Part shown: positions 1 through 64,000 of the stretch, piece by piece | Numbering within the stretch: position 1 is the stretch's first letter | Layout of the letters: each line of letters begins with the position of its first letter | DNA from: Streptomyces sp. P3 | GTDB lineage: Bacteria > Actinomycetota > Actinomycetes > Streptomycetales > Streptomycetaceae | Length of the DNA stretch: 64,000 nt | Direction: 5' to 3' | Assembly (NCBI RefSeq): GCF_003032475.1 | Contig: NZ_CP028369.1 | Span: forward strand, 7,688,001-7,752,000 | Notes under the pieces: generated by a model | The model's input: the letters and a program-made list of their open reading frames with translations, nothing else | Told to the model about the DNA's origin: nothing | Database searches by the model: none | Made by a program: the position numbers and the translations under genes

Positions 1-110
1 TGCGGGAGGCACTCGACGTCCTCACCGCCGACGCGGTACGGGCCGCGTACGCAGGGGGCCGGCCGATCACCGCGCCGGGCCCCGCACCCGACTCCGAGGG
101 AGCGCAGTGA
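1..110 (+). CDS. C-terminal end of an unidentified protein (partial)
   Basis: Only the last 35 codons are inside the window, read in the frame starting at base 3 and ending at TGA 108-110. The peptide ends in a Pro/Gly/Ala-rich tail with no recognisable domain. Its stop overlaps the GTG start of the next reading frame (GTGA), so the two were probably co-transcribed. I cannot assign a function. Confidence 0.4.
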   Translation, partial: REALDVLTADAVRAAYAGGRPITAPGPAPDSEGAQ

Positions 111-735
111 ACGAGACACAGGACCGGGACTTCCGCGAGCCCTGCACGGACGTGGACGAATGGCGCGACACCCCGGTGCGCCACCGCTACGTCCACGGTG
201 GCTTCCTCGACAACGGCACACGGTTCTCGCTGTACTTCCCGCCCGACGACGCCTACCGGGGGCGCTTCTTCCAGCACATCACCCCCGTACCCGGCAGCGA
301 GAACCAGGCCCAGGACGCCCGGGGGCAGGAGGACAGGATCTCCTTCGCCCTGTCCAGCGGCGCGTACTTCCTGGAGACCAACGGCGGCGGGGCGGACCCG
401 GGCGACCCGACCATCGGCGGCTTCCGCGCCAACGCGGCGGCGGCCCGCCACTCCCGCGTCGTCGCCCAGCGGATCCATGGACCGCACCGGGTTCACGGAT
501 ACGCCTACGGCGGCAGCGGCGGCGGGTACCGGACCATCGCCGGCGCCGAGAACACCGAGGACGTCTGGGACGGGGTGGTGCCGTACGTCATCGGCAGCCC
601 CATGGCGACGCCTTCTCCTCACCGGGCACCCGATTCGTGACCGTGCGCGTGCGCTGCGAGCGCGACGGCGACGCCACGGCCCTGTTCACACGCGTGGACG
701 ACATCGCCCGGGTCCGGGTGGTCGTCGCCGGCTGA
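107..735 (+). pseudogene. Internally deleted alpha/beta-hydrolase-like pseudogene
   Basis: The frame from GTG 107 runs about 166 residues with the look of a conserved hydrolase-like protein. It contains a Gly-Gly-Ser-Gly-Gly nucleophile-elbow-like motif (about residues 135-139) followed by a conserved-looking DGVVPYVIGSPMA segment. Coherent sequence then stops and the frame ends at 640. In a different frame (about 606-735) a plausible C-terminal tail of about 43 residues follows and ends at TGA 733-735. The simplest reading is one gene that lost its middle, with a junction near 604-608. I do not know the exact family. It converges on the SDR gene ending at 741 and may mark the edge of the catabolic island. 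Confidence 0.5.
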
Positions 736-740
736 CGGGG

Positions 741-1499
741 TCAGACGCTGTACCCGCCGTCCACCCCCAGCGCCTGGCCCGTGACGAACCCGGCCCGGTC
801 CGAGGCGAGGAACGCGACCGCCTCCGCGATGTCCTGGGCCCGTCCGAACCGGCGCAGGGGGATGTTGCGGCGGGTGACGGCCAGGGCCGTCTCGTCGAGT
901 TCGCCCGTGTCGATCAGCCGGCCCGCGATGCCGTCCGTGAGCATCCCCGGGGCGACACAGTTGACGCGTACGCCGTAGCGGCCCTCCTCGGCCGCCAGGG
1001 CGCGGGCCACCGCCTCCACGGCCCCCTTGGCGCCCGAGGAGAGCCCGTCGCGCACCGGGTAGCGGCGCGTGGCGACGGTGGTGACGGCGACGATGCTGCC
1101 GCCGCTGTCCCGCAGCAGCGGCAGCGCCGGGTGGACGAGGTTGAAGAACGCCACCGCGTCGGCCTCCAGCTGGGCGCGGTACCGGCTCGGCGTGACCCTG
1201 CTCAGGTGGGTCATGGGCACGTGCGGTCCGGCCGCGTAGACCAGCGTGTGCACGGCGCCGCATCCGCGCACGGCTCGCGCCGTCTCCGCCTCGTCGGTCA
1301 GATCCAGCGGCAGGGCGGTGACCCGGCGGCCGTGGGCCCTCACCTCCCGCACGAGGTCGTCCGCCGCCCCACGGCTGGTGCGATAGGTGAAGGTGACGTC
1401 GCTGCCGCGTTCGGCCAGCGTCCGGACGATCGCGGCGCCGATGCCGCCGGTACCGCCCGCGACGAAGGCCGCGCCCGGCCGAGCGGTGAAGTCGTTCAT
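741..1499 (-). CDS. SDR-family protein lacking the catalytic tyrosine
   Basis: A 252-residue short-chain dehydrogenase/reductase fold. An N-terminal Gly-rich dinucleotide motif (GGTGGIG, about residues 15-21) and a C-terminal GQALGVDGGYSV typical of FabG-like SDRs are present. The YxxxK motif is not canonical: the Lys lies in SSGAK, so a Ser occupies the usual Tyr position, and the upstream catalytic Ser region reads TTVA. The protein may have lost dehydrogenase activity or work differently. It is the last gene of the leftward operon that starts at 10320 and begins 3 bp after the acyl-CoA dehydrogenase gene, so a role in acyl-CoA metabolism is inferred from context. Confidence 0.75.
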   Translation of the reverse strand: MNDFTARPGAAFVAGGTGGIGAAIVRTLAERGSDVTFTYRTSRGAADDLVREVRAHGRRVTALPLDLTDEAETARAVRGCGAVHTLVYAAGPHVPMTHLSRVTPSRYRAQLEADAVAFFNLVHPALPLLRDSGGSIVAVTTVATRRYPVRDGLSSGAKGAVEAVARALAAEEGRYGVRVNCVAPGMLTDGIAGRLIDTGELDETALAVTRRNIPLRRFGRAQDIAEAVAFLASDRAGFVTGQALGVDGGYSV

Positions 1500-1502
1500 G
1501 TC

Positions 1503-2651
1503 TCACAACCCCAGGGACTTGGCGATGATGACCTTCATGACCTCGCTCGTCCCGGCGTAGATGCGGGTGATGCGGGCGTCCGCGTACAGCCGGGCGATCG
1601 GGTACTCCAGCATGTAGCCGTAACCGCCGAAGAGTTGAAGACAGCGGTCGACCGCTCGGGCCTGCATCTCGGTGCAGAACAGCTTGACCCTGGCGGCGTC
1701 CGCGCCGGAGAGCCGCCCGTCGACTAGTTCCCGTACGGCCCGGTCGAGCACGGCCTGCGCCGCCTCGATCTCCGCGTCGACGGCGGCGAGTTCGAACTTG
1801 GTGTTCTGGAAGGACGCGACCGGCGACCCGAAGACCGTGCGCTCTTTGACGTACGCGATCGTCGTGTCGAGCGCGGCGCGGGCCTGCGCGACCGAGCCGA
1901 CCGCGACGGTCATCCGCTCCTGGGGGAGGTTGTGCCCCAGGTACGCAAAGGCCCTGCCCTCCTCGCCGAGCCGGTTGGCGACGGGCACCCGGACCTCGTC
2001 GAAGCCCAGCTCGACGGTGTCCTGCACCTTGATGCCCATTTTGTCCAGCACCCGGCCGCGCGTGAAGCCCGGCATCCCGTCCTCCACCACCAGCAGGGTG
2101 AGTCCCGCCCGACGGTCGCCGGGGTCGGCCGAGGTGCGCGCCACCACGATCACCAGGTCGGCGAGGAGCCCCCCGGTGATGAAGGTCTTGGCCCCGTTCA
2201 CCACGTAGTGGTCGCCGTCGCGCACGGCGGTCGTCCGGATCCCCGCGAGGTCGGAGCCGGTGCCGGGCTCGGTCATCGCGATGGCGGTCAGCAGCGAGCC
2301 GGAGGCCAGCCCGGGGAACCAGCGCCGACGCTGCTCCTCGTCGGCGTAGGCGAGGAAGTACGGCAGGACGACGTCGAGTTGGGTACGGACCGTGCCGAGG
2401 GTGACCAGGGCGCGGGCCGCCTCCTCCTGGAGGACGACGTTGTAGCGGTAGTCGGGCCGCCCGCCCCCGCCGTACTCCTCGGGGACGGCCATGCCCAGCA
2501 GTCCGAGCGACCCGAGCCGCTCGAAGAACGACCGGGGCACCCGCCCGGCCCTCTCCCACTCGGCGTGGTGCGGCACCACCTCCTTGGCAACGACGTCCCG
2601 GACCAGTTCCCGGAACGCCTCGTGGTCGGCGGTGAAGACATCACGGCGCAC
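1503..2651 (-). CDS. Acyl-CoA dehydrogenase
   Basis: A full-length (382 aa) acyl-CoA dehydrogenase that would introduce an alpha,beta double bond into an acyl-CoA with FAD as cofactor. The N-terminal helical domain, the MTEPGTGSDLAG flavin-contact motif (about residue 123 on) and the C-terminal QLFGGYGYMLEYP and YAGTSEVMK segments are all present. The Glu of the last motif is in the usual catalytic-base region. It sits between a thiolase gene (15 bp upstream) and the SDR, so it belongs to a beta-oxidation-type operon. The product acts in the cytoplasm; electrons would go to ETF, which is not encoded here. Confidence 0.92.
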   Translation of the reverse strand: MRRDVFTADHEAFRELVRDVVAKEVVPHHAEWERAGRVPRSFFERLGSLGLLGMAVPEEYGGGGRPDYRYNVVLQEEAARALVTLGTVRTQLDVVLPYFLAYADEEQRRRWFPGLASGSLLTAIAMTEPGTGSDLAGIRTTAVRDGDHYVVNGAKTFITGGLLADLVIVVARTSADPGDRRAGLTLLVVEDGMPGFTRGRVLDKMGIKVQDTVELGFDEVRVPVANRLGEEGRAFAYLGHNLPQERMTVAVGSVAQARAALDTTIAYVKERTVFGSPVASFQNTKFELAAVDAEIEAAQAVLDRAVRELVDGRLSGADAARVKLFCTEMQARAVDRCLQLFGGYGYMLEYPIARLYADARITRIYAGTSEVMKVIIAKSLGL

Positions 2652-2666
2652 GACGACTCCCCTTCG

Positions 2667-3806
2667 TCAGTCCACGAGTTCGACGAGCGTGGCGTTGGCG
2701 GTACCGCCGCCCTCGCACATGGTCTGAAGGCCGTAGCGGATGCCGTGGTCCCGCATGTGATGGATCATGCGGGTCATCAGGACGGCTCCCGAGGCGCCGA
2801 GCGGATGACCGAGCGCTATGGCCCCGCCGAGCGGGTTGACCAGCTCCGGGTCGGCACCCGTCTCGGCCAGCCAGGCGAGCGGCACCGACGCGAAGGCCTC
2901 GTTCACCTCGAAGACGCCGACCTGCGAGAGCGCCACGCCGGCCTTGCGCAGCACCTTCGCGGTGGCCGGGATCGGCCCGCTGAGCATCAGCACCGGATCC
3001 GAGCCGAGCACCGCGCCCGCCCGGAAGCGCACGATCGGCGCCAGTCCCAGCTCCCGTGCCCGCTCGGGGCTGGTGACCAGGAGCGCCGCGGCGCCGTCGG
3101 AGATCTGGGAGGCGTTGCCGGCGTGGATCACGCCGTCGTCCTCCAGGAAGGAGGGCTTGAGCCCGGCGAGCGTGTCCACCGTGGTGCCCCGGCGGATGCC
3201 TTCGTCGGCCCTCACTCCCGCCACCGGCACGATCTGCTCCTCGAAGGCGCCGCCGTCCTGCGCGCCGGCCGCCCGCTCGTGCGACAGCGCCGCGTAGGCG
3301 TCCAGCCGTGCCCGCGTGAGGCCCCACTTCTGGGCGATCCGCTCCGCCGAGACACCCTGGTTGAAGGAGAAGTCCTGGTAACGGCCGCGGACTTGAGGTC
3401 CGTACGGCATTCCGCTCGCCCTGGCCGAGCCCAGTGGCACCCGGCTCATCACCTCGACGCCGCCCGCCACGACCACGTCCTGCTGCCCCGACAGCACCGC
3501 CTGCACGGCGAACTCCACGGCCTGCTGGCTCGATCCGCAGGCCCGGTTGACCGTGGTCCCGGGGATGCTCTCGGGCCAGCCCGCCGCCAGCACCGCGTAC
3601 CGGCCGATGTTGCTCGACTGGTCGCCGACCTGGGAGACACAGCCCCAGATCACGTCGTCGACGCTCTCCGGGTCCACCCCGGCCCGTTCGACGAGCGCGC
3701 TCAGCACCACGCCGGACAGATCGGCCGGATGGACACCCGCCAGCCCGCCGTTCCGTCTGCCCACGGCGGTACGGACCGCTGCCGCGATCACCGCTTCCCG
3801 TATCAC
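2667..3806 (-). CDS. Acetyl-CoA acetyltransferase / 3-ketoacyl-CoA thiolase
   Basis: A 379-residue thiolase. The nucleophilic Cys (NRACGSSQQAVE, about residue 88), the EVNEAFASVP motif, the GHPLGASGA His motif and the C-terminal QTMCEGGGTANA Cys motif are intact, so it should cleave 3-ketoacyl-CoA with CoA. I place the start at the GTG at 3806, whose GTGA overlaps the stop of the upstream crotonase gene by 4 bp; the longer open frame upstream is only a shadow of other genes. It is coupled to crotonase, CoA-transferase and ligase genes in the leftward operon. Confidence 0.9.
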   Translation of the reverse strand: MIREAVIAAAVRTAVGRRNGGLAGVHPADLSGVVLSALVERAGVDPESVDDVIWGCVSQVGDQSSNIGRYAVLAAGWPESIPGTTVNRACGSSQQAVEFAVQAVLSGQQDVVVAGGVEVMSRVPLGSARASGMPYGPQVRGRYQDFSFNQGVSAERIAQKWGLTRARLDAYAALSHERAAGAQDGGAFEEQIVPVAGVRADEGIRRGTTVDTLAGLKPSFLEDDGVIHAGNASQISDGAAALLVTSPERARELGLAPIVRFRAGAVLGSDPVLMLSGPIPATAKVLRKAGVALSQVGVFEVNEAFASVPLAWLAETGADPELVNPLGGAIALGHPLGASGAVLMTRMIHHMRDHGIRYGLQTMCEGGGTANATLVELVD

Positions 3807-4606
3807 GTGTCGTCGTCCTCCGATCGGCTCGGCACGGCCCAGCGGCCCGTGAAGAGTGGTTCGCGCCGCGCGGCGAAGGCGGCGTAGGCCTCCCGGACGT
3901 CCGCGCCCGCGAAGTTCACCGCCTGCGCCCGTGCCTCGTTCGCCAGCGCGTCGCGCAGGGTACGGTCGGCGCCCTCGTTGAGCAGCGCCTTGGTCTGGGC
4001 GAGGGCCACCGGTGGACCCGCCGCCAGCCGGGCGGTGACCTCCTCGGTGAACGCGTCCACCGTGTCGGCGTCCGCCACCCAGGTCACCAGGCCCAGAGCC
4101 TGCGCCTCGGCCGCGTCGATCGTCTCCGCGAGCAGCGCGAGCCGTTTGGCCTGCTGCAGGCCGACCAGTCTCGGCAGCAGCCAACTGCCGCCGCAGTCCG
4201 GGGACAGCCCCCGCCGCGCGAAGATCTGCGAGAACCGTGCCTCGGGCGTGGCGACCACCAGATCGCAGCCGAGCGCCAGGTTCCAGCCGGCCCCCACCGC
4301 CGGCCCGGTCACCTTCGCGACCGTGGGCACGGGCAGTTCGTGCAGCAGCAGCGTCACCTCGGTCAGGGGCCGCATCCGGTAGACGGGATGGGCACCGCTG
4401 ACCTGTTCGGGGATGTCCGCGCCGGAGCAGAAGGCACCGCCCGCACCGGTCAGGACGAGGGCGCGCACCGACCGGTCGCCGCCCGCCGCCGCGAGGGCCT
4501 CCCGCAGTGCCTCCCACAGCTCGGCGTCGATGGCGTTCCGGCGGTGCGGCCGGTTCAGGGTCAGCGTCCGCACCCCGCCTGCGTCGCCGGTCAGCAGCAC
4601 GCTCAC
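3803..4606 (-). CDS. Enoyl-CoA hydratase/isomerase family protein
   Basis: A 267-residue crotonase-fold protein. It has the RNAIDAEL N-terminal substrate-loop motif, the oxyanion-hole segments AFCSGAD and GPAVGAGWNLALGCD, and a family-typical C-terminal helix. The segment SPDCGGSW occupies the place where hydratases carry a catalytic Glu; the exact residue differs here, so hydratase, isomerase or hydrolase activity cannot be separated by eye. The start overlaps the stop of the preceding CoA-transferase gene by 4 bp and the stop overlaps the thiolase start, indicating translational coupling. Confidence 0.85.
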   Translation of the reverse strand: MSVLLTGDAGGVRTLTLNRPHRRNAIDAELWEALREALAAAGGDRSVRALVLTGAGGAFCSGADIPEQVSGAHPVYRMRPLTEVTLLLHELPVPTVAKVTGPAVGAGWNLALGCDLVVATPEARFSQIFARRGLSPDCGGSWLLPRLVGLQQAKRLALLAETIDAAEAQALGLVTWVADADTVDAFTEEVTARLAAGPPVALAQTKALLNEGADRTLRDALANEARAQAVNFAGADVREAYAAFAARREPLFTGRWAVPSRSEDDDT

Positions 4607-5781
4607 CGGACCGCTCCCTGTGCCCGCAGGGTGGTGATCTCCCCTGGTGCGTAGCCCAGTTCGGCCAGCACGGCGTTCGTGTGCTCACCCAGCCCGGGGA
4701 CCGCGCCCATCGGCGGCTCGTACCCGGCGACCACGGGCGGCGGCAGCAGTGCGGGCACCGGCCCCGAGGGCGTGCCGACCTGCCGCCAGCGGTCGCGGGC
4801 GGCCAGCTGCGGATGCGCGAGCACGTCGGTGACCGTGTTGTAGCGGGAGTTGCCGATCCCGGCCGCGTCGGCCCGCTCCTGGACGTGCCCCAGGTCGTGC
4901 CGCGCGCACCAGTCGCCGATCGCGGCGTCGAGGATCGCGCGGTGCTCCACACGGCCGGCGTTCGTGCGGAACCGCGCGTCGTCCGCCAGGTCCGGTCGGC
5001 CGATCAGCTCGGTGGCCAGCCGTCGCCATTCACGGTCGTTCGTGGTGCCGAGCACGACGGTCTGCCCGTCGGCCGTGCGATAGGCGCCGTAGGGGGACAC
5101 CGCGGGTGAACTCATGCCGAGCGGCTGCTGCTCGACCCCCGAGTGCCGGGTGTACGTCAGCGGGTAGCCCATCAGCTCCGCCATGGTGTCGAACAGGCTC
5201 ACCGCGACCTGCCCCGGCCGCCGCGCGTACAGCAGCGCCAGCACCGACAGCGCCGCGTACAGCCCGCTGCACACGTCCGCGACGGGCGGGCCGGGCTTGG
5301 CGGGAGCGCCCTCCAGGCCGGTCACCGAGCAGGCCCCGGACTCCGCCTGGACCAGCAGGTCGTAGGCGCGTTTGTGGGAGAGGGGCCCGCCGGCGCCGTA
5401 CCCGTCGATCTCCACGGCGATCAGCTGCGGGTGGCGTACCTCCAGGTCGGCGGGGGAGAAGCCCAGCTTGGCCGTGGTGCCGGGGGTCAGGTTGGAGACC
5501 AGGACGTCGGCGCGCTCCAGCAGCCGGTGCAGGACCGTCTGCCCGGCGTCCGACTTCAGGTCCAGGGCCACCGACTCCTTGCCCCGGTTGGCCCACACGA
5601 AGTGCGCCGCGAGTCCGCCCACCACGTCGTCGTAGCGGCGGGCGAAGTCGCCGCCCGCCGGATTCTCCACCTTGATCACCCGGGCACCGAAGTCGCCGAG
5701 CGTCCGGGTGCACATCGGGGCCGACACGGCCTGTTCCAGCGCCACCACCGTGATCCCCGCCAGGGGGCCGCCGTCCGTCAC
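4603..5781 (-). CDS. Family III CoA-transferase (CaiB/BaiF type)
   Basis: A 392-residue CaiB/BaiF-type enzyme that would move CoA between carboxylic acids. The N-terminal Rossmann-like segment (LEQAVSAPMCTRTLGDFGARVIKVE region), the ANRGKESVALDLK motif and the putative catalytic Asp in RAYDLLVQAESG are visible. It lies directly after a ligase gene (3 bp gap), so the operon offers two routes to CoA activation: ATP-dependent and transferase-based. The substrate is not known. It is one of three paralogues in the island (see also 22766 and 47806). Confidence 0.88.
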   Translation of the reverse strand: MTDGGPLAGITVVALEQAVSAPMCTRTLGDFGARVIKVENPAGGDFARRYDDVVGGLAAHFVWANRGKESVALDLKSDAGQTVLHRLLERADVLVSNLTPGTTAKLGFSPADLEVRHPQLIAVEIDGYGAGGPLSHKRAYDLLVQAESGACSVTGLEGAPAKPGPPVADVCSGLYAALSVLALLYARRPGQVAVSLFDTMAELMGYPLTYTRHSGVEQQPLGMSSPAVSPYGAYRTADGQTVVLGTTNDREWRRLATELIGRPDLADDARFRTNAGRVEHRAILDAAIGDWCARHDLGHVQERADAAGIGNSRYNTVTDVLAHPQLAARDRWRQVGTPSGPVPALLPPPVVAGYEPPMGAVPGLGEHTNAVLAELGYAPGEITTLRAQGAVR

Positions 5782-5784
5782 GGT

Positions 5785-7359
5785 TCAGCTCCCCAGCCGT
5801 GCGCGCAGCTCGTCCTTGAGCACCTTCTGGCCGGCGTTGCGCGGCAGTTGGTCCACCAGGCGCACCCGGCGGGGGACCTTGAAGTTGGCCATGTGCTCCC
5901 GGGCCCAGGCGATCACGTCCTGCGGTGTGACGTCCGCGCCCGGCCGCGGCACGACGAAGGCGCAGCCGACCTCCCCGAGCCGCTCGTCCGGAACCCCGAT
6001 CACCGCCGCCTGCGCTATCGGCTCGTAACCGAGGAGCAGCTTCTCGATCTCGGCCGGATAGGCGTTGAAGCCGCCGACGATGAACATCTCCTTCTTCCGG
6101 TCGACGATCGCCAGGTTGCCGTCCGGGTCCAGGCGGCCGATGTCGCCGGTGTGCAGCCAGCCGTCGCGGTCGATCGTCTGGGCGGTGGCCGTGGGGTCGT
6201 CCAAGTAGCCGCGCGTGACGTTGTAGCCGCGGACCAGGACCTCGCCCTCCTCGCCGGCCGGCACGTCCTTGCCGGTGTCGTCGGCGATACGGACCTCGAC
6301 GTCGGGGATCGGACGTCCGGTGGTACGGGCCACCGTCTCCTCGGCGTCGCCGACCCGGGTCGAGGTGACGAGGGCCGTCGACTCGGTCAGGCCGTAGGCG
6401 CTCAGCACGATGTCGAAGGACAGGTCCTTCTTCATCGCCCGGATCAGCGACTCCGCAACCGTGGTGCCGCCCGTCATGGACACCCGCAGGGACGACAGGT
6501 CGTAGGAGGAGCGCCGCGGATGGTTCAGCAGGTCGTGGAAGACGGTCGGCGGGCCGAGGACGATGCTCACCCGTTCCGCCTGAACGACCTCCAGGGCGCG
6601 CCCCGCGTCGAACACGGCCATGGGGATCACGGTCACGCCGTGCATCAGGGAGGCGAGCCAGCCCGCCTTGTAGCCGAAGCAGTGGAAGAACGGCGGGATG
6701 ACCAGGAAGGTGTCGGAGGCGTCGAAGGTGTACTCGGTGGACATCCAGCCGTACGCCCGCAGCGTCTGCCCGTGGGTGAGGATCACGCCCTTGGGGTGGC
6801 CGGTGGTGCCGGAGGTGAACATCACGTCGGAGACGTGATCCGGGGTGAGCCGGTCGACGGACTCGCGGGCGGCCGTCTCGGGGCACTCCTCGCCCCGCGC
6901 GAGGAACGGGCTGCCGTACAGGCCCTCCGCTCCGCCCGGCATCGGCACCGCGGTGCGCAGCGCGGGCAGTTCCGGGTCGGTGCGTCTCAGCTCGGCGATG
7001 TAGTCGGTGCCGAGGAACGACGCCGCGGCGAACAGCGCCCTGGCGCCCGACTTCCGCAGGATGTAGGAGATCTCGGTCGCCTTGAAGCGGGTGTTGAGCG
7101 GTACGACGACGCCTCCTGCGCCCTGGATGCCGAGAGCCGTGACGATCCACTCCGCCGAGTTCGGTGCGCACAGGCCGACGCGGTCACCCGGCCCGATGCC
7201 GAGCGCGATCGCCGAACGCACCGCGTGGATCATCCGGGCCTCCAGTTCCCGGAAGGTGAGGCGCAGTGCGCCGTCGACGAGGGCCGGGGCGTCACCGAAC
7301 CGCCGGGCGGCGGCCCTCACCACGTTCGGAATGCTGAGGAATTCCAGGTCGTGTCGCAT
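5785..7359 (-). CDS. AMP-forming acyl-CoA ligase (FadD3-like)
   Basis: A 524-residue ANL-superfamily ligase. The P-loop-like FTSGTTGHPKG motif, the YGLTES adenine-binding segment, the GWLHTGDIG motif and the C-terminal hinge and catalytic Lys region (RNAGQKVLKDEL) are all present. It would activate a carboxylate as an acyl-AMP and then a CoA thioester. It closely resembles the ligase at 43434-44876, sharing the GQTLR and FGYKAG stretches in the same places, which suggests duplication within the island. In actinobacterial steroid degradation, FadD3-type ligases activate partially degraded ring acids; that substrate class is only an analogy here. Confidence 0.9.
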   Translation of the reverse strand: MRHDLEFLSIPNVVRAAARRFGDAPALVDGALRLTFRELEARMIHAVRSAIALGIGPGDRVGLCAPNSAEWIVTALGIQGAGGVVVPLNTRFKATEISYILRKSGARALFAAASFLGTDYIAELRRTDPELPALRTAVPMPGGAEGLYGSPFLARGEECPETAARESVDRLTPDHVSDVMFTSGTTGHPKGVILTHGQTLRAYGWMSTEYTFDASDTFLVIPPFFHCFGYKAGWLASLMHGVTVIPMAVFDAGRALEVVQAERVSIVLGPPTVFHDLLNHPRRSSYDLSSLRVSMTGGTTVAESLIRAMKKDLSFDIVLSAYGLTESTALVTSTRVGDAEETVARTTGRPIPDVEVRIADDTGKDVPAGEEGEVLVRGYNVTRGYLDDPTATAQTIDRDGWLHTGDIGRLDPDGNLAIVDRKKEMFIVGGFNAYPAEIEKLLLGYEPIAQAAVIGVPDERLGEVGCAFVVPRPGADVTPQDVIAWAREHMANFKVPRRVRLVDQLPRNAGQKVLKDELRARLGS

Positions 7360-7373
7360 GACGGGGGCTCCGA

Positions 7374-8531
7374 TCAGGCACGGCGGTCGGCCGGCAGGCG
7401 CAGCAGCCGCTTGGCGATGATGTTCCGCTGGATCTGGGACGTGCCGCCGTACACGGAAGCGGCCCGCGAGTAGAAGTAGTCGCTAAGGACCTCGCCGCCC
7501 GCCCCGTACAGTTCCTCGGGGAAGACCTTCAACGCCGTCTCGTACAGGCGCTGTTCGGCGCGGGTCATCAGCAGCTTGTCCACCGACGACTCCGGTCCCG
7601 CGGGCTGCCCGGCGAGCCGTTCGGCGGTGCGGCGCCGGGCGTGGGCGACCAGGACCCGGTAGTCGACCACGCAGCGGCCGATGTCCGACAGCAGTCCGTC
7701 CGGGAGTGTGCCGCGGCGCTCGTGCGCGGCGCGGCGCAGCCGTTCGACCAGCAGCCCGTACTTCGAGAGGTGACCGGTGTCCAGGGCGTTGCGCTCGTAC
7801 GCCACCGTCGTCATCGCCAGTGGCCAGCCGTCCCCCTCGGCGCCGATCCGCTCGGTCTCCTCCAGGCGTACGTCGTCGAGGAACAGCTCGCAGAACTCGT
7901 CGTCGCCGTTGGCAGCGCGCAGGGGGCGCACGGTCACGCCGGGGCGGTCCAGAGGCAGGACGAAGGCCGAGAGACAGGCGTGGGAGGGCGCGGTGCGGTC
8001 GGTGCGGGCCAGCAGCAGGCAGAGGCCGGAATACTGGGCGTAACTCGTCCACAGTTTCTGGCCGTTGACCACGTAGTGGCCCTCGGGCCGGCGCTCGGCG
8101 CAGGTGCTCATGCCGGCCAGGTCCGAGCCGGCACCGGGCTCACTGAAGCCCTGGCACCACACGTCGTCGCCGGAGAGCATGCGCGGCAGCAGACGGCGGC
8201 GCTGCTCCTCGGAGCCGAACTCCAGCAGGGCGTGGGCGAGGTAGCCGATGCGGGGGACGCCGGGCGCGCCCCACGCTCCCAGTTCGTCGCTGACGGCCAC
8301 CTGGTGCAGTGCGGTCAGGCCCCGGCCGCCGTACTCCTCCGGGACGTCGAGACCCACCCAGCCGCCGGAGTGCAGCCGGCGGTGCCAGCGGTGCAGGAAG
8401 ACGGGAAGCGGTTCGTCCGGCGGCCGCTCGGGCAGCGGATGGCGGGTCAGCCAGGCGCGGAAGTCCCGGCGCAGACGGTGCAGGTCCGCCGGGTCGCCGA
8501 AGTCCAGGGGCAGGTCGGTCGTGCCGGTCAT
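7374..8531 (-). CDS. Acyl-CoA dehydrogenase subunit (heteromeric pair, large member)
   Basis: A 385-residue ACAD with the FSEPGAGSDLAG flavin-binding motif, NGQKLWTS, and the C-terminal YGGTSQIQRNIIAKRLL. The last motif has Gln where many homomeric ACADs carry the catalytic Glu. This is typical of actinobacterial alpha2beta2 dehydrogenases in which two different subunits share active-site duties. Its start overlaps the stop of the smaller ACAD-like partner (8528-9508) by 4 bp. Substrates of such pairs are often bulky ring- or side-chain-bearing CoA thioesters, as known from steroid catabolism. Confidence 0.88.
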   Translation of the reverse strand: MTGTTDLPLDFGDPADLHRLRRDFRAWLTRHPLPERPPDEPLPVFLHRWHRRLHSGGWVGLDVPEEYGGRGLTALHQVAVSDELGAWGAPGVPRIGYLAHALLEFGSEEQRRRLLPRMLSGDDVWCQGFSEPGAGSDLAGMSTCAERRPEGHYVVNGQKLWTSYAQYSGLCLLLARTDRTAPSHACLSAFVLPLDRPGVTVRPLRAANGDDEFCELFLDDVRLEETERIGAEGDGWPLAMTTVAYERNALDTGHLSKYGLLVERLRRAAHERRGTLPDGLLSDIGRCVVDYRVLVAHARRRTAERLAGQPAGPESSVDKLLMTRAEQRLYETALKVFPEELYGAGGEVLSDYFYSRAASVYGGTSQIQRNIIAKRLLRLPADRRA

Positions 8532-9508
8532 GGTGTCGCCTCCGGTGCGGCCAGCGCGGGCAGCAGATCGGCCGTGGTCGCCAGCAGCGTGGTTCCGGCC
8601 AGGACCCGGCGCAGGTACAGGTGGGCCACGTGCTCCCAGGTCTGGGCGATCCCGCCGAAGACCTGCATCCCGGCGTACACCGCCTCGACGGCCGAGACGT
8701 CCACCTCAGCCTTGGCCACCCGGGCCGCGGTCAGAGCCGGTCCGGACGCTTCGTGGTCCAGGCACCAGGCGGCGTGGCGAGTGGCGCTGGTGCCGGCCTC
8801 CACCAGGACGGTTGCGTCGGCGAGCAGGTGCTGCACGGCCTGGAAGGAGCCGATCGGCTGTCCGTACTGGTGGCGTTCGCGGGCGTAGTCCGTGCTCTGC
8901 TCGGCGAACGAGCGGGCCGCGCCCACGAGTTCGCTCGCCACGACGACCAGGGCGTACGCCTGCCAGCGCTGGTGTGCCCCGGCGGTGAGCCGGCCGACGG
9001 GCCGCCCTTGGGCTGAGGCGTGCCGCACGCTCCGCAGCAGGTCCGCGGTCGGTGCCGGCGCCCCCATCTCGTGTTCGGTGACGCGTCCTGCGGCGTCGAC
9101 GGACAGGGCGGTGTCGGCTCCTTCGCAGTCCCAGGCGACGAGCCCCGTCGCTTCGGGGCCGGGGAAGCGCAGGTCATGGGCGAGTACGACGGTGGGGCGG
9201 GAGCCGTGGACGGTGTCGGGGAGCTCGCCCCCGTCGAGAAGACGCCGCAGCTCGGGGGCGAGCAGCGCGGTGCCGAGCAGGGACGTGGTCAGCGGTTGCC
9301 GGCCGTGCTCCTCGGCGAGCAGGGCGCATTCCTGCACGGTGGCGGCCGGCGGGGAGGTGCGGCGCAGGTCCGTCAGGCCGAGTTCGTCCAGTGCCCGCTG
9401 CGCGGCCGCGCGGGCCGGCGGCCCGGCGCCGTCGGCGCCGTCCGCGCGGAAGCGGGACGCGAACGCCCGCAGCATGTCCCGGACCAGCGTGAACTCCTCG
9501 CGTTCCAC
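8528..9508 (-). CDS. Acyl-CoA dehydrogenase-like subunit (heteromeric pair, small member)
   Basis: A 326-residue ACAD-fold protein with a diverged N-terminal half. The recognisable C-terminal half holds RHQYGQPIGSFQAVQHLLAD and a QVFGGIAQTWEHVAHLYLRR segment, where a G-x-x-x-T-WEH motif replaces the usual G-x-G-Y. I chose the GTG at 9508, two bases after the stop of the upstream crotonase gene; the open frame continues upstream but there it only mirrors the crotonase gene. It pairs with the 7374-8531 product through a 4-bp overlap. Confidence 0.85.
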   Translation of the reverse strand: MEREEFTLVRDMLRAFASRFRADGADGAGPPARAAAQRALDELGLTDLRRTSPPAATVQECALLAEEHGRQPLTTSLLGTALLAPELRRLLDGGELPDTVHGSRPTVVLAHDLRFPGPEATGLVAWDCEGADTALSVDAAGRVTEHEMGAPAPTADLLRSVRHASAQGRPVGRLTAGAHQRWQAYALVVVASELVGAARSFAEQSTDYARERHQYGQPIGSFQAVQHLLADATVLVEAGTSATRHAAWCLDHEASGPALTAARVAKAEVDVSAVEAVYAGMQVFGGIAQTWEHVAHLYLRRVLAGTTLLATTADLLPALAAPEATP

Positions 9509-9510
9509 GC

Positions 9511-10320
9511 TCAGTCCTCCTCGGCGGTGAGGGCGGTGGCGGCGCGGCGGTTCGCGCGGGAGGCGAGGTCGCCCACGATGCGGATGTGGTCGGGGCTGGT
9601 CATGGTGGAGCGCTCGGCCAGCAGCGCCGCTTCCATGCCGCCGCGCGAGACCTGTTCGACCACCGCCGCGAGGGCCGCCTTCGTGGCCCGCAGCGCCTCC
9701 GGGGGCTGGGCCGCGAGCCGGTGGGCCAGGGCCAGGGCCGCACCCATCAGGTCGGCCCCCGGAACGGTCCGGTTGGCCAGGCCGAGTTCGACGGCGGTGG
9801 CGGCCGGGATGCGGTCCCCGGTGAACAGGTACTCCTTCACGCGCAACAGGCTGGTCAGCAGCGGCCACAGGGTCACCCCGCCGTCGCCCGCCACCAGGCC
9901 CACCGAGACGTGGGGGTCGGCGAGGTAGGCGTCCTCGGCCATGAGGACGAGGTCGCACCCCAGTGCGAGGGAGCAGCCGAGGCCCACGGCAGGGCCGTTG
10001 ACGGCGGCGACGACCGGCAGCGGAAAGCGGATCATGTCCGTCTGGATGGTGCGGTCGAGCCGGATGGACCGCTCCCGCAGCCCCGGGTCGTCGTGGTGGC
10101 GGAGCAGATGGTCGAAGTCGCCGCCCGCGCTGAACGCCCGTCCTGCCCCGGTGAGGACGACAGCCCGCGCTCCGGGGTCCTCGGCGAGCTCCCGCCACAC
10201 CTGGGACAGCCGGAGGTGGAGCTCCGCGGAGACACCGTTGAGGCGGTCGGGGCGGTTCAGCGTGACGATGCGGACGTCTCCGTCGTCGGCCACGGTCAGG
10301 ACGGGGCTCACATCGGTCAT
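9511..10320 (-). CDS. Enoyl-CoA hydratase/isomerase family protein (first gene of leftward operon)
   Basis: A 269-residue crotonase-fold enzyme with a diverged NGVSAEL substrate loop, oxyanion-hole segments AFSAGGDFD and GPAVGLGCSLALGCD, and the family's C-terminal region. The position of one usual catalytic Glu reads DGG. It is the promoter-proximal gene of the operon that runs down to 741. The 87 bp upstream hold both a GGTCAGACC dyad (10339-10347) and a perfect GAGAAT-N3-ATTCTC palindrome (10376-10390), so this operon may answer to two regulators. Confidence 0.87.
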   Translation of the reverse strand: MTDVSPVLTVADDGDVRIVTLNRPDRLNGVSAELHLRLSQVWRELAEDPGARAVVLTGAGRAFSAGGDFDHLLRHHDDPGLRERSIRLDRTIQTDMIRFPLPVVAAVNGPAVGLGCSLALGCDLVLMAEDAYLADPHVSVGLVAGDGGVTLWPLLTSLLRVKEYLFTGDRIPAATAVELGLANRTVPGADLMGAALALAHRLAAQPPEALRATKAALAAVVEQVSRGGMEAALLAERSTMTSPDHIRIVGDLASRANRRAATALTAEED

Positions 10321-10338
10321 GCCGCCGATGTTATTAAA

Positions 10339-10347
10339 GGTCAGACC
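10339..10347. promoter_or_regulatory. Putative GntR/FadR operator GGTCAGACC
   Basis: A GGTC-A-GACC dyad in an AAAGGTCAGACCGAA context, 19 bp upstream of the crotonase start at 10320. The same core in nearly the same context recurs at 13234-13242 in front of the operon that ends with the GntR gene. FadR-subfamily regulators commonly bind TGGTnnnACCA-like dyads, so these two copies are the likely sites of the local GntR protein. Confidence 0.6.
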
Positions 10348-10375
10348 GAATGTGTCAATGGTGTTGCGTGAAATA

Positions 10376-10390
10376 GAGAATCATATTCTC
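10376..10390. promoter_or_regulatory. Island operator, perfect GAGAAT-CAT-ATTCTC
   Basis: A perfect 6-3-6 palindrome, 55 bp upstream of the crotonase start and beyond the GntR stop codon at 10408. Because the GntR gene ends here, the site can only serve the leftward operon 10320 to 741. It matches the other island copies at all 12 arm positions. Confidence 0.8.
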
Positions 10391-10407
10391 AACCGGTGCC
10401 GGGCGGA

Positions 10408-11217
10408 TCAGGCCTCGGGCTCGGTCAGTTCCACCCGATCCCGGCGGTCCACCTCCGCGGCGGCCCGTGCGAACCCGCACACATGGCGGCTCATCCGCCG
10501 CCGGGCGGCCGCCGCGTCACCCGCCCTGATGGCCTCGGTGATCTTCGCGTGCGCCCGGGCGGTGACCTCGCGGATCCGGGCGTCCATGAACCGTTCCAGG
10601 TTCGTGGCGGCGTAGATCGACTCCGAGAGAGCGCTGAGGAACCCGATGAGCAGCTCGTTGCCGCCGGCCCTCGCCACCCCGTTGTGCCAGCGGACGTTGG
10701 CCCGCAGGAAGCGCCGGATGTCCTCACCGGCCCCGACCAGCTCGGCGTGGGCGGCGTCCAGGTCGGCCAGGTCCTGCTCGGAGCGCCGGCCGGCCGCGAG
10801 AGCCGCGCACGCCGGTTCGATCGCCTCGCGGGTCTCGTGCAGCGCCTCCAGCCGGATCTGCTGGCCCCGGATCACCAACCGGACCGTGTTCGCCAGGGAC
10901 TCCCGGCCCGGCCGGCGCACGAAGGCCCCGCCCCCGCGTCCCGGCCGGATCTCCACCAGCCGCTCGACCTCCAGGATGCGCAGCGCCTCCCGGACGGTCG
11001 CCCGGCTCAGCCCCGTCTGCTCCACCAGCTGCCGCTCGGGAGGCAGTGCCGTGCCCTCCGTCAGCTGCCCGGTCAGGATGCGCTCACGCACCTCGGCGGC
11101 CAGGACGTCCGAGGCCTTGGGGACGGTGAGCGTGTCGAAGCGCGGGGTGCGGGAGGTGGAATGGGCGCTGGGCACGGGTTCAGGCCTCTCGTCGGGCGTC
11201 CGTTTCGGCTGAACCAT
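10408..11217 (-). CDS. GntR-family transcriptional regulator, FadR subfamily (FCD domain)
   Basis: A 269-residue regulator. An N-terminal winged helix-turn-helix (about residues 35-105; LPPERQLVEQTGLSRATVRE followed by ALRILEVERLVEIRPGRGG) is joined to an all-helical FCD domain. His residues typical of a metal-bound effector pocket appear in RWHNGV, RAHAKI and MSRHVCGF. FadR-type proteins usually repress until an acyl-CoA or carboxylate effector binds. The gene lies 20 bp after the SDR in an ACAD-SDR-GntR operon whose promoter carries GGTCAGACC, so autoregulation is likely. It may also control the operon starting at 10320. Confidence 0.9.
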   Translation of the reverse strand: MVQPKRTPDERPEPVPSAHSTSRTPRFDTLTVPKASDVLAAEVRERILTGQLTEGTALPPERQLVEQTGLSRATVREALRILEVERLVEIRPGRGGGAFVRRPGRESLANTVRLVIRGQQIRLEALHETREAIEPACAALAAGRRSEQDLADLDAAHAELVGAGEDIRRFLRANVRWHNGVARAGGNELLIGFLSALSESIYAATNLERFMDARIREVTARAHAKITEAIRAGDAAAARRRMSRHVCGFARAAAEVDRRDRVELTEPEA

Positions 11218-11237
11218 TCAACACCGCGTGCCGTCCG

Positions 11238-12005
11238 TCAGATGACCAGCCCGCCGTCCACCGGCAGCACCTGTCCGGTGACGAAGGACGCCGCGTCGGA
11301 GGCGAGGAAGACGAACGCGCCCGCGACCTCGGCCGGCTCCGCCCACCGGCCCAGCGGGATCCGGGCGAGCATCCGGTCCGCGAACTTCGGGTCGGTGCGG
11401 ATGGTCTCGGTCATCGAGGTCGCCGCCAGCGGTGCCAGCGCGTTGACCAGGATGTTCTTCCTGGCCAGCTCGCGGGCCAGCGACTTGGTGAACCCGATGA
11501 CGGCGGCCTTGGCCGCCGAGTAGTTCACCTGGCCCAGGGTGCCGGTCAGGCCGGCCGACGACGTGACGTTGATGATCCGCCCGGTGCCGTCCGTCGGGAG
11601 GAAGGGCAACGCGGCCTGGGCGCACTGGAACGCTCCCAGCACATGGACCTCGATCAGTCGCCGTACCGACTCCTTCTCCAGCTTCTCGAACATCGCGGGA
11701 GCGGTGACCCCGGCGTTGTTGACGAGGATGTGCAGCGTCCCGCCGGTGAGCGCGGCGGCCCGGGACACCGCGGCGTCGGCCGCTTCCCGGTCCACGACGT
11801 CCAGGGCCGCTCCCTCGGCGCGCAGGCCCCGCGCGGTCAGCCTCGCGGCCACGTCCGCGGCCGCGGCCCCGTCGACATCGGTGACGAGCACCGCGGCCCC
11901 GGCCCGTGCCAGCGCCTCGGCCACGGCCGAGCCGATGCCGCCGCCGGCGCCGGTCACCAGCGCCGAACGTCCCGTCAGGGCGAACAGTCCCGTTCCTTCG
12001 GCCAT
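11238..12005 (-). CDS. SDR-family oxidoreductase (FabG-like)
   Basis: A 255-residue SDR with the TGAGGGIG cofactor motif, the NNAG motif, a catalytic Ser (NVTSSAG) and YSAAK, and the C-terminal GQVLPVDGG. It would oxidise a hydroxyl, or reduce a ketone, on an acyl-CoA or ring intermediate with NAD(P). I prefer the ATG at 12005 because a GAGGAG Shine-Dalgarno lies 5 bp ahead of it; a GTG one codon earlier is possible. The ACAD stop is 10 bp upstream and GntR follows 20 bp downstream. Confidence 0.88.
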   Translation of the reverse strand: MAEGTGLFALTGRSALVTGAGGGIGSAVAEALARAGAAVLVTDVDGAAAADVAARLTARGLRAEGAALDVVDREAADAAVSRAAALTGGTLHILVNNAGVTAPAMFEKLEKESVRRLIEVHVLGAFQCAQAALPFLPTDGTGRIINVTSSAGLTGTLGQVNYSAAKAAVIGFTKSLARELARKNILVNALAPLAATSMTETIRTDPKFADRMLARIPLGRWAEPAEVAGAFVFLASDAASFVTGQVLPVDGGLVI

Positions 12006-12014
12006 CACGGCTCC

Positions 12015-13181
12015 TCAGTAGCTCCTCGGAAGCCCCAGCGTGTGGGACCCCAGATAGTTCAGGACCATCTCCTGGCTGACCGGCGCGATCCGCATCAGGC
12101 GGGCCTCCCGGAAGAGGCGGGCCACCGGATACTCCTCGGAGTAGCCCATGCCGCCGTGCGTCTGCAGGGCCCGGTCGGCGGCGGTGAACCCGGCGTCCGC
12201 GCACAGGTACTTGGCGGTGTTGGCCTCCCGCCCGCACGGCCGGCCCTGGTCGTACAGCCAGGTCGCCTTGCGCAGTACGAGCTCCGCCGCGTCGAGGCGG
12301 GTGAGCGCGTCGGCGAGCGGGAACTGGACGCCCTGATTCATGCCGATGGGCCGGCCGAACACCTCCCGCTCGCGGCCGTAACGCACGGCCCGCTCCAGGG
12401 CGACCCGGCCGATGCCGAGCGCCTCGGCGGCGATCAGCATCCGCTCCGGGTTGAGACCGTCGAGCAGATGGCGGAAGCCCTGGCCCTCCTCGCCGACCCG
12501 GTCCTCGACGGGCACTCTGAGTTCGTCGATGAACAGCTCGTTGGAGGAGACGGCGTTGCGGCCCATCTTCGGGATCGGGCGGATGTCCACCCGGTCGCGG
12601 TCCAGGTCGGTCAGGAACAGGGTCATGCCGTCCGTCGGCCTGTCGACCTCGTCGCGCCGGGCCGTGCGGGTCAGCAGCAGGATCTTCTCCGACTCCAGGG
12701 CCTTGGAGATCCACACCTTGCGTCCACTGACGACGTAGTGGTCGCCGTCCCGGCGGGCGTACGTCGTGATGCTCGTCGTGTCCAGGCCGGCGCCCGGCTC
12801 CGTCACTCCGAAGCACACGTGCAGATCACCGCGCGCGATCCGGGGCAGGGTGCGCCGCTTCAGCTCCTCGGAGCCGTGCACCACCACCGGATGCATGCCG
12901 AAGATCGACATGTGGATCGCGCTGGCGGCGTTCATGCCACCGCCGGAGCGCGCGACCTCCTCCAGCAGCAGCGTGGCCTCCGTGATGCCGAGTCCGTGGC
13001 CACCGTACTCCTCGGGGATCGTGATGCCGAGCCAGCCGCCGTCCGCGACCACGGCGTAGAACTCCTCCGGGAACGCGTGGTCCCGGTCCTTCTCCATCCA
13101 GTACCGGTCGTCGAAGTCACGCAGGAGACCGGCCACGGCCTTGCGAATCGTCTCCTGATCCTCGGTCAGCTCGAAGTCCAC
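12015..13181 (-). CDS. Acyl-CoA dehydrogenase
   Basis: A 388-residue single-subunit ACAD with the N-terminal FELTEDQETIRKAV helix, VTEPGAGLDTTS, the QTHGGMGYSEEYP motif and a C-terminal APVSQEMVLNYLG segment carrying a Glu in the catalytic-base region. I place the start at GTG 13181, which has a GAGGGG Shine-Dalgarno 8 bp upstream and begins with the usual MDFELTEDQ-type terminus. The frame stays open to 13232, but the extension is not ACAD-like and would run into the GGTCAGACC dyad. It is first gene of the ACAD-SDR-GntR operon. Confidence 0.9.
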   Translation of the reverse strand: MDFELTEDQETIRKAVAGLLRDFDDRYWMEKDRDHAFPEEFYAVVADGGWLGITIPEEYGGHGLGITEATLLLEEVARSGGGMNAASAIHMSIFGMHPVVVHGSEELKRRTLPRIARGDLHVCFGVTEPGAGLDTTSITTYARRDGDHYVVSGRKVWISKALESEKILLLTRTARRDEVDRPTDGMTLFLTDLDRDRVDIRPIPKMGRNAVSSNELFIDELRVPVEDRVGEEGQGFRHLLDGLNPERMLIAAEALGIGRVALERAVRYGREREVFGRPIGMNQGVQFPLADALTRLDAAELVLRKATWLYDQGRPCGREANTAKYLCADAGFTAADRALQTHGGMGYSEEYPVARLFREARLMRIAPVSQEMVLNYLGSHTLGLPRSY

Positions 13182-13233
13182 AGTGGGGAACCCCTCTGCC
13201 GGGCGGCGGATGGAAAGTGCGAAACATATCAAA

Positions 13234-13242
13234 GGTCAGACC
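13234..13242. promoter_or_regulatory. Putative GntR/FadR operator GGTCAGACC
   Basis: The second copy of the GGTC-A-GACC dyad (context AAAGGTCAGACCAAA), 53 bp upstream of the ACAD start at 13181. A further half-site-like stretch, GTGGTCGGTC, follows at 13246-13255. Its position before the operon that contains the GntR gene supports autoregulation. Confidence 0.6.
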
Positions 13243-13285
13243 AAAGTGGTCGGTCAAGAGCCCGGAGGGATGTTTCCGACGTGAG

Positions 13286-13316
13286 CGGGCCCCCGCGGGT
13301 GCGCCGCGGGGGCCCG
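13286..13316. terminator. Strong 13-bp stem terminator
   Basis: A perfect inverted repeat with 13-nt arms (13286-13298 and 13304-13316) and a 5-nt GTGCG loop, lying 19 bp after the stop of the TetR gene. It is very GC-rich and has no T-run, which is usual for actinomycete intrinsic terminators. It separates TetR transcription from the ACAD operon promoter. Confidence 0.7.
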
Positions 13317-13334
13317 AGCCTGAGGGCGGTCGGA

Positions 13335-14249
13335 TCAGGTCCGGGGCCGGGAAGTCGTCTTACCGGTGACGGATCTGGCCGGGGTGGTGGACTTCCTCGC
13401 GGCGGTGCCCGATGCCGTCTTCTTGGCGCTGGTGCCCGAGGCTGTCTTCTTGGCGGCGGTGCCCGAGGCTGCCCTCGTCGCCGTGGTGTCCGAGGTCGCC
13501 TTCTTCGCGGCAGTCGTCTTCTTCGCCGCGCCCGTCTTCCTCGCGGCCGGCCCGGTCGTCGGCTCCTGGGTGCCGGCCGCCGCTCCGCCCGTGATCCCGC
13601 CGAGGCAGAACGCCCACACCTCCTCGACGGTGATCGGAGACGGGTGGGCTCCGACCGGGGCGGCGGGGGCCTGGGCCGTGAACATGGCCGTCTGCATGAT
13701 CAGGGAGGCGGTGCGCCGGGCCTTCGGGGAGGTGGCCTGCCCCGCCTGGACGGCCTCCTCCACCAGCTCGGTGAAGAGGCCGAGCAGGGGGAGGTGCGCG
13801 GTGGCCACCTGGTCCGGGTGGGACACCAGCAGCTGGACGGCGAAGTCGGTGAAGAGCGGCGACTGCCGGCCCGGGCGGGGCTTGGAGGCGTCGTAGAGCA
13901 ACTCGACCGCGGTCTTCAGTCGCGCCAGCGGGCCCTGTCCCGTGGCGGTCTTCTCGCGGATGTCGGCGGCCGACCTCGCCAGCGCGTCCTCGAACAGTGC
14001 GAGCAGCAGTTCGTGCTTGCCGTCGAAGTGCTGGTAGAAGCTGCGCAGCGACTGGCGGGAGCGCTCCACGACCTCCTGCACGGTGAAGTCGGTGGTGCCC
14101 TTGTCGGCGATGAGTTCCTGGGCGGCGTCCAGGAAGCGCTGCACGCGCTGCTCGGCGCGCAGCTTCGCCGCCCGGGTGGAGCGCTCGACGGCGCGCTGCC
14201 GCCAGGCGGGCTCGGGGGACTCGGCGGATTCGGCGGGGACGACACTCAT
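13335..14249 (-). CDS. TetR-family regulator with Lys/Ala-rich histone-like tail; candidate island regulator
   Basis: A 304-residue protein. Residues about 32-92 form a TetR DNA-binding domain with the HTH at about 57-76 and the SLRSFYQHFDGKHELLLALF block. A helical ligand domain runs to about residue 225. The last 75 residues are a low-complexity Ala/Lys/Thr tail with repeated AKKT units, encoded in part by three 27-bp tandem repeats. Such histone-H1-like tails in actinobacteria usually give non-specific DNA affinity. The gene diverges from the ACAD pair at 14417, and a perfect GAGAAT-N3-ATTCTC site lies between them, 94 bp from its start. It is therefore the best candidate to bind that palindrome across the island (inference). 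Confidence 0.9.
   Translation of the reverse strand: MSVVPAESAESPEPAWRQRAVERSTRAAKLRAEQRVQRFLDAAQELIADKGTTDFTVQEVVERSRQSLRSFYQHFDGKHELLLALFEDALARSAADIREKTATGQGPLARLKTAVELLYDASKPRPGRQSPLFTDFAVQLLVSHPDQVATAHLPLLGLFTELVEEAVQAGQATSPKARRTASLIMQTAMFTAQAPAAPVGAHPSPITVEEVWAFCLGGITGGAAAGTQEPTTGPAARKTGAAKKTTAAKKATSDTTATRAASGTAAKKTASGTSAKKTASGTAARKSTTPARSVTGKTTSRPRT
13392..13472. repeat. Three 27-bp tandem repeats in the TetR tail
   Basis: Units at 13392-13418, 13419-13445 and 13446-13472 are near-identical and encode the repeated nonapeptide ASGT(A/S)A(K/R)K(T/S). Copy number in such in-frame repeats can vary between strains without breaking the gene. Confidence 0.8.
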
Positions 14250-14302
14250 GGGAAGAACGGTACTCCACGCATGCGGAAAGAGGAGGCCGGAGCCCTACCG
14301 AA

Positions 14303-14322
14303 TTGCGCTCTGCGCAGTGCAA
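14303..14322. promoter_or_regulatory. Second dyad between TetR and ACAD genes
   Basis: An imperfect inverted repeat TTGCGCT-N6-AGTGCAA (6 of 7 arm positions pair), 53 bp upstream of the TetR start. It differs from the island palindrome. It may be a separate operator or promoter element, or chance; nothing else in the sequence decides this. Confidence 0.25.
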
Positions 14323-14342
14323 GAGCCTTACTCGCGCAGGGC

Positions 14343-14357
14343 GAGAATGGTATTCTC
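14343..14357. promoter_or_regulatory. Island operator, perfect GAGAAT-GGT-ATTCTC
   Basis: A perfect 6-3-6 palindrome in the divergent region between the TetR gene (start 14249) and the ACAD pair (start 14417). It is placed to regulate both directions, so TetR autoregulation is possible. Confidence 0.85.
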
Positions 14358-14416
14358 ACCCTCGGTCCGGGCCCGTGCCCGGGGGGCAGCCGGTGGTACG
14401 GCGGAGGAGGCCGGGC

Positions 14417-15268
14417 GTGGAGTTCGAACTCGACGAGGAACAGCGGCTGCTGCGGCGCACCGTGCGCGAGACGGTGGCCAAGATGCGCGGCCGCCCCGAG
14501 GACCAGCAATGGGACACCTACCTCCGCCTCGGCTGGCTGGAGGCGCCCCCGCTCGAGCTCGCCCTCATCCTCGAAGAGCTGGGGTACGCCGCCGACCCCA
14601 CCCCGTTCCTGGCCACCGCCACCTGGTTCGCACCGCTCACCGGCCGCCTCCCCGAGGGCAGCGGCACCGCCGTGTTCGACGGCGCCGGGCGCTACGTCCT
14701 CGACGCCGACCGGGCCGACGAGGTCGCACTGCTCACCGGCCGGGGGGTCATCGTCGTCCCGGGTGCGGAGCTGGCCGCACCACGGGTCCCGGTGCTCGAT
14801 CCGCACCTGCACGCCGCCCACGTCGACGCCGACGGCCTGGTCGCCGCGGTGCCCGAGCCGGCCCTGCTGGGGCTGGCGGCCACCTGTGTCGGCGCCTGCC
14901 GGCGCGTCCTCGACCTCGTCCTGGACCACGTGAGGCAGCGGGCACAGTTCGGCCGGCCGCTCGGCTCCTTCCAGGCCGTCAAGCACAAGGCGGCCGACAT
15001 GCACGTGGCCATCGAACGGGCCCGTGCCCTCACCCACTTCGGCGCCCTGACCCTCGCGGAGAACGACCCGCGCCGGACCGACGCCGCGCACATGGCCAAG
15101 GCGGCGGCGGGCGAGTGTCAGCGCCTGGTCTTCCGGCACGGTCTGCAACTGTTCGGCGCCATGGGCTTCACCTGGGAGAACGAACTGCAGTACCACCTCA
15201 AGCGCGCCCAGGCCTGCGACCTGCTCCTCGGCGTCGCATCCGTCCACAGGAAGGCATTGCTCGCGTGA
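14417..15268 (+). CDS. Acyl-CoA dehydrogenase-like subunit (heteromeric pair, small member)
   Basis: A 283-residue ACAD-fold protein with an N-terminal EFELDEEQRLLRRTV helix, a shortened middle, and the typical RAQFGRPLGSFQAVKHKAAD segment. It ends in QLFGAMGFTWENELQYHLKR, where the WE(N/H) pattern marks the small-partner type. The start is GTG 14417 with GGAGGAGG 7-14 bases before it; the frame is open further upstream but would read through the operator. TGA overlaps the ATG of the large subunit, so the two are coupled. Confidence 0.88.
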   Translation: MEFELDEEQRLLRRTVRETVAKMRGRPEDQQWDTYLRLGWLEAPPLELALILEELGYAADPTPFLATATWFAPLTGRLPEGSGTAVFDGAGRYVLDADRADEVALLTGRGVIVVPGAELAAPRVPVLDPHLHAAHVDADGLVAAVPEPALLGLAATCVGACRRVLDLVLDHVRQRAQFGRPLGSFQAVKHKAADMHVAIERARALTHFGALTLAENDPRRTDAAHMAKAAAGECQRLVFRHGLQLFGAMGFTWENELQYHLKRAQACDLLLGVASVHRKALLA

Positions 15269-16425
15269 TGAAGCTGGCCGACGACCCCGAGGTGGAGGCG
15301 TTCCGCGCGGAGTTCGCCGCCTTCCTCGACGCCCACCTGCCCGACGAGGCCGGGGCCCGCGAACGCGCCGGCTCCAGCGCCCACGTCCCCCGCTGGGCAC
15401 GCCGCTGGCAGCGCACCCTGTTCGACGCGGGCTGGCTGCTGCCGGGCCAGCCGCCCGAGTACGGCGGCCGGGACGCCACCCTGCCCCAGCAACTCGCCCA
15501 CCTGGAGGAGCTGGCCCGCCGTCGGGTCTACCACAGCTTCAACCCCCAGGGCCTCGGCATCATCGCCGCCTCCCTGCTCACCTTCGGCACCGAGGAGCAG
15601 AAGCGCCGCTGGGCGGTGCCGATCCTGCGCGCCGAGATCACCGCCGCGCTCGGCATGAGCGAACCCGAGGCCGGCTCCGACCTGGCCTCCCTGCGCACCA
15701 GGGCCGTACCGGACCGGGACGGGTTCGTGGTCAACGGGCAGAAGGTCTGGACCTCCGGCGCGCACGACGCAGACGTCCTGCTCGCCTTCGTCCGCACCGA
15801 CCCGGACGCGCCCAAGCACCAGGGCATCAGCGCCCTGCTGGTCCCGACCGGCGCCGAAGGCGTCGTGCGCCGCCCGTTCGGGTCGATCGCCGCCGAGGAC
15901 GACCTGGACTTCAACGAGGTGTTCCTCACCGACGTGCGCGTACCCCGAGAGAACCTCCTCGGCCCCCTGAACGAGGGCTGGCGGGTGGCGAACGGCTCCC
16001 TCGGCCACGAACGCACGCTGCTGTGGCTGTCGTACGCCGAACGCCTCGAGGACCTGCTCCGCGACGCGGCCGACGCGGGAGCCGGCCAGGAGTGGTACGC
16101 CACGCTCCGCATGGACCTGACGGCGCTGCGCCTGCTCGGCCACCGCCAGCTCGGCCAGGACCGGGACCCGGCGGAGATCTCGGTGCTCAAACTGCTCGGC
16201 TCCGAGGCCGTCCAGTCCGCCTCCCTGTACGCGCTGGAGGCGCACGGCGTCGAGGGGCTGGAGCATCCGGCACGCACGGGCCCGTACCACCACATGCACC
16301 ACGAGCACTTCATCTCCAGCTGGTTCGAGCGGTACGCGCGCAGCTTCGCCGGCACCATCGCGGGCGGCACCAGCGAGATCCAGCGCAACATCATCGCCGA
16401 GCGCATCCTCGGCCTGCCGCGATAG
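15268..16425 (+). CDS. Acyl-CoA dehydrogenase subunit (heteromeric pair, large member)
   Basis: A 385-residue ACAD with MSEPEAGSDLAS, NGQKVWTSGAH and the C-terminal AGGTSEIQRNIIAERILGLPR. It pairs with the preceding 283-residue subunit (1-base overlap TGATG). Insertion of a His-rich segment (YHHMHHEHF, about residues 342-350) is unusual and might reflect a substrate or metal contact. It is followed 24 bp later by a crotonase gene, giving a dehydrogenation-hydration module under the operator at 14343. Confidence 0.9.
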   Translation: MKLADDPEVEAFRAEFAAFLDAHLPDEAGARERAGSSAHVPRWARRWQRTLFDAGWLLPGQPPEYGGRDATLPQQLAHLEELARRRVYHSFNPQGLGIIAASLLTFGTEEQKRRWAVPILRAEITAALGMSEPEAGSDLASLRTRAVPDRDGFVVNGQKVWTSGAHDADVLLAFVRTDPDAPKHQGISALLVPTGAEGVVRRPFGSIAAEDDLDFNEVFLTDVRVPRENLLGPLNEGWRVANGSLGHERTLLWLSYAERLEDLLRDAADAGAGQEWYATLRMDLTALRLLGHRQLGQDRDPAEISVLKLLGSEAVQSASLYALEAHGVEGLEHPARTGPYHHMHHEHFISSWFERYARSFAGTIAGGTSEIQRNIIAERILGLPR

Positions 16426-16449
16426 ACGAGGGACAGGAGGACACGCCAC

Positions 16450-17241
16450 ATGGACCAGATCCTGTACGAGGCCGAGGACGGCATCGCCACGATCACCCTC
16501 AACCGGCCCGAGGCGGCCAACGCCCAGACCATGGCGCTCCTCGACGACCTGGACGCGGCCTACACCCGGGCCGCGCGCGACCGGGACGTCCGGGTCGTCG
16601 TCCTCAGGGCGAACGGGCAGCACTTCTCCGCCGGGCACGACCTGAAGGACCGCTGGCCCGGCCCCGGCGAGATCACCCTGGAGTGGATCTACGACACCGA
16701 GACCCGCCACTATCTGGAGTACGCGCTGAAGTGGCGCAACATCCCCAAGCCGACCATCGCGGCCGTCCAGGGCAAGTGCATCGCGGCCGGGCTGATGCTG
16801 TGCTGGCCGTGCGACCTGATCGTCGCGGCGGAGAACGCCGAGTTCTCCGACCCGGTGGTGCACATGGGCATCGGCGGTGTCGAGTACCACGGCCACACCT
16901 GGGAGCTGGGCCCGCGCAAGGCCAAGGAGATCCTCTTCACCGGACGGCCGCTGACCGCCCGCGAGGCCGAGCAGGCCGGCATGGTGAACAAGGTCGTGCC
17001 CCTCGACGAACTCGGCTCCACGACGCACGAGTTGGCCGAGCGGATAGCCGCGATGCCGCCCTTCGGGCTGCGCCAGGCCAAACGGGCCGTCAACCAGACC
17101 CTCGACGTCCAGGGCTTCCACGCCGCCCTCCAGTCGGTCTTCGACGTCCATCAGACGGGGCACGGCAACGCGCTGAGCGTGGACGGCTTCCCGATCCTGA
17201 CCCGCCTGGACGAGATGAAACAGCGACTGAAGCAGGGCTGA
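16450..17241 (+). CDS. Enoyl-CoA hydratase/isomerase family protein
   Basis: A 263-residue crotonase-fold protein. The substrate loop (PEAANAQT), the HFSAGHDLKDR segment and GKCIAAGLMLCWPCDLI oxyanion-hole motif are present. The second active-site loop reads MGIGGVEYHGH instead of a Glu-containing hydratase loop, so the reaction is uncertain. It has its own AGGAGG Shine-Dalgarno. It converges on the 17262-18341 gene, and a hairpin spanning both stop codons separates them. Confidence 0.86.
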   Translation: MDQILYEAEDGIATITLNRPEAANAQTMALLDDLDAAYTRAARDRDVRVVVLRANGQHFSAGHDLKDRWPGPGEITLEWIYDTETRHYLEYALKWRNIPKPTIAAVQGKCIAAGLMLCWPCDLIVAAENAEFSDPVVHMGIGGVEYHGHTWELGPRKAKEILFTGRPLTAREAEQAGMVNKVVPLDELGSTTHELAERIAAMPPFGLRQAKRAVNQTLDVQGFHAALQSVFDVHQTGHGNALSVDGFPILTRLDEMKQRLKQG

Positions 17242-17266
17242 GCCCGGGGCCGCCCCCGGGCTCAGC
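17237..17266. terminator. Bidirectional terminator overlapping two stop codons
   Basis: A perfect 13-nt inverted repeat (17237-17249 and 17254-17266) with a 4-nt CCGC loop. It includes the TGA of the crotonase gene and the TGA (TCA on the plus strand) of the convergent gene. The compact geometry suggests it ends transcription from both sides. Confidence 0.75.
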
Positions 17267-18341
17267 CGAGGGCCGCGGTGAACGGGGGGAGGTCCACCGT
17301 GGTCCGGATGCCCGGGGCCGCCGCACAGACGGCGGGTACCGCGTTGACGGCCCGGTGCGCGGTGTAGCGGGGGGAGACCGCCCCCAGCCGCTCCAGCGGC
17401 ACGGGGAACCGCATCTCGACGTCGAGGGGCGCGTCGCCGTCGACCGTCAGATGCCATCCCGTGGGTCGCAGGTCCCAGGCCGGCTCCAGGTCCGTGGTGC
17501 AGTACCAGGTCGCGTCGAACTCCAGCAGCGTGCGGCCGTCGCGCAGGCCGGACAGGGTCGTACGCTGCGCCGCCACCGTGCCGGCGGGCAGGACGCCGGC
17601 GGCGATGCCGGTCGTGCGTGCCGCGGTGGCGAACCCCCCACTGGCCTGTACGGAGTCGAGCGGCACCCCGAGGGCGTCGGCCACCAGACGCAACGACGGC
17701 CCGAAGCTCCTTTGGAGGTGCGCGAGGCGCCCCTCGTCGTACTCCGCGGCAGGCGCCCGGCCGAAGCCCATGATGTCGAACAGCAGTTCCGGTGAGTTCC
17801 GCAGGGACAGATCCGCGTACTCGTGGACGGCCAGCCGCTCCAGCCGCCGCTGGACGGAGGCCAGCACGAGCGGAACGGCCTCGGTGATGAAGCCCGGGCT
17901 GCTGCCGGTGTCGTGGAGCGAGGTGCCGCCCTGCTCGCAGGCCGCCTCGACGCGTCCGCGGACCGCCGGATCCATGCCGTCCGGGTGGTGGAACCCGCCG
18001 GTCGTGGCCACGACGTTCGCGCCGGACGCGAGCAGGGCGCACAGGTCGTCCAGGCCGGTCGTGCGGGGCATGTACAGCACGCAGTCGGCGCCCAGGGCGA
18101 GGACGTCGTCGAGACGGTGGGTGGTGGTGACGCCGGTGGGGCCCGCGCCGCACAGGTCGCCGGCGTCCCGCCCGGCCTTGCCCGGCGCGTGGACGTGAAC
18201 TCCGGCCAGTGTCATGCCGGGATGGCCGAGGACGGCGCGCAGCGACTGCGCGCCGATGGTTCCCGTGGCCCACTGGACGACGCGAAGCGGCTCGTCATGC
18301 CCTGCTGCGGAACGCCGCGTGTCACCATCCCTCCCGGTCAC
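17262..18341 (-). CDS. DapB-like NAD(P)-binding oxidoreductase
   Basis: A 359-residue protein of the dihydrodipicolinate-reductase / amine-dehydrogenase-like group found in catabolic actinobacterial clusters. An N-terminal Rossmann motif (VVQWATGTIGAQSLRAVL) is followed by a TGGFHHPDG segment and a conserved SSPGFITEAVPL block. The C-terminal half has no known catalytic motif that I can identify. I start it at GTG 18341, whose GTGA overlaps the stop of the upstream CMD-like gene. It is the last gene of the TauD-SDR-CMD-DapB operon. An oxidoreductase role with NAD(P)H is inferred; the substrate is unknown. Confidence 0.75.
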   Translation of the reverse strand: MTGRDGDTRRSAAGHDEPLRVVQWATGTIGAQSLRAVLGHPGMTLAGVHVHAPGKAGRDAGDLCGAGPTGVTTTHRLDDVLALGADCVLYMPRTTGLDDLCALLASGANVVATTGGFHHPDGMDPAVRGRVEAACEQGGTSLHDTGSSPGFITEAVPLVLASVQRRLERLAVHEYADLSLRNSPELLFDIMGFGRAPAAEYDEGRLAHLQRSFGPSLRLVADALGVPLDSVQASGGFATAARTTGIAAGVLPAGTVAAQRTTLSGLRDGRTLLEFDATWYCTTDLEPAWDLRPTGWHLTVDGDAPLDVEMRFPVPLERLGAVSPRYTAHRAVNAVPAVCAAAPGIRTTVDLPPFTAALG

Positions 18342-18874
18342 GCGGCGGCCCCCTGACCGCCCGTGCCGCCGTCGTCCGTCCCCGGGTCGGGCTCCACGCC
18401 GAAGGTGTTGTAGGCCATGGCCTGCATTCCGTACGCCCCGACGGTGAACACGAAGTCCATCAGCCGGCGTTCGTCCATGTCCTTCGCCAGTTCCCCGTAC
18501 ACCTCGTCGGAGAGGGAGGAGGTGGTCTCGAGTTCGTCCACGGCCCGGTTCAGCAGGGTGGGGGCGCCCCGGCGCACCTCCTCCAGCTCCGTCTCGGTGA
18601 CACCCGCCGCACGCGCCAGCGACACGTGGTGGGACCACTCGTACCGGCACCGGTGCCGCCAGGCGACCCGGAGGATCGTCAGCTCCCGCGTCCGCGCGGG
18701 CAGGGTGCTGCGGTACAGCAGGTGGGTGCCGAAGGTGAGGAACGCCTTGGCCAGCTCCGGGTGGTTCAGCAGCAGGCCGAGCACGTTCGACGGCGGAACG
18801 GTACGCCCGCCGGTCAGCGGCCGCAGCACCTCGGTGTCCCACTCCTCGTACGGGACGGGTGGCACCCTCGTCAT
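18338..18874 (-). CDS. Carboxymuconolactone decarboxylase-family (AhpD-like) protein
   Basis: A 178-residue CMD-fold protein. The core motif HRCRYEWSHHVSLARAAG carries the family's Cys, Glu and His residues, but there is no CxxC, so a peroxidase-reductase role like AhpD is unlikely. Related proteins in catabolic operons may act as lactone decarboxylases or isomerases, but many are unassigned. The ATG at 18874 overlaps the stop of the SDR (ATGA) and its own stop overlaps the next gene, so the three are tightly coupled. Confidence 0.82.
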   Translation of the reverse strand: MTRVPPVPYEEWDTEVLRPLTGGRTVPPSNVLGLLLNHPELAKAFLTFGTHLLYRSTLPARTRELTILRVAWRHRCRYEWSHHVSLARAAGVTETELEEVRRGAPTLLNRAVDELETTSSLSDEVYGELAKDMDERRLMDFVFTVGAYGMQAMAYNTFGVEPDPGTDDGGTGGQGAAA

Positions 18875-19590
18875 GTGTTGCGGCCCCCGTTCACGCCGAT
18901 GATCTGCCCGGTGATGTACCCGGCCTCCTCGCCGACCAGGAAGGCGCAGGTCGCGGCGATGTCCTCCGGGCGGCCGACGCGGCGTACCGGTGTATGGGCG
19001 ATGTGGTCCTCGATGGTGCCGCCGAGCCGCTGGTTCTGTTCGGCGGTGCGCAGCATGGGGGTGTCGACGAAACCCGGCGGGATGGCGTTCACCGTGATGC
19101 CCTTGGGGCCGAGTTCGAGGGCGAGGGCCTTGGTGAGCCCGTTGACGGCGGACTTGGCGGCGACGTAGTGCGCCATGAACGGCTGTCCCGAGTGGGCGCT
19201 GGAGGACGAGATGTTCACGATGCGGCCCCAGCGGGCCCGGAGCATGTCCGGCAGGACCGACTGCACGCAGTGGAAGACGCCGTTGAGGTTGATGTCGACC
19301 ACGCGCTGCCAGTCGGTGAAGGGCAGGTCCGAGAAGCGGGTGAAGCCGTCCTTGCCGGCCGCGTTGACCAGGACACGCACGGGCCCGAACCGCTCGCGCA
19401 CCGCGTCCATCGCCTTGTCGACCTGGGCACGGTCCGTGACGTCCACCGTCAGCCCGAAGCCCTCCTCGACGGGGGAGAGGTCGAGCACGGCCACGTTCAG
19501 GCCGTCGGCGGTGAGCCGCTGCGCGATCGCCCGGCCGATGCCGGAGGCACCTCCCGTCACGACGGCGGTCGGGGCCGTCGCGGCGCTCAC
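18871..19590 (-). CDS. SDR-family oxidoreductase
   Basis: A 239-residue SDR with TGGASGIG, an NAAG motif, Ser (NISSSSAHSG), YVAAK and a C-terminal GQIIGVNGG. It starts at GTG 19590, overlapping the stop of the TauD-type gene; the ATG-containing frame further upstream only mirrors that gene. The substrate is probably the alcohol or ketone made or used by the upstream dioxygenase (inference from operon order). Confidence 0.87.
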   Translation of the reverse strand: MSAATAPTAVVTGGASGIGRAIAQRLTADGLNVAVLDLSPVEEGFGLTVDVTDRAQVDKAMDAVRERFGPVRVLVNAAGKDGFTRFSDLPFTDWQRVVDINLNGVFHCVQSVLPDMLRARWGRIVNISSSSAHSGQPFMAHYVAAKSAVNGLTKALALELGPKGITVNAIPPGFVDTPMLRTAEQNQRLGGTIEDHIAHTPVRRVGRPEDIAATCAFLVGEEAGYITGQIIGVNGGRNT

Positions 19591-20393
19591 GCGAACGCCT
19601 CGTCGCCGACGACGGTCGTGCGGTGCAGCAGCCGCTCGGAGTCCTCGGCGTAGGGAAGTGCCCGGTGCAGGATGCCGGTGTTGTCCCAGACCACCAGATC
19701 GCCGACCTCCCACTCGTGGGTGTAGCGGAAACGCTCCTGGGTGGTCCGGTCGAGCAGTTCGTCCAGCAGGGCGCGGCTCTCGGCGGGGTCCATGCCGACG
19801 ACATGGTCGGCGGTGGCACCGGTGACCAGGGAGCGGCGGCCGTCGCGGCGCCGCCACACCAGGGACACCTCGTGGGTGGGCCGGGCACGCCAGGCTGCCA
19901 GCTCCTTCTCACCGGGGCCGGGGTTCACCAGCCGCTGGGCGGCCTCGAAGCTGTGCACCACGCGCAGGGCATCCAAGCGCTCGCGGTCCTTCTCCGGCAG
20001 GTTCTCGTACGCCGCGTAGGTGCTGGCGAAGTCCGTGCCGCCGCCGGTCATGGCGATCTGGCGGGCGGTCAGGGTGGTGGCCTTCACCGGCACGTCGTCG
20101 GTGGTGCCGTCGAGATGCCAGAAGAAGGCGCCCCTGAGGTACTTGGCGGTCCTGCTCTTCTCCGGGTCGATGGAGATCGGGAAGATCTCCCGGCCGTTCA
20201 GCGCGACCACGTCGCCCAGCCGCCGGCTGAACGCCAGTTGCCGCTCGTCGTCGAGATGCAGCCCGCGCACCAGCAGGACGCCCCGCCACTTGAGGGCCTC
20301 CGCACAGCGGTGGACGAAGGAATCGTCGAGGGGGTCGTTGACCCCGGTGAACTCGACACCGAGTGCCGGGCTCAGCGCTTTCGAATCGATCAT
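19587..20393 (-). CDS. TauD/TfdA-family Fe(II)/2-oxoglutarate dioxygenase
   Basis: A 268-residue dioxygenase with the iron-binding HLD (FFWHLDGTTDD, about residues 101-111), the distal His in WDNTGILHRA, and an Arg for 2-oxoglutarate in LLHRTTV. It would hydroxylate an unactivated carbon with 2-oxoglutarate as co-substrate. The start ATG 20393 has GGAAGGGG about 7 bp before it. It heads a four-gene leftward operon, and a perfect island palindrome lies 21 bp upstream of the start. Confidence 0.9.
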   Translation of the reverse strand: MIDSKALSPALGVEFTGVNDPLDDSFVHRCAEALKWRGVLLVRGLHLDDERQLAFSRRLGDVVALNGREIFPISIDPEKSRTAKYLRGAFFWHLDGTTDDVPVKATTLTARQIAMTGGGTDFASTYAAYENLPEKDRERLDALRVVHSFEAAQRLVNPGPGEKELAAWRARPTHEVSLVWRRRDGRRSLVTGATADHVVGMDPAESRALLDELLDRTTQERFRYTHEWEVGDLVVWDNTGILHRALPYAEDSERLLHRTTVVGDEAFA

Positions 20394-20414
20394 GGAAATG
20401 CCCCTTCCGAATGG

Positions 20415-20429
20415 GAGAATCTTATTCTC
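20415..20429. promoter_or_regulatory. Island operator, perfect GAGAAT-CTT-ATTCTC
   Basis: A perfect 6-3-6 palindrome 21 bp upstream of the TauD-type dioxygenase start, in a 181-bp divergent region that also holds two weaker copies facing the plus-strand operon. So close to the start codon, it would overlap the promoter core or 5' leader. Confidence 0.85.
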
Positions 20430-20492
20430 ATGCGCCGCGGGGCGGAAACCCCTGCGTGTGCCGGGGCGTTGGGAGGGGGGTCGTACCTGACT

Positions 20493-20507
20493 GACAGTGT
20501 GATTCTC
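20493..20507. promoter_or_regulatory. Degenerate island operator, GACAGT-GTG-ATTCTC (10/12)
   Basis: The right arm is perfect and the left arm matches at 4 of 6 positions. It lies 67 bp upstream of the SDR start at 20575, in the same register seen for other promoters, and probably serves the large plus-strand operon. Confidence 0.5.
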
Positions 20508-20535
20508 GTGTGCGAATCCTTGCCTCGCGCAAAAA

Positions 20536-20550
20536 GAGAATGTAGTTTCC
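20536..20550. promoter_or_regulatory. Degenerate island operator, GAGAAT-GTA-GTTTCC (9/12)
   Basis: The left arm is perfect and the right arm matches at 3 of 6 positions; it lies 24 bp upstream of the SDR start. On its own it would be weak. Together with the sites at 20415 and 20493 it gives three candidate binding positions in one divergent promoter region. Confidence 0.35.
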
Positions 20551-20574
20551 GAGCAACCGAGCGAGGAGGCTGGG

Positions 20575-21306
20575 ATGCGGTTCAAGGACAAGGTGATCAT
20601 CGTCACCGGAGCCGGCCAGGGCATCGGCGAGGGGTATGCCCGGGCGCTGGCGGCCGAGGGCGCGCGCGTGGTGGTCGCGGAGCTGAACGAGGAGCAGGGC
20701 CAGCGGGTCGCCAAGGAGATCGGCGACGCCCTGTTCGTACGGACCGACGTGGCCGACCCCGCTTCCGCCGAAGCGCTCATCGAGACCGTGATGCGCGAGT
20801 CCGGGCGGATCGACCACCTGGTCAACAACGCCGCGATCTTCCACGGCATGCGCCGCGAGGGCATCGTCACCGTCGACTACGACTACCTCGACCGCTTCCT
20901 GAAGGTGAACCTGCTCGGCGCACTGCACGTCACCCGCGCCGCCCTGCCGCACCTTCAGGAGGGCGCGGCCGTCGTCAACCAGTCCTCCACCGCGGCCTGG
21001 CAGGCCACCGGCTTCTACGGGCTCGCCAAGGCCGGCATCAACCACCTCACCGCCTCCCTCGCCGCCGAACTCGGCCCGCGCGGCATCCGAGTCAACGCGA
21101 TCGCGCCGGGCCCGACGGACACCGAGGCGGCCCGCAGCATCATCCCCGAGGAGTACCGCGCGGCGATGGTGCAGTCCTTCGCCCTCAAGCGCATGGGTAC
21201 CGCCGCCGACCAGGCGGGTGCCCTCATGTTCCTGCTCTCCGACGAGGCCGCCTGGGTCACCGGACAGGTCATCGCCGTCGACGGCGGATCGGTGGTGCGG
21301 CTGTGA
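20575..21306 (+). CDS. SDR-family oxidoreductase (first gene of the 10-kb plus operon)
   Basis: A 243-residue SDR with TGAGQGIG, NNAAIF, catalytic Ser (NQSSTAAW), YGLAK and C-terminal GQVIAVDGG. A GAGGAGG Shine-Dalgarno lies just upstream of the ATG. Immediately downstream (GTGA overlap) is an aldehyde dehydrogenase, so the pair could oxidise a primary alcohol to an aldehyde and then to an acid, for example after the terminal hydroxylation of a methyl group. That step order is inference. Confidence 0.88.
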   Translation: MRFKDKVIIVTGAGQGIGEGYARALAAEGARVVVAELNEEQGQRVAKEIGDALFVRTDVADPASAEALIETVMRESGRIDHLVNNAAIFHGMRREGIVTVDYDYLDRFLKVNLLGALHVTRAALPHLQEGAAVVNQSSTAAWQATGFYGLAKAGINHLTASLAAELGPRGIRVNAIAPGPTDTEAARSIIPEEYRAAMVQSFALKRMGTAADQAGALMFLLSDEAAWVTGQVIAVDGGSVVRL

Positions 21307-22769
21307 GCGCCCTCGTCGCCAAGTCCCAGCTGATCGACGGCAAACTGGTGAGCGCGGACAGCACCTTCCCCTCGTACAACCCCGCCACCGGTGACCTGCT
21401 CGGCCACGCTCCCAACGCCACGAAGGCCGACGCCGAGGCCGCGATCGCCGCCGCCCGCCGCGCCTTCGACACCACCGACTGGGCCACGGACAGGGACCTG
21501 AGGCTGCGCTGTCTGCGCCGGCTCCACCAGGCCCTCGACGACCACCGCGAGGAGCTGCGCGAGCTGACCATCGCCGAGGTCGGCGCGCCACGCCAGCTCA
21601 CCCACGGCCCCCAGCTCGACGAGCCGATCGGCCTCGTGACGTACTACGCGGACCTCCTTCAGGCCTACGAGTTCACCGAGGACCTCGGAGAGAAGGAGAG
21701 CCGCGGCCGGCGCCACCACCGCTGGGTGGAGAAGGAGGCGGCCGGGGTCGTCGCCGCCATCCTGCCGTACAACTTCCCCAACCAGCTCGCCCTGGCCAAG
21801 CTCGCCCCCGCGCTCGCGGCGGGCTGCACCGTCGTCCTCAAGGGCGCCCCGCAGACCCCGCTGACCACCCTCGCGCTCGGCGAACTCATCGCGGAGCACA
21901 CCGACATCCCGCCCGGTGTCGTGAGCGTCCTGAGCTCCTCGCGCACCGAGGTCGGCCAACTGCTCACCACGCACCCCGACGTGGACCTGGTCACCTTCAC
22001 CGGCGCCACCACCACCGGGCGGGCCATCATGGCCGCCGCGGCCGGCACCGTGAAGCGGGTCTTCCTCGAACTCGGCGGCAAGTCCGCCATGATCGTCCTG
22101 GACGACGCGGACTACACCAGGGCCGCCATGTTCGCCGCCTTCACCATCTGCTCCCACTCCGGACAGGGCTGCGCCCTCACCTCCCGCCTCCTCGTCCCGC
22201 GCGCCGACCACGACCGGATCGTGCAACTCGTCGCGGCGGGCATGGAACGCGTCCGCGTCGGCGACCCGAAGGCCCCGGAGACCGCCATGGGCCCGCTCAT
22301 CAGCGAGCAGCAGCGCGACAAGGTCGACGCCATGGTGCGGCGCGCCGTCGAGGCCGGGGCGACGCTCGTCCGCGGCGGCACCCGCGTCGACCCCGGCTGG
22401 TTCTACGAACCCACCCTCCTCGCCGACGTGGACCCCGACAGCGAGATCGCCCAGGAGGAGGTGTTCGGACCCGTTCTCGCGGTCATCCCCTACGACGACG
22501 AGGACGACGCCGTCCGCATCGCCAACCACTCCAGGTACGGCCTGTCCGGCGCCGTGCACAGCGCCGACGACGAGCGCGCGATCCGCCTGGCCCGCCGCAT
22601 CCGCACCGGCACCTTCTCGATCAACGGCGGCAACTACTTCTCCGCCGACGTGCCGTTCGGCGGGTACAAGCAGTCCGGCATCGGCCGGGAGAGCGGGCGC
22701 GCCGGGTTCGAGGAGTTCCTGGAGGAGAAGGCGTTCGGCCGCGTCGTGCCGCCCGGGGAGGGGGCGTGA
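21303..22769 (+). CDS. NAD(P)-dependent aldehyde dehydrogenase
   Basis: A 488-residue ALDH with the catalytic Cys in SGQGCALTS (about residue 285), the general-base Glu in FLELGGK and the conserved EEVFGPVLAV motif. It would oxidise an aldehyde to the carboxylic acid, which the next gene (a CoA-transferase, again a GTGA overlap) could convert to a thioester. The SDR-ALDH-CoA-transferase order makes a coherent alcohol-to-acyl-CoA module. Confidence 0.92.
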   Translation: MSALVAKSQLIDGKLVSADSTFPSYNPATGDLLGHAPNATKADAEAAIAAARRAFDTTDWATDRDLRLRCLRRLHQALDDHREELRELTIAEVGAPRQLTHGPQLDEPIGLVTYYADLLQAYEFTEDLGEKESRGRRHHRWVEKEAAGVVAAILPYNFPNQLALAKLAPALAAGCTVVLKGAPQTPLTTLALGELIAEHTDIPPGVVSVLSSSRTEVGQLLTTHPDVDLVTFTGATTTGRAIMAAAAGTVKRVFLELGGKSAMIVLDDADYTRAAMFAAFTICSHSGQGCALTSRLLVPRADHDRIVQLVAAGMERVRVGDPKAPETAMGPLISEQQRDKVDAMVRRAVEAGATLVRGGTRVDPGWFYEPTLLADVDPDSEIAQEEVFGPVLAVIPYDDEDDAVRIANHSRYGLSGAVHSADDERAIRLARRIRTGTFSINGGNYFSADVPFGGYKQSGIGRESGRAGFEEFLEEKAFGRVVPPGEGA

Positions 22770-23971
22770 AACCACTCGAAGGGATCCGTGTCCTCGAAGT
22801 CGCCATGTACGGTTTCGTCCCCTCGGCCGGGGCCGTGCTCGCCGACTGGGGCGCCGACGTCGTCAAGATCGAGCACGCCGTCACCGGCGACCCGCAGCGC
22901 GGGCTGCGCCAGACCGGCCCGTTCCGGGTGGAGGGCGACCCCAACCCCAACGTCGCCCACGCCAACCGCGGCAAGCGCTCCCTCGGCCTGGACATGTCCC
23001 GCCCCGAGGGCCGCGAGGTGCTGTACGAACTGGTGAAGGACTCCGACGTCTTCCTCACCAGCTTCATGCCCGCCTCCCGCACACGGCTCGGCATCGACGT
23101 CGACGACATCCGCGCCGTCAACCCGCGCATCGTCTACGCCCGCGGCAGCGCCCTCGGCCCGCGCGGTCCCGAGGCGGACAAGGGCGGCTACGACATGACC
23201 GCCTTCTGGGCCCGCGCCGGGACCGCCGCCAGCATCACCCCGCCCGGCAGCGACGGCATGATCAGCCCACCCGGACCCGCCTACGGCGACACCGTCTCCG
23301 GCACCAACCTCGCCGGCGGCATAGCGGCCGCCCTGCTGCGCCGCGAACGCACCGGCGAGGCCTCCGTCGTGGACGTCTCGCTGCTCGGCAGCGGCCTGTG
23401 GGCACTCGGCCACTCCATCGCCCTGTCCGTCCACCTCGACCGTCCCTGGGAGGGCGTCACGCCCAGCGCGCACGGCTCGCCCACCAACCCGCTCTCGGGG
23501 CTCTACCGCACCGCCGACGGCCGGTTCATCGCCTTCGTCATGCTCCAGCCGGCCAAGTTCTGGCCCGGGGTGTGCCGCTGCATCGGCCGGCCGGAACTCG
23601 CCGACGACCCCCGGTTCGCCACCTCCGAGGGCATCGCCGAGCACACGCCGGACGCGGTGAAGATCCTCCGCGAGGTGATCGCGAGCCGCACCCTGACCGA
23701 GTGGTCCGAGGACCTCGCCGCGCTCGACGGCCCCTGGGCACCCGTCCAGGACACCCTCCAGGCCGCCGCCGACCAGCAGGTCCGCGCCAACGGCTACATC
23801 GGGCGGGCCGGCGACCTCGAACTGGTTTCCAGCCCCGTCCAGTTCGACGTCGAGGACACCCGCCCGGGAGCCGCCCCCGAGTTCGCCGCCCAGACCGAGG
23901 AGATCCTCACCGAACTCGGCTACGACTGGGACCGCATCCTCGCCCTCAAGGCGAGCGGCGCGATCACCTGA
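22766..23971 (+). CDS. Family III CoA-transferase (CaiB/BaiF type)
   Basis: A 401-residue CaiB/BaiF-type protein. LEVAMYGFVPSAGAVLADWGADVVKIE at the N-terminus, HANRGKRSLGLDM and the putative catalytic Asp in KGGYDMTAFWARAG are visible. The GTG at 22766 overlaps the ALDH stop. It is followed after 89 bp by the solute-binding lipoprotein gene. The CoA donor and acceptor are unknown. Confidence 0.88.
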   Translation: MKPLEGIRVLEVAMYGFVPSAGAVLADWGADVVKIEHAVTGDPQRGLRQTGPFRVEGDPNPNVAHANRGKRSLGLDMSRPEGREVLYELVKDSDVFLTSFMPASRTRLGIDVDDIRAVNPRIVYARGSALGPRGPEADKGGYDMTAFWARAGTAASITPPGSDGMISPPGPAYGDTVSGTNLAGGIAAALLRRERTGEASVVDVSLLGSGLWALGHSIALSVHLDRPWEGVTPSAHGSPTNPLSGLYRTADGRFIAFVMLQPAKFWPGVCRCIGRPELADDPRFATSEGIAEHTPDAVKILREVIASRTLTEWSEDLAALDGPWAPVQDTLQAAADQQVRANGYIGRAGDLELVSSPVQFDVEDTRPGAAPEFAAQTEEILTELGYDWDRILALKASGAIT

Positions 23972-24060
23972 CGGCGTCGGCGCAGCACCCGGCCCACGCC
24001 ACCCCACGCACTCCCTCACCTCCCTCGGACGACGGCGTCCGAGCTCCCCGAGGAGGCACC

Positions 24061-25434
24061 ATGCGCAAGGCGCTGATCGGCGCGGTCACCGTGGCCGCGG
24101 TGCTGCTGGCCGGCTGCTCCACCCGCTCCGGCGACGACCCCGGCACCGACCCCGCCCGCAGGACGAGCCCCGCCGCCGAGGCGAGTCCGGACTTCGGCAC
24201 CCTGAAGAACGTCTGCGGTCCCGGCACCGCCAGGCCCTCCACCGTCCAGGGCGTCACCGACGACACGATCCAGGTCGGTGTCCTGTCCGACATCGGTTTC
24301 ACCAAGAGGTCCGAATTCGTGGACGCCGCGAAGGTGTTCACGTCCTGGTGCAACGACGTGGGCGGCATCAACGGCCGCGACCTCGTCCCCGTCACCCGCG
24401 ACGCGAAGCTGACGGAGGTCCGCCAGCGGGTCCTTGAGGCATGCAAGGCGGACTTCGCGCTCGTGGGCGGCGGCTCCGCCCTGGACAGCCTCGGCGTCCA
24501 GGACCGGCTGAAGTGCCTGCTGCCCAACTTCCCCTCCCAGTCCAGTCAGATCGGCGCCATCGGCTCCGACCTCCAGGCACTGGCCTCCGGCCCGACCGCC
24601 GGGTACTTCCAGTACGCCGGCTACTACTCCTGGCTGCTGAAGGAGAAGTACCCGGACTCGGCGCAGAAGGTCGGCATGATCGCCGGTGACTCCCCCGTCA
24701 CCAAGGTCATGGCCGCCCAGTTCAAGGAAGCGGTCGCCGGTCTCGGCGGCAGGATCTCCTACAGCGACCTGTACCCGGCGGCCGGCGTCTCCGACTGGAC
24801 GCCCTACGCCCAGTCGATCAAGAAGTCCGGCGTCCGGGGCCTGGTCTTCCTGGGCGACTTCGCGAGCCTGGCCAAACTGGAGCAGGCCCTCACCGGCATC
24901 GGCTACAGCCCCGACTGGATCGACGCCAACAGCAACGCCTACGGCCCCGCCTTCCCGCAACTGGCCGGAGCCGCCCTGGGCAAGCAGCACAACTACGCCG
25001 AACTCTTCGCCACCGCCCCGCTCGAGAGCGCCGCCGACAACCCGGCCGTGCGGCAGCTGACCGACCTGTTCGAGAAGTACGCCCCCGGCAGACAGGTCAC
25101 CTACCCGGCCCTGCGCGCCTTCTCCGCCTGGCTGCTGTTCGCCACCGCGGCCCGCGACTGCGCCGAGATCACGCGGAAGTGTGTGTACGAGAACGCCATG
25201 AAGAACACCGGCTTCACCGCGGGCGGCCTGCAGGCCCCCTTCGACCTCACCTCGAAGCAGCCGCCCACGTGCCACTCCATCGTCGAGGCGACCGCAAAGG
25301 GCTGGCAGGCGGCCGACTTCAAGCCCGACCAGGGCGCCTACCGCTGTGACGCACCCGCCTACAAGTACAAGGGCGACTACGGTGCGCCGGCCACACTCGC
25401 CGGCGTCGGCAAGTCCCTGTCCGACCTGACCTGA
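24061..25434 (+). CDS. ABC transporter substrate-binding lipoprotein (LIV type)
   Basis: A 457-residue extracellular receptor. A signal peptide ends in a lipobox (VLLAGC, Cys at about residue 19), then a Thr/Pro/Ala-rich linker, and a periplasmic-binding type I domain (IQVGVLSDIGF onward) of the branched-chain amino acid receptor family. Such receptors in catabolic clusters bind aromatic, steroid-like or dicarboxylic compounds. The matching permease and ATPase genes are 33 kb away at 57558-61073 under the same palindrome, so I infer one import system split over two operons. It has a GAGGAGG Shine-Dalgarno. Confidence 0.88.
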   Translation: MRKALIGAVTVAAVLLAGCSTRSGDDPGTDPARRTSPAAEASPDFGTLKNVCGPGTARPSTVQGVTDDTIQVGVLSDIGFTKRSEFVDAAKVFTSWCNDVGGINGRDLVPVTRDAKLTEVRQRVLEACKADFALVGGGSALDSLGVQDRLKCLLPNFPSQSSQIGAIGSDLQALASGPTAGYFQYAGYYSWLLKEKYPDSAQKVGMIAGDSPVTKVMAAQFKEAVAGLGGRISYSDLYPAAGVSDWTPYAQSIKKSGVRGLVFLGDFASLAKLEQALTGIGYSPDWIDANSNAYGPAFPQLAGAALGKQHNYAELFATAPLESAADNPAVRQLTDLFEKYAPGRQVTYPALRAFSAWLLFATAARDCAEITRKCVYENAMKNTGFTAGGLQAPFDLTSKQPPTCHSIVEATAKGWQAADFKPDQGAYRCDAPAYKYKGDYGAPATLAGVGKSLSDLT

Positions 25435-25450
25435 ACCGGAGATGAGAGAC

Positions 25451-25642
25451 GTGAAGGTACGCGTCGACCCCGAGCGCTGCCAGGGGCACACCCTGTGCGC
25501 CATGCGCGCCCCCAAGGTCTTCGAGCTGAGCGAGATCGACGGACACTCCTCGCCCGTCGCCGAGGACGTCCCCACCGACCAGGAGAGCGCGGTGGTCGAG
25601 GCCGTCCGCTCCTGCCCCGAACGCGCGATCGGCGTGTTCTGA
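25451..25642 (+). CDS. 3Fe-4S ferredoxin for the adjacent P450
   Basis: A 63-residue ferredoxin with the spacing C-x5-C (CQGHTLC) and a distal C-P (RSCPE) expected for a single 3Fe-4S cluster, as in actinobacterial P450 redox partners. I choose the GTG at 25451, which gives the usual VKVRVDPERC terminus with a GGAG 9 bp upstream; an ATG at 25442 would have no room for a ribosome-binding site. It lies 34 bp ahead of the P450 gene. No dedicated ferredoxin reductase for it is in the window. Confidence 0.9.
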   Translation: MKVRVDPERCQGHTLCAMRAPKVFELSEIDGHSSPVAEDVPTDQESAVVEAVRSCPERAIGVF

Positions 25643-25676
25643 GCCGTACCCGGCGGACCGAGAGGAAGCACAGCCC

Positions 25677-27044
25677 ATGACCGCACCGGACACCACCGGC
25701 GACGACGCCCGCAAACAGCCCCGCGTCCACTTCGACCGGCACGCCCCGGAGTACCGCGACCGGTTCGAGGAGCAGACCCGCGCGTTCCACGGCGGCTGCC
25801 CGCTCGCCTGGACCGACACCTACGACGGTCACTGGGTGGCCGCCGGCAACCGAGAGCTGCTCGCCTTCGCCCGGGCCGGCGACAAGCTGTCCAACGACCA
25901 CGACATCCACGGCGAGCGGCGCGGCTACCGCGGCATCAGCATCCCCGGCCCGCCCCGTGGCAGAGGCCTGCGCGGCGGCTTCCTGGAGATGGACCCGCCC
26001 GAGCAGCGTGCCTACCGCACCGCCCTCAACCCCTACCTCTCCCCGGCCGCCGTGCAGCGGTGGATCCCGTTCATCGACGACGTGGCGTGGGCCTGCGTCG
26101 ACGAGAGGATCGAGACGGGCCGGATCGACTTCGTCGACGACCTCGCCAACATCGTCCCGGCCGTGTTCACGCTCGCGATGATGGGCATCCCGCTGAAGAA
26201 GTGGGAGCTGTACAACGAGCCCGCCCACGCCGGTGTCTACACCCCGCCGCACTCGCCGGAGATGGCCCGGGTGGTGGAGGCTCACATGGCGATGATCGGT
26301 GACATCGCCGCCACGCTGCAGGAGGTCCGCGCGCACCCCCGCCCCGGCCTCGTCGACGCTCTCGTTCACCTGGAGATCGACGGCGCGGCGCCGCGCGAGG
26401 AGGACCTGGTCGGCGCGCTGGCCCTGCTCATCGGCGGCGGCTTCGACACCACCACCGCCCTGACCGCGCACGCCCTGGAGTGGCTCTCCCGGCACCCCGG
26501 TGAACGGGCCCGGCTGAGCGGGGAGCGGGACACCCTGCTGGACACGGCCACCGAGGAGTTCCTGCGCTACTTCACCCCGGCACCCGGCGACGGACGCACC
26601 GTCGCCGAGGACTGCGAGATCGCGGGCGCCGAGTTCAAGGAGGGCGACCGGCTGTGGCTGTCCTGGGCGATGGCCAACCGGGACCCGCAGGTCTTCCCCG
26701 ACCCCGACCAGGTGGACCTCGCGCGCGGGGGCAACCGCCACACCGCCTTCGGCCTGGGCATCCATCGCTGCATCGGCTCCAACGTCGCCCGCACGGTCTT
26801 CAAGCGGATGCTGCTCCAGGTCCTCGACCGCATTCCGGACTTCGAGTGCGACCCCGAGGGCACGGTCCACTACGAGACCATCGGCGTCATCCAGGGCATG
26901 CGGCACCTCCCGGCGACCTTCACCCCGGGCGCCCGCCTCGGACCCGGCCTGGCGGAAACCCTGGAGAACCTCCAGCAGGCCTGCGACGAACAGGGACTGG
27001 CCGAGCCGGTCACGGTCCGCAAGGCGGAGGCGAAGATCCGTTGA
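25677..27044 (+). CDS. Cytochrome P450
   Basis: A 455-residue P450 monooxygenase. The heme-binding loop FGLGIHRCIG carries the axial Cys, the ExxR is EFLR, and the I-helix oxygen-activation motif reads GGFDTTT, with Gly in place of the common first Ala. A RRGYRGISIPGPPRGRGLRG insertion at about residues 80-99 and a long C-terminal tail are noticeable. Together with the 3Fe-4S ferredoxin it would hydroxylate the imported substrate. The stop overlaps the next start (TTGA). Confidence 0.93.
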   Translation: MTAPDTTGDDARKQPRVHFDRHAPEYRDRFEEQTRAFHGGCPLAWTDTYDGHWVAAGNRELLAFARAGDKLSNDHDIHGERRGYRGISIPGPPRGRGLRGGFLEMDPPEQRAYRTALNPYLSPAAVQRWIPFIDDVAWACVDERIETGRIDFVDDLANIVPAVFTLAMMGIPLKKWELYNEPAHAGVYTPPHSPEMARVVEAHMAMIGDIAATLQEVRAHPRPGLVDALVHLEIDGAAPREEDLVGALALLIGGGFDTTTALTAHALEWLSRHPGERARLSGERDTLLDTATEEFLRYFTPAPGDGRTVAEDCEIAGAEFKEGDRLWLSWAMANRDPQVFPDPDQVDLARGGNRHTAFGLGIHRCIGSNVARTVFKRMLLQVLDRIPDFECDPEGTVHYETIGVIQGMRHLPATFTPGARLGPGLAETLENLQQACDEQGLAEPVTVRKAEAKIR

Positions 27045-28696
27045 GCCGGGCCGGGGGCACGGTCCGCCCGCAGCCGGAGATCCGCCAGGAGACCGAGTTC
27101 TTCTGGACCTCCGGCCGGGACGGACGGCTCCGCTTCCAGACCTGCACCGCGTGCCGGGCACTCATCCACCCGCCGCAGCCCGTCTGCCGCCACTGCCGGG
27201 GACACGAGACCGAGGCCGGGGAGGTCTCGGGTTTCGCCACCCTGATCGGCTTCACCGTCAACCACCGTTTCCCGCTCCCGGGTCTGCCCTGCCCGTTCGT
27301 CGTCGCCCAGGTGGCGATCGAGGAGGACCCGCGCGTCAGGCTGACGACCAACGTGGTCGGCTGCGCGCCCAAGGACCTGCGGATCGGCATGCGCATGGAA
27401 GTGGTCTTCGAGCAGGCCGGTGACGCCTGGCTGCCCCTGTTCCGGCCGTGTGCGCGGCAGCCCCCGCCCGCGCCCCTGCCCGAGGACCCCCCGGTCACCG
27501 GACGACTCCGCCCGGTGCTGCCCGGGCCCCGGTTCGAGGACCGCGCGGTCATCAGCGGCGCGGGCGCCTCGCGCATCGGCCGCCGCCTGATGGTCCCGCC
27601 CCTCGACCTCACCGTCGAGGCCTGCGAGAGAGCCGTCGCCGACGCGGGCCTGACCCTCGACGACATCGACGGACTGTCCACCTATCCCGGCGGCGGTGCG
27701 TACGGCGGCTTCGCCGAGGGCGGTGTGACCGCTGTGGAGTCCGCGCTCGGCATCCGCCCGGTGTGGCACAACGGGGCGGCGGAGACCCCCGGACCGGGCG
27801 GCTCGGTGATCGCCGCGATGCTCGCGGTGGCGGGCGGCCTGGCCCGGCACGTGCTGTGCTTCCGCACGGTGTGGGAGGCGACGCACGGCGCACTCGTCCG
27901 GCAGGGCAGGATCTCCGTGCCCCAACGGGTCGATGCGGACGGTTGGTTCAAGCCCTTCGGTGCCGTCTCCCCCGCGGTCATGCTCGCCATGAACGCCCAG
28001 CGGCACATGCACCGCTACGGCACCACCCGCGAGACCCTCGGCTGGATCGCCCTCAACCAGCGCGCCAACGCGGCCCGCCACCCGGACGCGATCTACCGCA
28101 ACCCGCTCACCATGGACGACTACCTCTCGGCACGCACCGTCAGCACCCCCTTCGGCCTCTACGACTGCGACGTCCCCTGTGACGCCTCCGTCGCCGTCGT
28201 CGTCTCCGCCGCCGAGACCGCGCCCGACCTCCCCGGACCACCGGTACGGGTCGAGGCCGTCGGCACGCAGATCGTCGAACGCCCCGAATGGGACCAGTCC
28301 ACCCTGACCCACGAACCCCAGGTCCTCGGCCAGTCCGCCCATCTGTGGACGCGCACCGACCTGCGCCCCGCCGACGTGGACGTGGCACTGCTCTACGACG
28401 GCTTCACCTTCAACTGCCTGTCCTGGATCGAGGCGCTCGGCTTCTGCGGCATCGGCGAGGCCCGCGACTTCCTGGACGGCGGCAAGAACATCGCCCCCGA
28501 CGGCGCGCTGCCCCTGAACCCGCACGGCGGTCAGCTCTCCCACGGCCGGACCCATGGCATGGGCCTGCTCCACGAGGCCGTGCTCCAACTGCGCGGCCGG
28601 GCGGGGCGGCGGCAGGTCACGGGGGCGCGCACGGCCGTGGTCTCCAGCGGTGGGCTCACCCCCAGCGGCGTACTCCTGCTCAGGACGGACGCATGA
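27041..28696 (+). CDS. DUF35 zinc-ribbon/OB-fold fused to a thiolase-like (Ltp-type) lyase
   Basis: A 551-residue fusion. Residues about 15-140 form a DUF35 domain with a zinc ribbon (C35, C38, C49, C52) and OB-fold. Residues about 166-551 are a thiolase-superfamily domain of the Ltp/SCP2 type, which carries HNGAAETPGPGG where thiolases hold the nucleophilic Cys and ends with LNPHGGQLSHGRTHG. In steroid side-chain degradation, separate Ltp2 and DUF35-bearing proteins join to form a retro-aldolase; here both are in one chain. The likely reaction is retro-aldol C-C cleavage of a beta-hydroxyacyl-CoA (inference). Translation starts at TTG 27041 overlapping the P450 stop; no other start is in frame nearby. 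Confidence 0.85.
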   Translation: MSRAGGTVRPQPEIRQETEFFWTSGRDGRLRFQTCTACRALIHPPQPVCRHCRGHETEAGEVSGFATLIGFTVNHRFPLPGLPCPFVVAQVAIEEDPRVRLTTNVVGCAPKDLRIGMRMEVVFEQAGDAWLPLFRPCARQPPPAPLPEDPPVTGRLRPVLPGPRFEDRAVISGAGASRIGRRLMVPPLDLTVEACERAVADAGLTLDDIDGLSTYPGGGAYGGFAEGGVTAVESALGIRPVWHNGAAETPGPGGSVIAAMLAVAGGLARHVLCFRTVWEATHGALVRQGRISVPQRVDADGWFKPFGAVSPAVMLAMNAQRHMHRYGTTRETLGWIALNQRANAARHPDAIYRNPLTMDDYLSARTVSTPFGLYDCDVPCDASVAVVVSAAETAPDLPGPPVRVEAVGTQIVERPEWDQSTLTHEPQVLGQSAHLWTRTDLRPADVDVALLYDGFTFNCLSWIEALGFCGIGEARDFLDGGKNIAPDGALPLNPHGGQLSHGRTHGMGLLHEAVLQLRGRAGRRQVTGARTAVVSSGGLTPSGVLLLRTDA

Positions 28697-28746
28697 CTTC
28701 CAGGCCCGTGACTTCCAGGACCATGACCATCAGGACCGTGGCATGA
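28693..28746 (+). CDS. 17-codon coupling micro-ORF made of 15-bp repeats
   Basis: An ATG overlapping the stop of the DUF35-thiolase gene opens a 17-residue peptide (MTSRPVTSRTMTIRTVA) whose TGA overlaps the ATG of the next gene. It consists of three 15-bp imperfect tandem repeats, each starting with ATGAC or GTGAC and containing CAGG. It may pass ribosomes from one gene to the next. Whether the peptide itself has a role is unknown. Confidence 0.4.
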   Translation: MTSRPVTSRTMTIRTVA

Positions 28747-29657
28747 CCTCACTCGAACCCGAACTCACCACGGCCGTACACCGGCAGGTGGTCGACGTGC
28801 ACGGTGTGCCGGCGTCCGCGCTGGTGGCCGAGGTGCCTCGCCCGCAGGCCGTGATCGTGGCCCTGCACGGAGGGGCCACCACCTCCGCCTACTTCGACCA
28901 CCCCGGCCACCCGAGGCTCTCGCTCCTGCGCACCGCCGCCGCGGCCGGCTTCACCGCCGTCGCCCTGGACCGCCCCGGCTACGGCAGTTCGGCCGGATAC
29001 GAGGACCGTACGCACACGGCCGAACAGCGCACGGACTTCGCGCACGAGGCCGTGGACGCGCTGTTGAAGGAGCGCGAGCGCGGCCTCGGTGTGTTCCTGT
29101 GGGCGCACTCGGCGGGCTCCGAACTCACTCTGCGCATGGCGAGCGGCCCGCGAGTCTCAGACCTGCTCGGCGTCGAGCTGGCGGGTATGGGCCGGATGCA
29201 CCACCCCCAGGCCGTAAGGGCGATGGAGGAGTGGCGACGTGATCCGACCCGCGCCCGGCCCAGCCTCCGACACGCGCTCTGGCACCCGCCGCAGGCCTAC
29301 GCGCCCGATGTGCACGGCGGACAGCGGATCGGTTCTCCTTCGCCCGCCTACGAGGGACACCGTGACGGCTGGCAGGAGGATCTCGCCCGGCTGTCGGCGC
29401 GCATCGCGGTCCCGGTCCACATCACCCTCGCCGAGCACGAACAGGTGTGGGTCAACGGCCCGGAAGGCCTGTCCGACCTGGCCTCGATGTTCACCGGCTC
29501 TCCCCGCGTGGTCCTCCATGAACAGGCAGGGGCCGGCCACAACACCAGCGTGGGCCGCACCGCCCTCGCCTACCACCTGCGGGTCCTCGCCTTCGTCGAG
29601 GAGTGCGCGATCGGCGTGCAGGCGCTGCCCACGGAACGGGGGAGGGGCGATGGGTGA
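28743..29657 (+). CDS. Alpha/beta-hydrolase
   Basis: A 304-residue alpha/beta-hydrolase. LHGGATTSAYFD contributes the oxyanion hole, AHSAG the nucleophilic Ser (about residue 122), and AGAGHNTS the catalytic His. It could cleave an ester, a lactone or a C-C bond in a beta-diketone-like intermediate. It follows the fusion enzyme through the micro-ORF and overlaps the DoxX gene by 8 bp. Confidence 0.85.
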   Translation: MTSLEPELTTAVHRQVVDVHGVPASALVAEVPRPQAVIVALHGGATTSAYFDHPGHPRLSLLRTAAAAGFTAVALDRPGYGSSAGYEDRTHTAEQRTDFAHEAVDALLKERERGLGVFLWAHSAGSELTLRMASGPRVSDLLGVELAGMGRMHHPQAVRAMEEWRRDPTRARPSLRHALWHPPQAYAPDVHGGQRIGSPSPAYEGHRDGWQEDLARLSARIAVPVHITLAEHEQVWVNGPEGLSDLASMFTGSPRVVLHEQAGAGHNTSVGRTALAYHLRVLAFVEECAIGVQALPTERGRGDG

Positions 29658-30150
29658 GGCCTTCGACGCCGCCGCGCTCGTGGTGCGGCTCGTGCTCGGC
29701 GCGGTCATGGTGGCGCACGGCTGGAACCACTGGCGTGGCGGAGGCGGCATCACCGGAACCGCCGGCTGGTTCGCCGGTCTCGGCCTGACCCGGCCGCGGC
29801 TCCAGGCCTGGCTGAGCGTTCTCACCGAGATCGGCGCGGGCGTCCTGCTCGTCCTCGGGCTGCTGACCTCGCTGGCCTGCGCGGCCGTGCTGTCGGTGAT
29901 GCTGGTCGCCGGACTGCTCGCCCACCGTACGCACGGCTTCTTCGTCTTCAAGGAGGGCTACGAGTACGTCCTCGTCCTGGGCGTGCTCGGCGTGGCGTTC
30001 GGCGCGTGGGGACCGGGGGAGTACGCGGTGGACACGGCGGCCGGCATCGAGGTGACCGGGTGGTCGGGCGCCGGTGTCGTGCTCGGGGTGGGCGTGACGG
30101 CGACCGCGGGGCTGCTCGCCGTGTTCTGGCGGCCGAGGAGGACGACATGA
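29650..30150 (+). CDS. DoxX-family membrane protein
   Basis: A 166-residue protein with four predicted membrane helices and the DoxX-type start (LVLGAVMVAHGWNHWRGGGG) and FFVFKEGYEYVLVL segment. DoxX proteins are often linked to respiratory or sulfur-related redox functions and to sugar or steroid operons, but their biochemistry is mostly undefined. Here it sits between a hydrolase and a dehydrogenase gene and overlaps both, so it belongs to the same transcript. Confidence 0.82.
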   Translation: MGEAFDAAALVVRLVLGAVMVAHGWNHWRGGGGITGTAGWFAGLGLTRPRLQAWLSVLTEIGAGVLLVLGLLTSLACAAVLSVMLVAGLLAHRTHGFFVFKEGYEYVLVLGVLGVAFGAWGPGEYAVDTAAGIEVTGWSGAGVVLGVGVTATAGLLAVFWRPRRTT

Positions 30151-30977
30151 GCAGGGCGTCCACCCGCGTGGGCTTCATCGGACTGGGCAGCCAGGGCGCG
30201 CCCATGGCCCGCCGGATCGTCGGGGCGGGACACCCGACGACCCTGTGGGCACGCAGGCGCACCACGCTCGCCCCGTTCGCGGACAGCGGGGCCAGGACGG
30301 CCGGCTCGCCCGCCGAACTGGCCACCGCCAGCGATCTGGTGTGCCTGTGCGTCGTCGACGACGCCGACGTCGAGCAGGTGGTGACCGGCCCCGACGGTGT
30401 CCTCGCCGGGCTGCGTCGCGGCGGGGTGATCGTGGTCCACTCCACCGTCCACCCCGACACCTGCCGTCGCCTGGAGGCGCTGGCCCGTACGTCCGGTGTC
30501 TTCGTCCTGGACGCGCCGGTCAGCGGCGGCGGCCGGGCAGCCGAAGAGGGCGCCCTGGTCGTCATGGCGGGCGGCGACCCCCAGGCCTTCGCCTTCTGCC
30601 GCCCGGTGTTCGACACCTACGGCGACCCCGTCGTCCATCTCGGCCCGACCGGCTCCGGCCAGCTCGCCAAGATCCTCAACAACCTGCTGTTCACCGCCCA
30701 CCTGGGGCTCGCCGCAGACGCCCTCGGGCTGGGAGGCACTCTCGGTCTGGACCGCACCGCCCTGGCCCGGGTCCTGCCGCGCGGCAGCGCGGCCAGCTTC
30801 GCGCTGGACCGGGTCTGCGACGCGGGCGGCGGCCTGGAGCGCGTCGCGGCCCACGCGGGCGGCCTGCTCGCCAAGGACGTCCGTCTGTTCGGTGAGATCG
30901 CGGACAAGGCGGGCGTACGCGACGCGGCGCCACTGCGGGGCGCCGCCCTGTCCGCCCTTGCCGCGATGGGACGTTGA
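30147..30977 (+). CDS. 3-hydroxyisobutyrate dehydrogenase-like NAD(P)-oxidoreductase
   Basis: A 276-residue beta-hydroxyacid dehydrogenase. The N-terminal Rossmann motif VGFIGLGSQGAPMA, the substrate-binding APVSGGGRAAEEGAL and the catalytic Lys region (GQLAKILNN) are present. It would oxidise a beta-hydroxy acid or reduce a semialdehyde. It is the last intact gene of the plus-strand operon. A decayed relative lies at 31643-32058 on the other strand. Confidence 0.87.
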   Translation: MSRASTRVGFIGLGSQGAPMARRIVGAGHPTTLWARRRTTLAPFADSGARTAGSPAELATASDLVCLCVVDDADVEQVVTGPDGVLAGLRRGGVIVVHSTVHPDTCRRLEALARTSGVFVLDAPVSGGGRAAEEGALVVMAGGDPQAFAFCRPVFDTYGDPVVHLGPTGSGQLAKILNNLLFTAHLGLAADALGLGGTLGLDRTALARVLPRGSAASFALDRVCDAGGGLERVAAHAGGLLAKDVRLFGEIADKAGVRDAAPLRGAALSALAAMGR

Positions 30978-30999
30978 GAGGGATCCCGTACGCCCTCTC
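30976..30999. terminator. Inverted repeat after the HIBADH-like gene
   Basis: GAGAGGG-N10-CCCTCTC (30976-30982 and 30993-30999) starts inside the stop codon of the dehydrogenase gene. It could be a weak terminator or an operator of the TetR gene 64 bp downstream. The geometry does not decide between the two. Confidence 0.4.
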
Positions 31000-31063
31000 G
31001 ACCCGCGGCGACTCGCGTGCGTACGGTGTGCGGGCACCTTTCCAGACGACGGAAGGGCACGAC

Positions 31064-31663
31064 GTGGTGTCGGAGCGGCGTGAGCAGGTCCTGGAGGCGG
31101 CACTGGAGGTCCTGGCCGCCCGCGGGTTCAAGGGCACCTCGATCGACGCGGTCGCGGAGCGGGCCGGCCTCACCCGTCAGGGCGTCCTGCACTACTTCCC
31201 CAGCAAGAAGCGGCTGCTGCTGGAGCTCCTGCGCTTCCGTGAGGAGCTCGCCCGGGAGAACCTGGCGGGCCGGCGGGTCGGCGAGGACTGGGCGGGTGAC
31301 TTCGCCGAGGCCGTCGCCTTCGAACAGAGTCATCCGTCGCTCGCCACCGTGCACAGCGTGGTGCTGGCCGAGGCGGTCACCGGCCAGGAACCCGCCGCTG
31401 GCTACATCCGGCAGCGGTGCCGCTCCGTCCAGGACCACCTCGTCGCGAGCCTGGTCGAACGGTACGGGGAGCGGGTGCCCAGCGGGCTGAGCGCGCCGAC
31501 CGCCGCGGCCGCGGTGCTGGCACTGGTCGAGGGCGTCCACCAGCTGTGGCTCGTGGACCCGGATGCGGACCGCTATCCGCAGATCGTCCGGGACACCGTG
31601 GCGGTCCTCCTCGGCACCGACACCGCGGACACGGAGGATCGGTGCCCGGCGACGAACGGGTAG
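31064..31663 (+). CDS. TetR-family transcriptional regulator
   Basis: A 199-residue TetR protein with the HTH at about residues 25-45 (SIDAVAERAGLTRQGVLHYFPSKKRLLLELL). I choose the GTG at 31064, which has GGAAGGG 6 bp upstream; an in-frame TTG at 30974 would add 30 non-conserved residues. No GAGAAT palindrome is near its start, so it may have a different target, possibly the dyad at 30976. Its 3' end overlaps the remnant of a dehydrogenase gene on the opposite strand. Confidence 0.87.
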   Translation: MVSERREQVLEAALEVLAARGFKGTSIDAVAERAGLTRQGVLHYFPSKKRLLLELLRFREELARENLAGRRVGEDWAGDFAEAVAFEQSHPSLATVHSVVLAEAVTGQEPAAGYIRQRCRSVQDHLVASLVERYGERVPSGLSAPTAAAAVLALVEGVHQLWLVDPDADRYPQIVRDTVAVLLGTDTADTEDRCPATNG

Positions 31664-32058
31664 ACGCGGGTGAGGTCGGCACCGGGTTCCGCCGCGGTGA
31701 ACGCCTCCCCCACCGAGCCCGTCACCGCCCCGATGGTCCCTGCGCCGCTCAGCCGTGGACGTGCCCACGACGTGGGTGACCTGCCGGTCCGGGGCGGCCG
31801 CGAGGTCCCGCACCACTTCCTGGCAGACGGCCCCGTCCGGCATGCTGGGCACCACCGTCGCGGCCGCCCGCGCCACGTCCGCCGGGCTCGGGACCCAGCG
31901 GGCGCCCAGCGGGGTGCGCGCGGTCCCGCGGCGTCGTACGCCACCACCTCGAACCCGGCCCGGAGCAGGTTGGACGCCGGGGCGCCGCCCAGGGCGCCCG
32001 GTCCCACGAACCCGACCGGGCCGCCGGTCCTTCCGTCTCGCGGGATCAACGTGGTCAC
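31643..32058 (-). pseudogene. Decayed HIBADH/6PGDH-like dehydrogenase remnant
   Basis: From GTG 32058 (overlapping the GH3 stop) the frame reads a Rossmann start, GFVGPGALGGAPASNLLRAGFEVVAYD. After about 45 residues coherent homology moves to a second frame (VARAAATVVPSMPDGAVCQEVVRDL), then returns to the first (GTIGAVTGSVGEAFTAAEPGADL), and ends near 31645 inside the 3' end of the TetR gene. At least two frameshifts and loss of the C-terminal half make it a pseudogene. It was once co-transcribed with the GH3 gene. Confidence 0.7.
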
Positions 32059-34566
32059 CGGCGCACGGTGACGTCGCGGTGGAGCGGAAGGTCCCGCGAG
32101 GACGAGCCCACCCGGACGTCCCGGGAACCGGTGCCCGTGACCCAGCCGTGCGCGGTGCTGTCCCAGTACTGCAGTTGCCGCTTCGGCACGGTGACCGTGA
32201 CGTGGCGGGACTCGCCGGGGCCCAGGCGGACCTTCCGGTACCCCACCAGCTTCCGCGGGGGCTGCTGCGCGTTCCTCACCTCGGAGCTGGGTCCGAGGTA
32301 GATCTGCGGGACCTCCTGGCCGGCGCGCTCACCCGTGTTAGTGATCGTGAAGCCGACGGCCAGCCCTTCGGGCCCTGGGGTGACCGTCAGGCCGCTGTAG
32401 GAGAACGTCGTGTAGGACAGGCCGTAGCCGAAGGGGAACAGGGTCTTCATCTGCTGCCGGTCGTACCAGCGGTGGCCTACCAGGACGCCCTCGGAGTACT
32501 CCTCCTGCCCGTCGACGCCCGGGAAGCGTCGAGGCATGCCGCTCACGATCGTGTGCGCGTCGTCCAGCGGGAACGTCTGGGTGAGCCTGCCCCCCGGTGC
32601 CGCCTCGCCGAAGAGCAACCGCGCGGTGGCGGCGCCGCCCATCTGGCCGGGGTAGTGCATCTGCAGCACGCTTTCGACCGAGCTCAGCCACGGCATCGTG
32701 ACGGGTCCGCCGGTGTTCAGGACGACGATCGTGTTGCGGTTGGCCCCGGCCACCGCCGAGACGAGGGCGTCCTGGTCGTGAGGCAGCGCCAGCGTGGTGC
32801 GGTCCTTGCCCTCCGTCTGCTCGTCGTGGACGAACACCACGGCGGTCGTGGCCTTCCGGGCCGCGGCGACGGCCGCCGCCAGATCGGCCCGCGCGGCCCG
32901 GGGCGGGGTCCAGGTCAGCTGCACCTGCAGGGTCGGGTCGGCGCCGTAGCCCTTCACCTTCACACCGATCTCGTGCTTCCCCGCCTTGAGGCGGACTCGT
33001 GCGGAGGTGCCGGTGAGCGTGTCGGTGCGGTAGCTGTTCGCCTCGGCGACCTGCCGGCCGTCGACGGTCAGCGACCGGTTGCTCACCGTCGAGCGGATGC
33101 TGATCAGGTAGTCGCCGTCCTCGGGTGCCGTCAGTGTGCGCGTCTGCTCGTAGGTCTTGGTCGTGAGCGCGTCGTCTCCGGTGTGGTCGATCGCTCCGCC
33201 GGAGAGAGCCGAACCGGGGATCACCGTGCCGATGGTGTCGACGCCCGGACGGTAGGAAACCGTCGAGCCGCTTCCGGCGCGCTTGACGATCTCCTCGCGT
33301 GGCGCGGTCACGGTGCTGGGGATCACCGAGGAGCTGCCTCCGCCCCCGATCACGGGCGCGACGGCCGGGGTGCCGATGACCGCGATGTCCCGGGCCGCAC
33401 GCCCGGTGAGCGGCAGGGCGTCGTTCTTGTTGCGCAACAGGACGGCCCCGTCCTCGGCTGCCCGCCGGGCGACGGCGTTACTAGCGGTTGCGTCGAATCG
33501 GGGCCGCGCCGGCAACGCGCAGCCGGGCACGGGCCCCTGAGGGGACGCGCAGCGCAGCAGACCGAAGTTCCGCATGGTGCCGAGGATGCGGCCGACGGAG
33601 CGGTCCAGAGCCGTGACCGGGATCGAGCCCTTCTGGATCGCGGCCTTGAGCGGCGCGCCGAAGTAGTCCGGACCGATGGGCGGACCGGGCATGTCCTGGT
33701 CGAGTCCGCGGAGGATGTCCGTGGTGGCGCGTGTTCCCGACCAGTCCGACATGACCCATCCGCGGAATCCCCACTGCTCCCGCAGGATGGAGGTCAGCAG
33801 GGTGTCGTTGCTGCACGAGTGCGCGCCGTTGACCTTGTTGTAGGAGCACATGATCGATCCGGTACCGGCCTCGACGGCCGCTTCGAACCCGGAGAGTTCC
33901 ACCTCGTGGAGCGCCTGCTCCCCGACGTTCGCGTTGACGCTCTGACGTTCGGTCTCCTGGTTGTTGGCCGCGAAGTGCTTGGTCGTGGCGATCAGACCTT
34001 CGTCCTGGATGCCGCGGATCTCCTGGCTCACCATGCGGGAGTTGACGAGCGGGTCCTCGCCGTAGGCCTCGAAGTTGCGGCCCGCGTACGGCACGCGGAT
34101 GGTGTTGACCATCGGGGCGAGCACCACGTCCATGCCCCGGGCGCGTCCGTCGCGGCCGAGGACCCTTCCGTACTCACGCGCCAGCCGGTCGTCGAAGGAT
34201 GAGGCCAGGGCGACCGGCGCCGGCATCGCCGTCGAGGAGGGGGCGGCGCGCGTACCGGCCGGACCGTCACTCATCCGCAGCGGCGGGATCCCGAGCCTGC
34301 CCCACTCCGGGGATGTACCCCGACTCGCCGATGACCTTCTGCTGCGGATCGTCCCAGCGGCCCTGGACGAAGGTCAGTTTCTCGTCCAGGGTCATCGCCG
34401 CGACCAGCTGCGGGAGTCTGCCGGGGGAGTGCGCGGCGGGCGCTGCGGAGTGGCCTGCGGGAGCGACCGCCAGCACCGCGACACCGGACACGGTGACCAG
34501 CATGCCGGTGAGCCGGAGCCTTCTCCCACGGCCCGGTCGGGTCGGGTTCGCGCGGCATGTCACCAT
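32055..34566 (-). pseudogene. Secreted GH3 beta-glucosidase interrupted by a frameshift
   Basis: The signal peptide (start ATG 34566, AGGAGG upstream) and the first GH3 segment (LVAAMTLDEKLTFVQGRWDD, GYIPGVG) are in one frame ending at 34267. The rest, from LGIPPLRMSDGPAG to the end, is in another frame. A single-base indel near 34293-34300 would join them. The remainder is complete: TIM-barrel domain, nucleophile Asp in GWVMSDW, a PA14-like insert (about codons 370-470) and a C-terminal fibronectin-III-like domain. It would hydrolyse terminal beta-glucosides outside the cell. Either it is a young pseudogene or the indel is a sequence error. It is on the minus strand and has no island palindrome. 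Confidence 0.75.
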
Positions 34567-34668
34567 CGCCCCTCCTGGGTGCGCAGAGTTGTGACGCCAG
34601 TGACACGAAGCTACCGGCATGCGGAAATGAACTCAACGGCTTTGACCGAAGCCCATTGAGCAAGATGC

Positions 34669-34683
34669 GGAAACGCTATTCTC
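34669..34683. promoter_or_regulatory. Degenerate island operator, GGAAAC-GCT-ATTCTC (9/12)
   Basis: The right arm is perfect and the left arm matches at 3 of 6 positions, 55 bp upstream of the Rieske oxygenase start. Spacing to the start equals that of the site at 10376. It is weaker than most island copies. Confidence 0.5.
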
Positions 34684-34738
34684 AATATCGAGACTCTTGT
34701 TATCGTAGCGAGGTCACCCCGAGCGGAGGTTCCGACCC

Positions 34739-36022
34739 ATGGCACACTTCCCCAAGCCCGCCGAGGGCAGTTGGACCGAGCACTTCAAGATCGACACCGG
34801 GCCCGTCTCCTACGCCGACTCGATCTCACCGGAGTTCTACGAGCAGGAGCGGGACGCGATCTTCCGCCGGACCTGGCTGAACGTCGGGCGGGTCGAGCAA
34901 CTGCCGCGCAAGGGGAGCTACTTCACCAAGGAGCTGGACGCCGCCCGGGCGTCCGTCGTCGTGGTCCGCGGCTCGGACGGCGAGGTGCGCGCCTTCCACA
35001 ACGTGTGCCGCCACCGGGGCAACAAGCTGGTGTGGGACGACTACCCGCGCGAGGAGACCAAGGGCACCTGCCGGGCCTTCACCTGCAAGTACCACGCCTG
35101 GCGGTACGACCTGGAGGGCAAGCTCACCTTCGTCCAGCAGGAGTCCGAGTTCTTCGACATGGACAAGTCGAAGTACGGGCTGATGCAGGTGCAGACCGAG
35201 GTGTGGGAGGGGTTCGTCTTCGTCAACCTCGACCCGGAGAACTCCACACCCCTGAAGGCCTATCTCGGCAAGTTCGCCCAGGGCATCGACGGCTACCCGT
35301 TCCACAGGCTCACCCGGGTGCACAAGTACCGCGCCGAGATCGGCAGCAACTGGAAGCTGTTCATCGACGCGTTCGCCGAGTTCTATCACGCGCCGATCCT
35401 GCACGCCGGGCAGTACGAGGCGGGCGAGGCCGCAAAGATCAAGAAGTACGGCTACGAGGCGCTGGCCTACGACGTCGACGGCCCGCACAGCATGGTCTCG
35501 TCCTGGGGCGGCATCGCGCCCCCCAAGGAGAAGGCGATGGTCAAGCCCATCGAACGGGTCCTGCGCAGCGGACTCTTCGGCCCGTGGGACGCCCCCGACA
35601 TCGGCATGACGACCGAGGAGCTGCCGCCGGCGATCAACCCGACGCGCAGTGAGGTCTGGGGGATGGATTCGTTCGTGTTCTTCCCCAACTTCATGCTGCT
35701 GATCTGGCGGCCCAACTGGGTGCTGACCTACCACTACTGGCCGACCTCGTACAACACCCACATCTTCGAGGGGACCTGCTACTTCGTCCCGCCGAAGAAC
35801 GGCTTCGAACGGCTCCAGCAGGAACTGGCCGCCGTGACGTTCAAGGAGTACGGCCTCCAGGACGGCAACACCCTGGAAGCGACCCAGACCATGCTCGAGT
35901 CGCGCACCGTGGACCAATTCCCGCTCTGCGACCAGGAGGTCCTGCTGCGTCACCTGCACACCACCGCGCAGAGCTATGTGCACGACCACCGGCAGCGGGG
36001 TTCCACGGCGTCCGCCTCCTGA
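34739..36022 (+). CDS. Rieske non-heme iron ring-hydroxylating oxygenase, alpha subunit
   Basis: A 427-residue oxygenase. The Rieske [2Fe-2S] ligands are C90, H92, C116 and H119 (CRHRG and CKYHAW). The mononuclear iron site shows H217 and H222 with E214 as bridging acid (AEFYHAPILH). No beta subunit gene follows, so it is probably a homomeric oxygenase like KshA. Electrons would come from the FAD/[2Fe-2S] reductase at 39604-40596. Length is slightly above KshA. The substrate is unknown; the following genes are a small protein and an amidohydrolase. Confidence 0.93.
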   Translation: MAHFPKPAEGSWTEHFKIDTGPVSYADSISPEFYEQERDAIFRRTWLNVGRVEQLPRKGSYFTKELDAARASVVVVRGSDGEVRAFHNVCRHRGNKLVWDDYPREETKGTCRAFTCKYHAWRYDLEGKLTFVQQESEFFDMDKSKYGLMQVQTEVWEGFVFVNLDPENSTPLKAYLGKFAQGIDGYPFHRLTRVHKYRAEIGSNWKLFIDAFAEFYHAPILHAGQYEAGEAAKIKKYGYEALAYDVDGPHSMVSSWGGIAPPKEKAMVKPIERVLRSGLFGPWDAPDIGMTTEELPPAINPTRSEVWGMDSFVFFPNFMLLIWRPNWVLTYHYWPTSYNTHIFEGTCYFVPPKNGFERLQQELAAVTFKEYGLQDGNTLEATQTMLESRTVDQFPLCDQEVLLRHLHTTAQSYVHDHRQRGSTASAS

Positions 36023-36072
36023 GCGGCCTCCGCCCGAAGACGCCCGCCGAACAGACAACGGAGACCTTTGAC

Positions 36073-36402
36073 ATGGGCAACGTCTTTCCCCCCGGCTTCG
36101 CCGCGCTGGAACCGTTCGCGGACTGGGCGGTCCGCGGCGAGCGGGCCCGCTACGCCAAACGCGTCAGCAGCACCATGGAGGAGCTCCAGGCCTTCTACGA
36201 CGTGGCGTACCCGCTGCTCCGGCAGAACACCGAGTACCTGGAGAACCTGAGCCTCGACGACATCGGCGACCAGGACAAGCATCTGCTGTGGGCGTTCTGC
36301 GCGCTGGTGACCGTCGCCTTCCCGGTGGAGGCGTGGGGCCAGCCGAGGGTCCCGGACAGCGGCCCCTCCAGCATCGACGCCGTCATCGAACCCGCCGTGT
36401 GA
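36073..36402 (+). CDS. Small conserved-looking protein of unknown function
   Basis: A 109-residue acidic protein starting at ATG 36073 (GGAG 10 bp upstream). It has no signal peptide or membrane segment and contains helical stretches with SSTMEELQAFYDVAYPLLRQNTEYL and a DDIGDQDKHLLWAFCALVTV block. Its TGA overlaps the ATG of the amidohydrolase, and it follows the Rieske gene by 50 bp. It is too short for an oxygenase beta subunit (about 160 residues). An accessory role for the oxygenase is only a guess. Confidence 0.7.
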   Translation: MGNVFPPGFAALEPFADWAVRGERARYAKRVSSTMEELQAFYDVAYPLLRQNTEYLENLSLDDIGDQDKHLLWAFCALVTVAFPVEAWGQPRVPDSGPSSIDAVIEPAV

Positions 36403-37685
36403 TGGCCGCACAGGAACCCGGGCGGGCCCCCCGGGAGGGGACACCGCAGCCCCCCGTGCTGCTGCGGGCGGCGCGTCTGCTGGACATCGACAAGGGCGAG
36501 ATCGCCGAGCCCGGCGAGGTGCTCGTGGCGGGCGAGCACATCGCCGAGATCCGGCCGGCCCGGCTGCCGCAGGGCACGGTCGTCCGCGACCTCGGCGACG
36601 TCACCCTGCTGCCGGGCCTGATGGACATGGAGGTCAACCTCTTCCTCGGCGGGCCCGACCACCGCAGCCCGCTGATCCCCGTCCAGGAGGACCCGGCCGT
36701 GCGCACCCTGCGCGCGGTCGCCAACGCCCGGCGCACGCTGCGACGGGGCTACACCACCGTGCGCAATCTCGGCCTGTTCGTGCAGACCGGGGGAGTGCTG
36801 CTCGACGTCGCGCTGAAGAAGGCGATCGACCTCGGGTGGGTCGAGGGCCCTCGCGTGGTGCCCGCCGGACACGCGATCGCCCCGACCGGCGGACACCTCG
36901 ACCCGACCATGTTCCAGGGGTTCGCCCCCGGTGTGCTGCCCCTCACCGTGGAGGAGGGCATCGCCGACGGGGTGGCGGAGGTGCGCAAGGCGGTCCGCCA
37001 CCAGATCAAGTACGGGGCACGGGTCATCAAGGTGTGCGCCTCCAACGGGGTCATGTCACACACCGGCCCCGCCGGCGCGCAGCAGTACTCCGACGAGGAA
37101 CTGCGTGCCGCCGTCGACGAGGCGCACCGTGCGGGACTCAAGGTCGCCGCACACTGCATGGGCGACTCGGCGATCCGGGCCGCCGTCGAGGCGGGGATCG
37201 ACTGCATCGAGCACGGTTTCCTGGCGAGCGACGCGACCCTCGACCTGATGGCCGAACAAGGCACCTTCCTGGTCGCCACCACCTCGCTCACCGAGGGCAT
37301 GGACATGGCGCACGCGGACCCGGCGCTCCGGGCGAAGGCCGCCGAGGTGTTCCCGCTCGCCCGGGAGTCCACCGCCCGCGCGATCCGGCGCGGGGTCAAG
37401 GTCGCCTTCGGCACCGACGCCCCCGCCATCCCGCACGGCAGGGGCGTCATGGAACTCCTCGCCCTCGCCGACCGGGGCATGCGGCCGGTCGAGGCCCTGC
37501 GCGCCGCGACCACCGTCGCGGCCGAGTTGATCGACGCCGGCGACCGGGGCCGGATCGCCCCCGGACTGCTGGCGGACGTCATCGCCGTCCCCGGCGACCC
37601 GCTCGCCGACCTGTCCGTCACGGGACGGGTGTGCTTCGTGATGAAGGGCGGCCGGGTGTACCGCGACGACACCCCGGGTTCCTGA
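36402..37685 (+). CDS. Amidohydrolase-fold protein with altered metal-binding motif
   Basis: A 427-residue protein of the imidazolonepropionase / Xaa-Pro-dipeptidase-like amidohydrolases. Most ligand positions are intact: K210 (RVIKVCASNG), H251 (AAHCMG), H271 (IEHGF) and D339 (FGTDAP). The HxH after the first beta strand, normally PGLIDxHxH, instead reads PGLMDMEVN, so E77 and N79 replace the two His. The metal centre must therefore be mononuclear, altered or absent. It starts at ATG 36402, overlapping the small protein stop. The reaction (C-N, lactone or other hydrolysis) is open. Confidence 0.82.
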   Translation: MAAQEPGRAPREGTPQPPVLLRAARLLDIDKGEIAEPGEVLVAGEHIAEIRPARLPQGTVVRDLGDVTLLPGLMDMEVNLFLGGPDHRSPLIPVQEDPAVRTLRAVANARRTLRRGYTTVRNLGLFVQTGGVLLDVALKKAIDLGWVEGPRVVPAGHAIAPTGGHLDPTMFQGFAPGVLPLTVEEGIADGVAEVRKAVRHQIKYGARVIKVCASNGVMSHTGPAGAQQYSDEELRAAVDEAHRAGLKVAAHCMGDSAIRAAVEAGIDCIEHGFLASDATLDLMAEQGTFLVATTSLTEGMDMAHADPALRAKAAEVFPLARESTARAIRRGVKVAFGTDAPAIPHGRGVMELLALADRGMRPVEALRAATTVAAELIDAGDRGRIAPGLLADVIAVPGDPLADLSVTGRVCFVMKGGRVYRDDTPGS

Positions 37686-37708
37686 CCCCCGTTTGTCACC
37701 ACCGGGCC

Positions 37709-37746
37709 GGCGCCGCGCGGGAACCCAAGGGGGGGCGCGCGGCGCC
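37709..37746. terminator. 11-bp stem terminator after the amidohydrolase gene
   Basis: GGCGCCGCGCG at 37709-37719 pairs perfectly with CGCGCGGCGCC at 37736-37746, with a 16-nt loop. It lies 23 bp after the amidohydrolase stop and probably ends the Rieske operon. Confidence 0.55.
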
Positions 37747-37778
37747 CTCGCGGCCTCTCACCCATGGAGAGGACCGTG

Positions 37779-38137
37779 ATGTACGACTACGTCATCGCGG
37801 GTGCCGGATCGGCGGGCTGTGTCCTGGCCGAACGGCTCTCGCGCGAACCGGCGGTACGCGTGCTCGATCAACTCGTCGACACGGGCGACGCGTTCGGGCT
37901 GCGACCGGTGCCGGACGTCAACGAGGACGACGGCGAGCGCATCGGCTACGCGATGGCCACCGTCAGGGCCGGGCCCCGGAGCGGACGACGTGACGGACGC
38001 GCGGCTGCGCGTGCGGGGCGTCGGCCCTGCGGGTGGTGGACGCCTCCGTCCTGCCGACGACGGTGTCCGGGAACCTCAACAGGCCGGTGACGGCGCCGGC
38101 GTGGAGCGCCGCGGAGTTCATCCGCGACGGGGAGTGA
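37779..38137 (+). pseudogene. GMC oxidoreductase remnant with internal deletions
   Basis: The start (ATG 37779, GGAGAGG upstream) encodes the FAD-binding N-terminus of a glucose-methanol-choline oxidoreductase ([20 protein letters not shown]). It jumps directly to a mid-protein fragment ([20 protein letters not shown]), then, in another frame, to the C-terminal signature [20 protein letters not shown] ending at TGA 38135-38137. About 110 codons remain of a family of about 530. It is clearly non-functional. Its end overlaps the 3' end of the opposite hydrolase gene. Confidence 0.85.
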
Positions 38138-38852
38138 CCAGCCCGTTCGGGCACCAGGTCCGCAGGAACTCCGCCGTCGCCGCCAGCTGCCGCAGGCCCT
38201 GGGCGGCGGAGTCCTCGTGGATCCGCATGTCCACCGCGACCCCGGAGTGCGCCGCCCGGGTCGCGAAGGACAGCGTGTCGTCGAGGAGCACCTCCGTGCC
38301 GGCCGCGTGCAGTTGCAGCGGCGGCAGGCCGTGGAGATTGCCGTGCAGCGGACTGAGCAGCGGGTGATCGCGCGGGGTCGTCCCCGCGTACGTGGCCGCC
38401 CGCAGCGGCAGCGCTTCCGCGTCCACGGTGCGGTCGGCGGCCGCGTTGAAGAGCAGGCTGGGCGCGTCGAGCGTGAAGTCCAGCACCGGTGAGGAGAGCA
38501 CCGCGCAGGTCGGCAGCGTCGCGCCCGCGTCACGCAGCCGCAGCAGCAGGCCGGCGGCGAGGGCGCCGCCGAGCCGCTTGCCCGCCACCGCCGCAGGTCC
38601 ACCCGCGTGGCAGTGCTCCCAGGCCGCCTGCACCTCGTCCAACGCCTGCGGGAACCGGGGCCGGTAGCGGGCGCAGACGACCGCGTACCCGGTGAGCCGG
38701 GCCAGTTCCCGGGCGGTCGGCAGCGCGTCCCGCGGGGTGCCCGCGAGCCGCGGGTCGCCGTGCAGGTACAACACCGTCTGCGCCACGGCACCGCCCTCCG
38801 GGCGCACCTCCGGGCCGAACGGCCCCTCGTCGACGCGTACGTCACTTGGCAC
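38118..38852 (-). CDS. HSL-type alpha/beta-hydrolase fold protein without catalytic serine
   Basis: A 244-residue protein aligned with the hormone-sensitive-lipase family. The oxyanion motif HGG reads HGD (residues 31-33). The nucleophile elbow, normally GDSAGG, is GKRLGG, putting Arg93 where the Ser should be. The C-terminal region has no His at the expected place (HEDSAAQGLRQ). The fold core is otherwise kept. It is therefore probably not a hydrolase and may be structural, regulatory or decaying. It starts at GTG 38852, overlaps the crotonase stop and ends over the GMC remnant. Confidence 0.72.
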   Translation of the reverse strand: MPSDVRVDEGPFGPEVRPEGGAVAQTVLYLHGDPRLAGTPRDALPTARELARLTGYAVVCARYRPRFPQALDEVQAAWEHCHAGGPAAVAGKRLGGALAAGLLLRLRDAGATLPTCAVLSSPVLDFTLDAPSLLFNAAADRTVDAEALPLRAATYAGTTPRDHPLLSPLHGNLHGLPPLQLHAAGTEVLLDDTLSFATRAAHSGVAVDMRIHEDSAAQGLRQLAATAEFLRTWCPNGLVTPRRG

Positions 38853-39561
38853 GGGACATCACCCTTTCCGCCGCTTCCCAGTGCTCCTCGGACACCCACA
38901 GCCGGGCGAACGCCCCGGCGGCCTCCCGCGCCGGCCGGTTCCGGGTGGTGAGGTTCTTGATCTCGCCCGCCTGCGGGGTGGCCAGGGAGCGGGCCAGCTC
39001 CCGCCAGCCGGCGGCGAACCGCGCTCGTGGCAGGACCAGGTCGACCAGCCCCAGCCGCTCGGCCTCGGCGGCCTCCAGCACCTGCCCGGTGCCGGCCAGC
39101 AGCAGGGCCCGCCCGGGCCCCACCAGCCGTGCCAGCCGCTCCCCGCCGCCCCATGCGGGCACGATGGCGAGCTTCGTCTGGTTGAACCCGATCCGGATGT
39201 CGTCGGCGGCGACGCGGATGTCCGCCGCCACCGCGACCTCGGCACCGCCGCCCAGCGCGTGCCCGTTGAGAGCGGCCACCACCGGCCCGGGGAACACGGC
39301 GATCCGGTCGCACAGGGCCCGCATCCGCAGCGCCATCTCCGAGGCCTCGCCCTCGGTGCGCAGCCGTGCGAGTTCCTTCAGGTCGCCGCCGGAGACGAAC
39401 GCCTTCTCGCCCGACCCGGTCACCGCCAGGGCCCGCGCGCCCTCGGCCGCGTCCAGGGCCTTCTCCAGCTCGCCCATGGTGTGCGGGTCGATGGCGTTGC
39501 GGGCGTGCGGACGATCGATGGTGACGACGGCCAGGCCGTCCTGAATCTCCAGCTCAACCAT
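38842..39561 (-). CDS. Enoyl-CoA hydratase/isomerase family protein
   Basis: A 239-residue crotonase-fold enzyme with RNAIDPHT, AFVSGGDLKE and GHALGGGAEVAVAAD oxyanion-hole motifs and the loop LAIVPAWGGGERLARLVG. The Glu usual in hydratases is replaced in this PAWGGG loop. It is the second gene of the reductase-crotonase-hydrolase operon led from 40596. It overlaps the hydrolase start by 11 bp. Confidence 0.87.
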   Translation of the reverse strand: MVELEIQDGLAVVTIDRPHARNAIDPHTMGELEKALDAAEGARALAVTGSGEKAFVSGGDLKELARLRTEGEASEMALRMRALCDRIAVFPGPVVAALNGHALGGGAEVAVAADIRVAADDIRIGFNQTKLAIVPAWGGGERLARLVGPGRALLLAGTGQVLEAAEAERLGLVDLVLPRARFAAGWRELARSLATPQAGEIKNLTTRNRPAREAAGAFARLWVSEEHWEAAERVMSRAK

Positions 39562-39603
39562 GCGTGGCCTTCCGGTCGTCGGGCGGGTGCGGATGCCGGC
39601 GGG

Positions 39604-40596
39604 TCAGTCCTCGTACTCCACGGTCACGTCCGGGGTGGTCGGCTCGGCCTGGCAGGTGAGCACGTAGCCCTCGGCGACCTCGTTCGAGTCCAGGGCGCTG
39701 TTCACCCGCATCTTGGCCTCGCCGTCGGTCAGCCGGGCCATGCAGGTGGCGCAGTCCCCGGATTCGCAGGAGAACGGCGGCGTGAAGCCGGCCCGGCGGG
39801 CGCTCTGCAGCAGGGTCTCGCCCGGCCGCTGCGGCACGGTACGGCGCTCGCCCCGCAGGCCGACGGTGACGGTCCCCGCGACGGGCCCGGGCGGCGCGGC
39901 GGGTGACTCCCGCGGTGCCGTCGGGGTGAACCGCTCGACGAAGAGGTGCCCGGGGGTCACCCGGTGGGTCTTCAGGGTGTCCTCCACCAACGCCATGAAC
40001 GGCTCCGGCCCGCAGAGGTAGTGGTCCGCGTCCGGGTCGGCCAATGTCTCTATCGTCCCGGCCGTGACCAGTCCGTCCCGGTCGTCCAGGTGGTGCCGGA
40101 CGTCGAGCCGGCCGGGGTGGCGCGCGGCGAGCGTGTCCAGAGCCTCGCGGAAGATGGCGGCGTCGGCGCTTCGGTGCGCGGCCAGCAGCCTGACGCCGCG
40201 GCGCGTCGTCGCCAGCGCGCTTTTGACCAGGGAGAACACCGGAGTGATGCCGCTGCCGCCGGCGTACGCGACGAGCGGCCGGTCGGCGGCGTCCGCACGC
40301 AGGCAGAACGAACCGCCGGGCAGTGTGGCCTCCAGCGTGTCGCCGGGCCTGAGCCGCTCGTGCAACCAGCCGGAGACCAGCCCGCCCGGCACGCGCTTGA
40401 CCGTGACGCACACCTCCCCGTCCGTGTCGGGCGAGGACGACATCGAATAGCTGCGCAGCGTCCCGCACACCTTGAAGGTCAGGAACTGCCCGGCCCGGTA
40501 GGGGAAGCGCGCGTCGAGGGCGAAGGTGCGGGTGTCCGGTGTCTCGTCGACGACCCGGGTGATCCGCACCGGATGGAAGCCATGGTCCCGTGCCAT
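39604..40596 (-). CDS. Oxygenase reductase: FAD/NAD domain plus C-terminal [2Fe-2S] ferredoxin
   Basis: A 330-residue reductase of the KshB/PaaE arrangement. An FAD-binding barrel (RSYSMSS, about residues 48-54), NAD domain (AGGSGITPV, LCGPEPFM) and a C-terminal plant-type [2Fe-2S] domain (CESGDCATC and a distal Cys in TCQAEP) are present. It would pass electrons from NAD(P)H to the Rieske oxygenase encoded at 34739. It starts at ATG 40596, 26 bp from the operator at 40623, which it shares with the divergent ligase gene. Confidence 0.92.
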   Translation of the reverse strand: MARDHGFHPVRITRVVDETPDTRTFALDARFPYRAGQFLTFKVCGTLRSYSMSSSPDTDGEVCVTVKRVPGGLVSGWLHERLRPGDTLEATLPGGSFCLRADAADRPLVAYAGGSGITPVFSLVKSALATTRRGVRLLAAHRSADAAIFREALDTLAARHPGRLDVRHHLDDRDGLVTAGTIETLADPDADHYLCGPEPFMALVEDTLKTHRVTPGHLFVERFTPTAPRESPAAPPGPVAGTVTVGLRGERRTVPQRPGETLLQSARRAGFTPPFSCESGDCATCMARLTDGEAKMRVNSALDSNEVAEGYVLTCQAEPTTPDVTVEYED

Positions 40597-40622
40597 GTGT
40601 GGAACTTACCTTCTCGCTATGG

Positions 40623-40637
40623 GAGAGTGCAATTCTC
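40623..40637. promoter_or_regulatory. Island operator, GAGAGT-GCA-ATTCTC (11/12)
   Basis: One mismatch to the perfect palindrome. It lies in the 64-bp divergent region, 26 bp from the reductase start and 23 bp from the ligase start, so both operons must be controlled from this one site. A further inverted TTCTC/GAGAG pair lies immediately to its left. Confidence 0.8.
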
Positions 40638-40660
40638 AAAACGAGGGAGGAGTATCTGTC

Positions 40661-42247
40661 ATGACGACGATTCCCCCCGGTGCCCTGCGGTCAATCCCGC
40701 CCGGGCTCGTGGCGCGCTACGAGTTGGAGGGCTGGTGGACCGGCGAGACCCTGGGCGAGATGCTGGCGCACGGGCTGGGCGCGTCCGGGGACGTGGAGTT
40801 CCGCGTGCACTCCGCGGTGCGGCCCTGGCGGGGCACGTTCGCCGACGTGGAGCGTACGGCGCGGCGGCTGGCCGCCGGCCTGCGGACGCGTGGTGTGGGT
40901 CCGGGCGACGTGGTGGTCATGCAGCTGCCCAACTGGATGGAGGCGGCGGCCGTGTTCTGGGCCTCGGCCTTCCTCGGTGCCGTCGTCGTCCCGGTGGTCC
41001 ACTTCTACGGGCCCAAGGAGGTCCGCTACATCGTCGAGGCCATCCGCCCGAAGGCGTTCTTCGCCGCCGAGCGGTTCGGGCGGGCCGAGTTCCGGCCGGA
41101 GTTGTGCGCCGAGGTGCCGGTCGTCGGGGTCGTCGGACGGGACTTCGAGGAGCTGCTCGCCGACGAACCGCTGGCCGGCGTCCTGCCGGTGGACCCGGGC
41201 GCTGCTGCTCTCATCGCCTTCACCTCGGGCACCACCCGCGACCCCAAAGGGGTCATTCACAGTCACCGCACCCTCGGCTTCGAGACCCGGCAGCTGGCCG
41301 CGAGCTATCCCCCGGACCGGGGACGGCAGTTCACGGTGGCGCCGGTCGGCCACTTCATCGGCATGATCAACGCGTTTCTCATCCCGGTCCTCGACGGCAC
41401 CCCGGTCAACCTCGGCGACTCCTGGGACCCGGCCCGGGCGCTCGCCCTCATGCGGGACGAGGGTCTCACCGTCGGCGGCGGTGCGACGTACTACATGACC
41501 AGTCTGCTCGACCACCCGGACTGTACCGAGGGGCACGTCGCGCGGCTGAAGTACGCCGGCCTGGGCGGTGCCTCCATCGCTTCCGCCGTGACGAACCGGC
41601 TGGAGTCCCTCGGCGTCACCGTCTTCCGGGCCTACGGCTCCACCGAGCACCCTTCGGTGACCTGCACCCCGTACGACGGGCCTGCCGCCAAACGCCTGCA
41701 CACCGACGGGCTCGCGCTGCCCGGTGCGGAGGTCCGGCTCGCCGAGGACGGTGAGATCCTCACTCGCGGTCCCGACCTCTGCCTCGGCTACACCGACCCG
41801 GAGCTCACCGCCGCCGCCTTCGACGCCGACGGCTGGTACCGCACCGGCGACATCGGCGTGCTCGACGCCGACGGTTGGCTGACCGTCACCGACCGCAAGG
41901 CCGACGTCATCATCCGGGGCGGGGAGAACATCAGCGCCCCGGAGGTCGAGGAGGTCCTGCTGGGACTGGACGGCGTGGCGGAGGCGGCCGTGGTGGCCGT
42001 GCCGGACCAGCGTCTGGGGGAGCGGGCCGCCGCCGTCCTGCGCATGCTGCCCGGCCGGTCGGCGCCGAGTCTCGCCGAGGTGCGCCTGCACTTCGGCCGG
42101 GCCGGCCTGGCCCGGCAGAAGTGGCCCGAGGCGGTCCACGAGGTCGAGGACTTCCCACGCACCCCGAGCGGCAAGGTGAAGAAGTTCGTCCTTCGCGAGA
42201 ACATTGCCACTCCCTCCATACGAGAATACGATTCTCGCAAACGGTGA
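40661..42247 (+). CDS. AMP-forming acyl-CoA ligase
   Basis: A 528-residue ANL ligase with FTSGTTRDPKG, YGSTEHPS, GWYRTGDIG, DRKADVIIRGGENISAPEVEEVLL and the catalytic Lys region (PRTPSGKVKKFVL). A GAGGGAGGAG Shine-Dalgarno precedes ATG 40661. Its N-terminus (IPPGLVARYELEGWW) resembles ligases of cyclohexane-carboxylate or steroid-acid type, but this does not fix the substrate. The last nine codons contain the operator for the next operon. Confidence 0.9.
   Translation: MTTIPPGALRSIPPGLVARYELEGWWTGETLGEMLAHGLGASGDVEFRVHSAVRPWRGTFADVERTARRLAAGLRTRGVGPGDVVVMQLPNWMEAAAVFWASAFLGAVVVPVVHFYGPKEVRYIVEAIRPKAFFAAERFGRAEFRPELCAEVPVVGVVGRDFEELLADEPLAGVLPVDPGAAALIAFTSGTTRDPKGVIHSHRTLGFETRQLAASYPPDRGRQFTVAPVGHFIGMINAFLIPVLDGTPVNLGDSWDPARALALMRDEGLTVGGGATYYMTSLLDHPDCTEGHVARLKYAGLGGASIASAVTNRLESLGVTVFRAYGSTEHPSVTCTPYDGPAAKRLHTDGLALPGAEVRLAEDGEILTRGPDLCLGYTDPELTAAAFDADGWYRTGDIGVLDADGWLTVTDRKADVIIRGGENISAPEVEEVLLGLDGVAEAAVVAVPDQRLGERAAAVLRMLPGRSAPSLAEVRLHFGRAGLARQKWPEAVHEVEDFPRTPSGKVKKFVLRENIATPSIREYDSRKR
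42222..42236. promoter_or_regulatory. Island operator inside the ligase 3' end, GAGAAT-ACG-ATTCTC
   Basis: A perfect 6-3-6 palindrome, extended to 17 bp by a flanking C/G pair, in the last codons of the ligase gene and 22 bp upstream of the amidohydrolase ATG at 42259. It should control an internal promoter for the amidohydrolase-ligase-mutase operon. Confidence 0.85.
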
Positions 42248-42258
42248 AGGAGAATCTC

Positions 42259-43437
42259 ATGCCCTCTCGTGAACTCGCGTATCCGCTGTTCGACGCGGAC
42301 AACCACCTCTACGAGACGCAGGAAGCGCTCACCAAGTACCTCCCCGAGGAGTACCGGGGCGCCATCCAGTACGTGAACGTCGGCGGCCGCACCAAGATCG
42401 CGATACGCGGGCAGATCAGCGAGTACATCCCGAACCCCACCTTCGAGGTCGTCGCCCGCCCCGGCGCGATGGAGGAGTACTTCCGGATCGGCAATCCCGA
42501 CGGCAAGACCCGCCGGGAGATCTTCGGCGAGCCCATGCGCTCCATCCCGGCCTTCCGCGAACCGGCCCCGCGCCTGCAGCTGATGGACGAGCTCGGCATC
42601 CAGCGCAGCCTGATGTTCCCGACGCTGGCGAGCCTCGTCGAGGAACGGATGAAGGACGACCCGGAGCTGATCCACGTCGTCGTCCATGCCCTCAACCAGT
42701 GGCTGCACGACACGTGGGGCTTCACCTACAAGGACCGCATCTTCACCGTCCCCGTCGTCACCCTCCCGATCGTCGACAAGGCGATCGAGGAGCTGAACTG
42801 GGTCGTGGAGCGCGGCGCCCGCGCCATCCTCGTCCGCCCCGCGCCGGTCCCCGGCTTCGGCGGCACCCGGTCCTTCGCGCTGCCCGAGTTCGACCCGTTC
42901 TGGAAGCGGGTGGTGGAGACCGGCGTGCTCGTCGCCCTCCACTCCTCCGACAGCGGCTACTCGAACCACGCCAACGACTGGGAGGGCCGGCGGCGCGAGT
43001 TCCTGCCCTTCAAGCCCAACGCCTTCCGGCAGGTCAACGAGTGGCGGCCGATCGAGGACGCCGTCTCCTCGCTGATCTGCCACGGCGCGCTGTCCCGCTT
43101 CCCCGAGCTGAAGGTCGCCGTCATCGAGAACGGCGCCTCGTGGGTGGAGCCCCTGCTGGGCAGGCTCGCCGACGTCCACAAGAAGATGCCCCACGAGTTC
43201 CGGGAGAACCCGGTGGACGTCTTCAAGCGGCACATCCACATCAGCCCGTTCTGGGAGGAGGACATGGCGGAACTCGGCAACCTCATCGGCATCGAGCGGG
43301 TCCTGTTCGGCTCCGACTACCCCCACCCCGAGGGCCTCGCCGACCCCGTCACCTACGTCGACCACCTCCCGAAGCTGTCCGAGGAGGACAAGGCCAAGGT
43401 CATGGGCGGCAATCTGGCCCGGCTGATCGACGCATGA
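42259..43437 (+). CDS. Amidohydrolase 2-family (TIM-barrel) hydrolase or decarboxylase
   Basis: A 392-residue amidohydrolase-2 family protein. The N-terminal DADNHLYE replaces the usual DxHxH by DNH, a barrel His is visible in VLVALHSSDSGY, and a C-terminal FGSDYPHPEG carries the last Asp ligand. Members of this family include ACMSD-type decarboxylases and ring-opening hydrolases; which one applies is not visible. AAGGAG lies 6 bp before ATG 42259. It is coupled to the next ligase by an ATGA overlap. Confidence 0.85.
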   Translation: MPSRELAYPLFDADNHLYETQEALTKYLPEEYRGAIQYVNVGGRTKIAIRGQISEYIPNPTFEVVARPGAMEEYFRIGNPDGKTRREIFGEPMRSIPAFREPAPRLQLMDELGIQRSLMFPTLASLVEERMKDDPELIHVVVHALNQWLHDTWGFTYKDRIFTVPVVTLPIVDKAIEELNWVVERGARAILVRPAPVPGFGGTRSFALPEFDPFWKRVVETGVLVALHSSDSGYSNHANDWEGRRREFLPFKPNAFRQVNEWRPIEDAVSSLICHGALSRFPELKVAVIENGASWVEPLLGRLADVHKKMPHEFRENPVDVFKRHIHISPFWEEDMAELGNLIGIERVLFGSDYPHPEGLADPVTYVDHLPKLSEEDKAKVMGGNLARLIDA

Positions 43438-44872
43438 CCACCGCCCGCACCATTCCCGAACTGGTGCTGAGCTCGGCCGAACGGTTCGGCGACGCCGAGG
43501 CCGTCGTGGACGGCGAGGTGCGCCTCACCTTCCGCGACCTGGCCGACCGGGTCCGCCGCACCGCCGGGGCGTTCGCCTCGGCGGGCGTCGGCCCGGGCGA
43601 CCGGGTGGCGCTGTGGGCGCCCAACTCCGCCGAGTGGATCGTCGCCGCGTTCGGCCTGCTCACGGCAGGCGGGGTGCTGGTGCCGGTGAACACCCGTTTC
43701 CTCGACGAGGAGGCCCACGACATCGTGGTACGCAGCGGCGCCAAGGCGCTGCTCGTCCAGAACGGCTTCCTGGACCGGGAGTTCACCGGTCCGCCCGGCG
43801 TTCGCGTCATCGACCTGAAGACCTCCGGCTTCCTCGCCTCCGGTGACCCGGCGGAACCCAGGAGCAGCGAGGACGACCTGGCGGACATCGTCTTCACCTC
43901 CGGCACGACAGGCCGCCCCAAGGGCGTGATGAGCACGCACGGCCAGACGCTGCGCCTGTACACCGAGTGGTGCGACCTGGCCCGGCTCCGGCAGGGCGAC
44001 CGGTACCTGATCGTCAACCCCTTCTTCCACATCTTCGGCTACAAGGCGGGCCTGGTCGCGTCGATGATCCGGGGCGCCACCGTCCTCCCGGTCGCCGTCT
44101 TCGACGTGGACCGGGTGCTGGACCTGGTGGAGAAGGAACGGGTGACCGTCCTGCCCGGACCGCCGACCCTGTACCACTCCCTCCTGGAGGCCGGCGCGGA
44201 CCGTGACCTGTCCTCGCTGCGGGTCGCGGTGACCGGGGCGGCGGACATCCCGGTCGAGCTGGTCCGGCGCATCACCACCGAGCTGCCGTTCACACACCTG
44301 ATGACCGGCTACGGCCTCACCGAGGCCGGCACCGTCACCGCCTCCCGCCCCGGCGACCCCTACGAGGCCGTCGCCACCACCGTCGGCAGGCCGTGCGAGG
44401 GCTTCGAGGTGCGCGTCGCCGAGGACGGGGAGGTACTCGTCCGGGGCTACGCCGTCATGCGCGGCTACCTCGACGACCCCGAGGCCACCGCCGAGACCGT
44501 CGACGCCGACGGCTGGCTGCACACCGGCGACCTCGGCGCACTGGACTGTGAGGGCCGCCTGCGGATCGTCGGCCGCAAGAAGGACATGTTCGTGGTCGGC
44601 GGCTTCAACGCCTACCCCGCCGAGATCGAGGGCTTCCTGCTGAGACACCCGGCCGTCGCCCAGGTCGCCGTCATCGGCGTGCCCGACGAGCGGCTGGGCC
44701 AGGTCGGCAAGGCCTTCGTGGTCGCGCGCACCGGGTTCGCCGGGATCACGGAGGCCGGGCTGATCGCCTGGGCGCGCGAGCGGATGGCCGGCTTCAAGGT
44801 GCCCCGCCATGTCGAGTTCCGCACCGAACTGCCGCTGAACGCCACCGGAAAGGTGATGAAGGACCAACTGTC

Positions 44873-44876
<4 letters not shown>
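43434..44876 (+). CDS. AMP-forming acyl-CoA ligase (FadD3-like)
   Basis: A 480-residue ANL ligase with FTSGTTGRPKG, YGLTEAG, GWLHTGDLG, VVGGFNAYPAEIEGFLL and the C-terminal Lys (NATGKVMKDQL). It resembles the 5785-7359 ligase more than the other two in the island, sharing HGQTLR, FFH-x-FGYKAG and LPGPPTLYH-type segments. The start and stop overlap the neighbouring genes by 4 bp each. It feeds straight into the mutase genes, so its product or a derivative may be the mutase substrate (inference). Confidence 0.9.
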
Positions 44877-46449
<1,573 letters not shown>

Positions 46450-46450
<1 letters not shown>

Positions 46451-46851
46451 TGACCGCACCGGTGCGCGTACTCGTCGCCAAGCCCGGCCTGGACGGCCAC
46501 GACCGGGGCGCGAAGCTGGTCGCCCGCGGCCTGCGGGACGCCGGGTTCGAGGTGGTGTACACCGGCATCCGGCACCGCGTGGACGACATCGCCGTCACCG
46601 CCGTGCAGGAGGACGTCGCCCTGGTCGGCCTGTCCATCCTCTCCGGCGCCCACCTCACCCTCACCCGCCGCACGGTCGACGCGCTGCGCGCCGCGGGCGG
46701 CGACGACATCCCCGTCGTGGTCGGCGGCACCATCCCCGCCTCGGACGTGGCGCGGCTGCGGGAGGCCGGGGCAGCCGGGGTCTACCCCACGGGCACCCCG
46801 CTCGACGCGATCGTCGCGGACATCCGCGCCCTGACAGCCCCGGAGGACTGA
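46450..46851 (+). CDS. B12-dependent acyl-CoA mutase, small (cobalamin-binding) subunit
   Basis: A 133-residue cobalamin-binding domain with the DxHxxG signature (GLDGHDRG), the SILSGAHL Ser segment and the VVVGGTIP Gly pair. It supplies adenosylcobalamin to the large subunit. The split large/small arrangement matches isobutyryl-, hydroxyisobutyryl- and ethylmalonyl-type mutases rather than the fused form. No MeaB-type G-protein chaperone is in the window. Confidence 0.93.
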
Positions 46852-46852
46852 C

Positions 46853-47809
46853 ATGCGAGTCGGAGTGATGAGCGGCCCCGAACGGGGAAATGCCGCGCAC
46901 AAGGCGGCCCGCATGGCCGACGACGCCCGGTGGGCCGAGGAGGCCGGGTTCGACACCGTGTGGGTGCCCCAGGTGCCGACCGACTTCGACGCCCTCACCG
47001 CCATCGCCCTCATGGGCCAGGCCACCGAGCGCATCGAACTGGGCACGGCCGTCGTACCGGTCCACGCCCAGCACCCCATCGCGCTGGCCCGCCAGGCCGT
47101 GTCCGCACAGGCGGCGGCGGGCGGCCGGCTCACGCTCGGCGTCGGCGCCTCGCACCACTGGATCGTCCGGGACATGCTGGGCCTGCCGTACGAGAAGCCC
47201 GCGGCGTACACCCGCGCCTACCTGGAGGTGCTCAACTCGGCGCTGTCCGGCGACGGTTCGGTGGACATCGAGAACGACGTCTTCCGCGTCCACAACCCGC
47301 TCACCATCGCCCCGCTCACCTCCCTGCCGGTCCTGACGGCGGCGCTCGGCCCGGTGATGCTGCGCATCGCGGGGGAGTACACCGACGGCACGGTCCTGTG
47401 GATGGCGGACGAGCGGTCGGTCGCCGAGCACGTCGTCCCGACGATCACCAGGGCCGCCGAGGCCGCGGGCCGCCCGGCACCCCGCATCGTCGCCGGCATC
47501 CCGGTGTGTCTGTGCGCACCGCACGAGGCCGACGCCGCGCGCGAGCGCGCCAACCGCATCCTCGGCGAGGCCGAGGTGTCCCCCAACTACCAGCGGCTGC
47601 TGGAGTACGGCGACGCGCGTGACGTCGGCGACCTGTGCGCGGCGGGTGACGAGGCGGCCATCCGGGCCCGCTTCCGGCGCTTCGCCGACGCGGGCGTGAC
47701 CGACCTGTCCGTCCGCCTGCTGCCCATCGGCAACGGCCGCGACGAACTCGTCGCCTCCAAGCTGCGCACCCGTGACGCCGTCGCCGCGATCGCGGCGGAC
47801 CTGCGGTGA
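46853..47809 (+). CDS. LLM-class (luciferase-like) flavin/F420-dependent oxidoreductase
   Basis: A 318-residue luciferase-like monooxygenase-family protein with the typical (beta/alpha)8 start (AEEAGFDTVWVPQVPTDFDALTAIALM), ELGTAVVPVHAQHP and GRLTLGVGASHHW motifs. In actinomycetes many such proteins use F420 rather than FMN. A Baeyer-Villiger-like, desaturating or alcohol-oxidising role is possible. ATG 46853 follows the mutase stop by one base. Confidence 0.88.
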   Translation: MRVGVMSGPERGNAAHKAARMADDARWAEEAGFDTVWVPQVPTDFDALTAIALMGQATERIELGTAVVPVHAQHPIALARQAVSAQAAAGGRLTLGVGASHHWIVRDMLGLPYEKPAAYTRAYLEVLNSALSGDGSVDIENDVFRVHNPLTIAPLTSLPVLTAALGPVMLRIAGEYTDGTVLWMADERSVAEHVVPTITRAAEAAGRPAPRIVAGIPVCLCAPHEADAARERANRILGEAEVSPNYQRLLEYGDARDVGDLCAAGDEAAIRARFRRFADAGVTDLSVRLLPIGNGRDELVASKLRTRDAVAAIAADLR

Positions 47810-48843
47810 ACGGTCCGCTGGCCGGCCTGCGCGTCCTGGAGGTCGGCCACATCCTCGCCGGCCCGTACGCCACCATGCTGCTCGCCGACCTGGGTGCCCG
47901 GGTGACCAAGATCGAACCGCCGGGCGGCGACCTGTCCCGGCAGGTCTCCGACGCCTACTTCGCCAGCCTCAACCGGAACAAGCGCTCGGTCCGCGTGGAC
48001 CTGTCGGCTCCGGCCGGCCAGGACCGGCTGCACGAGCTGGTTCGCGACGCCGACGCCCTGCTGGTCAACCTCAAACCGTCCGCCGTCGAGCGCTTCGGTC
48101 TGACCTACGAGGCGCTGAAGCCCTACAACGAGCGCCTGGTGTGCGTGGCCGTCACCGGCTGGGGCATGGACGCGGGCGACCTGCCCGCCTTCGACTACGT
48201 CGTCCAGGCGGCCACCGGTGTCGCGGCCATGACGGGCGACCCGGACGGACCGCCCGCGCTGCCCGGCTACTCCTCGGTCGACAACTCGGCCGGAATGGCG
48301 GCCGCTCTGGGACTGCTGGCGCAGATCGTCTCCGGACGCGGCGGCCAGATCGAGGTGTCGCTGCGCGACGTGATGCTCTCGCAGCTGAACTACCACGTCG
48401 CGGCCTGGCTCAACGACGGCAGGGCCCCGCGCCGCCTCGGAGGGGCCCACGCCCACTACGTCCCCGCCCAGCTCTTTCCCACCGCCGAGGGACACCTGGC
48501 CCTCTTCATCACCCACGACGGCTTCTGGCGTGCCTTCGCCGCCGAGGCCGGCATCGAGGGCTACCCGACGATGGCCGAGCGTACGGCCCGCCGGGAGGAG
48601 GTGGTGGCCGCGGTGACGAAAGCGCTCGCCGCCGACTCGGCGGTGAGCTGGGAGCGCCGGCTGCGTCCGCTGGGCGTCCCGGCCGCCGCCGTACGCACGC
48701 TGCCCCAGGCACTCGTCGAGTTTCCCGACGCCGTCGTGCGGGCCGGTGAACACCGCCTGGTCGCGAGCCCGTTCCGGATCGCCGGGCACCATCCGTCGTA
48801 CGGCCCGCCGCCGCGCCTGGGAGAACACGGCGACCTGCTCTGA
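47806..48843 (+). CDS. Family III CoA-transferase (CaiB/BaiF type)
   Basis: A 345-residue CaiB/BaiF protein, shorter than its two paralogues. The N-terminal LEVGHILAGPYATMLLADLGARVTKIE, a NRNKRSVRVDL segment and the putative catalytic Asp in AFDYVVQAATG are visible. It begins at GTG 47806 overlapping the LLM stop (GTGA) and is the last gene of its operon, before a strong hairpin. Confidence 0.87.
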   Translation: MNGPLAGLRVLEVGHILAGPYATMLLADLGARVTKIEPPGGDLSRQVSDAYFASLNRNKRSVRVDLSAPAGQDRLHELVRDADALLVNLKPSAVERFGLTYEALKPYNERLVCVAVTGWGMDAGDLPAFDYVVQAATGVAAMTGDPDGPPALPGYSSVDNSAGMAAALGLLAQIVSGRGGQIEVSLRDVMLSQLNYHVAAWLNDGRAPRRLGGAHAHYVPAQLFPTAEGHLALFITHDGFWRAFAAEAGIEGYPTMAERTARREEVVAAVTKALAADSAVSWERRLRPLGVPAAAVRTLPQALVEFPDAVVRAGEHRLVASPFRIAGHHPSYGPPPRLGEHGDLL

Positions 48844-48863
48844 TGCCGCCCGATCCGGCGGAA

Positions 48864-48899
48864 GGGGGCCTGACCCGTGCTTCGGCGGGTCGGGCCCCC
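48864..48899. terminator. Bidirectional terminator between convergent operons
   Basis: A 14-bp stem (48864-48877 with 48886-48899, one T-G wobble) with an 8-nt TGCTTCGG loop. It lies between the CoA-transferase stop (48843) and the stop of the secreted protein gene (48908). Confidence 0.72.
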
Positions 48900-48907
48900 G
48901 GCCGGTG

Positions 48908-50824
48908 TCAGGTCCCGTTCGCCGGCTGGTGGTAGGTCCGCCCGCCGACGGTCGTGGTCAGGGTGCCGGCCGCCTGGAAGACCGTGTCCCACAGGTCGAT
49001 CGTCAGGTGGAAGCCATCGGCGCCGGTCTTCTTGGTGGCCAGTGTCCTGCCCTTCGGCCCGGTCTTGACCAGGTCCGAGCTCCAGTCGAGGGTGGTGAGG
49101 GTGGAGCTGCGGCTGACACGGGTCACGCTCTCGGTGCCGTCGAGGAAGGTCCGGCCGTCGTCCGAGTAGTGCGTGTAGCGCAGTGACACCGTCTTCACAC
49201 CGGTTTTGGCGTCGTCGTCCCACACGATGTCGACCTTCGCGCCGCCGGACGCCTTCCCGCGCAGGGTGTAGGTGCCCTGGGGCGGGTAGGGCCGCTCCGG
49301 AACCGCGCTGCCCGGGACGTAGGGCGTGCCCCACGGCAGTTCGTCAAAGACCGGCTTCACCGGCCGGGCGCGTACCGGCTCACGCTCGACCAGCTCCGCG
49401 AGCATCAGCCGGGTACGGCGGCCGCCCGGCTCCTCGGACACGGGGCAGGGCAGCGGGTTCGCTCCGCCGCAGGCGGGCGCCGACACCAGGCGCTCGTGGT
49501 AGACGACCGCCGTCCCGTCCGGGGACCAGCGCGGATCGGCACCCGCGTTCCAGTTCGCGGAGGTGTTCGCGTAGTTGAGCCGCTGGCCCTGATAGCGGCC
49601 GCGGTCACCGTGACGGTCGATGAGGTAGGGCTGGAAGAAGCGCCGGTCGCCGTTGTTGCGCACGGAGGAGACCGCCGAGGTGCTCAGCAGGTCGGTGATC
49701 GGAGGGATGCCGCTCATGCCGGACATGAAGGCCATGCGGTCGCTGCCCCGGGTGTCCAGCGCCACGATCCACCGGTCGTCCGGGGACGAGTCCATGGGGT
49801 CGGTGTACTCGGGGTCGGACGTCACCCTGCGGACCTTGCCGGTGTGCAGGTCGGCGGCCATGAGGTCCATGTTGGACGATTCGGCGGGGAAACCGACGTA
49901 GAAGACCTCCCTGCCGTCCTTCGAGAAGCCGCGCAGCTCGCCGACGGAGGGCACCGAGGCGTCGAACACGAGCTTCGAGGAGTCCTCGGGGTCGACGTGC
50001 ACCGGCTGTTCGGTGGTGGCGGAGTCGAACATGCGGGTGACCTTTTCCAGGTCGTAGCGGGGCACCCGCGGTGTGCCCGTCGTGGGGGACGGGTCGAACC
50101 TCAGCCGCGCGAAGTAGCCGTACTGGTCGAACCGTCCGGCCGTGATCGAGGTGGCGTTGAATCCGAGGTGCACCTGGTCGGGGTGCAGGCGCAGTTCCCG
50201 GATCGTGCCGCCGGCACCCGAACCGTCGGCCTCGGTGTTCCAGTGGATCGGGTGGACGCGCACGCGGGCCGGGGTGCAGGCCGCGGACGCGAGCCGGTAG
50301 GGGCCGCAGTCGAGGATGTTCGTCCCCCACAGCACCCGCCGGCCGTCGGCGAAGGGCTGCGGGTAGCTGATGTCGGGGTTCATGCCCTGCTTGTTCTCAG
50401 GCGGTGTGCCGCACGTGAGGCATTTCCACGCGTCGCCGTTCGGGAAGGTCTTCCCGTCCGTCCGTACGGCGATCAGCTGGCTTCCGCTGTAGACCCGCGC
50501 CGGGTCTGGCGCGGCCGGGGCGCCGGTGAAGGTCACGTTGGCGGTGACCACGCGGCCCTCCGGAAGGAAGCCCCCGGCCCGCATCGTGGCCCCCCAGTCG
50601 GCCGACACACAGCCGGTTCCGCGTGGGTTCACGGCGCGGGTGCAGGATCCGGCCTCGTGCGAGGGGGCGGTCGGCGGCAGCGGCAGCCTCTTCACCCTGA
50701 TCCGCTCGGGAGCGGGAGGAGGCGGAACGGCCGAGGAGGCCGGGGCGGCCTGAGCCGGGGACAGGAAGGCGGTGATGCCGACAAGCGCCACCAGGGCGGC
50801 AAGGCCTCTGGGTCTCGTGCGCAT
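48908..50824 (-). CDS. Large secreted beta-propeller (TolB/WD40-like) protein, possibly saponin-hydrolase-like
   Basis: A 638-residue exported protein with a Sec signal peptide (about residues 1-26, ending SPAQA). A paired-Cys-rich N-terminal part (CTRAV, GTGCVSADW, WKCLTCG, ILDCGPY, SAACTP) is followed by propeller-like repeats such as ELRGFSKDGREVFYVGF, TDPMDSSPDDRWIVALD and DPRWSPDGTAVVYHE. From memory, this layout recalls fungal saponin hydrolases; I cannot confirm that without a search. It is co-transcribed (19-bp gap) with the SDR at 50844 under a perfect island palindrome, so the extracellular protein is part of the regulon. AAGGAG precedes ATG 50824. Confidence 0.72.
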   Translation of the reverse strand: MRTRPRGLAALVALVGITAFLSPAQAAPASSAVPPPPAPERIRVKRLPLPPTAPSHEAGSCTRAVNPRGTGCVSADWGATMRAGGFLPEGRVVTANVTFTGAPAAPDPARVYSGSQLIAVRTDGKTFPNGDAWKCLTCGTPPENKQGMNPDISYPQPFADGRRVLWGTNILDCGPYRLASAACTPARVRVHPIHWNTEADGSGAGGTIRELRLHPDQVHLGFNATSITAGRFDQYGYFARLRFDPSPTTGTPRVPRYDLEKVTRMFDSATTEQPVHVDPEDSSKLVFDASVPSVGELRGFSKDGREVFYVGFPAESSNMDLMAADLHTGKVRRVTSDPEYTDPMDSSPDDRWIVALDTRGSDRMAFMSGMSGIPPITDLLSTSAVSSVRNNGDRRFFQPYLIDRHGDRGRYQGQRLNYANTSANWNAGADPRWSPDGTAVVYHERLVSAPACGGANPLPCPVSEEPGGRRTRLMLAELVEREPVRARPVKPVFDELPWGTPYVPGSAVPERPYPPQGTYTLRGKASGGAKVDIVWDDDAKTGVKTVSLRYTHYSDDGRTFLDGTESVTRVSRSSTLTTLDWSSDLVKTGPKGRTLATKKTGADGFHLTIDLWDTVFQAAGTLTTTVGGRTYHQPANGT

Positions 50825-50843
50825 GGGACTCCTTCGGTGGGGG

Positions 50844-51611
50844 CTACTTCGGTGGGAATCTCAACCCGCCGTCCAGGCGGACCACTTCACCGTTGAGGTA
50901 GTCGTTCTCGCACAGGTGCTGGACCAGTGCGGCGTACTCCTGGGGACGCCCCATGCGCCGGGGATGCGGCACCTGGGGTCCCCAGTAGGCCTCCAGGCGG
51001 TCGGCGCCCTTCCCGTACGCGGGTGTCAGGACGGTGCCGGGAGCGACGGAGACCACGCGGATGCCGAGCGGGGACAGGTCCCGGGCGGCGACGAGCGTCA
51101 TCGCGCTCACCCCGCCCTTCGCCGCGGCGTACGGCAGCTGACCGACCTGGCCCTCGTAGGCCGCGATGGACGACGTCGTGACGATCACGCCACGCCCGCC
51201 GTCCTCGCCCCGGGGGGAGGTGCGCGCGATGGCCACGGCTGCCATGCGCATGACATTGAAGACGCCGGTGAGATAGACGTCGACGGTTGTGCGGAACGCG
51301 GCGAGGCCCAGGGGGGACCCGTCCTTGCCGACCAGCCGTCCGCCGCCGGCCGGGCCGCCGTGACAGTCGACGGCGATCCGGAACTCGCCCGCCTGCTCGG
51401 CTGCTTCCACCGCGGCGGCCACCGCGTCCTCGTCCGTGGCGTCGGTGCGGACGTACCGCACACCGAGCTCCGCCTCCAGTGCCTTGCCCTTGTCGTCGGC
51501 GAGGTCGGCGACCACGACCCGGGCGCCCGCCGCGTGGAGTCGCCGTACCGTCGCCTCGCCGAGGCCGCCGACGCCCCCGACCACCAGGGCCGCCGAATCA
51601 TCGATGCGCAC
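50844..51611 (-). CDS. SDR, HSD10-like 3-hydroxyacyl-CoA dehydrogenase
   Basis: A 255-residue SDR whose layout matches the HSD10 / type 2 3-hydroxyacyl-CoA dehydrogenase group: an extended insert (GKDGSPLGLAAFRTTVDVYLTG), GVIVTTSSIAAYEGQVGQLPYAAAK with catalytic Ser and Tyr/Lys, and a C-terminal LNGEVVRLDGGLRFPPK. The cofactor motif is GGVGGLG. It would oxidise a 3-hydroxyacyl-CoA with NAD. It is the first gene of the leftward operon next to the operator at 51650. Confidence 0.86.
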   Translation of the reverse strand: MRIDDSAALVVGGVGGLGEATVRRLHAAGARVVVADLADDKGKALEAELGVRYVRTDATDEDAVAAAVEAAEQAGEFRIAVDCHGGPAGGGRLVGKDGSPLGLAAFRTTVDVYLTGVFNVMRMAAVAIARTSPRGEDGGRGVIVTTSSIAAYEGQVGQLPYAAAKGGVSAMTLVAARDLSPLGIRVVSVAPGTVLTPAYGKGADRLEAYWGPQVPHPRRMGRPQEYAALVQHLCENDYLNGEVVRLDGGLRFPPK

Positions 51612-51649
51612 GTCATTCCCCTCTCTTGCGAGCAGTGCTCTGAGTGTAA

Positions 51650-51664
51650 GAGAATGGCATTCTC
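51650..51664. promoter_or_regulatory. Island operator abutting a start codon, GAGAAT-GGC-ATTCTC
   Basis: A perfect 6-3-6 palindrome in a 53-bp divergent region. Its last base directly precedes the ATG of the ligase at 51665, and it lies 38 bp from the SDR start at 51611. Regulator binding would cover the translation start and any 5' leader. Confidence 0.85.
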
Positions 51665-53101
51665 ATGAATATAGCCGTGATCCTGGAAATGGCCACCTCC
51701 GCGGGGGACCGGCCGACCGTCACGGAGGGCGGCCGCTCGCTCTCCGCGGCCGAGCTCCATCGCCTCGCACGCCACGCGGCCGACCGCTTCCGTGACCGCA
51801 CCGCGGTCCTGTACCTGGGCCCGAACCACCTCGCCTACCCCGTCGCCCTGTTCGGCGCGGCCCTGGCCGGGATCCCGTTCGTCCCCCTCAACTACCGGCT
51901 CGGCGAAGAGCAGTCGCACGCCCTGATCGCCCGGCACCCCGGTGCGCACGTGCTGCGTCCGGCCGACCTCGACGCGCTGCTGACCCCGACGCCGGGCCAG
52001 GCCGAAGGGCGGCCCGTCCCCGAGGACCGCGACGCCACCGCCGTGGTCCTCTACACCAGCGGCACCACCGCCGCCCCCAAGGCGGCCCTGCTGCGCCACC
52101 GCCATCTGCTCGCCTACGTCTTCAACACCCAGGACTTCGGCTCGGCCGAGGCCTCCGACGCGACGCTGGTGGCTCTCCCGCCCTACCACGTGGCCGGCCT
52201 GATGAACCTGCTGACGAACCTGTACGCCGGTCGCCGCGTCGTCTACCAGGCGGCCTTCGGCCCGGCCGACTGGCTGGCCACGGTGCGCCGGGAGCGGGTC
52301 ACCCATGCCATGGTCGTCCCCACCATGCTCGCCCGGATCACCGACGAACTCGCGGACGCGGAGGCCGGTGTGCCCGACCTGCGCAGCCTCGCCTACGGCG
52401 GAGCGCGCTGCCCCCGCCCGGTGGTGGAGCGGGCCCTGCGGCAGTTCCCGCGGACCGGGTTCGTCAACGCCTACGGGCTGACCGAGACCGCCTCGTCCGT
52501 CTGCGTACTGGGCCCCGACGACCACTGGAGGGCGATCGCCTCCGACGACCCGGCGGTACGGGCCCGTCTCGGCTCCGTCGGCCGGCCGCTGCCCGGCGTG
52601 GAGGTCGAGATCCGAAGCGAGCGCGGGACCCGGCTCCAACCCGGTGAGACGGGGCTGGTCTTCGTGCGCGGGGAGCAGATCTCCGGCGAGTACGCGGAGC
52701 CGGACGCAGGAGCGGACGGTGACGGCTGGTTCGCCACCCGCGACCGGGGCCGCCTGGACCAGGACGGTTACCTCTTCATCGAGGGGCGCGCCGACGACAC
52801 CATCATCCGGGGCGGGGAGAACATCGCCCCCGCCGAGATCGAGGACGTCCTGCTCCAGTACCCGGGGGTGCGCGAGGCAGCCGTACTGGGGCTGCCCGAC
52901 CCGGAGTGGGGGCAGCGTCTGGTCGCGGTGCTGGTCGGAGCCGGTGACCCGGACGAGATCCGCTCCTTCGCCAAGCAGCGCCTGCGGTCGGCCAAGACCC
53001 CGGACACCGTCGTCTTCCGCCCCGAACTGCCTCGCACCCCCACCGGAAAGCTTCTGCGCCGCACCCTGGTCGCCGAACTGGAAGAGGCCGCCGATGCCTG
53101 A
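51665..53101 (+). CDS. AMP-forming acyl-CoA ligase
   Basis: A 478-residue ANL ligase with YTSGTTAAPKA, YGLTETASS, DGWFATRDRG and GRADDTIIRGGENIAPAEIEDVLL and the C-terminal PRTPTGKLLRRTL. The ATG at 51665 gives the family-like start MNIAVILEMA, but the palindrome occupies the bases where a Shine-Dalgarno would be; AAGAGA at about -16 to -11 is the only weak candidate. Leaderless translation or a later ATG at 51689 are alternatives. It overlaps the thiolase gene by 8 bp. Confidence 0.88.
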   Translation: MNIAVILEMATSAGDRPTVTEGGRSLSAAELHRLARHAADRFRDRTAVLYLGPNHLAYPVALFGAALAGIPFVPLNYRLGEEQSHALIARHPGAHVLRPADLDALLTPTPGQAEGRPVPEDRDATAVVLYTSGTTAAPKAALLRHRHLLAYVFNTQDFGSAEASDATLVALPPYHVAGLMNLLTNLYAGRRVVYQAAFGPADWLATVRRERVTHAMVVPTMLARITDELADAEAGVPDLRSLAYGGARCPRPVVERALRQFPRTGFVNAYGLTETASSVCVLGPDDHWRAIASDDPAVRARLGSVGRPLPGVEVEIRSERGTRLQPGETGLVFVRGEQISGEYAEPDAGADGDGWFATRDRGRLDQDGYLFIEGRADDTIIRGGENIAPAEIEDVLLQYPGVREAAVLGLPDPEWGQRLVAVLVGAGDPDEIRSFAKQRLRSAKTPDTVVFRPELPRTPTGKLLRRTLVAELEEAADA

Positions 53102-54239
53102 CGCCGTGCTCGTCGCCGCCCTGCGCACCCCGATCGGCACCGCCTTCAAGGGGAGCCTGCGCGACACGACCGCCCACGACCTGGCGGACCGTATCGTCAC
53201 GGCGGTCGCCGAAGGCCTGTCCCCGGACCTCGTGGACGATCTGATCCTCGCCGAATCGCACTACGGCGGTGGCGTCATCGCCCGCCACGCCGCCGTGACG
53301 GCCGGTCTGCCGCAGGTTCCGGGGCTCGCCCTGAACCGCCACTGCGCGGCCGGACTCGCCGCCGTCTCGACCGCGGCGGCCTCGGTGCGGGCCGGCATGG
53401 ACCGCCTGGTGCTCGCCGGCGGTGTCAACTCCGCCTCCACCGCGCCCAAGCTGTCCTTCCGGGACCGCGAGCGCTGGGTGCCGCCCTCGCACCCCGACCG
53501 CCCGGACGCCCCCAACCTCGACATGTCGATCACGGTCGGCTGGAACACCGCCGTGCGGGAGGGGCTCACCCGGGCCGAGATGGACGCATGGGCGCTGCGC
53601 TCCCACCGCAACGCGGTCCGCGCCCTCGACGAGGGCCGCTTCAAGCAGGAGACCGTGCCGGTCGACACCCCGTACGGCCTCTTCGAGGCGGACGAACACC
53701 CGCGCCGCGACACCAGCGCGGAGAAGCTGGCGGCGCTCGAGCCGCTCCACCCGGACATCGACGGCTTCTCCATCACGGCGGGCAACGCCTGCGGCGCCAA
53801 CGACGCCGCGGCGGCCGTGGCCGTGGCCGACGAGCGCCTGGCACGGGAGAGGCTCGGCCTGCCCGTGCTGGCCAGGGTGTGCTCCTGGGCCTCGGTCGCC
53901 CTGGACCCGGCCGAGACCGGTCTGACCCCGGTGCGCGCCATCCCCAAAGCCCTGGCACGGGCGGGGATGACCGTCTCCGACGTGGACCTGTTCGAGATCA
54001 ACGAGGCCTTCGCGTCGGTACCGCTCGCCGCGATCGGCCGCCTCGGACTCGACCCGGGCCTCGTGAACGTCAACGGCAGCGGCTGTTCACTGGGCCACCC
54101 GGTGGCCGCGACCGGGACCCGCATGGTCGTCACGCTCGTTCACGAGTTGCGGCGCCGGGGCGGGGGAGTGGGCGTGGCGTCGATGTGCGCGGGGGGTGGC
54201 ATGGGCTCCGCCCTGGTCCTGGACGTGCCCGCGCCGTGA
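53094..54239 (+). CDS. Thiolase (acetyl-CoA acyltransferase)
   Basis: A 381-residue thiolase with the nucleophilic Cys in NRHCAAGLAAV (about residue 86), EINEAFASVP, GHPVAATG and the C-terminal SMCAGGGMG. It would release acetyl- or propionyl-CoA from a 3-ketoacyl-CoA. It begins 8 bp before the ligase stop, so the two are translationally coupled. It is followed by a large convergent hairpin. Confidence 0.9.
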   Translation: MPDAVLVAALRTPIGTAFKGSLRDTTAHDLADRIVTAVAEGLSPDLVDDLILAESHYGGGVIARHAAVTAGLPQVPGLALNRHCAAGLAAVSTAAASVRAGMDRLVLAGGVNSASTAPKLSFRDRERWVPPSHPDRPDAPNLDMSITVGWNTAVREGLTRAEMDAWALRSHRNAVRALDEGRFKQETVPVDTPYGLFEADEHPRRDTSAEKLAALEPLHPDIDGFSITAGNACGANDAAAAVAVADERLARERLGLPVLARVCSWASVALDPAETGLTPVRAIPKALARAGMTVSDVDLFEINEAFASVPLAAIGRLGLDPGLVNVNGSGCSLGHPVAATGTRMVVTLVHELRRRGGGVGVASMCAGGGMGSALVLDVPAP

Positions 54240-54249
54240 CCGTGGCCCG

Positions 54250-54303
54250 GTGCCGCGCCAGGCAACGGTCGCCCGACGGGGCGAACGCCGCCTGGCGCGG
54301 CAC
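54250..54303. terminator. Compound bidirectional terminator
   Basis: A perfect 14-bp outer stem (54250-54263 with 54290-54303) encloses a second 6-bp hairpin (54269-54274 with 54279-54284, GACG loop). It sits between the thiolase stop and the thioesterase stop, reaching into the latter's TAG. Confidence 0.72.
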
Positions 54304-55100
54304 TAGGCCGTGAACCGCAGCAGCGCCTCCTGCGCGTAGGAGGCGAGCAGTTCGCCCCCCGGGGCGAGGACCTCGCCGTGTCCGAAGCATCGCGCGTGCG
54401 CGGCGAGCGGACTGTGCTGGCGCAGGAGCACCCAGTCCCCGGTCGTGAAAGGCCGGTGGAACCACACGGTGTGCGAGGTGACGGCCGAGGTGAACGCCCG
54501 AGGGGCGTCCCTCTGCGTCAGGCCCTCGACGGGCCGCAGGGCGGTGCCGATGAGCGTGAGATCGGTGGCGTAGGCGAGCAGGGCGGGGGCGACGGGATGC
54601 GGAGCCTGCGGGATCCGGGTCCAGAGTTCGTACCCGGGAGGCTCGGACCTCGTCGTGTCGAGGTCGGCCGTCGCCCTGGACTCCCAGGGCAGCAGGCCGA
54701 GTTCGACGACGTGCTCCGGCTCGGGCGGTGCCGGCACGGGGTGTGTCGTCTGTCGGTCGGGTCCTTCCTCCCACGCGTGCAGGCTCGCGTTCGCCATCGC
54801 GATGACGCCGTGCTCCTGGCGCGCGGTGAGCCGTACCGCGGCGAACGTCCGGCCCTCCTGCGGCAGGTCGGTCTCGTAGCGCACCGGCTCATCCGGGTGC
54901 CCTTCCCGCAGAAACTGCGTGTGCAGTGACTTCAGGCCCTTGCCCGGCGCGGCGAGCTGGGCGGCGCAGGCGAACTGGGCGAGCAGCTGGCCGCCGAACA
55001 GCCGTCGGTACTCCAGCTGTTGTGAGCGGCCCTCGTATGCCCCCGGTCCGCAGGGGGCGAGGCCGAGGCAGCCGAGCAGGTCGTTCCACAGGTCGGTCAC
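54303..55100 (-). CDS. Acyl-CoA thioesterase II (TesB-like double hotdog)
   Basis: A 265-residue double-hotdog thioesterase. The N-terminal YRRLFGGQLLAQ, the mid-chain SLHAWEEG and the C-terminal YATDLTLIGTAL, WFHRPF and GEVLAPGGELLASYAQEALLR segments match TesB proteins. It would hydrolyse accumulating acyl-CoA to the free acid and CoA. It is last of the operon from 57430; a 9-bp gap separates it from the ACAD subunit. Confidence 0.88.
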   Translation of the reverse strand: MTDLWNDLLGCLGLAPCGPGAYEGRSQQLEYRRLFGGQLLAQFACAAQLAAPGKGLKSLHTQFLREGHPDEPVRYETDLPQEGRTFAAVRLTARQEHGVIAMANASLHAWEEGPDRQTTHPVPAPPEPEHVVELGLLPWESRATADLDTTRSEPPGYELWTRIPQAPHPVAPALLAYATDLTLIGTALRPVEGLTQRDAPRAFTSAVTSHTVWFHRPFTTGDWVLLRQHSPLAAHARCFGHGEVLAPGGELLASYAQEALLRFTA

Positions 55101-55109
55101 GGTGGCTCC

Positions 55110-55916
55110 TCAGAGATGCACGAGGCGGGGCGCACGTGTCTCACGCAGCAGCACCCGGCCTGCCTCACGGGTCAGTTCACGCGTGGAGCCGAGCAGCCCG
55201 TCGAGCACCAGGGCGCGTTTGACGTGCCGGTGCAGGGCGTGCTCGGCGGTGAAACCGATGCCGCCGAGTGCCTGCTGGCAGTGGCGGGCAGCGGTGAGAG
55301 CGGCCCGGCCGGCGGTGGCCTTGGCGAGCAGCGCGCCGGTGTGGTCGGCGGTGTCGGTGAACCGGGCCGCGAGCACGGCCTCGGCCGCCTCCAGCGCCGT
55401 ATACGTCTCGGCCAGCCGGTGCCGCAGCGCCTGGAAGGAGGCCAGGGGGCGGCCGAACTGCTCCCGGTTCAGGACGTGTTCGCGCGCGAGCGTCACCATG
55501 GCCTGTCCGGTGCCCAGGAGCCACCAGCCCAGCGCCCGGCGTCCTGCCGCCACGGCCGCCGCGGGAAGGTCGCCCGGCTCGGCGCCGCGCAGCGGCAGCC
55601 CGGGGTCCAGGGGGCCGGCCGGCGCCCCGTCCCCCCGGACCCACCGCACCCAGGCCCCTCCCGCGTACGGCAGCGGCACGGTTTCTCCGAGGGGGCGGCC
55701 CGCGGCCAGCAGGACGACGTCGTTGAGGACCGGAGCCTGCACGCCGGTCTCGCCGAGCAGCCGGAACACCAGCGGGACGGCGGCGTCCGGCTCCTCGGCG
55801 AGCATCTCCGCCCAGCCCAGTTCGGCCAGGCCCGCGTCCACGCCGGCTCCCCGCGCGTTCGTCGTCAGTGTTTTGCGCAGGGCGTCTTCCAGCAGTGCGC
55901 GATCGGTTGCGTCCAC
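55110..55916 (-). CDS. Acyl-CoA dehydrogenase-like subunit (heteromeric pair, small member)
   Basis: A 268-residue ACAD-fold protein with a strongly diverged, shortened N-terminal half. Its C-terminal half keeps NREQFGRPLASFQALRHRLAE and QQALGGIGFTAEHALHRHVKR, with AEH at the small-partner-specific position. It pairs with the 55923-57017 product (6-bp gap). The small member probably shapes the substrate pocket. Confidence 0.85.
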   Translation of the reverse strand: MDATDRALLEDALRKTLTTNARGAGVDAGLAELGWAEMLAEEPDAAVPLVFRLLGETGVQAPVLNDVVLLAAGRPLGETVPLPYAGGAWVRWVRGDGAPAGPLDPGLPLRGAEPGDLPAAAVAAGRRALGWWLLGTGQAMVTLAREHVLNREQFGRPLASFQALRHRLAETYTALEAAEAVLAARFTDTADHTGALLAKATAGRAALTAARHCQQALGGIGFTAEHALHRHVKRALVLDGLLGSTRELTREAGRVLLRETRAPRLVHL

Positions 55917-55922
55917 CGCGTC

Positions 55923-57017
55923 TCACTCCTTCCCGAGGTCCAGCAGCCGGCGGGCGACGATGTTGCGCTGGATCTCGGCGGTGCCTCCGTAGATCGTCGC
56001 GGCCCGTGAGTACAGGTACTCGGTGCGCCATGCCCCGTCCGGCGCCAGCTCCACGGCCCCGGGCAGGAGGTCCCGCGCGGTGTCGAAGAGCCGCTGCTCG
56101 GCGCCGGCGAGCAGGATCTTGTCCACGGAGGTCTCCGGGCCGAACGGTCCGCCGTCGGCCAGGGCCCGCTGGGTCGCCGCAGAGCGGCAGCGCACTCCGT
56201 GCAGGTCCAGCCACACCGCACCCAGCGCGTCGGCGTCCGGTTCGCAGTCGTCGGCCAGGAGGCGGTCGAGCCGGCTGTAGAGATGGGCGACGCGGTGCCA
56301 GAAGCAGGTGGACCGTTCGTGCGGAAGCAGGTCCATCGCCAGGCGCCAGCCGTCACCGGGGGAGCCCAGCAGACGGTCGGCGGGGACCCGTACGCCGTCG
56401 AAGAACACCTCGGCGAACTCGTCCACGCCGTGCATGGTGCGCAGCGGCCGTACGGTGACGCCGGGGGAGTCCATGTCGACGAAGAAGGCGCTGATCCCCC
56501 CGTGTCCGGGCCCTCCCGTCCGGGCCAGCAGGACGCAGCGGGCCGCGTACTGGGCAAGGCTCGTCCAGACCTTCTGCCCCGTCACCATCCAGCCGTCGTC
56601 GTCCGGCACCGCCCTGGTCGACAGGGAGGCCAGGTCGCTGCCCGAGCCCGGCTCGGAGAAGCCCTGACACCACTGCTCCTGTCCGCTGAGGAGCCGGGGC
56701 ACCATGGCGGCGGCGAGCGCGGGCGGCGCGTAGTCGATCAGCGTGGGGACCAGTACCTCGACCATCGACCACAGGCCGGGCTCCGTCGGATCCCGCGAGG
56801 CGACCTCTTCGCCCAGTACCGCACGCAGCACGCTCGGACCGCCGAGCCCGCCGACCGAGCCCGGCCAGCCGTGTCGCATCCAGCCCGCCGCCCACAGCTC
56901 CCGCCGGACGCGGGCCAGTTGGGCGACCTGGGCGTCCAGACCGTGGTCCGGGCCGGGGGACAGGTCGTGACCGTCCAGCCAGGTGCCCACCGTCCGCCGG
57001 AAGTCCCCGGTCCTCAT
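55923..57017 (-). CDS. Acyl-CoA dehydrogenase subunit (heteromeric pair, large member)
   Basis: A 364-residue ACAD with FSEPGSGSDLAS, GQKVWTS and the C-terminal YGGTAEIQRNIVARRLLDLGKE. It resembles the 7374-8531 subunit in segment order (WCQGFSEPG, FGPETSVDKILLAGAEQRL), which suggests the two ACAD pairs arose by duplication. It starts at ATG 57017, overlapping the SnoaL-like stop by 4 bp. Confidence 0.88.
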   Translation of the reverse strand: MRTGDFRRTVGTWLDGHDLSPGPDHGLDAQVAQLARVRRELWAAGWMRHGWPGSVGGLGGPSVLRAVLGEEVASRDPTEPGLWSMVEVLVPTLIDYAPPALAAAMVPRLLSGQEQWCQGFSEPGSGSDLASLSTRAVPDDDGWMVTGQKVWTSLAQYAARCVLLARTGGPGHGGISAFFVDMDSPGVTVRPLRTMHGVDEFAEVFFDGVRVPADRLLGSPGDGWRLAMDLLPHERSTCFWHRVAHLYSRLDRLLADDCEPDADALGAVWLDLHGVRCRSAATQRALADGGPFGPETSVDKILLAGAEQRLFDTARDLLPGAVELAPDGAWRTEYLYSRAATIYGGTAEIQRNIVARRLLDLGKE

Positions 57018-57430
57018 CGGCGGGTGTGCTCGAAGGCGTGCGGGCGGCCCGAGTCGTGGGCGCCACTGCGGCGGATGAAGGTCATGGCCCGGGTGCGCAG
57101 CCGCCAGCCCTTCGGCGTGCGGACGTAGGTGTCGTCGTAGTAGCCGATGCGCATCTCGTGCGCGGAGTGCTCGACGAAGCACAGCGGCTGGGTGCCGACG
57201 GCCGTGTCGCCGTCCAGCTCGATCACCGGCGTGCCCACGAGGAACAGCCCTTTCGGGGCGGCGGAGACGAGCGCCGGGAACGCGTCGAGCGGGTAGGTGT
57301 CCCCGAAAGCGCTGTAGGTGCCGTCCGGGGTGAACACGGCGAGCACCCGGTGGACTTCCCCGCGGGTCATCGCCACCGCGTAACGGGCGAGGAGCTGTTC
57401 GATCTCCACCAGGTCGTCGGTGTCGCTCAA
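57014..57430 (-). CDS. SnoaL/limonene-epoxide-hydrolase-like protein
   Basis: A 138-residue protein with the NTF2-like fold: helical start (IEQLLARYAVAMTRGEVHRVLAVFTPDGTY) and beta strands ending in GWRLRTRAMTFIRRSG. Members act as ketosteroid isomerases, epoxide hydrolases, cyclases or small accessory proteins. The catalytic residue pattern does not let me choose. It heads the leftward operon with the ACAD pair and thioesterase, 51 bp from the palindrome at 57482. Confidence 0.83.
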   Translation of the reverse strand: MSDTDDLVEIEQLLARYAVAMTRGEVHRVLAVFTPDGTYSAFGDTYPLDAFPALVSAAPKGLFLVGTPVIELDGDTAVGTQPLCFVEHSAHEMRIGYYDDTYVRTPKGWRLRTRAMTFIRRSGAHDSGRPHAFEHTRR

Positions 57431-57481
57431 GGGCCCCGTCCTCTCGTCTGCGAAACGCTGCGCACCTTCTTCGGACTACGC

Positions 57482-57496
57482 GAGAATGTCATTCTC
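57482..57496. promoter_or_regulatory. Island operator, perfect GAGAAT-GTC-ATTCTC
   Basis: A perfect 6-3-6 palindrome in the 127-bp divergent region between the SnoaL-like gene and the ABC permease gene, 61 bp upstream of the permease ATG. It can control both operons. Confidence 0.85.
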
Positions 57497-57523
57497 ACTC
57501 AAGGAGTATCACGCCGGATGGTT

Positions 57524-57544
57524 GCTTCTCCAATAGAGAGAAGC
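57524..57544. promoter_or_regulatory. Leader inverted repeat before the ABC permease
   Basis: GCTTCTC at 57524-57530 is followed, after 7 bases, by its exact complement GAGAAGC at 57538-57544, ending 13 bp before the ATG at 57558. In RNA it would hide the region where a ribosome-binding site should be. It also contains TTCTC and GAGA half-sites of the island motif with different spacing. Confidence 0.4.
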
Positions 57545-57557
57545 TAATTTCCAAGCC

Positions 57558-59669
57558 ATGGATCAGTTCCTGGCCTTCACGGTCGTGGGCCTGAGCACCG
57601 CCGCCGTCTACGCCGTGATCGGCACCGGTCTGGTGGTCACCCACGCCACCACAGGTGTGTTCAACTTCGCCCATGGCGCGGCCGGGATGCTGTCCGCCTT
57701 CGCCTACTGGCAACTGGCGGTCGGCTGGGGCTGGCCGGTCCCCCTCGCCCTCGCCTTCGTCCTGCTCGTCCTGGCTCCGGCCTTCGGGCTGTTCGTCGAA
57801 CGCGTGCTGATGCGGCCGGTGCAGGCCCTCGGCGAGGCCGAACGCCTGGTGATGACCGTCGCCTTGCTCACCGGGTGCATCGCGCTCGCCCGCTGGGTGT
57901 GGGACCCCAACACCGCGCGCCCGCTCACGCCGTTCCTCGCCGACCGGCCCGCCCTCCGCATCGGCCCGGCCGCGGTCACCTGGCACCAGGCCATCACCAT
58001 GGCGGTCGCCCTCGCGATCGCCGGAGCCCTGTGGTTCCTGCTGCACCGCACCTGCGCCGGCACGGAGATGCGCGCCTGCGTCGACGACCGGGCGCTCGCG
58101 GGCCTCACCGGCGCGGACCCACTGCGCGCCACCCGCCTCGCCTGGGTGCTCGGCATCCAACTCGCCGCCGTCGGCGGCATCCTCATCGCCCCCGCCGTCG
58201 CACTCGACGCCCAGCAGCTCTCCCTGCTCATCGTCAGCGCGTACACCGCCGCCGTGTTCGGCCGCCTGCGCAGCCTCCCGCTCACCTTCCTCGGGGCGCT
58301 CGTCGTGGGCCTGCTGGAGGCCTACCTCGCCGGATACCTGCCGCAGAACGACTACCTGCCGGGCCTGCGCCTGGCCGCCCCCGCCCTGCTGCTGTTCCTG
58401 GCCCTGCTCGCCTTCCCCCACCGTCGGCTGCGCGGCCGGGGCCGCACCCCGGTTCCCGTCCCCCACCCCACGACACGCGGCAGCCTCCTCCTGGCGGGCG
58501 CCGTCCTGCTGTTCGCCCTGGTGCTGGTGACGGTCCTGGCGGAGGACGCCGTCATCTCCTACGGCACACTCTTCCCGCTCGGCGTCATCGCCCTGTCCTT
58601 CGTGCCGCTCGCGGGACACACCGGACAGATCTCCCTGTGCCAGCTGTCCATCGCCGGCATCGGAGCCGTGGTCTGGGGACACCTCGGTGCCCACGGCGAG
58701 CTGTGGGCACTGCCCGTAGCCGTCCTGGTCGCCGCGGCCGTCGGCGCGCTGATCGCGCTGCCCGCGCTGCGCCTGTCCGGTATCTACCTGGCCCTCGGCA
58801 CCGCGGCCTTCGCCGTCGTCCTCGACCGCTGGATCTTCACCCTGCCCGCCTTCGAGGTACTGGGCGTGCGCATCGCCCTTTTCGACCAGGGCTCGGTCGC
58901 GGTCACCGGCCCCGACCTGTTCGGCCTGCACCTCACGTCCCCGGCCCAGCTGCTGGTGCTCTCCGCCGCCTGCCTCGCCCTCGCCTCGCTCGGTGTGGCC
59001 GCGCTGCGCCGCGGCCGCTTCGGCCGCCGGCTGATCGCACTGCGCGACAGCGAGGCCGCCTACGCCACCCTCGGCGGACGGCTCCTCGCCACCAAGACCG
59101 CCGTCTTCGCCCTGTCCGCCGGCATCGCGGGGCTGGGCGGCGCCCTGTACGGCATGCAGCTCCAGACCGTCACCGCCGAGCAGTTCAACCTCGTCGCCGG
59201 ACTGCCCCTCTTCCTGATCGCCGTCATCGGCGGTCTCGGCGCCGTCGGCACGGGACTGTTCACCGGCATCGCCTTCGTCGCCCCGGCGCAGCTGCTGCAC
59301 GGGGCCGGCCCATGGGCCCACGACGTGACGTCCCTGCTCGTCGCCCTCGCCGGCATGGGTCTCGCCCAGAGCCCCAGCGGCGTACTGGCCCGGCTGCGCG
59401 CGCAATGGCGGCCGCTGGGCCGGAACCGGCCCCTGCTGTCCGCGCTGCTCGCCGTCCTCGGCGGGTGCTGGCTGCTTGCCGTCCTCGACGTGGCGAACGG
59501 CCGGCTGCTTCTCACGGTCGGCGTGGTCACCGCCCTGCTGCTGCGCTCCCGCGCGACCGCCCGACGGCAGCCGCCCACCGACATCCCGCCCGAGTGGTGG
59601 GGCCTGCGCCGCCCCTGGCGGCCCGACGACGGGGAGGTGCTGAACCGTGCCACCACTGCTGCGAGCTGA
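57558..59669 (+). CDS. LIV-type ABC permease, LivH-LivM fusion
   Basis: A 703-residue membrane protein that joins two branched-chain-amino-acid-type permeases. Residues about 1-290 match LivH (ALAGLTGADPLRATRLAWVLG and 8 or so helices). A linker at about 290-310 follows, and residues about 310-610 match LivM (SFVPLAGHTGQISLCQLSIAGIGA, FGRRLIALRDSEAAYATLG). Two extra helices lie at the C-terminus (about 625-665). It forms the membrane channel for the solute bound by the 24061 lipoprotein (inference). Its 3' end overlaps the ATPase gene by 23 bp. Confidence 0.88.
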   Translation: MDQFLAFTVVGLSTAAVYAVIGTGLVVTHATTGVFNFAHGAAGMLSAFAYWQLAVGWGWPVPLALAFVLLVLAPAFGLFVERVLMRPVQALGEAERLVMTVALLTGCIALARWVWDPNTARPLTPFLADRPALRIGPAAVTWHQAITMAVALAIAGALWFLLHRTCAGTEMRACVDDRALAGLTGADPLRATRLAWVLGIQLAAVGGILIAPAVALDAQQLSLLIVSAYTAAVFGRLRSLPLTFLGALVVGLLEAYLAGYLPQNDYLPGLRLAAPALLLFLALLAFPHRRLRGRGRTPVPVPHPTTRGSLLLAGAVLLFALVLVTVLAEDAVISYGTLFPLGVIALSFVPLAGHTGQISLCQLSIAGIGAVVWGHLGAHGELWALPVAVLVAAAVGALIALPALRLSGIYLALGTAAFAVVLDRWIFTLPAFEVLGVRIALFDQGSVAVTGPDLFGLHLTSPAQLLVLSAACLALASLGVAALRRGRFGRRLIALRDSEAAYATLGGRLLATKTAVFALSAGIAGLGGALYGMQLQTVTAEQFNLVAGLPLFLIAVIGGLGAVGTGLFTGIAFVAPAQLLHGAGPWAHDVTSLLVALAGMGLAQSPSGVLARLRAQWRPLGRNRPLLSALLAVLGGCWLLAVLDVANGRLLLTVGVVTALLLRSRATARRQPPTDIPPEWWGLRRPWRPDDGEVLNRATTAAS

Positions 59670-60366
59670 GGGGGTCACCGTCTCCTTCGGGGGCCGCCGC
59701 GCTCTCGACGGCGTGTCCCTGAGCGCCGAGGCGGGCCGGGTCACCGGCCTCATCGGCCCCAACGGCGCCGGAAAGTCCACCCTGTTCGACGTGGTGTGCG
59801 GGCTGCGCCGACCCCGCACCGGCCGTATCCGTCTCGGCGACCGCGACATCACCCGCGAGGGCCCCGCCCGCCGCGCCCGGCGCGGAATGTCCCGCACCTT
59901 CCAGCACCTGGAGCTCTTCGGCCGACTCTCCGTGCGCGACAACCTCCTGGTCGCCGCCGAACTCGGTCCCGGGCGCCGCCACGCGGCCCGAACGGCCGAC
60001 ACGGTACTGGAGAGGCTCGGCCTGACCGCCGTGGCGGGCGACCTCGCGGACACGCTCCCCACCGGCCTGGCCCGCCTCGTCGAGGTCGGCCGCGCCCTCG
60101 TCCTGCGCCCACGCGTCCTGCTCCTCGACGAACCCGCAGCCGGACAGGACGCCGACGAGACGGCCCGGTTCGGCCAGTTGCTGCGCTCGCTCGCCGACGA
60201 GGGCACGGCCGTCCTGCTCGTCGAGCACGACATGAGCCTGGTCATGACCGTCTGCGACGACGTGTACGTCCTCGACCTGGGCACCGTCGTCGCCGGCGGC
60301 CCGCCCGCCCGCGTCCGGCACGACCCGAGGGTCATCGCCGCCTATCTGGGGGAGGCACGGCCATGA
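59647..60366 (+). CDS. ABC transporter ATPase, LivG type
   Basis: A 239-residue ATPase with Walker A GPNGAGKST, the LivG-type RTFQHLELF Q-loop segment, a diverged signature region (LPTGLARLVEVGRAL) and Walker B LLLDEPAAGQD. It starts at GTG 59647 inside the end of the permease gene. It would power import with the LivF-type partner that follows by a 4-bp overlap. Confidence 0.9.
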   Translation: MPPLLRAEGVTVSFGGRRALDGVSLSAEAGRVTGLIGPNGAGKSTLFDVVCGLRRPRTGRIRLGDRDITREGPARRARRGMSRTFQHLELFGRLSVRDNLLVAAELGPGRRHAARTADTVLERLGLTAVAGDLADTLPTGLARLVEVGRALVLRPRVLLLDEPAAGQDADETARFGQLLRSLADEGTAVLLVEHDMSLVMTVCDDVYVLDLGTVVAGGPPARVRHDPRVIAAYLGEARP

Positions 60367-61073
60367 GCGGACCCCTGCTGGAGCTGGAGGACATCCACGC
60401 CGCCCACGGTGCCATCACCGTCCTGCACGCCGTCGACCTGGCCGTCGAGGCGGGCCGGGTGGTGGCCCTCCTCGGCCCCAACGGAGCCGGCAAGACCACC
60501 CTCCTGTCGGTCGCCGCCGGAGTACATCGACCCAGCTCCGGCCGACTGCTGCTCGGCGGCCGGAGCGCCACGGGAATCCACGCCCGCGACCTCGCCCGCG
60601 CCGGCGTGTGCCTGGTGCCCCAGGGCCGCGGCGTCTTCCCCAACCTCTCCGTGCGCGACAACCTCCGGATGATGACCTTCACGGGCCGCGCCCAGCAGGA
60701 GATCGAGGAGAACGCCTACGCCCGCTTCCCCGTCCTCGCGACCCGGCGCACCCAGCCCGCGGGCACGCTCTCCGGCGGCGAACAGCAGATGCTCGCCCTG
60801 GCCCGCGGCCTCGCCACCGACCCGGCCGTCCTCCTCCTGGACGAGCTCTCCATGGGACTCGCGCCGGTGGTCGTCGCCGAGCTTTACGAACTCGTCGCCG
60901 AGATCGCCCGGCAGGGCGTCGCGCTGCTCGTCGTCGAGCAGTTCGCCACGGCCGTGCTGAAGATCGCCGACCACGCCGCCGTCGTCGTCCGCGGCCGCAT
61001 CCAGTGGCAGGGGCACCCCGACGGCTCCCTGCACGCCGAACTCTCCTCCTACTACCTGGGGAGCCCGACATGA
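60363..61073 (+). CDS. ABC transporter ATPase, LivF type
   Basis: A 236-residue ATPase with Walker A GPNGAGKTT, LVPQGRGVFPNLSVRDNL, the intact signature LSGGEQQMLALARGL and Walker B LLLDELSMGLAP. It is the second nucleotide-binding subunit of the importer. ATG 60363 overlaps the LivG stop, and its own stop overlaps the next gene. Confidence 0.9.
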   Translation: MSGPLLELEDIHAAHGAITVLHAVDLAVEAGRVVALLGPNGAGKTTLLSVAAGVHRPSSGRLLLGGRSATGIHARDLARAGVCLVPQGRGVFPNLSVRDNLRMMTFTGRAQQEIEENAYARFPVLATRRTQPAGTLSGGEQQMLALARGLATDPAVLLLDELSMGLAPVVVAELYELVAEIARQGVALLVVEQFATAVLKIADHAAVVVRGRIQWQGHPDGSLHAELSSYYLGSPT

Positions 61074-61777
61074 CCACCCCTCCCGACGCGCGTGCAGAAC
61101 GGTTCATCCGCGAACTCGCCGAACTCAAGATCCCCGACCCCGCCGCTGCCCGCGCCACCCTCTGGCTGCGCCTGGGCACAGGGCTCATGGCCGCCGGGCT
61201 CGTGCTGGGCACGCTCGCCTTCCCGCTCGCCCACGCCACGGACAACTCCCTCGCCCAGGGCGACGCGCTCGCCGTCGGCCTCGGCGGTATCGCCGCCACC
61301 GTGGTGGGCGGGGCCCTGTTCCTGCGCTACTCGCTCACCGGATTCCTGCGCTTCTGGCTCGCCCGCCAGTCCCACGACCTGGACCTGCTCGGGGAGAGGC
61401 TCGCCCGGCCCGCACCAGCATCCGCAGCCGCACCGCACACCAAGGAGAACCGCGCCATGGCCTCACCCCTCACCCCGGGCCTGCGCCCCGGTGACCAACT
61501 GGCCTCGGTCACCGGAACCACCCGCGTCATCGTGATCCGGGCCCCGCAGCAGGTGGCGGGCCCGGTCGAATGCGGCGGCAGCCCGATGCTGCCGGCCCGG
61601 GAAGCCCCCGCCCCGCAGCCGCCCGGGCAGGCACCGGACACCCTCATCGGCAAGCGCTACGTCGATGCGGCCGACACGCTCGAACTCCTCTGCACCGCCT
61701 CCGGCGCCGGCCACCTCACGTACGGAGGAGAGCCCCTCGCGGTCAAACCGCCCAAGGCCCTGCCCGCCTCGGACTGA
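61070..61777 (+). CDS. Two-domain fusion: small membrane protein plus soluble DUF-like domain
   Basis: A 235-residue reading frame without a stop between two unlike parts. Residues 1-125 hold two membrane helices (about 33-53 and 70-92). From residue 130 a soluble part begins with GLRPGDQLASVTGTTRVIVIRAP and ends with GKRYVDAADTLELLCTASGAG. An internal ATG at 61457 with AAGGAG 9 bp upstream sits at the junction, so the second part may also be made as a separate 105-residue protein. I do not recognise either part. It lies between the importer ATPase and the amidohydrolase genes. Confidence 0.65.
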   Translation: MTTPPDARAERFIRELAELKIPDPAAARATLWLRLGTGLMAAGLVLGTLAFPLAHATDNSLAQGDALAVGLGGIAATVVGGALFLRYSLTGFLRFWLARQSHDLDLLGERLARPAPASAAAPHTKENRAMASPLTPGLRPGDQLASVTGTTRVIVIRAPQQVAGPVECGGSPMLPAREAPAPQPPGQAPDTLIGKRYVDAADTLELLCTASGAGHLTYGGEPLAVKPPKALPASD

Positions 61778-61801
61778 CGCCCCTCAGCCACAAGGAGTCC
61801 C

Positions 61802-63109
61802 ATGGACCGCGACGACATGATCCTCATCAGCGTCGACGACCACATCATCGAACCGCCGGACCTGTTCGCCAACCACCTGCCCGCCCGCTACAAGAAGGAC
61901 GCTCCGCGTCTGGTCCACAGCGAGGACGGCAGTGACGTCTGGCAGTTCCGGGACGCCCGGATAGGCAATGCCGCGCTCAACGCGGTCGCGGGCCGGCCCA
62001 AGGAGGAGTACGGCATGGAGCCGCAGGGCCTGGAGGAGATCAGGCCCGGCTGCTACGACGTCGACGAGCGGGTGGCCGACATGAACGCCGGCGGCGTCCT
62101 CGCCCAGCTGAACTTCCCCTCCTTCCCCGGCTTCTCCGCCCGCCTGTTCGCCACCGAGGACTCCGACTTCTCGCTCGCCCTGGTGCGCGCCTACAACGAC
62201 TGGCACATCGACGAGTGGTGCGCCGCCCATCCCGGCCGCTTCATCCCCATGGCCCTCCCCGCCATCTGGGACGCCGAACTGTGCGCCCAGGAGATACGCC
62301 GGGTCGCCGAGAAGGGCTGTCACGCCCTCACCTTCCCGGAGAACCCGGTCCCGCTCGGCTACCCCAGCTTCCACTCCGAGTACTGGGATCCGGTATGGCG
62401 GGCACTGACCGACTGCGGCACGGTCATGAATCTGCACATCGGGTCCTCCGGCCGCCTCGCCATCACCGCGCCCGACGCCCCGCCGGACGTGATGATGACC
62501 CTCCAGCCCATCAACCTCGTGCAGGCGGCCGCCGACCTGATGTGGTCCCGCGTCCTCAAGGAGTACCCGGCCATCAGGATCGCCCTGTCGGAGGGCGGCA
62601 CCGGCTGGATCCCGTACTTCCTGGACCGCCTCGACCGCACCTACGAGATGCACGCCACCTGGACGCTCCAGGACTTCGGCGGCAAGCAGCCCTCGGAGAT
62701 CTTCCGCGAGCACTTCCTGACCTGCTTCATCAGCGACCCGATCGGGGTGAAGCTCCGTCACGACATCGGCATCGACAACATCTGCTGGGAGGCCGACTAC
62801 CCGCACAGCGACTCGATGTGGCCCAACGCCCCCGAGGAACTCCACGAGGTGCTGACCGCGAACTCCGTGCCGGACACCGACATCAACAAGATGACGCACG
62901 AGAACGCGATGCGCTGGTACTCCTTCGACCCGTTCGCCCACGTCCCCCGCGAACAGGCCACCGTGGGCGCGCTGCGCAGGGCCGCGGGGGACCACGACGT
63001 GTCCGTCAGGTCCCGCAGCCGCCAGATCATCGCCCCCGCCGAGAAGCTGGCCGTCTACCGCAGGAAGGCCGAGGCCGCGCTCGCCGCCGCGCAGCAGAAG
63101 GGAGGCTGA
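61802..63109 (+). CDS. Amidohydrolase 2-family (TIM-barrel) hydrolase or decarboxylase
   Basis: A 435-residue amidohydrolase-2 protein. It shows the metal-ligand start SVDDHIIEPPDLF (DxHx pattern), barrel His in MNLHIGSSG, and a C-terminal CWEADYPHSDSMWP with the last Asp. It is a distant relative of the 42259-43437 protein. AAGGAG precedes ATG 61802 by 7 bp. It is the last gene of the transporter operon and of the recognisable island. A weak 7-bp stem follows at 63110-63130. Confidence 0.86.
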   Translation: MDRDDMILISVDDHIIEPPDLFANHLPARYKKDAPRLVHSEDGSDVWQFRDARIGNAALNAVAGRPKEEYGMEPQGLEEIRPGCYDVDERVADMNAGGVLAQLNFPSFPGFSARLFATEDSDFSLALVRAYNDWHIDEWCAAHPGRFIPMALPAIWDAELCAQEIRRVAEKGCHALTFPENPVPLGYPSFHSEYWDPVWRALTDCGTVMNLHIGSSGRLAITAPDAPPDVMMTLQPINLVQAAADLMWSRVLKEYPAIRIALSEGGTGWIPYFLDRLDRTYEMHATWTLQDFGGKQPSEIFREHFLTCFISDPIGVKLRHDIGIDNICWEADYPHSDSMWPNAPEELHEVLTANSVPDTDINKMTHENAMRWYSFDPFAHVPREQATVGALRRAAGDHDVSVRSRSRQIIAPAEKLAVYRRKAEAALAAAQQKGG

Positions 63110-63130
63110 CCGGCGGACGCGAGCCGCCGG
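63110..63130. terminator. Weak terminator hairpin at the island's right end
   Basis: CCGGCGG at 63110-63116 pairs with CCGCCGG at 63124-63130 around a 7-nt loop, directly after the amidohydrolase stop. The stem is short, so termination is only likely. Confidence 0.4.
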
Positions 63131-63222
63131 CCACGGCGGGCGGGCCTCGGCCGCGCCGTTCCCCCGCGCGCGCCACGGCCGAGACGGAGCCGACGACCCA
63201 CGCGGTGCGCCGACTGCCGACG

Positions 63223-63349
63223 CCCCCTGTTCAGCCTCGGAGATCACGTCGTCCCGCAGGTGAAATATGAGGTCGGATGCGGCCTCCGACTGCGGGGAGG
63301 TGGCCGGGACGACCTGGATCACACCTACGGTCTGTCCGTTTTCCTCGCC
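63223..63349 (-). pseudogene. Fragment of an MMPL-type transporter
   Basis: About 42 codons on the minus strand read TVGVIQVVPATSPQSEAASDLIFHL followed by RDDVISEAEQ, which resembles the extracytoplasmic loop of an MMPL/RND transporter. No start, stop or flanking homologous sequence is visible, so it is a remnant. The rest of the 63131-63465 stretch holds no gene that I can support. Confidence 0.5.
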
Positions 63350-63465
63350 GGGCCCTCACCCGTATCGGCTGAACGGCCGGGCTCGGCCCCCGGACCGGGC
63401 GATCGTCTCGGTCGAAAGGGCCGTACCGGCGGCCCGCGGGATGGTCGGGCCGCCGGATGGCCCGG

Positions 63466-64000
63466 TCAGCGCTGGAAGGGCATGGTCCAGCAGTTGGAGG
63501 TGGTCGGTTTGCCCTTCAGGCGGTCGGTGAGCCAGGAGATGGCCGTTCCCTGGTCGGTGATGAGGGGGGCGAGGTGGTTGGTGAGGAGCTTGTCGCCGAG
63601 GTTGGGCAGGTCGACGGCCGTGTAGGTGACGTTGGCGCTCTTGCGGCACCAGTCCACGGCCAGTTGGCGGGCCTAGGCGTGCGGAACGATGTCGTCCTGG
63701 ACGCCGGTGGCCACCCGGACGGGACCGGCCGGCTTGAGGGATCCGATGCGCTGCTTGTCGAGGACGGCCTGGGCGCGTGGTTCGGCTGCGATGATGTCGG
63801 CGACGGACTTGCCGCTGGTCGTCCAGTCGCTGCTGCGGGCGAAGCCGTAGCGGGTGAGTGCCTCGCCGATGCACATGGTGGAGGTGTCGGCGAGGGCCTT
63901 GCGCCCGGCGTCGTTGATGTTGGCCTCGGTGACGTCCCGCATGTCGGGGTAGGCCTGGTCGAAGCCGTTGATCGCCCAGCTCAGTGCGGCGGCCAGAACG
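63466..64000 (-). pseudogene. Secretory lipase-family gene with a premature stop (partial, runs off the window)
   Basis: The frame entering from 64000 encodes a LIP-family alpha/beta-hydrolase C-terminal part (LSWAINGFDQAYPDMRDV, MCIGEALTRYGF, VATGVQDDIVPHA). It is cut by TAG at 63673-63675 where the next codons clearly continue (ARQLAVDWCRKSANVTYTAVDL ... WTMPFQR, stop 63466). A single C-to-T change from CAG would explain it. The Asp in TGVQDDIVPH would be the catalytic acid. The active-site Ser and the N-terminus are outside the window. Confidence 0.7.

What the first reader, a model, noticed from the sequence alone, without database searches (positions are those of the whole stretch)
10376..57496. 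One 15-bp palindrome, GAGAAT-N3-ATTCTC, marks nearly every operon of a 62-kb island
Six perfect copies (10376, 14343, 20415, 42222, 51650, 57482), one 11/12 copy (40623) and weaker copies (20493, 20536, 34669) all lie 0 to 70 bp in front of operon starts, or in the case of 42222 in front of an internal operon start. I found none inside operons except where a new transcript could begin. Such AT-containing words are rare by chance at this GC content, so this defines a single regulon of about 50 genes in both directions. The spacers all differ, as expected for arm-specific binding.
Basis: seen in the sequence. Interest (0 to 1): 0.88.

Follow-up and report, generated by a model that had tools for sequence, protein, structure and literature searches.

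The report
One TetR switch for catabolic island
A short palindrome that recurs in front of most operons of a large degradation gene island in a Streptomyces-like bacterium is very probably the landing site of one TetR-type regulator encoded in the island, and the same regulator, site and genes also occur in mycobacteria; what the genes degrade is not known.

Summary
GAGAAT-N3-ATTCTC has 6 perfect and one 11/12 copy in the window. Genome-wide, 11 copies are perfect and 11 have one mismatch; 20 of these 22 lie in two islands covering 1.6% of the chromosome. The island exists twice (63 gene pairs, median 91% identity), with sites paired. All 77 sites with at most one mismatch in nine islands lie within 300 bp upstream of called starts. 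The best regulator candidate is the TetR gene at 13335-14249 (TetR1): site and gene co-occur in Streptomyces, Actinomadura and mycobacteria; the neighbouring GntR and second TetR track the site less well. Most likely mechanism: autoregulated repression relieved by a pathway CoA thioester, as in KstR. Binding, inducer and substrate are untested. A new member of a known kind. No paper in the held library contains the full operator strings searched.

The parts
10376..10390 (.). operator, perfect copy, 55 bp before gene 9511-10320(-), which heads nine genes; no 22-bp partner
   Evidence: island B counterpart has 1 mismatch; this promoter class 0 of 14 with partner
13335..14249 (-). TetR1, proposed repressor; recognition-helix segment QSLRSFYQHFDGK; Lys/Ala-rich C-terminal tail
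   Evidence: Pfam TetR_N 41.1 bits, cut-off 24; co-occurrence with site; helix-turn-helix identical in island B copy
14343..14357 (.). operator, perfect copy, in the divergent TetR1 / acyl-CoA dehydrogenase promoter (autoregulation inferred)
   Evidence: 65 of 80 TetR1 loci have a site with at most 1 mismatch beside the gene
14321..14335 (.). weak partner 22 bp from 14343 (7 of 12 here, 8-9 of 12 in about half of the relatives' TetR1 sites)
20415..20429 (.). operator, perfect copy, between divergent genes 20393(-) and 20575(+)
   Evidence: no partner (this class 1 of 22)
20493..20507 (.). degenerate operator (10 of 12), one mismatch in island B and in several relatives
20536..20550 (+). asymmetric copy GAGAA-N5-TTTCC, identical before the orthologous gene in B, G013, G124, G068, G091
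34669..34683 (.). asymmetric copy before the Rieske oxygenase operon; aligns with a perfect or one-mismatch copy in G121, G084, G139
34690..34704 (.). partner of 34669 at 21 bp (9 of 12)
40601..40615 (.). asymmetric partner (8 of 12) at 22 bp from 40623; identical in B and G013, one base changed in G068 and G091
   Evidence: divergent A62/A63 class 7 of 7 with partner
40623..40637 (.). operator, 11 of 12, between divergent genes 40596(-) and 40661(+)
42222..42236 (.). operator, perfect copy, overlapping the 3' end of the preceding gene, 22 bp before ATG 42259
   Evidence: perfect in 9 of 9 islands
42244..42258 (.). possible partner (9 of 12) at 22 bp, but overlaps the ribosome-binding site
51650..51664 (.). 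operator, perfect copy, between divergent genes 51611(-) and 51665/51677(+)
57482..57496 (.). operator, perfect copy, between divergent genes 57430(-) and 57558(+) (ABC permease operon)
57538..57552 (+). asymmetric copy GAGAAGCTAATTTCC just before 57558, identical in B and G013; one or two bases changed in G124, G068, G091
741..10320 (-). nine-gene catabolic run (SDR, acyl-CoA dehydrogenases, thiolase, hydratases, CoA transferase, ligase) headed by site 10376
20575..31663 (+). run headed by 20415/20493/20536: SDR, aldehyde dehydrogenase, CoA transferase, periplasmic binding protein, ferredoxin, P450, ChsH2-OB/thiolase fusion, others, TetR2
42259..48843 (+). run headed by 42222: amidohydrolase, ligase, split B12 mutase, luciferase-like oxidoreductase; the last gene (47806-48843) was not scanned and looks like a CoA transferase
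57558..63109 (+). run headed by 57482: ABC permease; 59647-61777 not scanned (first two look like ABC ATPases); 61802-63109 had no NCBIfam match

Best explanation
The palindrome is the operator of TetR1 (13335-14249). A TetR1 dimer binds one GAGAAT-N3-ATTCTC; at many promoters a second dimer binds a degenerate copy 21-22 bp away on the same face of the helix. Bound at or just downstream of the promoters, TetR1 represses itself and most operons of the island, together with the second island, whose TetR1 has an identical helix-turn-helix segment. A CoA thioester of the island's unknown, probably alicyclic (terpenoid- or steroid-like) substrate would release it. Shown by computation: site distribution, conservation, co-occurrence with TetR1, and the 21-22 bp pairing. 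Inferred: binding, repression, same-face double occupancy, inducer, substrate.
For: Clustering: 20 of 22 sites with at most 1 mismatch lie in 1.6% of the genome. Placement: 77 of 77 within 300 bp upstream of a start, 0.26-0.30 of sequence. Conservation: arms 93% identical between islands A and B, flanks 71% (ten pairs picked because both members have a site, so partly by selection); sites stay with the same genes after rearrangement. Regulator: 80 TetR1 loci hold 123 perfect and 191 sites with at most 1 mismatch, reversed-pattern control 0; 65 of 80 have one beside TetR1. TetR1 is in 9 of 9 genus genomes with two or more perfect sites, 0 of 2 with one, 1 of 15 tested with none. In a class-wide selection: 25 of 26 with two or more, 3 of 8 with one (there the site is next to TetR1), 0 of 18 with none, at 50% identity or more. 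Of 14 TetR1 loci with at most 2 other island families, 7 keep a site. Pairing: 42 of 98 non-redundant sites have an 8-of-12 partner at 21-22 bp, shuffle mean 0.58, maximum 4; in loci of other genera 7 of 26, shuffle mean 0.19; reversed-pattern control 0 of 306. Repression: several operators are centred 20-31 bp before the start codon, leaving no room for a promoter downstream unless the transcript is leaderless.
Against: No binding or expression data. 15 of 80 TetR1 loci lack a site with at most 1 mismatch beside the gene; 7 of the 14 loci poor in island genes have none at all. G264 has two perfect sites, and seven tested genomes (five, two) have one, without TetR1 at the threshold. G322, with no site, has a 39% match. 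The seed peptides included FYQHFDGK, so helix conservation in that set is partly by selection. In the window only three pairs are clear, and one overlaps a ribosome-binding site; 10376, 20415, 51650 and 57482 have no partner. At 10376 the site stands upstream of a conserved TTGACA-containing block, a position an activator could also use. The predicted structure was not returned.
Confidence: 0.85

Rival explanations
1. TetR1 binds the sites but works mainly as an activator, as FasR does for fas-acpS.
For: FasR gives the best of TetR1's NCBIfam matches, far below its cut-off; chains 6o6n/6o6p, which I recall to be FasR, are among the best solved-structure matches. FasR is an activator that binds three inverted repeats in its target promoter (PMC7382501, passages). 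Site 10376 lies upstream of a conserved TTGACA-containing block.
Against: Several operators are centred 20-31 bp before the start codon, too close for upstream activation; most sit between divergent genes, including tetR1 itself.
Confidence: 0.1
2. The sites belong to another island regulator: the GntR at 10408-11175 or the TetR at 31064-31663.
For: Both are conserved between islands A and B. Close GntR orthologs (78% or more) were found only in genomes that have the site (6 of 150 genomes).
Against: These orthologs are missing from 3 of the 9 genus genomes with two or more perfect sites, G084, G121 and G139; TetR2 orthologs at 48% or more are missing from the same 3. At TetR1 loci they occur in 11 and 3 of 80. 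A GntR-type word exists separately before 10320.
Confidence: 0.04
3. TetR1 binds the strong sites; the weak partner at 21-22 bp is a different element, such as a promoter motif or another regulator's site.
For: Partners are degenerate and promoter-specific; one overlaps a ribosome-binding site.
Against: Both arms of the partner match the operator; at the Rieske-operon promoter strong and weak copies swap places between relatives.
Confidence: 0.2
4. The palindrome is a chance or structural repeat without a regulator.
For: None beyond its small size.
Against: About 0.02 perfect copies expected, 11 found; placement and conservation.
Confidence: 0.01

Closest known systems
KstR regulon (mycobacteria, rhodococci; cholesterol)
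   Same: One TetR-type repressor, autoregulated, with a short palindrome in front of many operons of a large lipid-catabolic region (83 genes in M. smegmatis); TAGAAC half-site close to GAGAAT; some sites overlap coding sequence (PMC1995591, passages). Two KstR motif copies occur in some promoters (passages).
   Different: KstR operator is 14 bp with a 2-bp gap (TnnAACnnGTTnnA); here 15 bp with a 3-bp gap. TetR1 scores 23 bits against a KstR cut-off of 280. Fixed 21-22 bp pairing with a degenerate copy was not mentioned in the passages seen.
KstR2 regulon
   Same: TetR repressor of CoA-linked ring catabolism; sites between divergent genes (PMC3068626, passages).
   Different: Operator AnCAAGnnCTTGnT; 15 genes; only distant sequence similarity (4w97, E 1e-4).
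FasR
   Same: Weak sequence match of the DNA-binding half; three inverted repeats in one promoter; senses acyl-CoA (PMC7382501, passages).
   Different: Activator of fatty acid synthesis; 33.9 bits against a cut-off of 330.
DarR and QacR dimer-of-dimers binding
   Same: Two TetR-family dimers on one operator region (PMC10636190, passages; QacR from a cited title there).
   Different: For DarR the two palindromes overlap within one 20-bp operator; here the copies are separate, two turns apart.

Membership tests
TetR family regulators | N-terminal TetR_N DNA-binding domain | tested here: met
   PF00440, 41.1 bits, cut-off 24
TetR family regulators | palindromic operator next to its own gene | tested here: met
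   site 14343; at most 1 mismatch beside the gene in 65 of 80 loci
TetR family regulators | binds the operator and releases it on ligand | not testable with these tools
   needs protein
KstR | NCBIfam KstR equivalog above cut-off | tested here: not met
   23.2 bits against 280; no place in this genome passes the cut-off, best 196.8 bits at 3.805 Mb
KstR | operator TnnAACnnGTTnnA | tested here: not met
   sites are GAGAAT-N3-ATTCTC; KstR motif from PMC1995591
KstR | regulon of steroid ring-degradation genes | tested here: inconclusive
   small dehydrogenase subunits resemble IpdE2 far below cut-off, ChsH2-OB/thiolase fusion; no search for KstD or Hsa enzymes was made
KstR2 | operator AnCAAGnnCTTGnT | tested here: not met
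   different sequence and length (motif)
FasR | NCBIfam FasR equivalog above cut-off | tested here: not met
   33.9 bits against 330

The most novel reading that the evidence does not exclude
An undescribed regulon of ring catabolism, shared by Streptomyces, Actinomadura-type genera and mycobacteria and comparable in size to the cholesterol regulon, is run by one TetR protein whose promoters come in two wired types: single operators and cooperative pairs set two helical turns apart, with strong and weak copies interchangeable, giving operon-specific thresholds.
Probability: 0.45. Interest if true: 0.72.

Novelty: new member of a known kind. Interest (0 to 1): 0.57.

Why it matters
It turns about 50 genes without an assigned pathway, present twice here and found in many actinomycetes including mycobacteria, into one predicted regulon with a candidate switch and a readable operator. 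An operator reporter would give a direct way to find the unknown substrate, and the 21-22 bp pairing makes a testable rule for how one TetR protein could set different thresholds at different promoters.

Tried and rejected
Considered and set aside: GntR or TetR2 as the binder; KstR or KstR2 identity; plasmid-borne copies of TetR1 (no match at E 1e-20). A simple sigma-70 scan of 9500-22000 found 0 promoter-like sites, so sites could not be placed against promoters that way. Single perfect copies in G135 and G028 (no TetR1) are treated as background; genes around the G135 site had no match to the fetched regions of the own genome, G028 was not examined. Solo sites at 2.667 Mb and 8.945 Mb in the own genome were looked at but not assigned; the second lies about 480 bp from a homolog of 48908-50551. 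Substrate: searches of solved structures with the P450, mutase and Rieske proteins gave only class-level hints. Structure prediction of TetR1 was accepted and unfinished, so no fold comparison was made. Literature, ten searches: two used whole operator strings and found 0 papers (17, 88); two used the half-sites with other words and listed 15 of 34 and 7 papers (31, 67), judged unrelated by title and abstract start, except PMC8228715, whose passages show the words in primers; subscription journals are not covered. Papers seen in passages only: PMC3068626, PMC7382501, PMC10636190, PMC4482099, PMC8228715, PMC10398937 (one irrelevant passage), PMC1995591; the rest as listings.
Full report
WHAT WAS CHECKED. 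The pattern GAGAATNNNATTCTC occurs in the window as reported: six perfect copies and one with a single mismatch, plus weaker ones; 20 matches at up to three mismatches against 4.7 in shuffles. The window is bases 7,688,001-7,752,000 of a single 9,851,971-bp contig. Over the whole chromosome there are 11 perfect copies, 11 with one mismatch and 67 in all at up to two (the reversed control pattern gives 10). Of the 22 best, 9 lie in the window island (2 of them left of the window), 11 in a second cluster at 8.19-8.28 Mb, and 2 elsewhere. By base composition about 0.02 perfect copies would be expected.

THE ISLAND IS PRESENT TWICE. Gene calls on 104 kb around the window and 110 kb around the second cluster give 63 reciprocal gene pairs (at least 70% identity), median 91%; 56 of the 63 genes called wholly inside the window have a partner. 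The island runs about 7 kb beyond the left end of the window. Island B is the counterpart of the one site cluster found in relative G013 (median 97.9% identity over 56 triples, against 91.2% for A; B closer in 55), so island A, the one in the window, is the divergent extra copy. Ten sites pair up between A and B; their arms are 93% identical, spacers 63%, flanks (ungapped, 30 bp each side) 71%; the pairs were picked for having a site in both, so the arm figure is partly by selection. The seven window genes without a B partner include the GH3 gene with its small neighbour and 48908-50551, which also lack a strong site.

PLACEMENT. In nine regions (A, B and seven from relatives) 77 of 77 sites with at most one mismatch lie within 300 bp upstream of a called start; such zones are 26-30% of the sequence; 2 of the 77 also lie inside a called gene. 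In three relatives whose operons are reshuffled (G121, G084, G139) sites are found before the same genes. When the 260 bp upstream of the members of each island family were scanned, 14 families had at least 4 members with a site (at most two mismatches); 11 of them head a same-direction run in island A, and the other 3 (those of 9511-10320, 42259-43437 and a P450-like gene left of the window) follow a same-direction gene (families with fewer than 4 were not printed).

WHICH PROTEIN. Three regulators are in the window: GntR/FCD (10408-11175), TetR1 (13335-14249) and TetR2 (31064-31663). Of 150 genus genomes, own included, 11 have a perfect site and 9 have two or more. TetR1 is in all 9, in neither of the 2 with one, and in 1 of 15 chosen genomes with none (Fisher p = 3e-6); that one, G011, has one- and two-mismatch sites flanking TetR1. 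Close orthologs of GntR and of TetR2 are in only 6 of the 9; those of GntR were found in no genome without a site. A scan of named genomes with TetR1 found 96 relatives, of which 80 loci (1.5 Mb) were kept, from Streptomyces, Actinomadura, Thermomonospora, Streptacidiphilus, Catenulispora and others: 123 perfect and 191 sites with at most one mismatch, against 0 for the reversed pattern. A site with at most one mismatch lies beside TetR1 in 65 of 80; of the other 15, five have two mismatches and ten have three to five; several of the 15 carry a GAGAAC..GTTCTC-like variant. Fourteen loci have at most two other island families in the fetched stretch; seven of these keep a site and seven have none.

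BEYOND STREPTOMYCES. In 296 genomes of the class, 52 have a perfect site (the reversed pattern rings in 4). One family stands out, with 2-10 copies in 17 of its 24 genomes. In a selection of 52 genomes (one, G349, of the own genus), TetR1 at 50% identity or more is in 25 of 26 with two or more sites, 3 of 8 with one, and 0 of 18 with none; G322, without a site, has a 39% match. 34 of the 52 site-bearing genomes were given; not given were G000 and G013, already tested, and 16 with one or two copies. Fetched pieces of six genomes show TetR1 with a site beside it, and sites before the same genes. A protein search with the G399 copy gives Mycobacterium and Mycolicibacterium among the 120 of 2084 hits listed, annotated only as TetR/AcrR family or the like.

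THE SITES ARE OFTEN DOUBLE. Aligning promoters showed recurrent degenerate second copies. Among non-redundant sites (98 at 50% context identity), 8-of-12 matches number 16 at 21 bp and 28 at 22 bp; other offsets average 0.5 and reach at most 4. 42 of 98 sites have a partner; flank shuffles give 0.58 on average, 4 at most. The loci of mycobacteria and one other genus repeat it (11 of 38, shuffle mean 0.28; 7 of 26 non-redundant, 0.19). The reversed pattern gives 0 of 306 against 118 of 306 (a redundant count). The effect is promoter-specific: 7 of 7 where the 40623 genes are divergent (2 of 14 where only its leftward gene is there), 8 of 10 for the Rieske operon, 33 of 63 for TetR1, but 0 of 14 for the 10376 class and 1 of 22 for the 20415 class. 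A related asymmetric form, GAGAA-N5-TTTCC, occurs 12 times in the genome, 6 of them in the two islands, and includes reader copies 20536 and 34669.

MECHANISM. TetR-family repression is favoured because several operators are centred 20-31 bp before the start codon. The two island TetR1 copies have identical helix-turn-helix segments, so cross-regulation is expected. By analogy with KstR, said to respond to a CoA thioester of a cholesterol metabolite (PMC8228715, passage), a pathway CoA ester is the likeliest inducer. The gene set has three pairs of large and small acyl-CoA dehydrogenase subunits, a P450, a Rieske oxygenase, a ChsH2-OB/thiolase fusion, a split B12 mutase and Liv/Urt-like uptake, which points to a bulky alicyclic acid; this is inference, and the substrate is unknown.

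KNOWN OR NEW. It works like KstR but is not KstR by sequence model or operator. No paper in the held library contains the whole operator strings searched. I file it as a new member of a known kind, with an operator architecture worth testing.

Noticed in passing
window 1-64000 and own genome 8.191-8.280 Mb: The catabolic island is present twice; the window copy is the divergent one, the other is the ortholog of the island in relative G013.
   Followed up: yes
13335-13595: TetR1 carries a Lys/Ala-rich, histone-H1-like C-terminal tail; tails of 25 residues or more were found only in the closest clade (16 of 82 sequences, 3 of them not scorable).
   Followed up: partly
about 10330-10375: Conserved block with the palindrome GGTCTGACC (GGCCTGACC in B and G013) before 10320, beside the gntR gene: possibly a second, local regulator (that this is a GntR/FadR-type word is recalled).
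   Followed up: no
44873-46851: Split B12 mutase; nearest solved structure is 2-hydroxyisobutyryl-CoA mutase, but it seems to keep the Tyr and Arg of methylmalonyl-CoA mutase (residue roles recalled, not tested).
   Followed up: no
32055-34503: GH3 glycosidase gene with no counterpart in island B, sitting between conserved island genes.
   Followed up: no
own genome 8,945,203 and 2,666,517: Two solo operator-like sites outside the islands, one about 480 bp from a homolog of 48908-50551, one about 90 bp before a gene that looks like an alpha/beta hydrolase (label from a look at the sequence only).
   Followed up: partly
own genome 8,249,840 and 8,249,862: Island B and G013 share an extra insert with its own pair of sites 22 bp apart.
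   Followed up: partly
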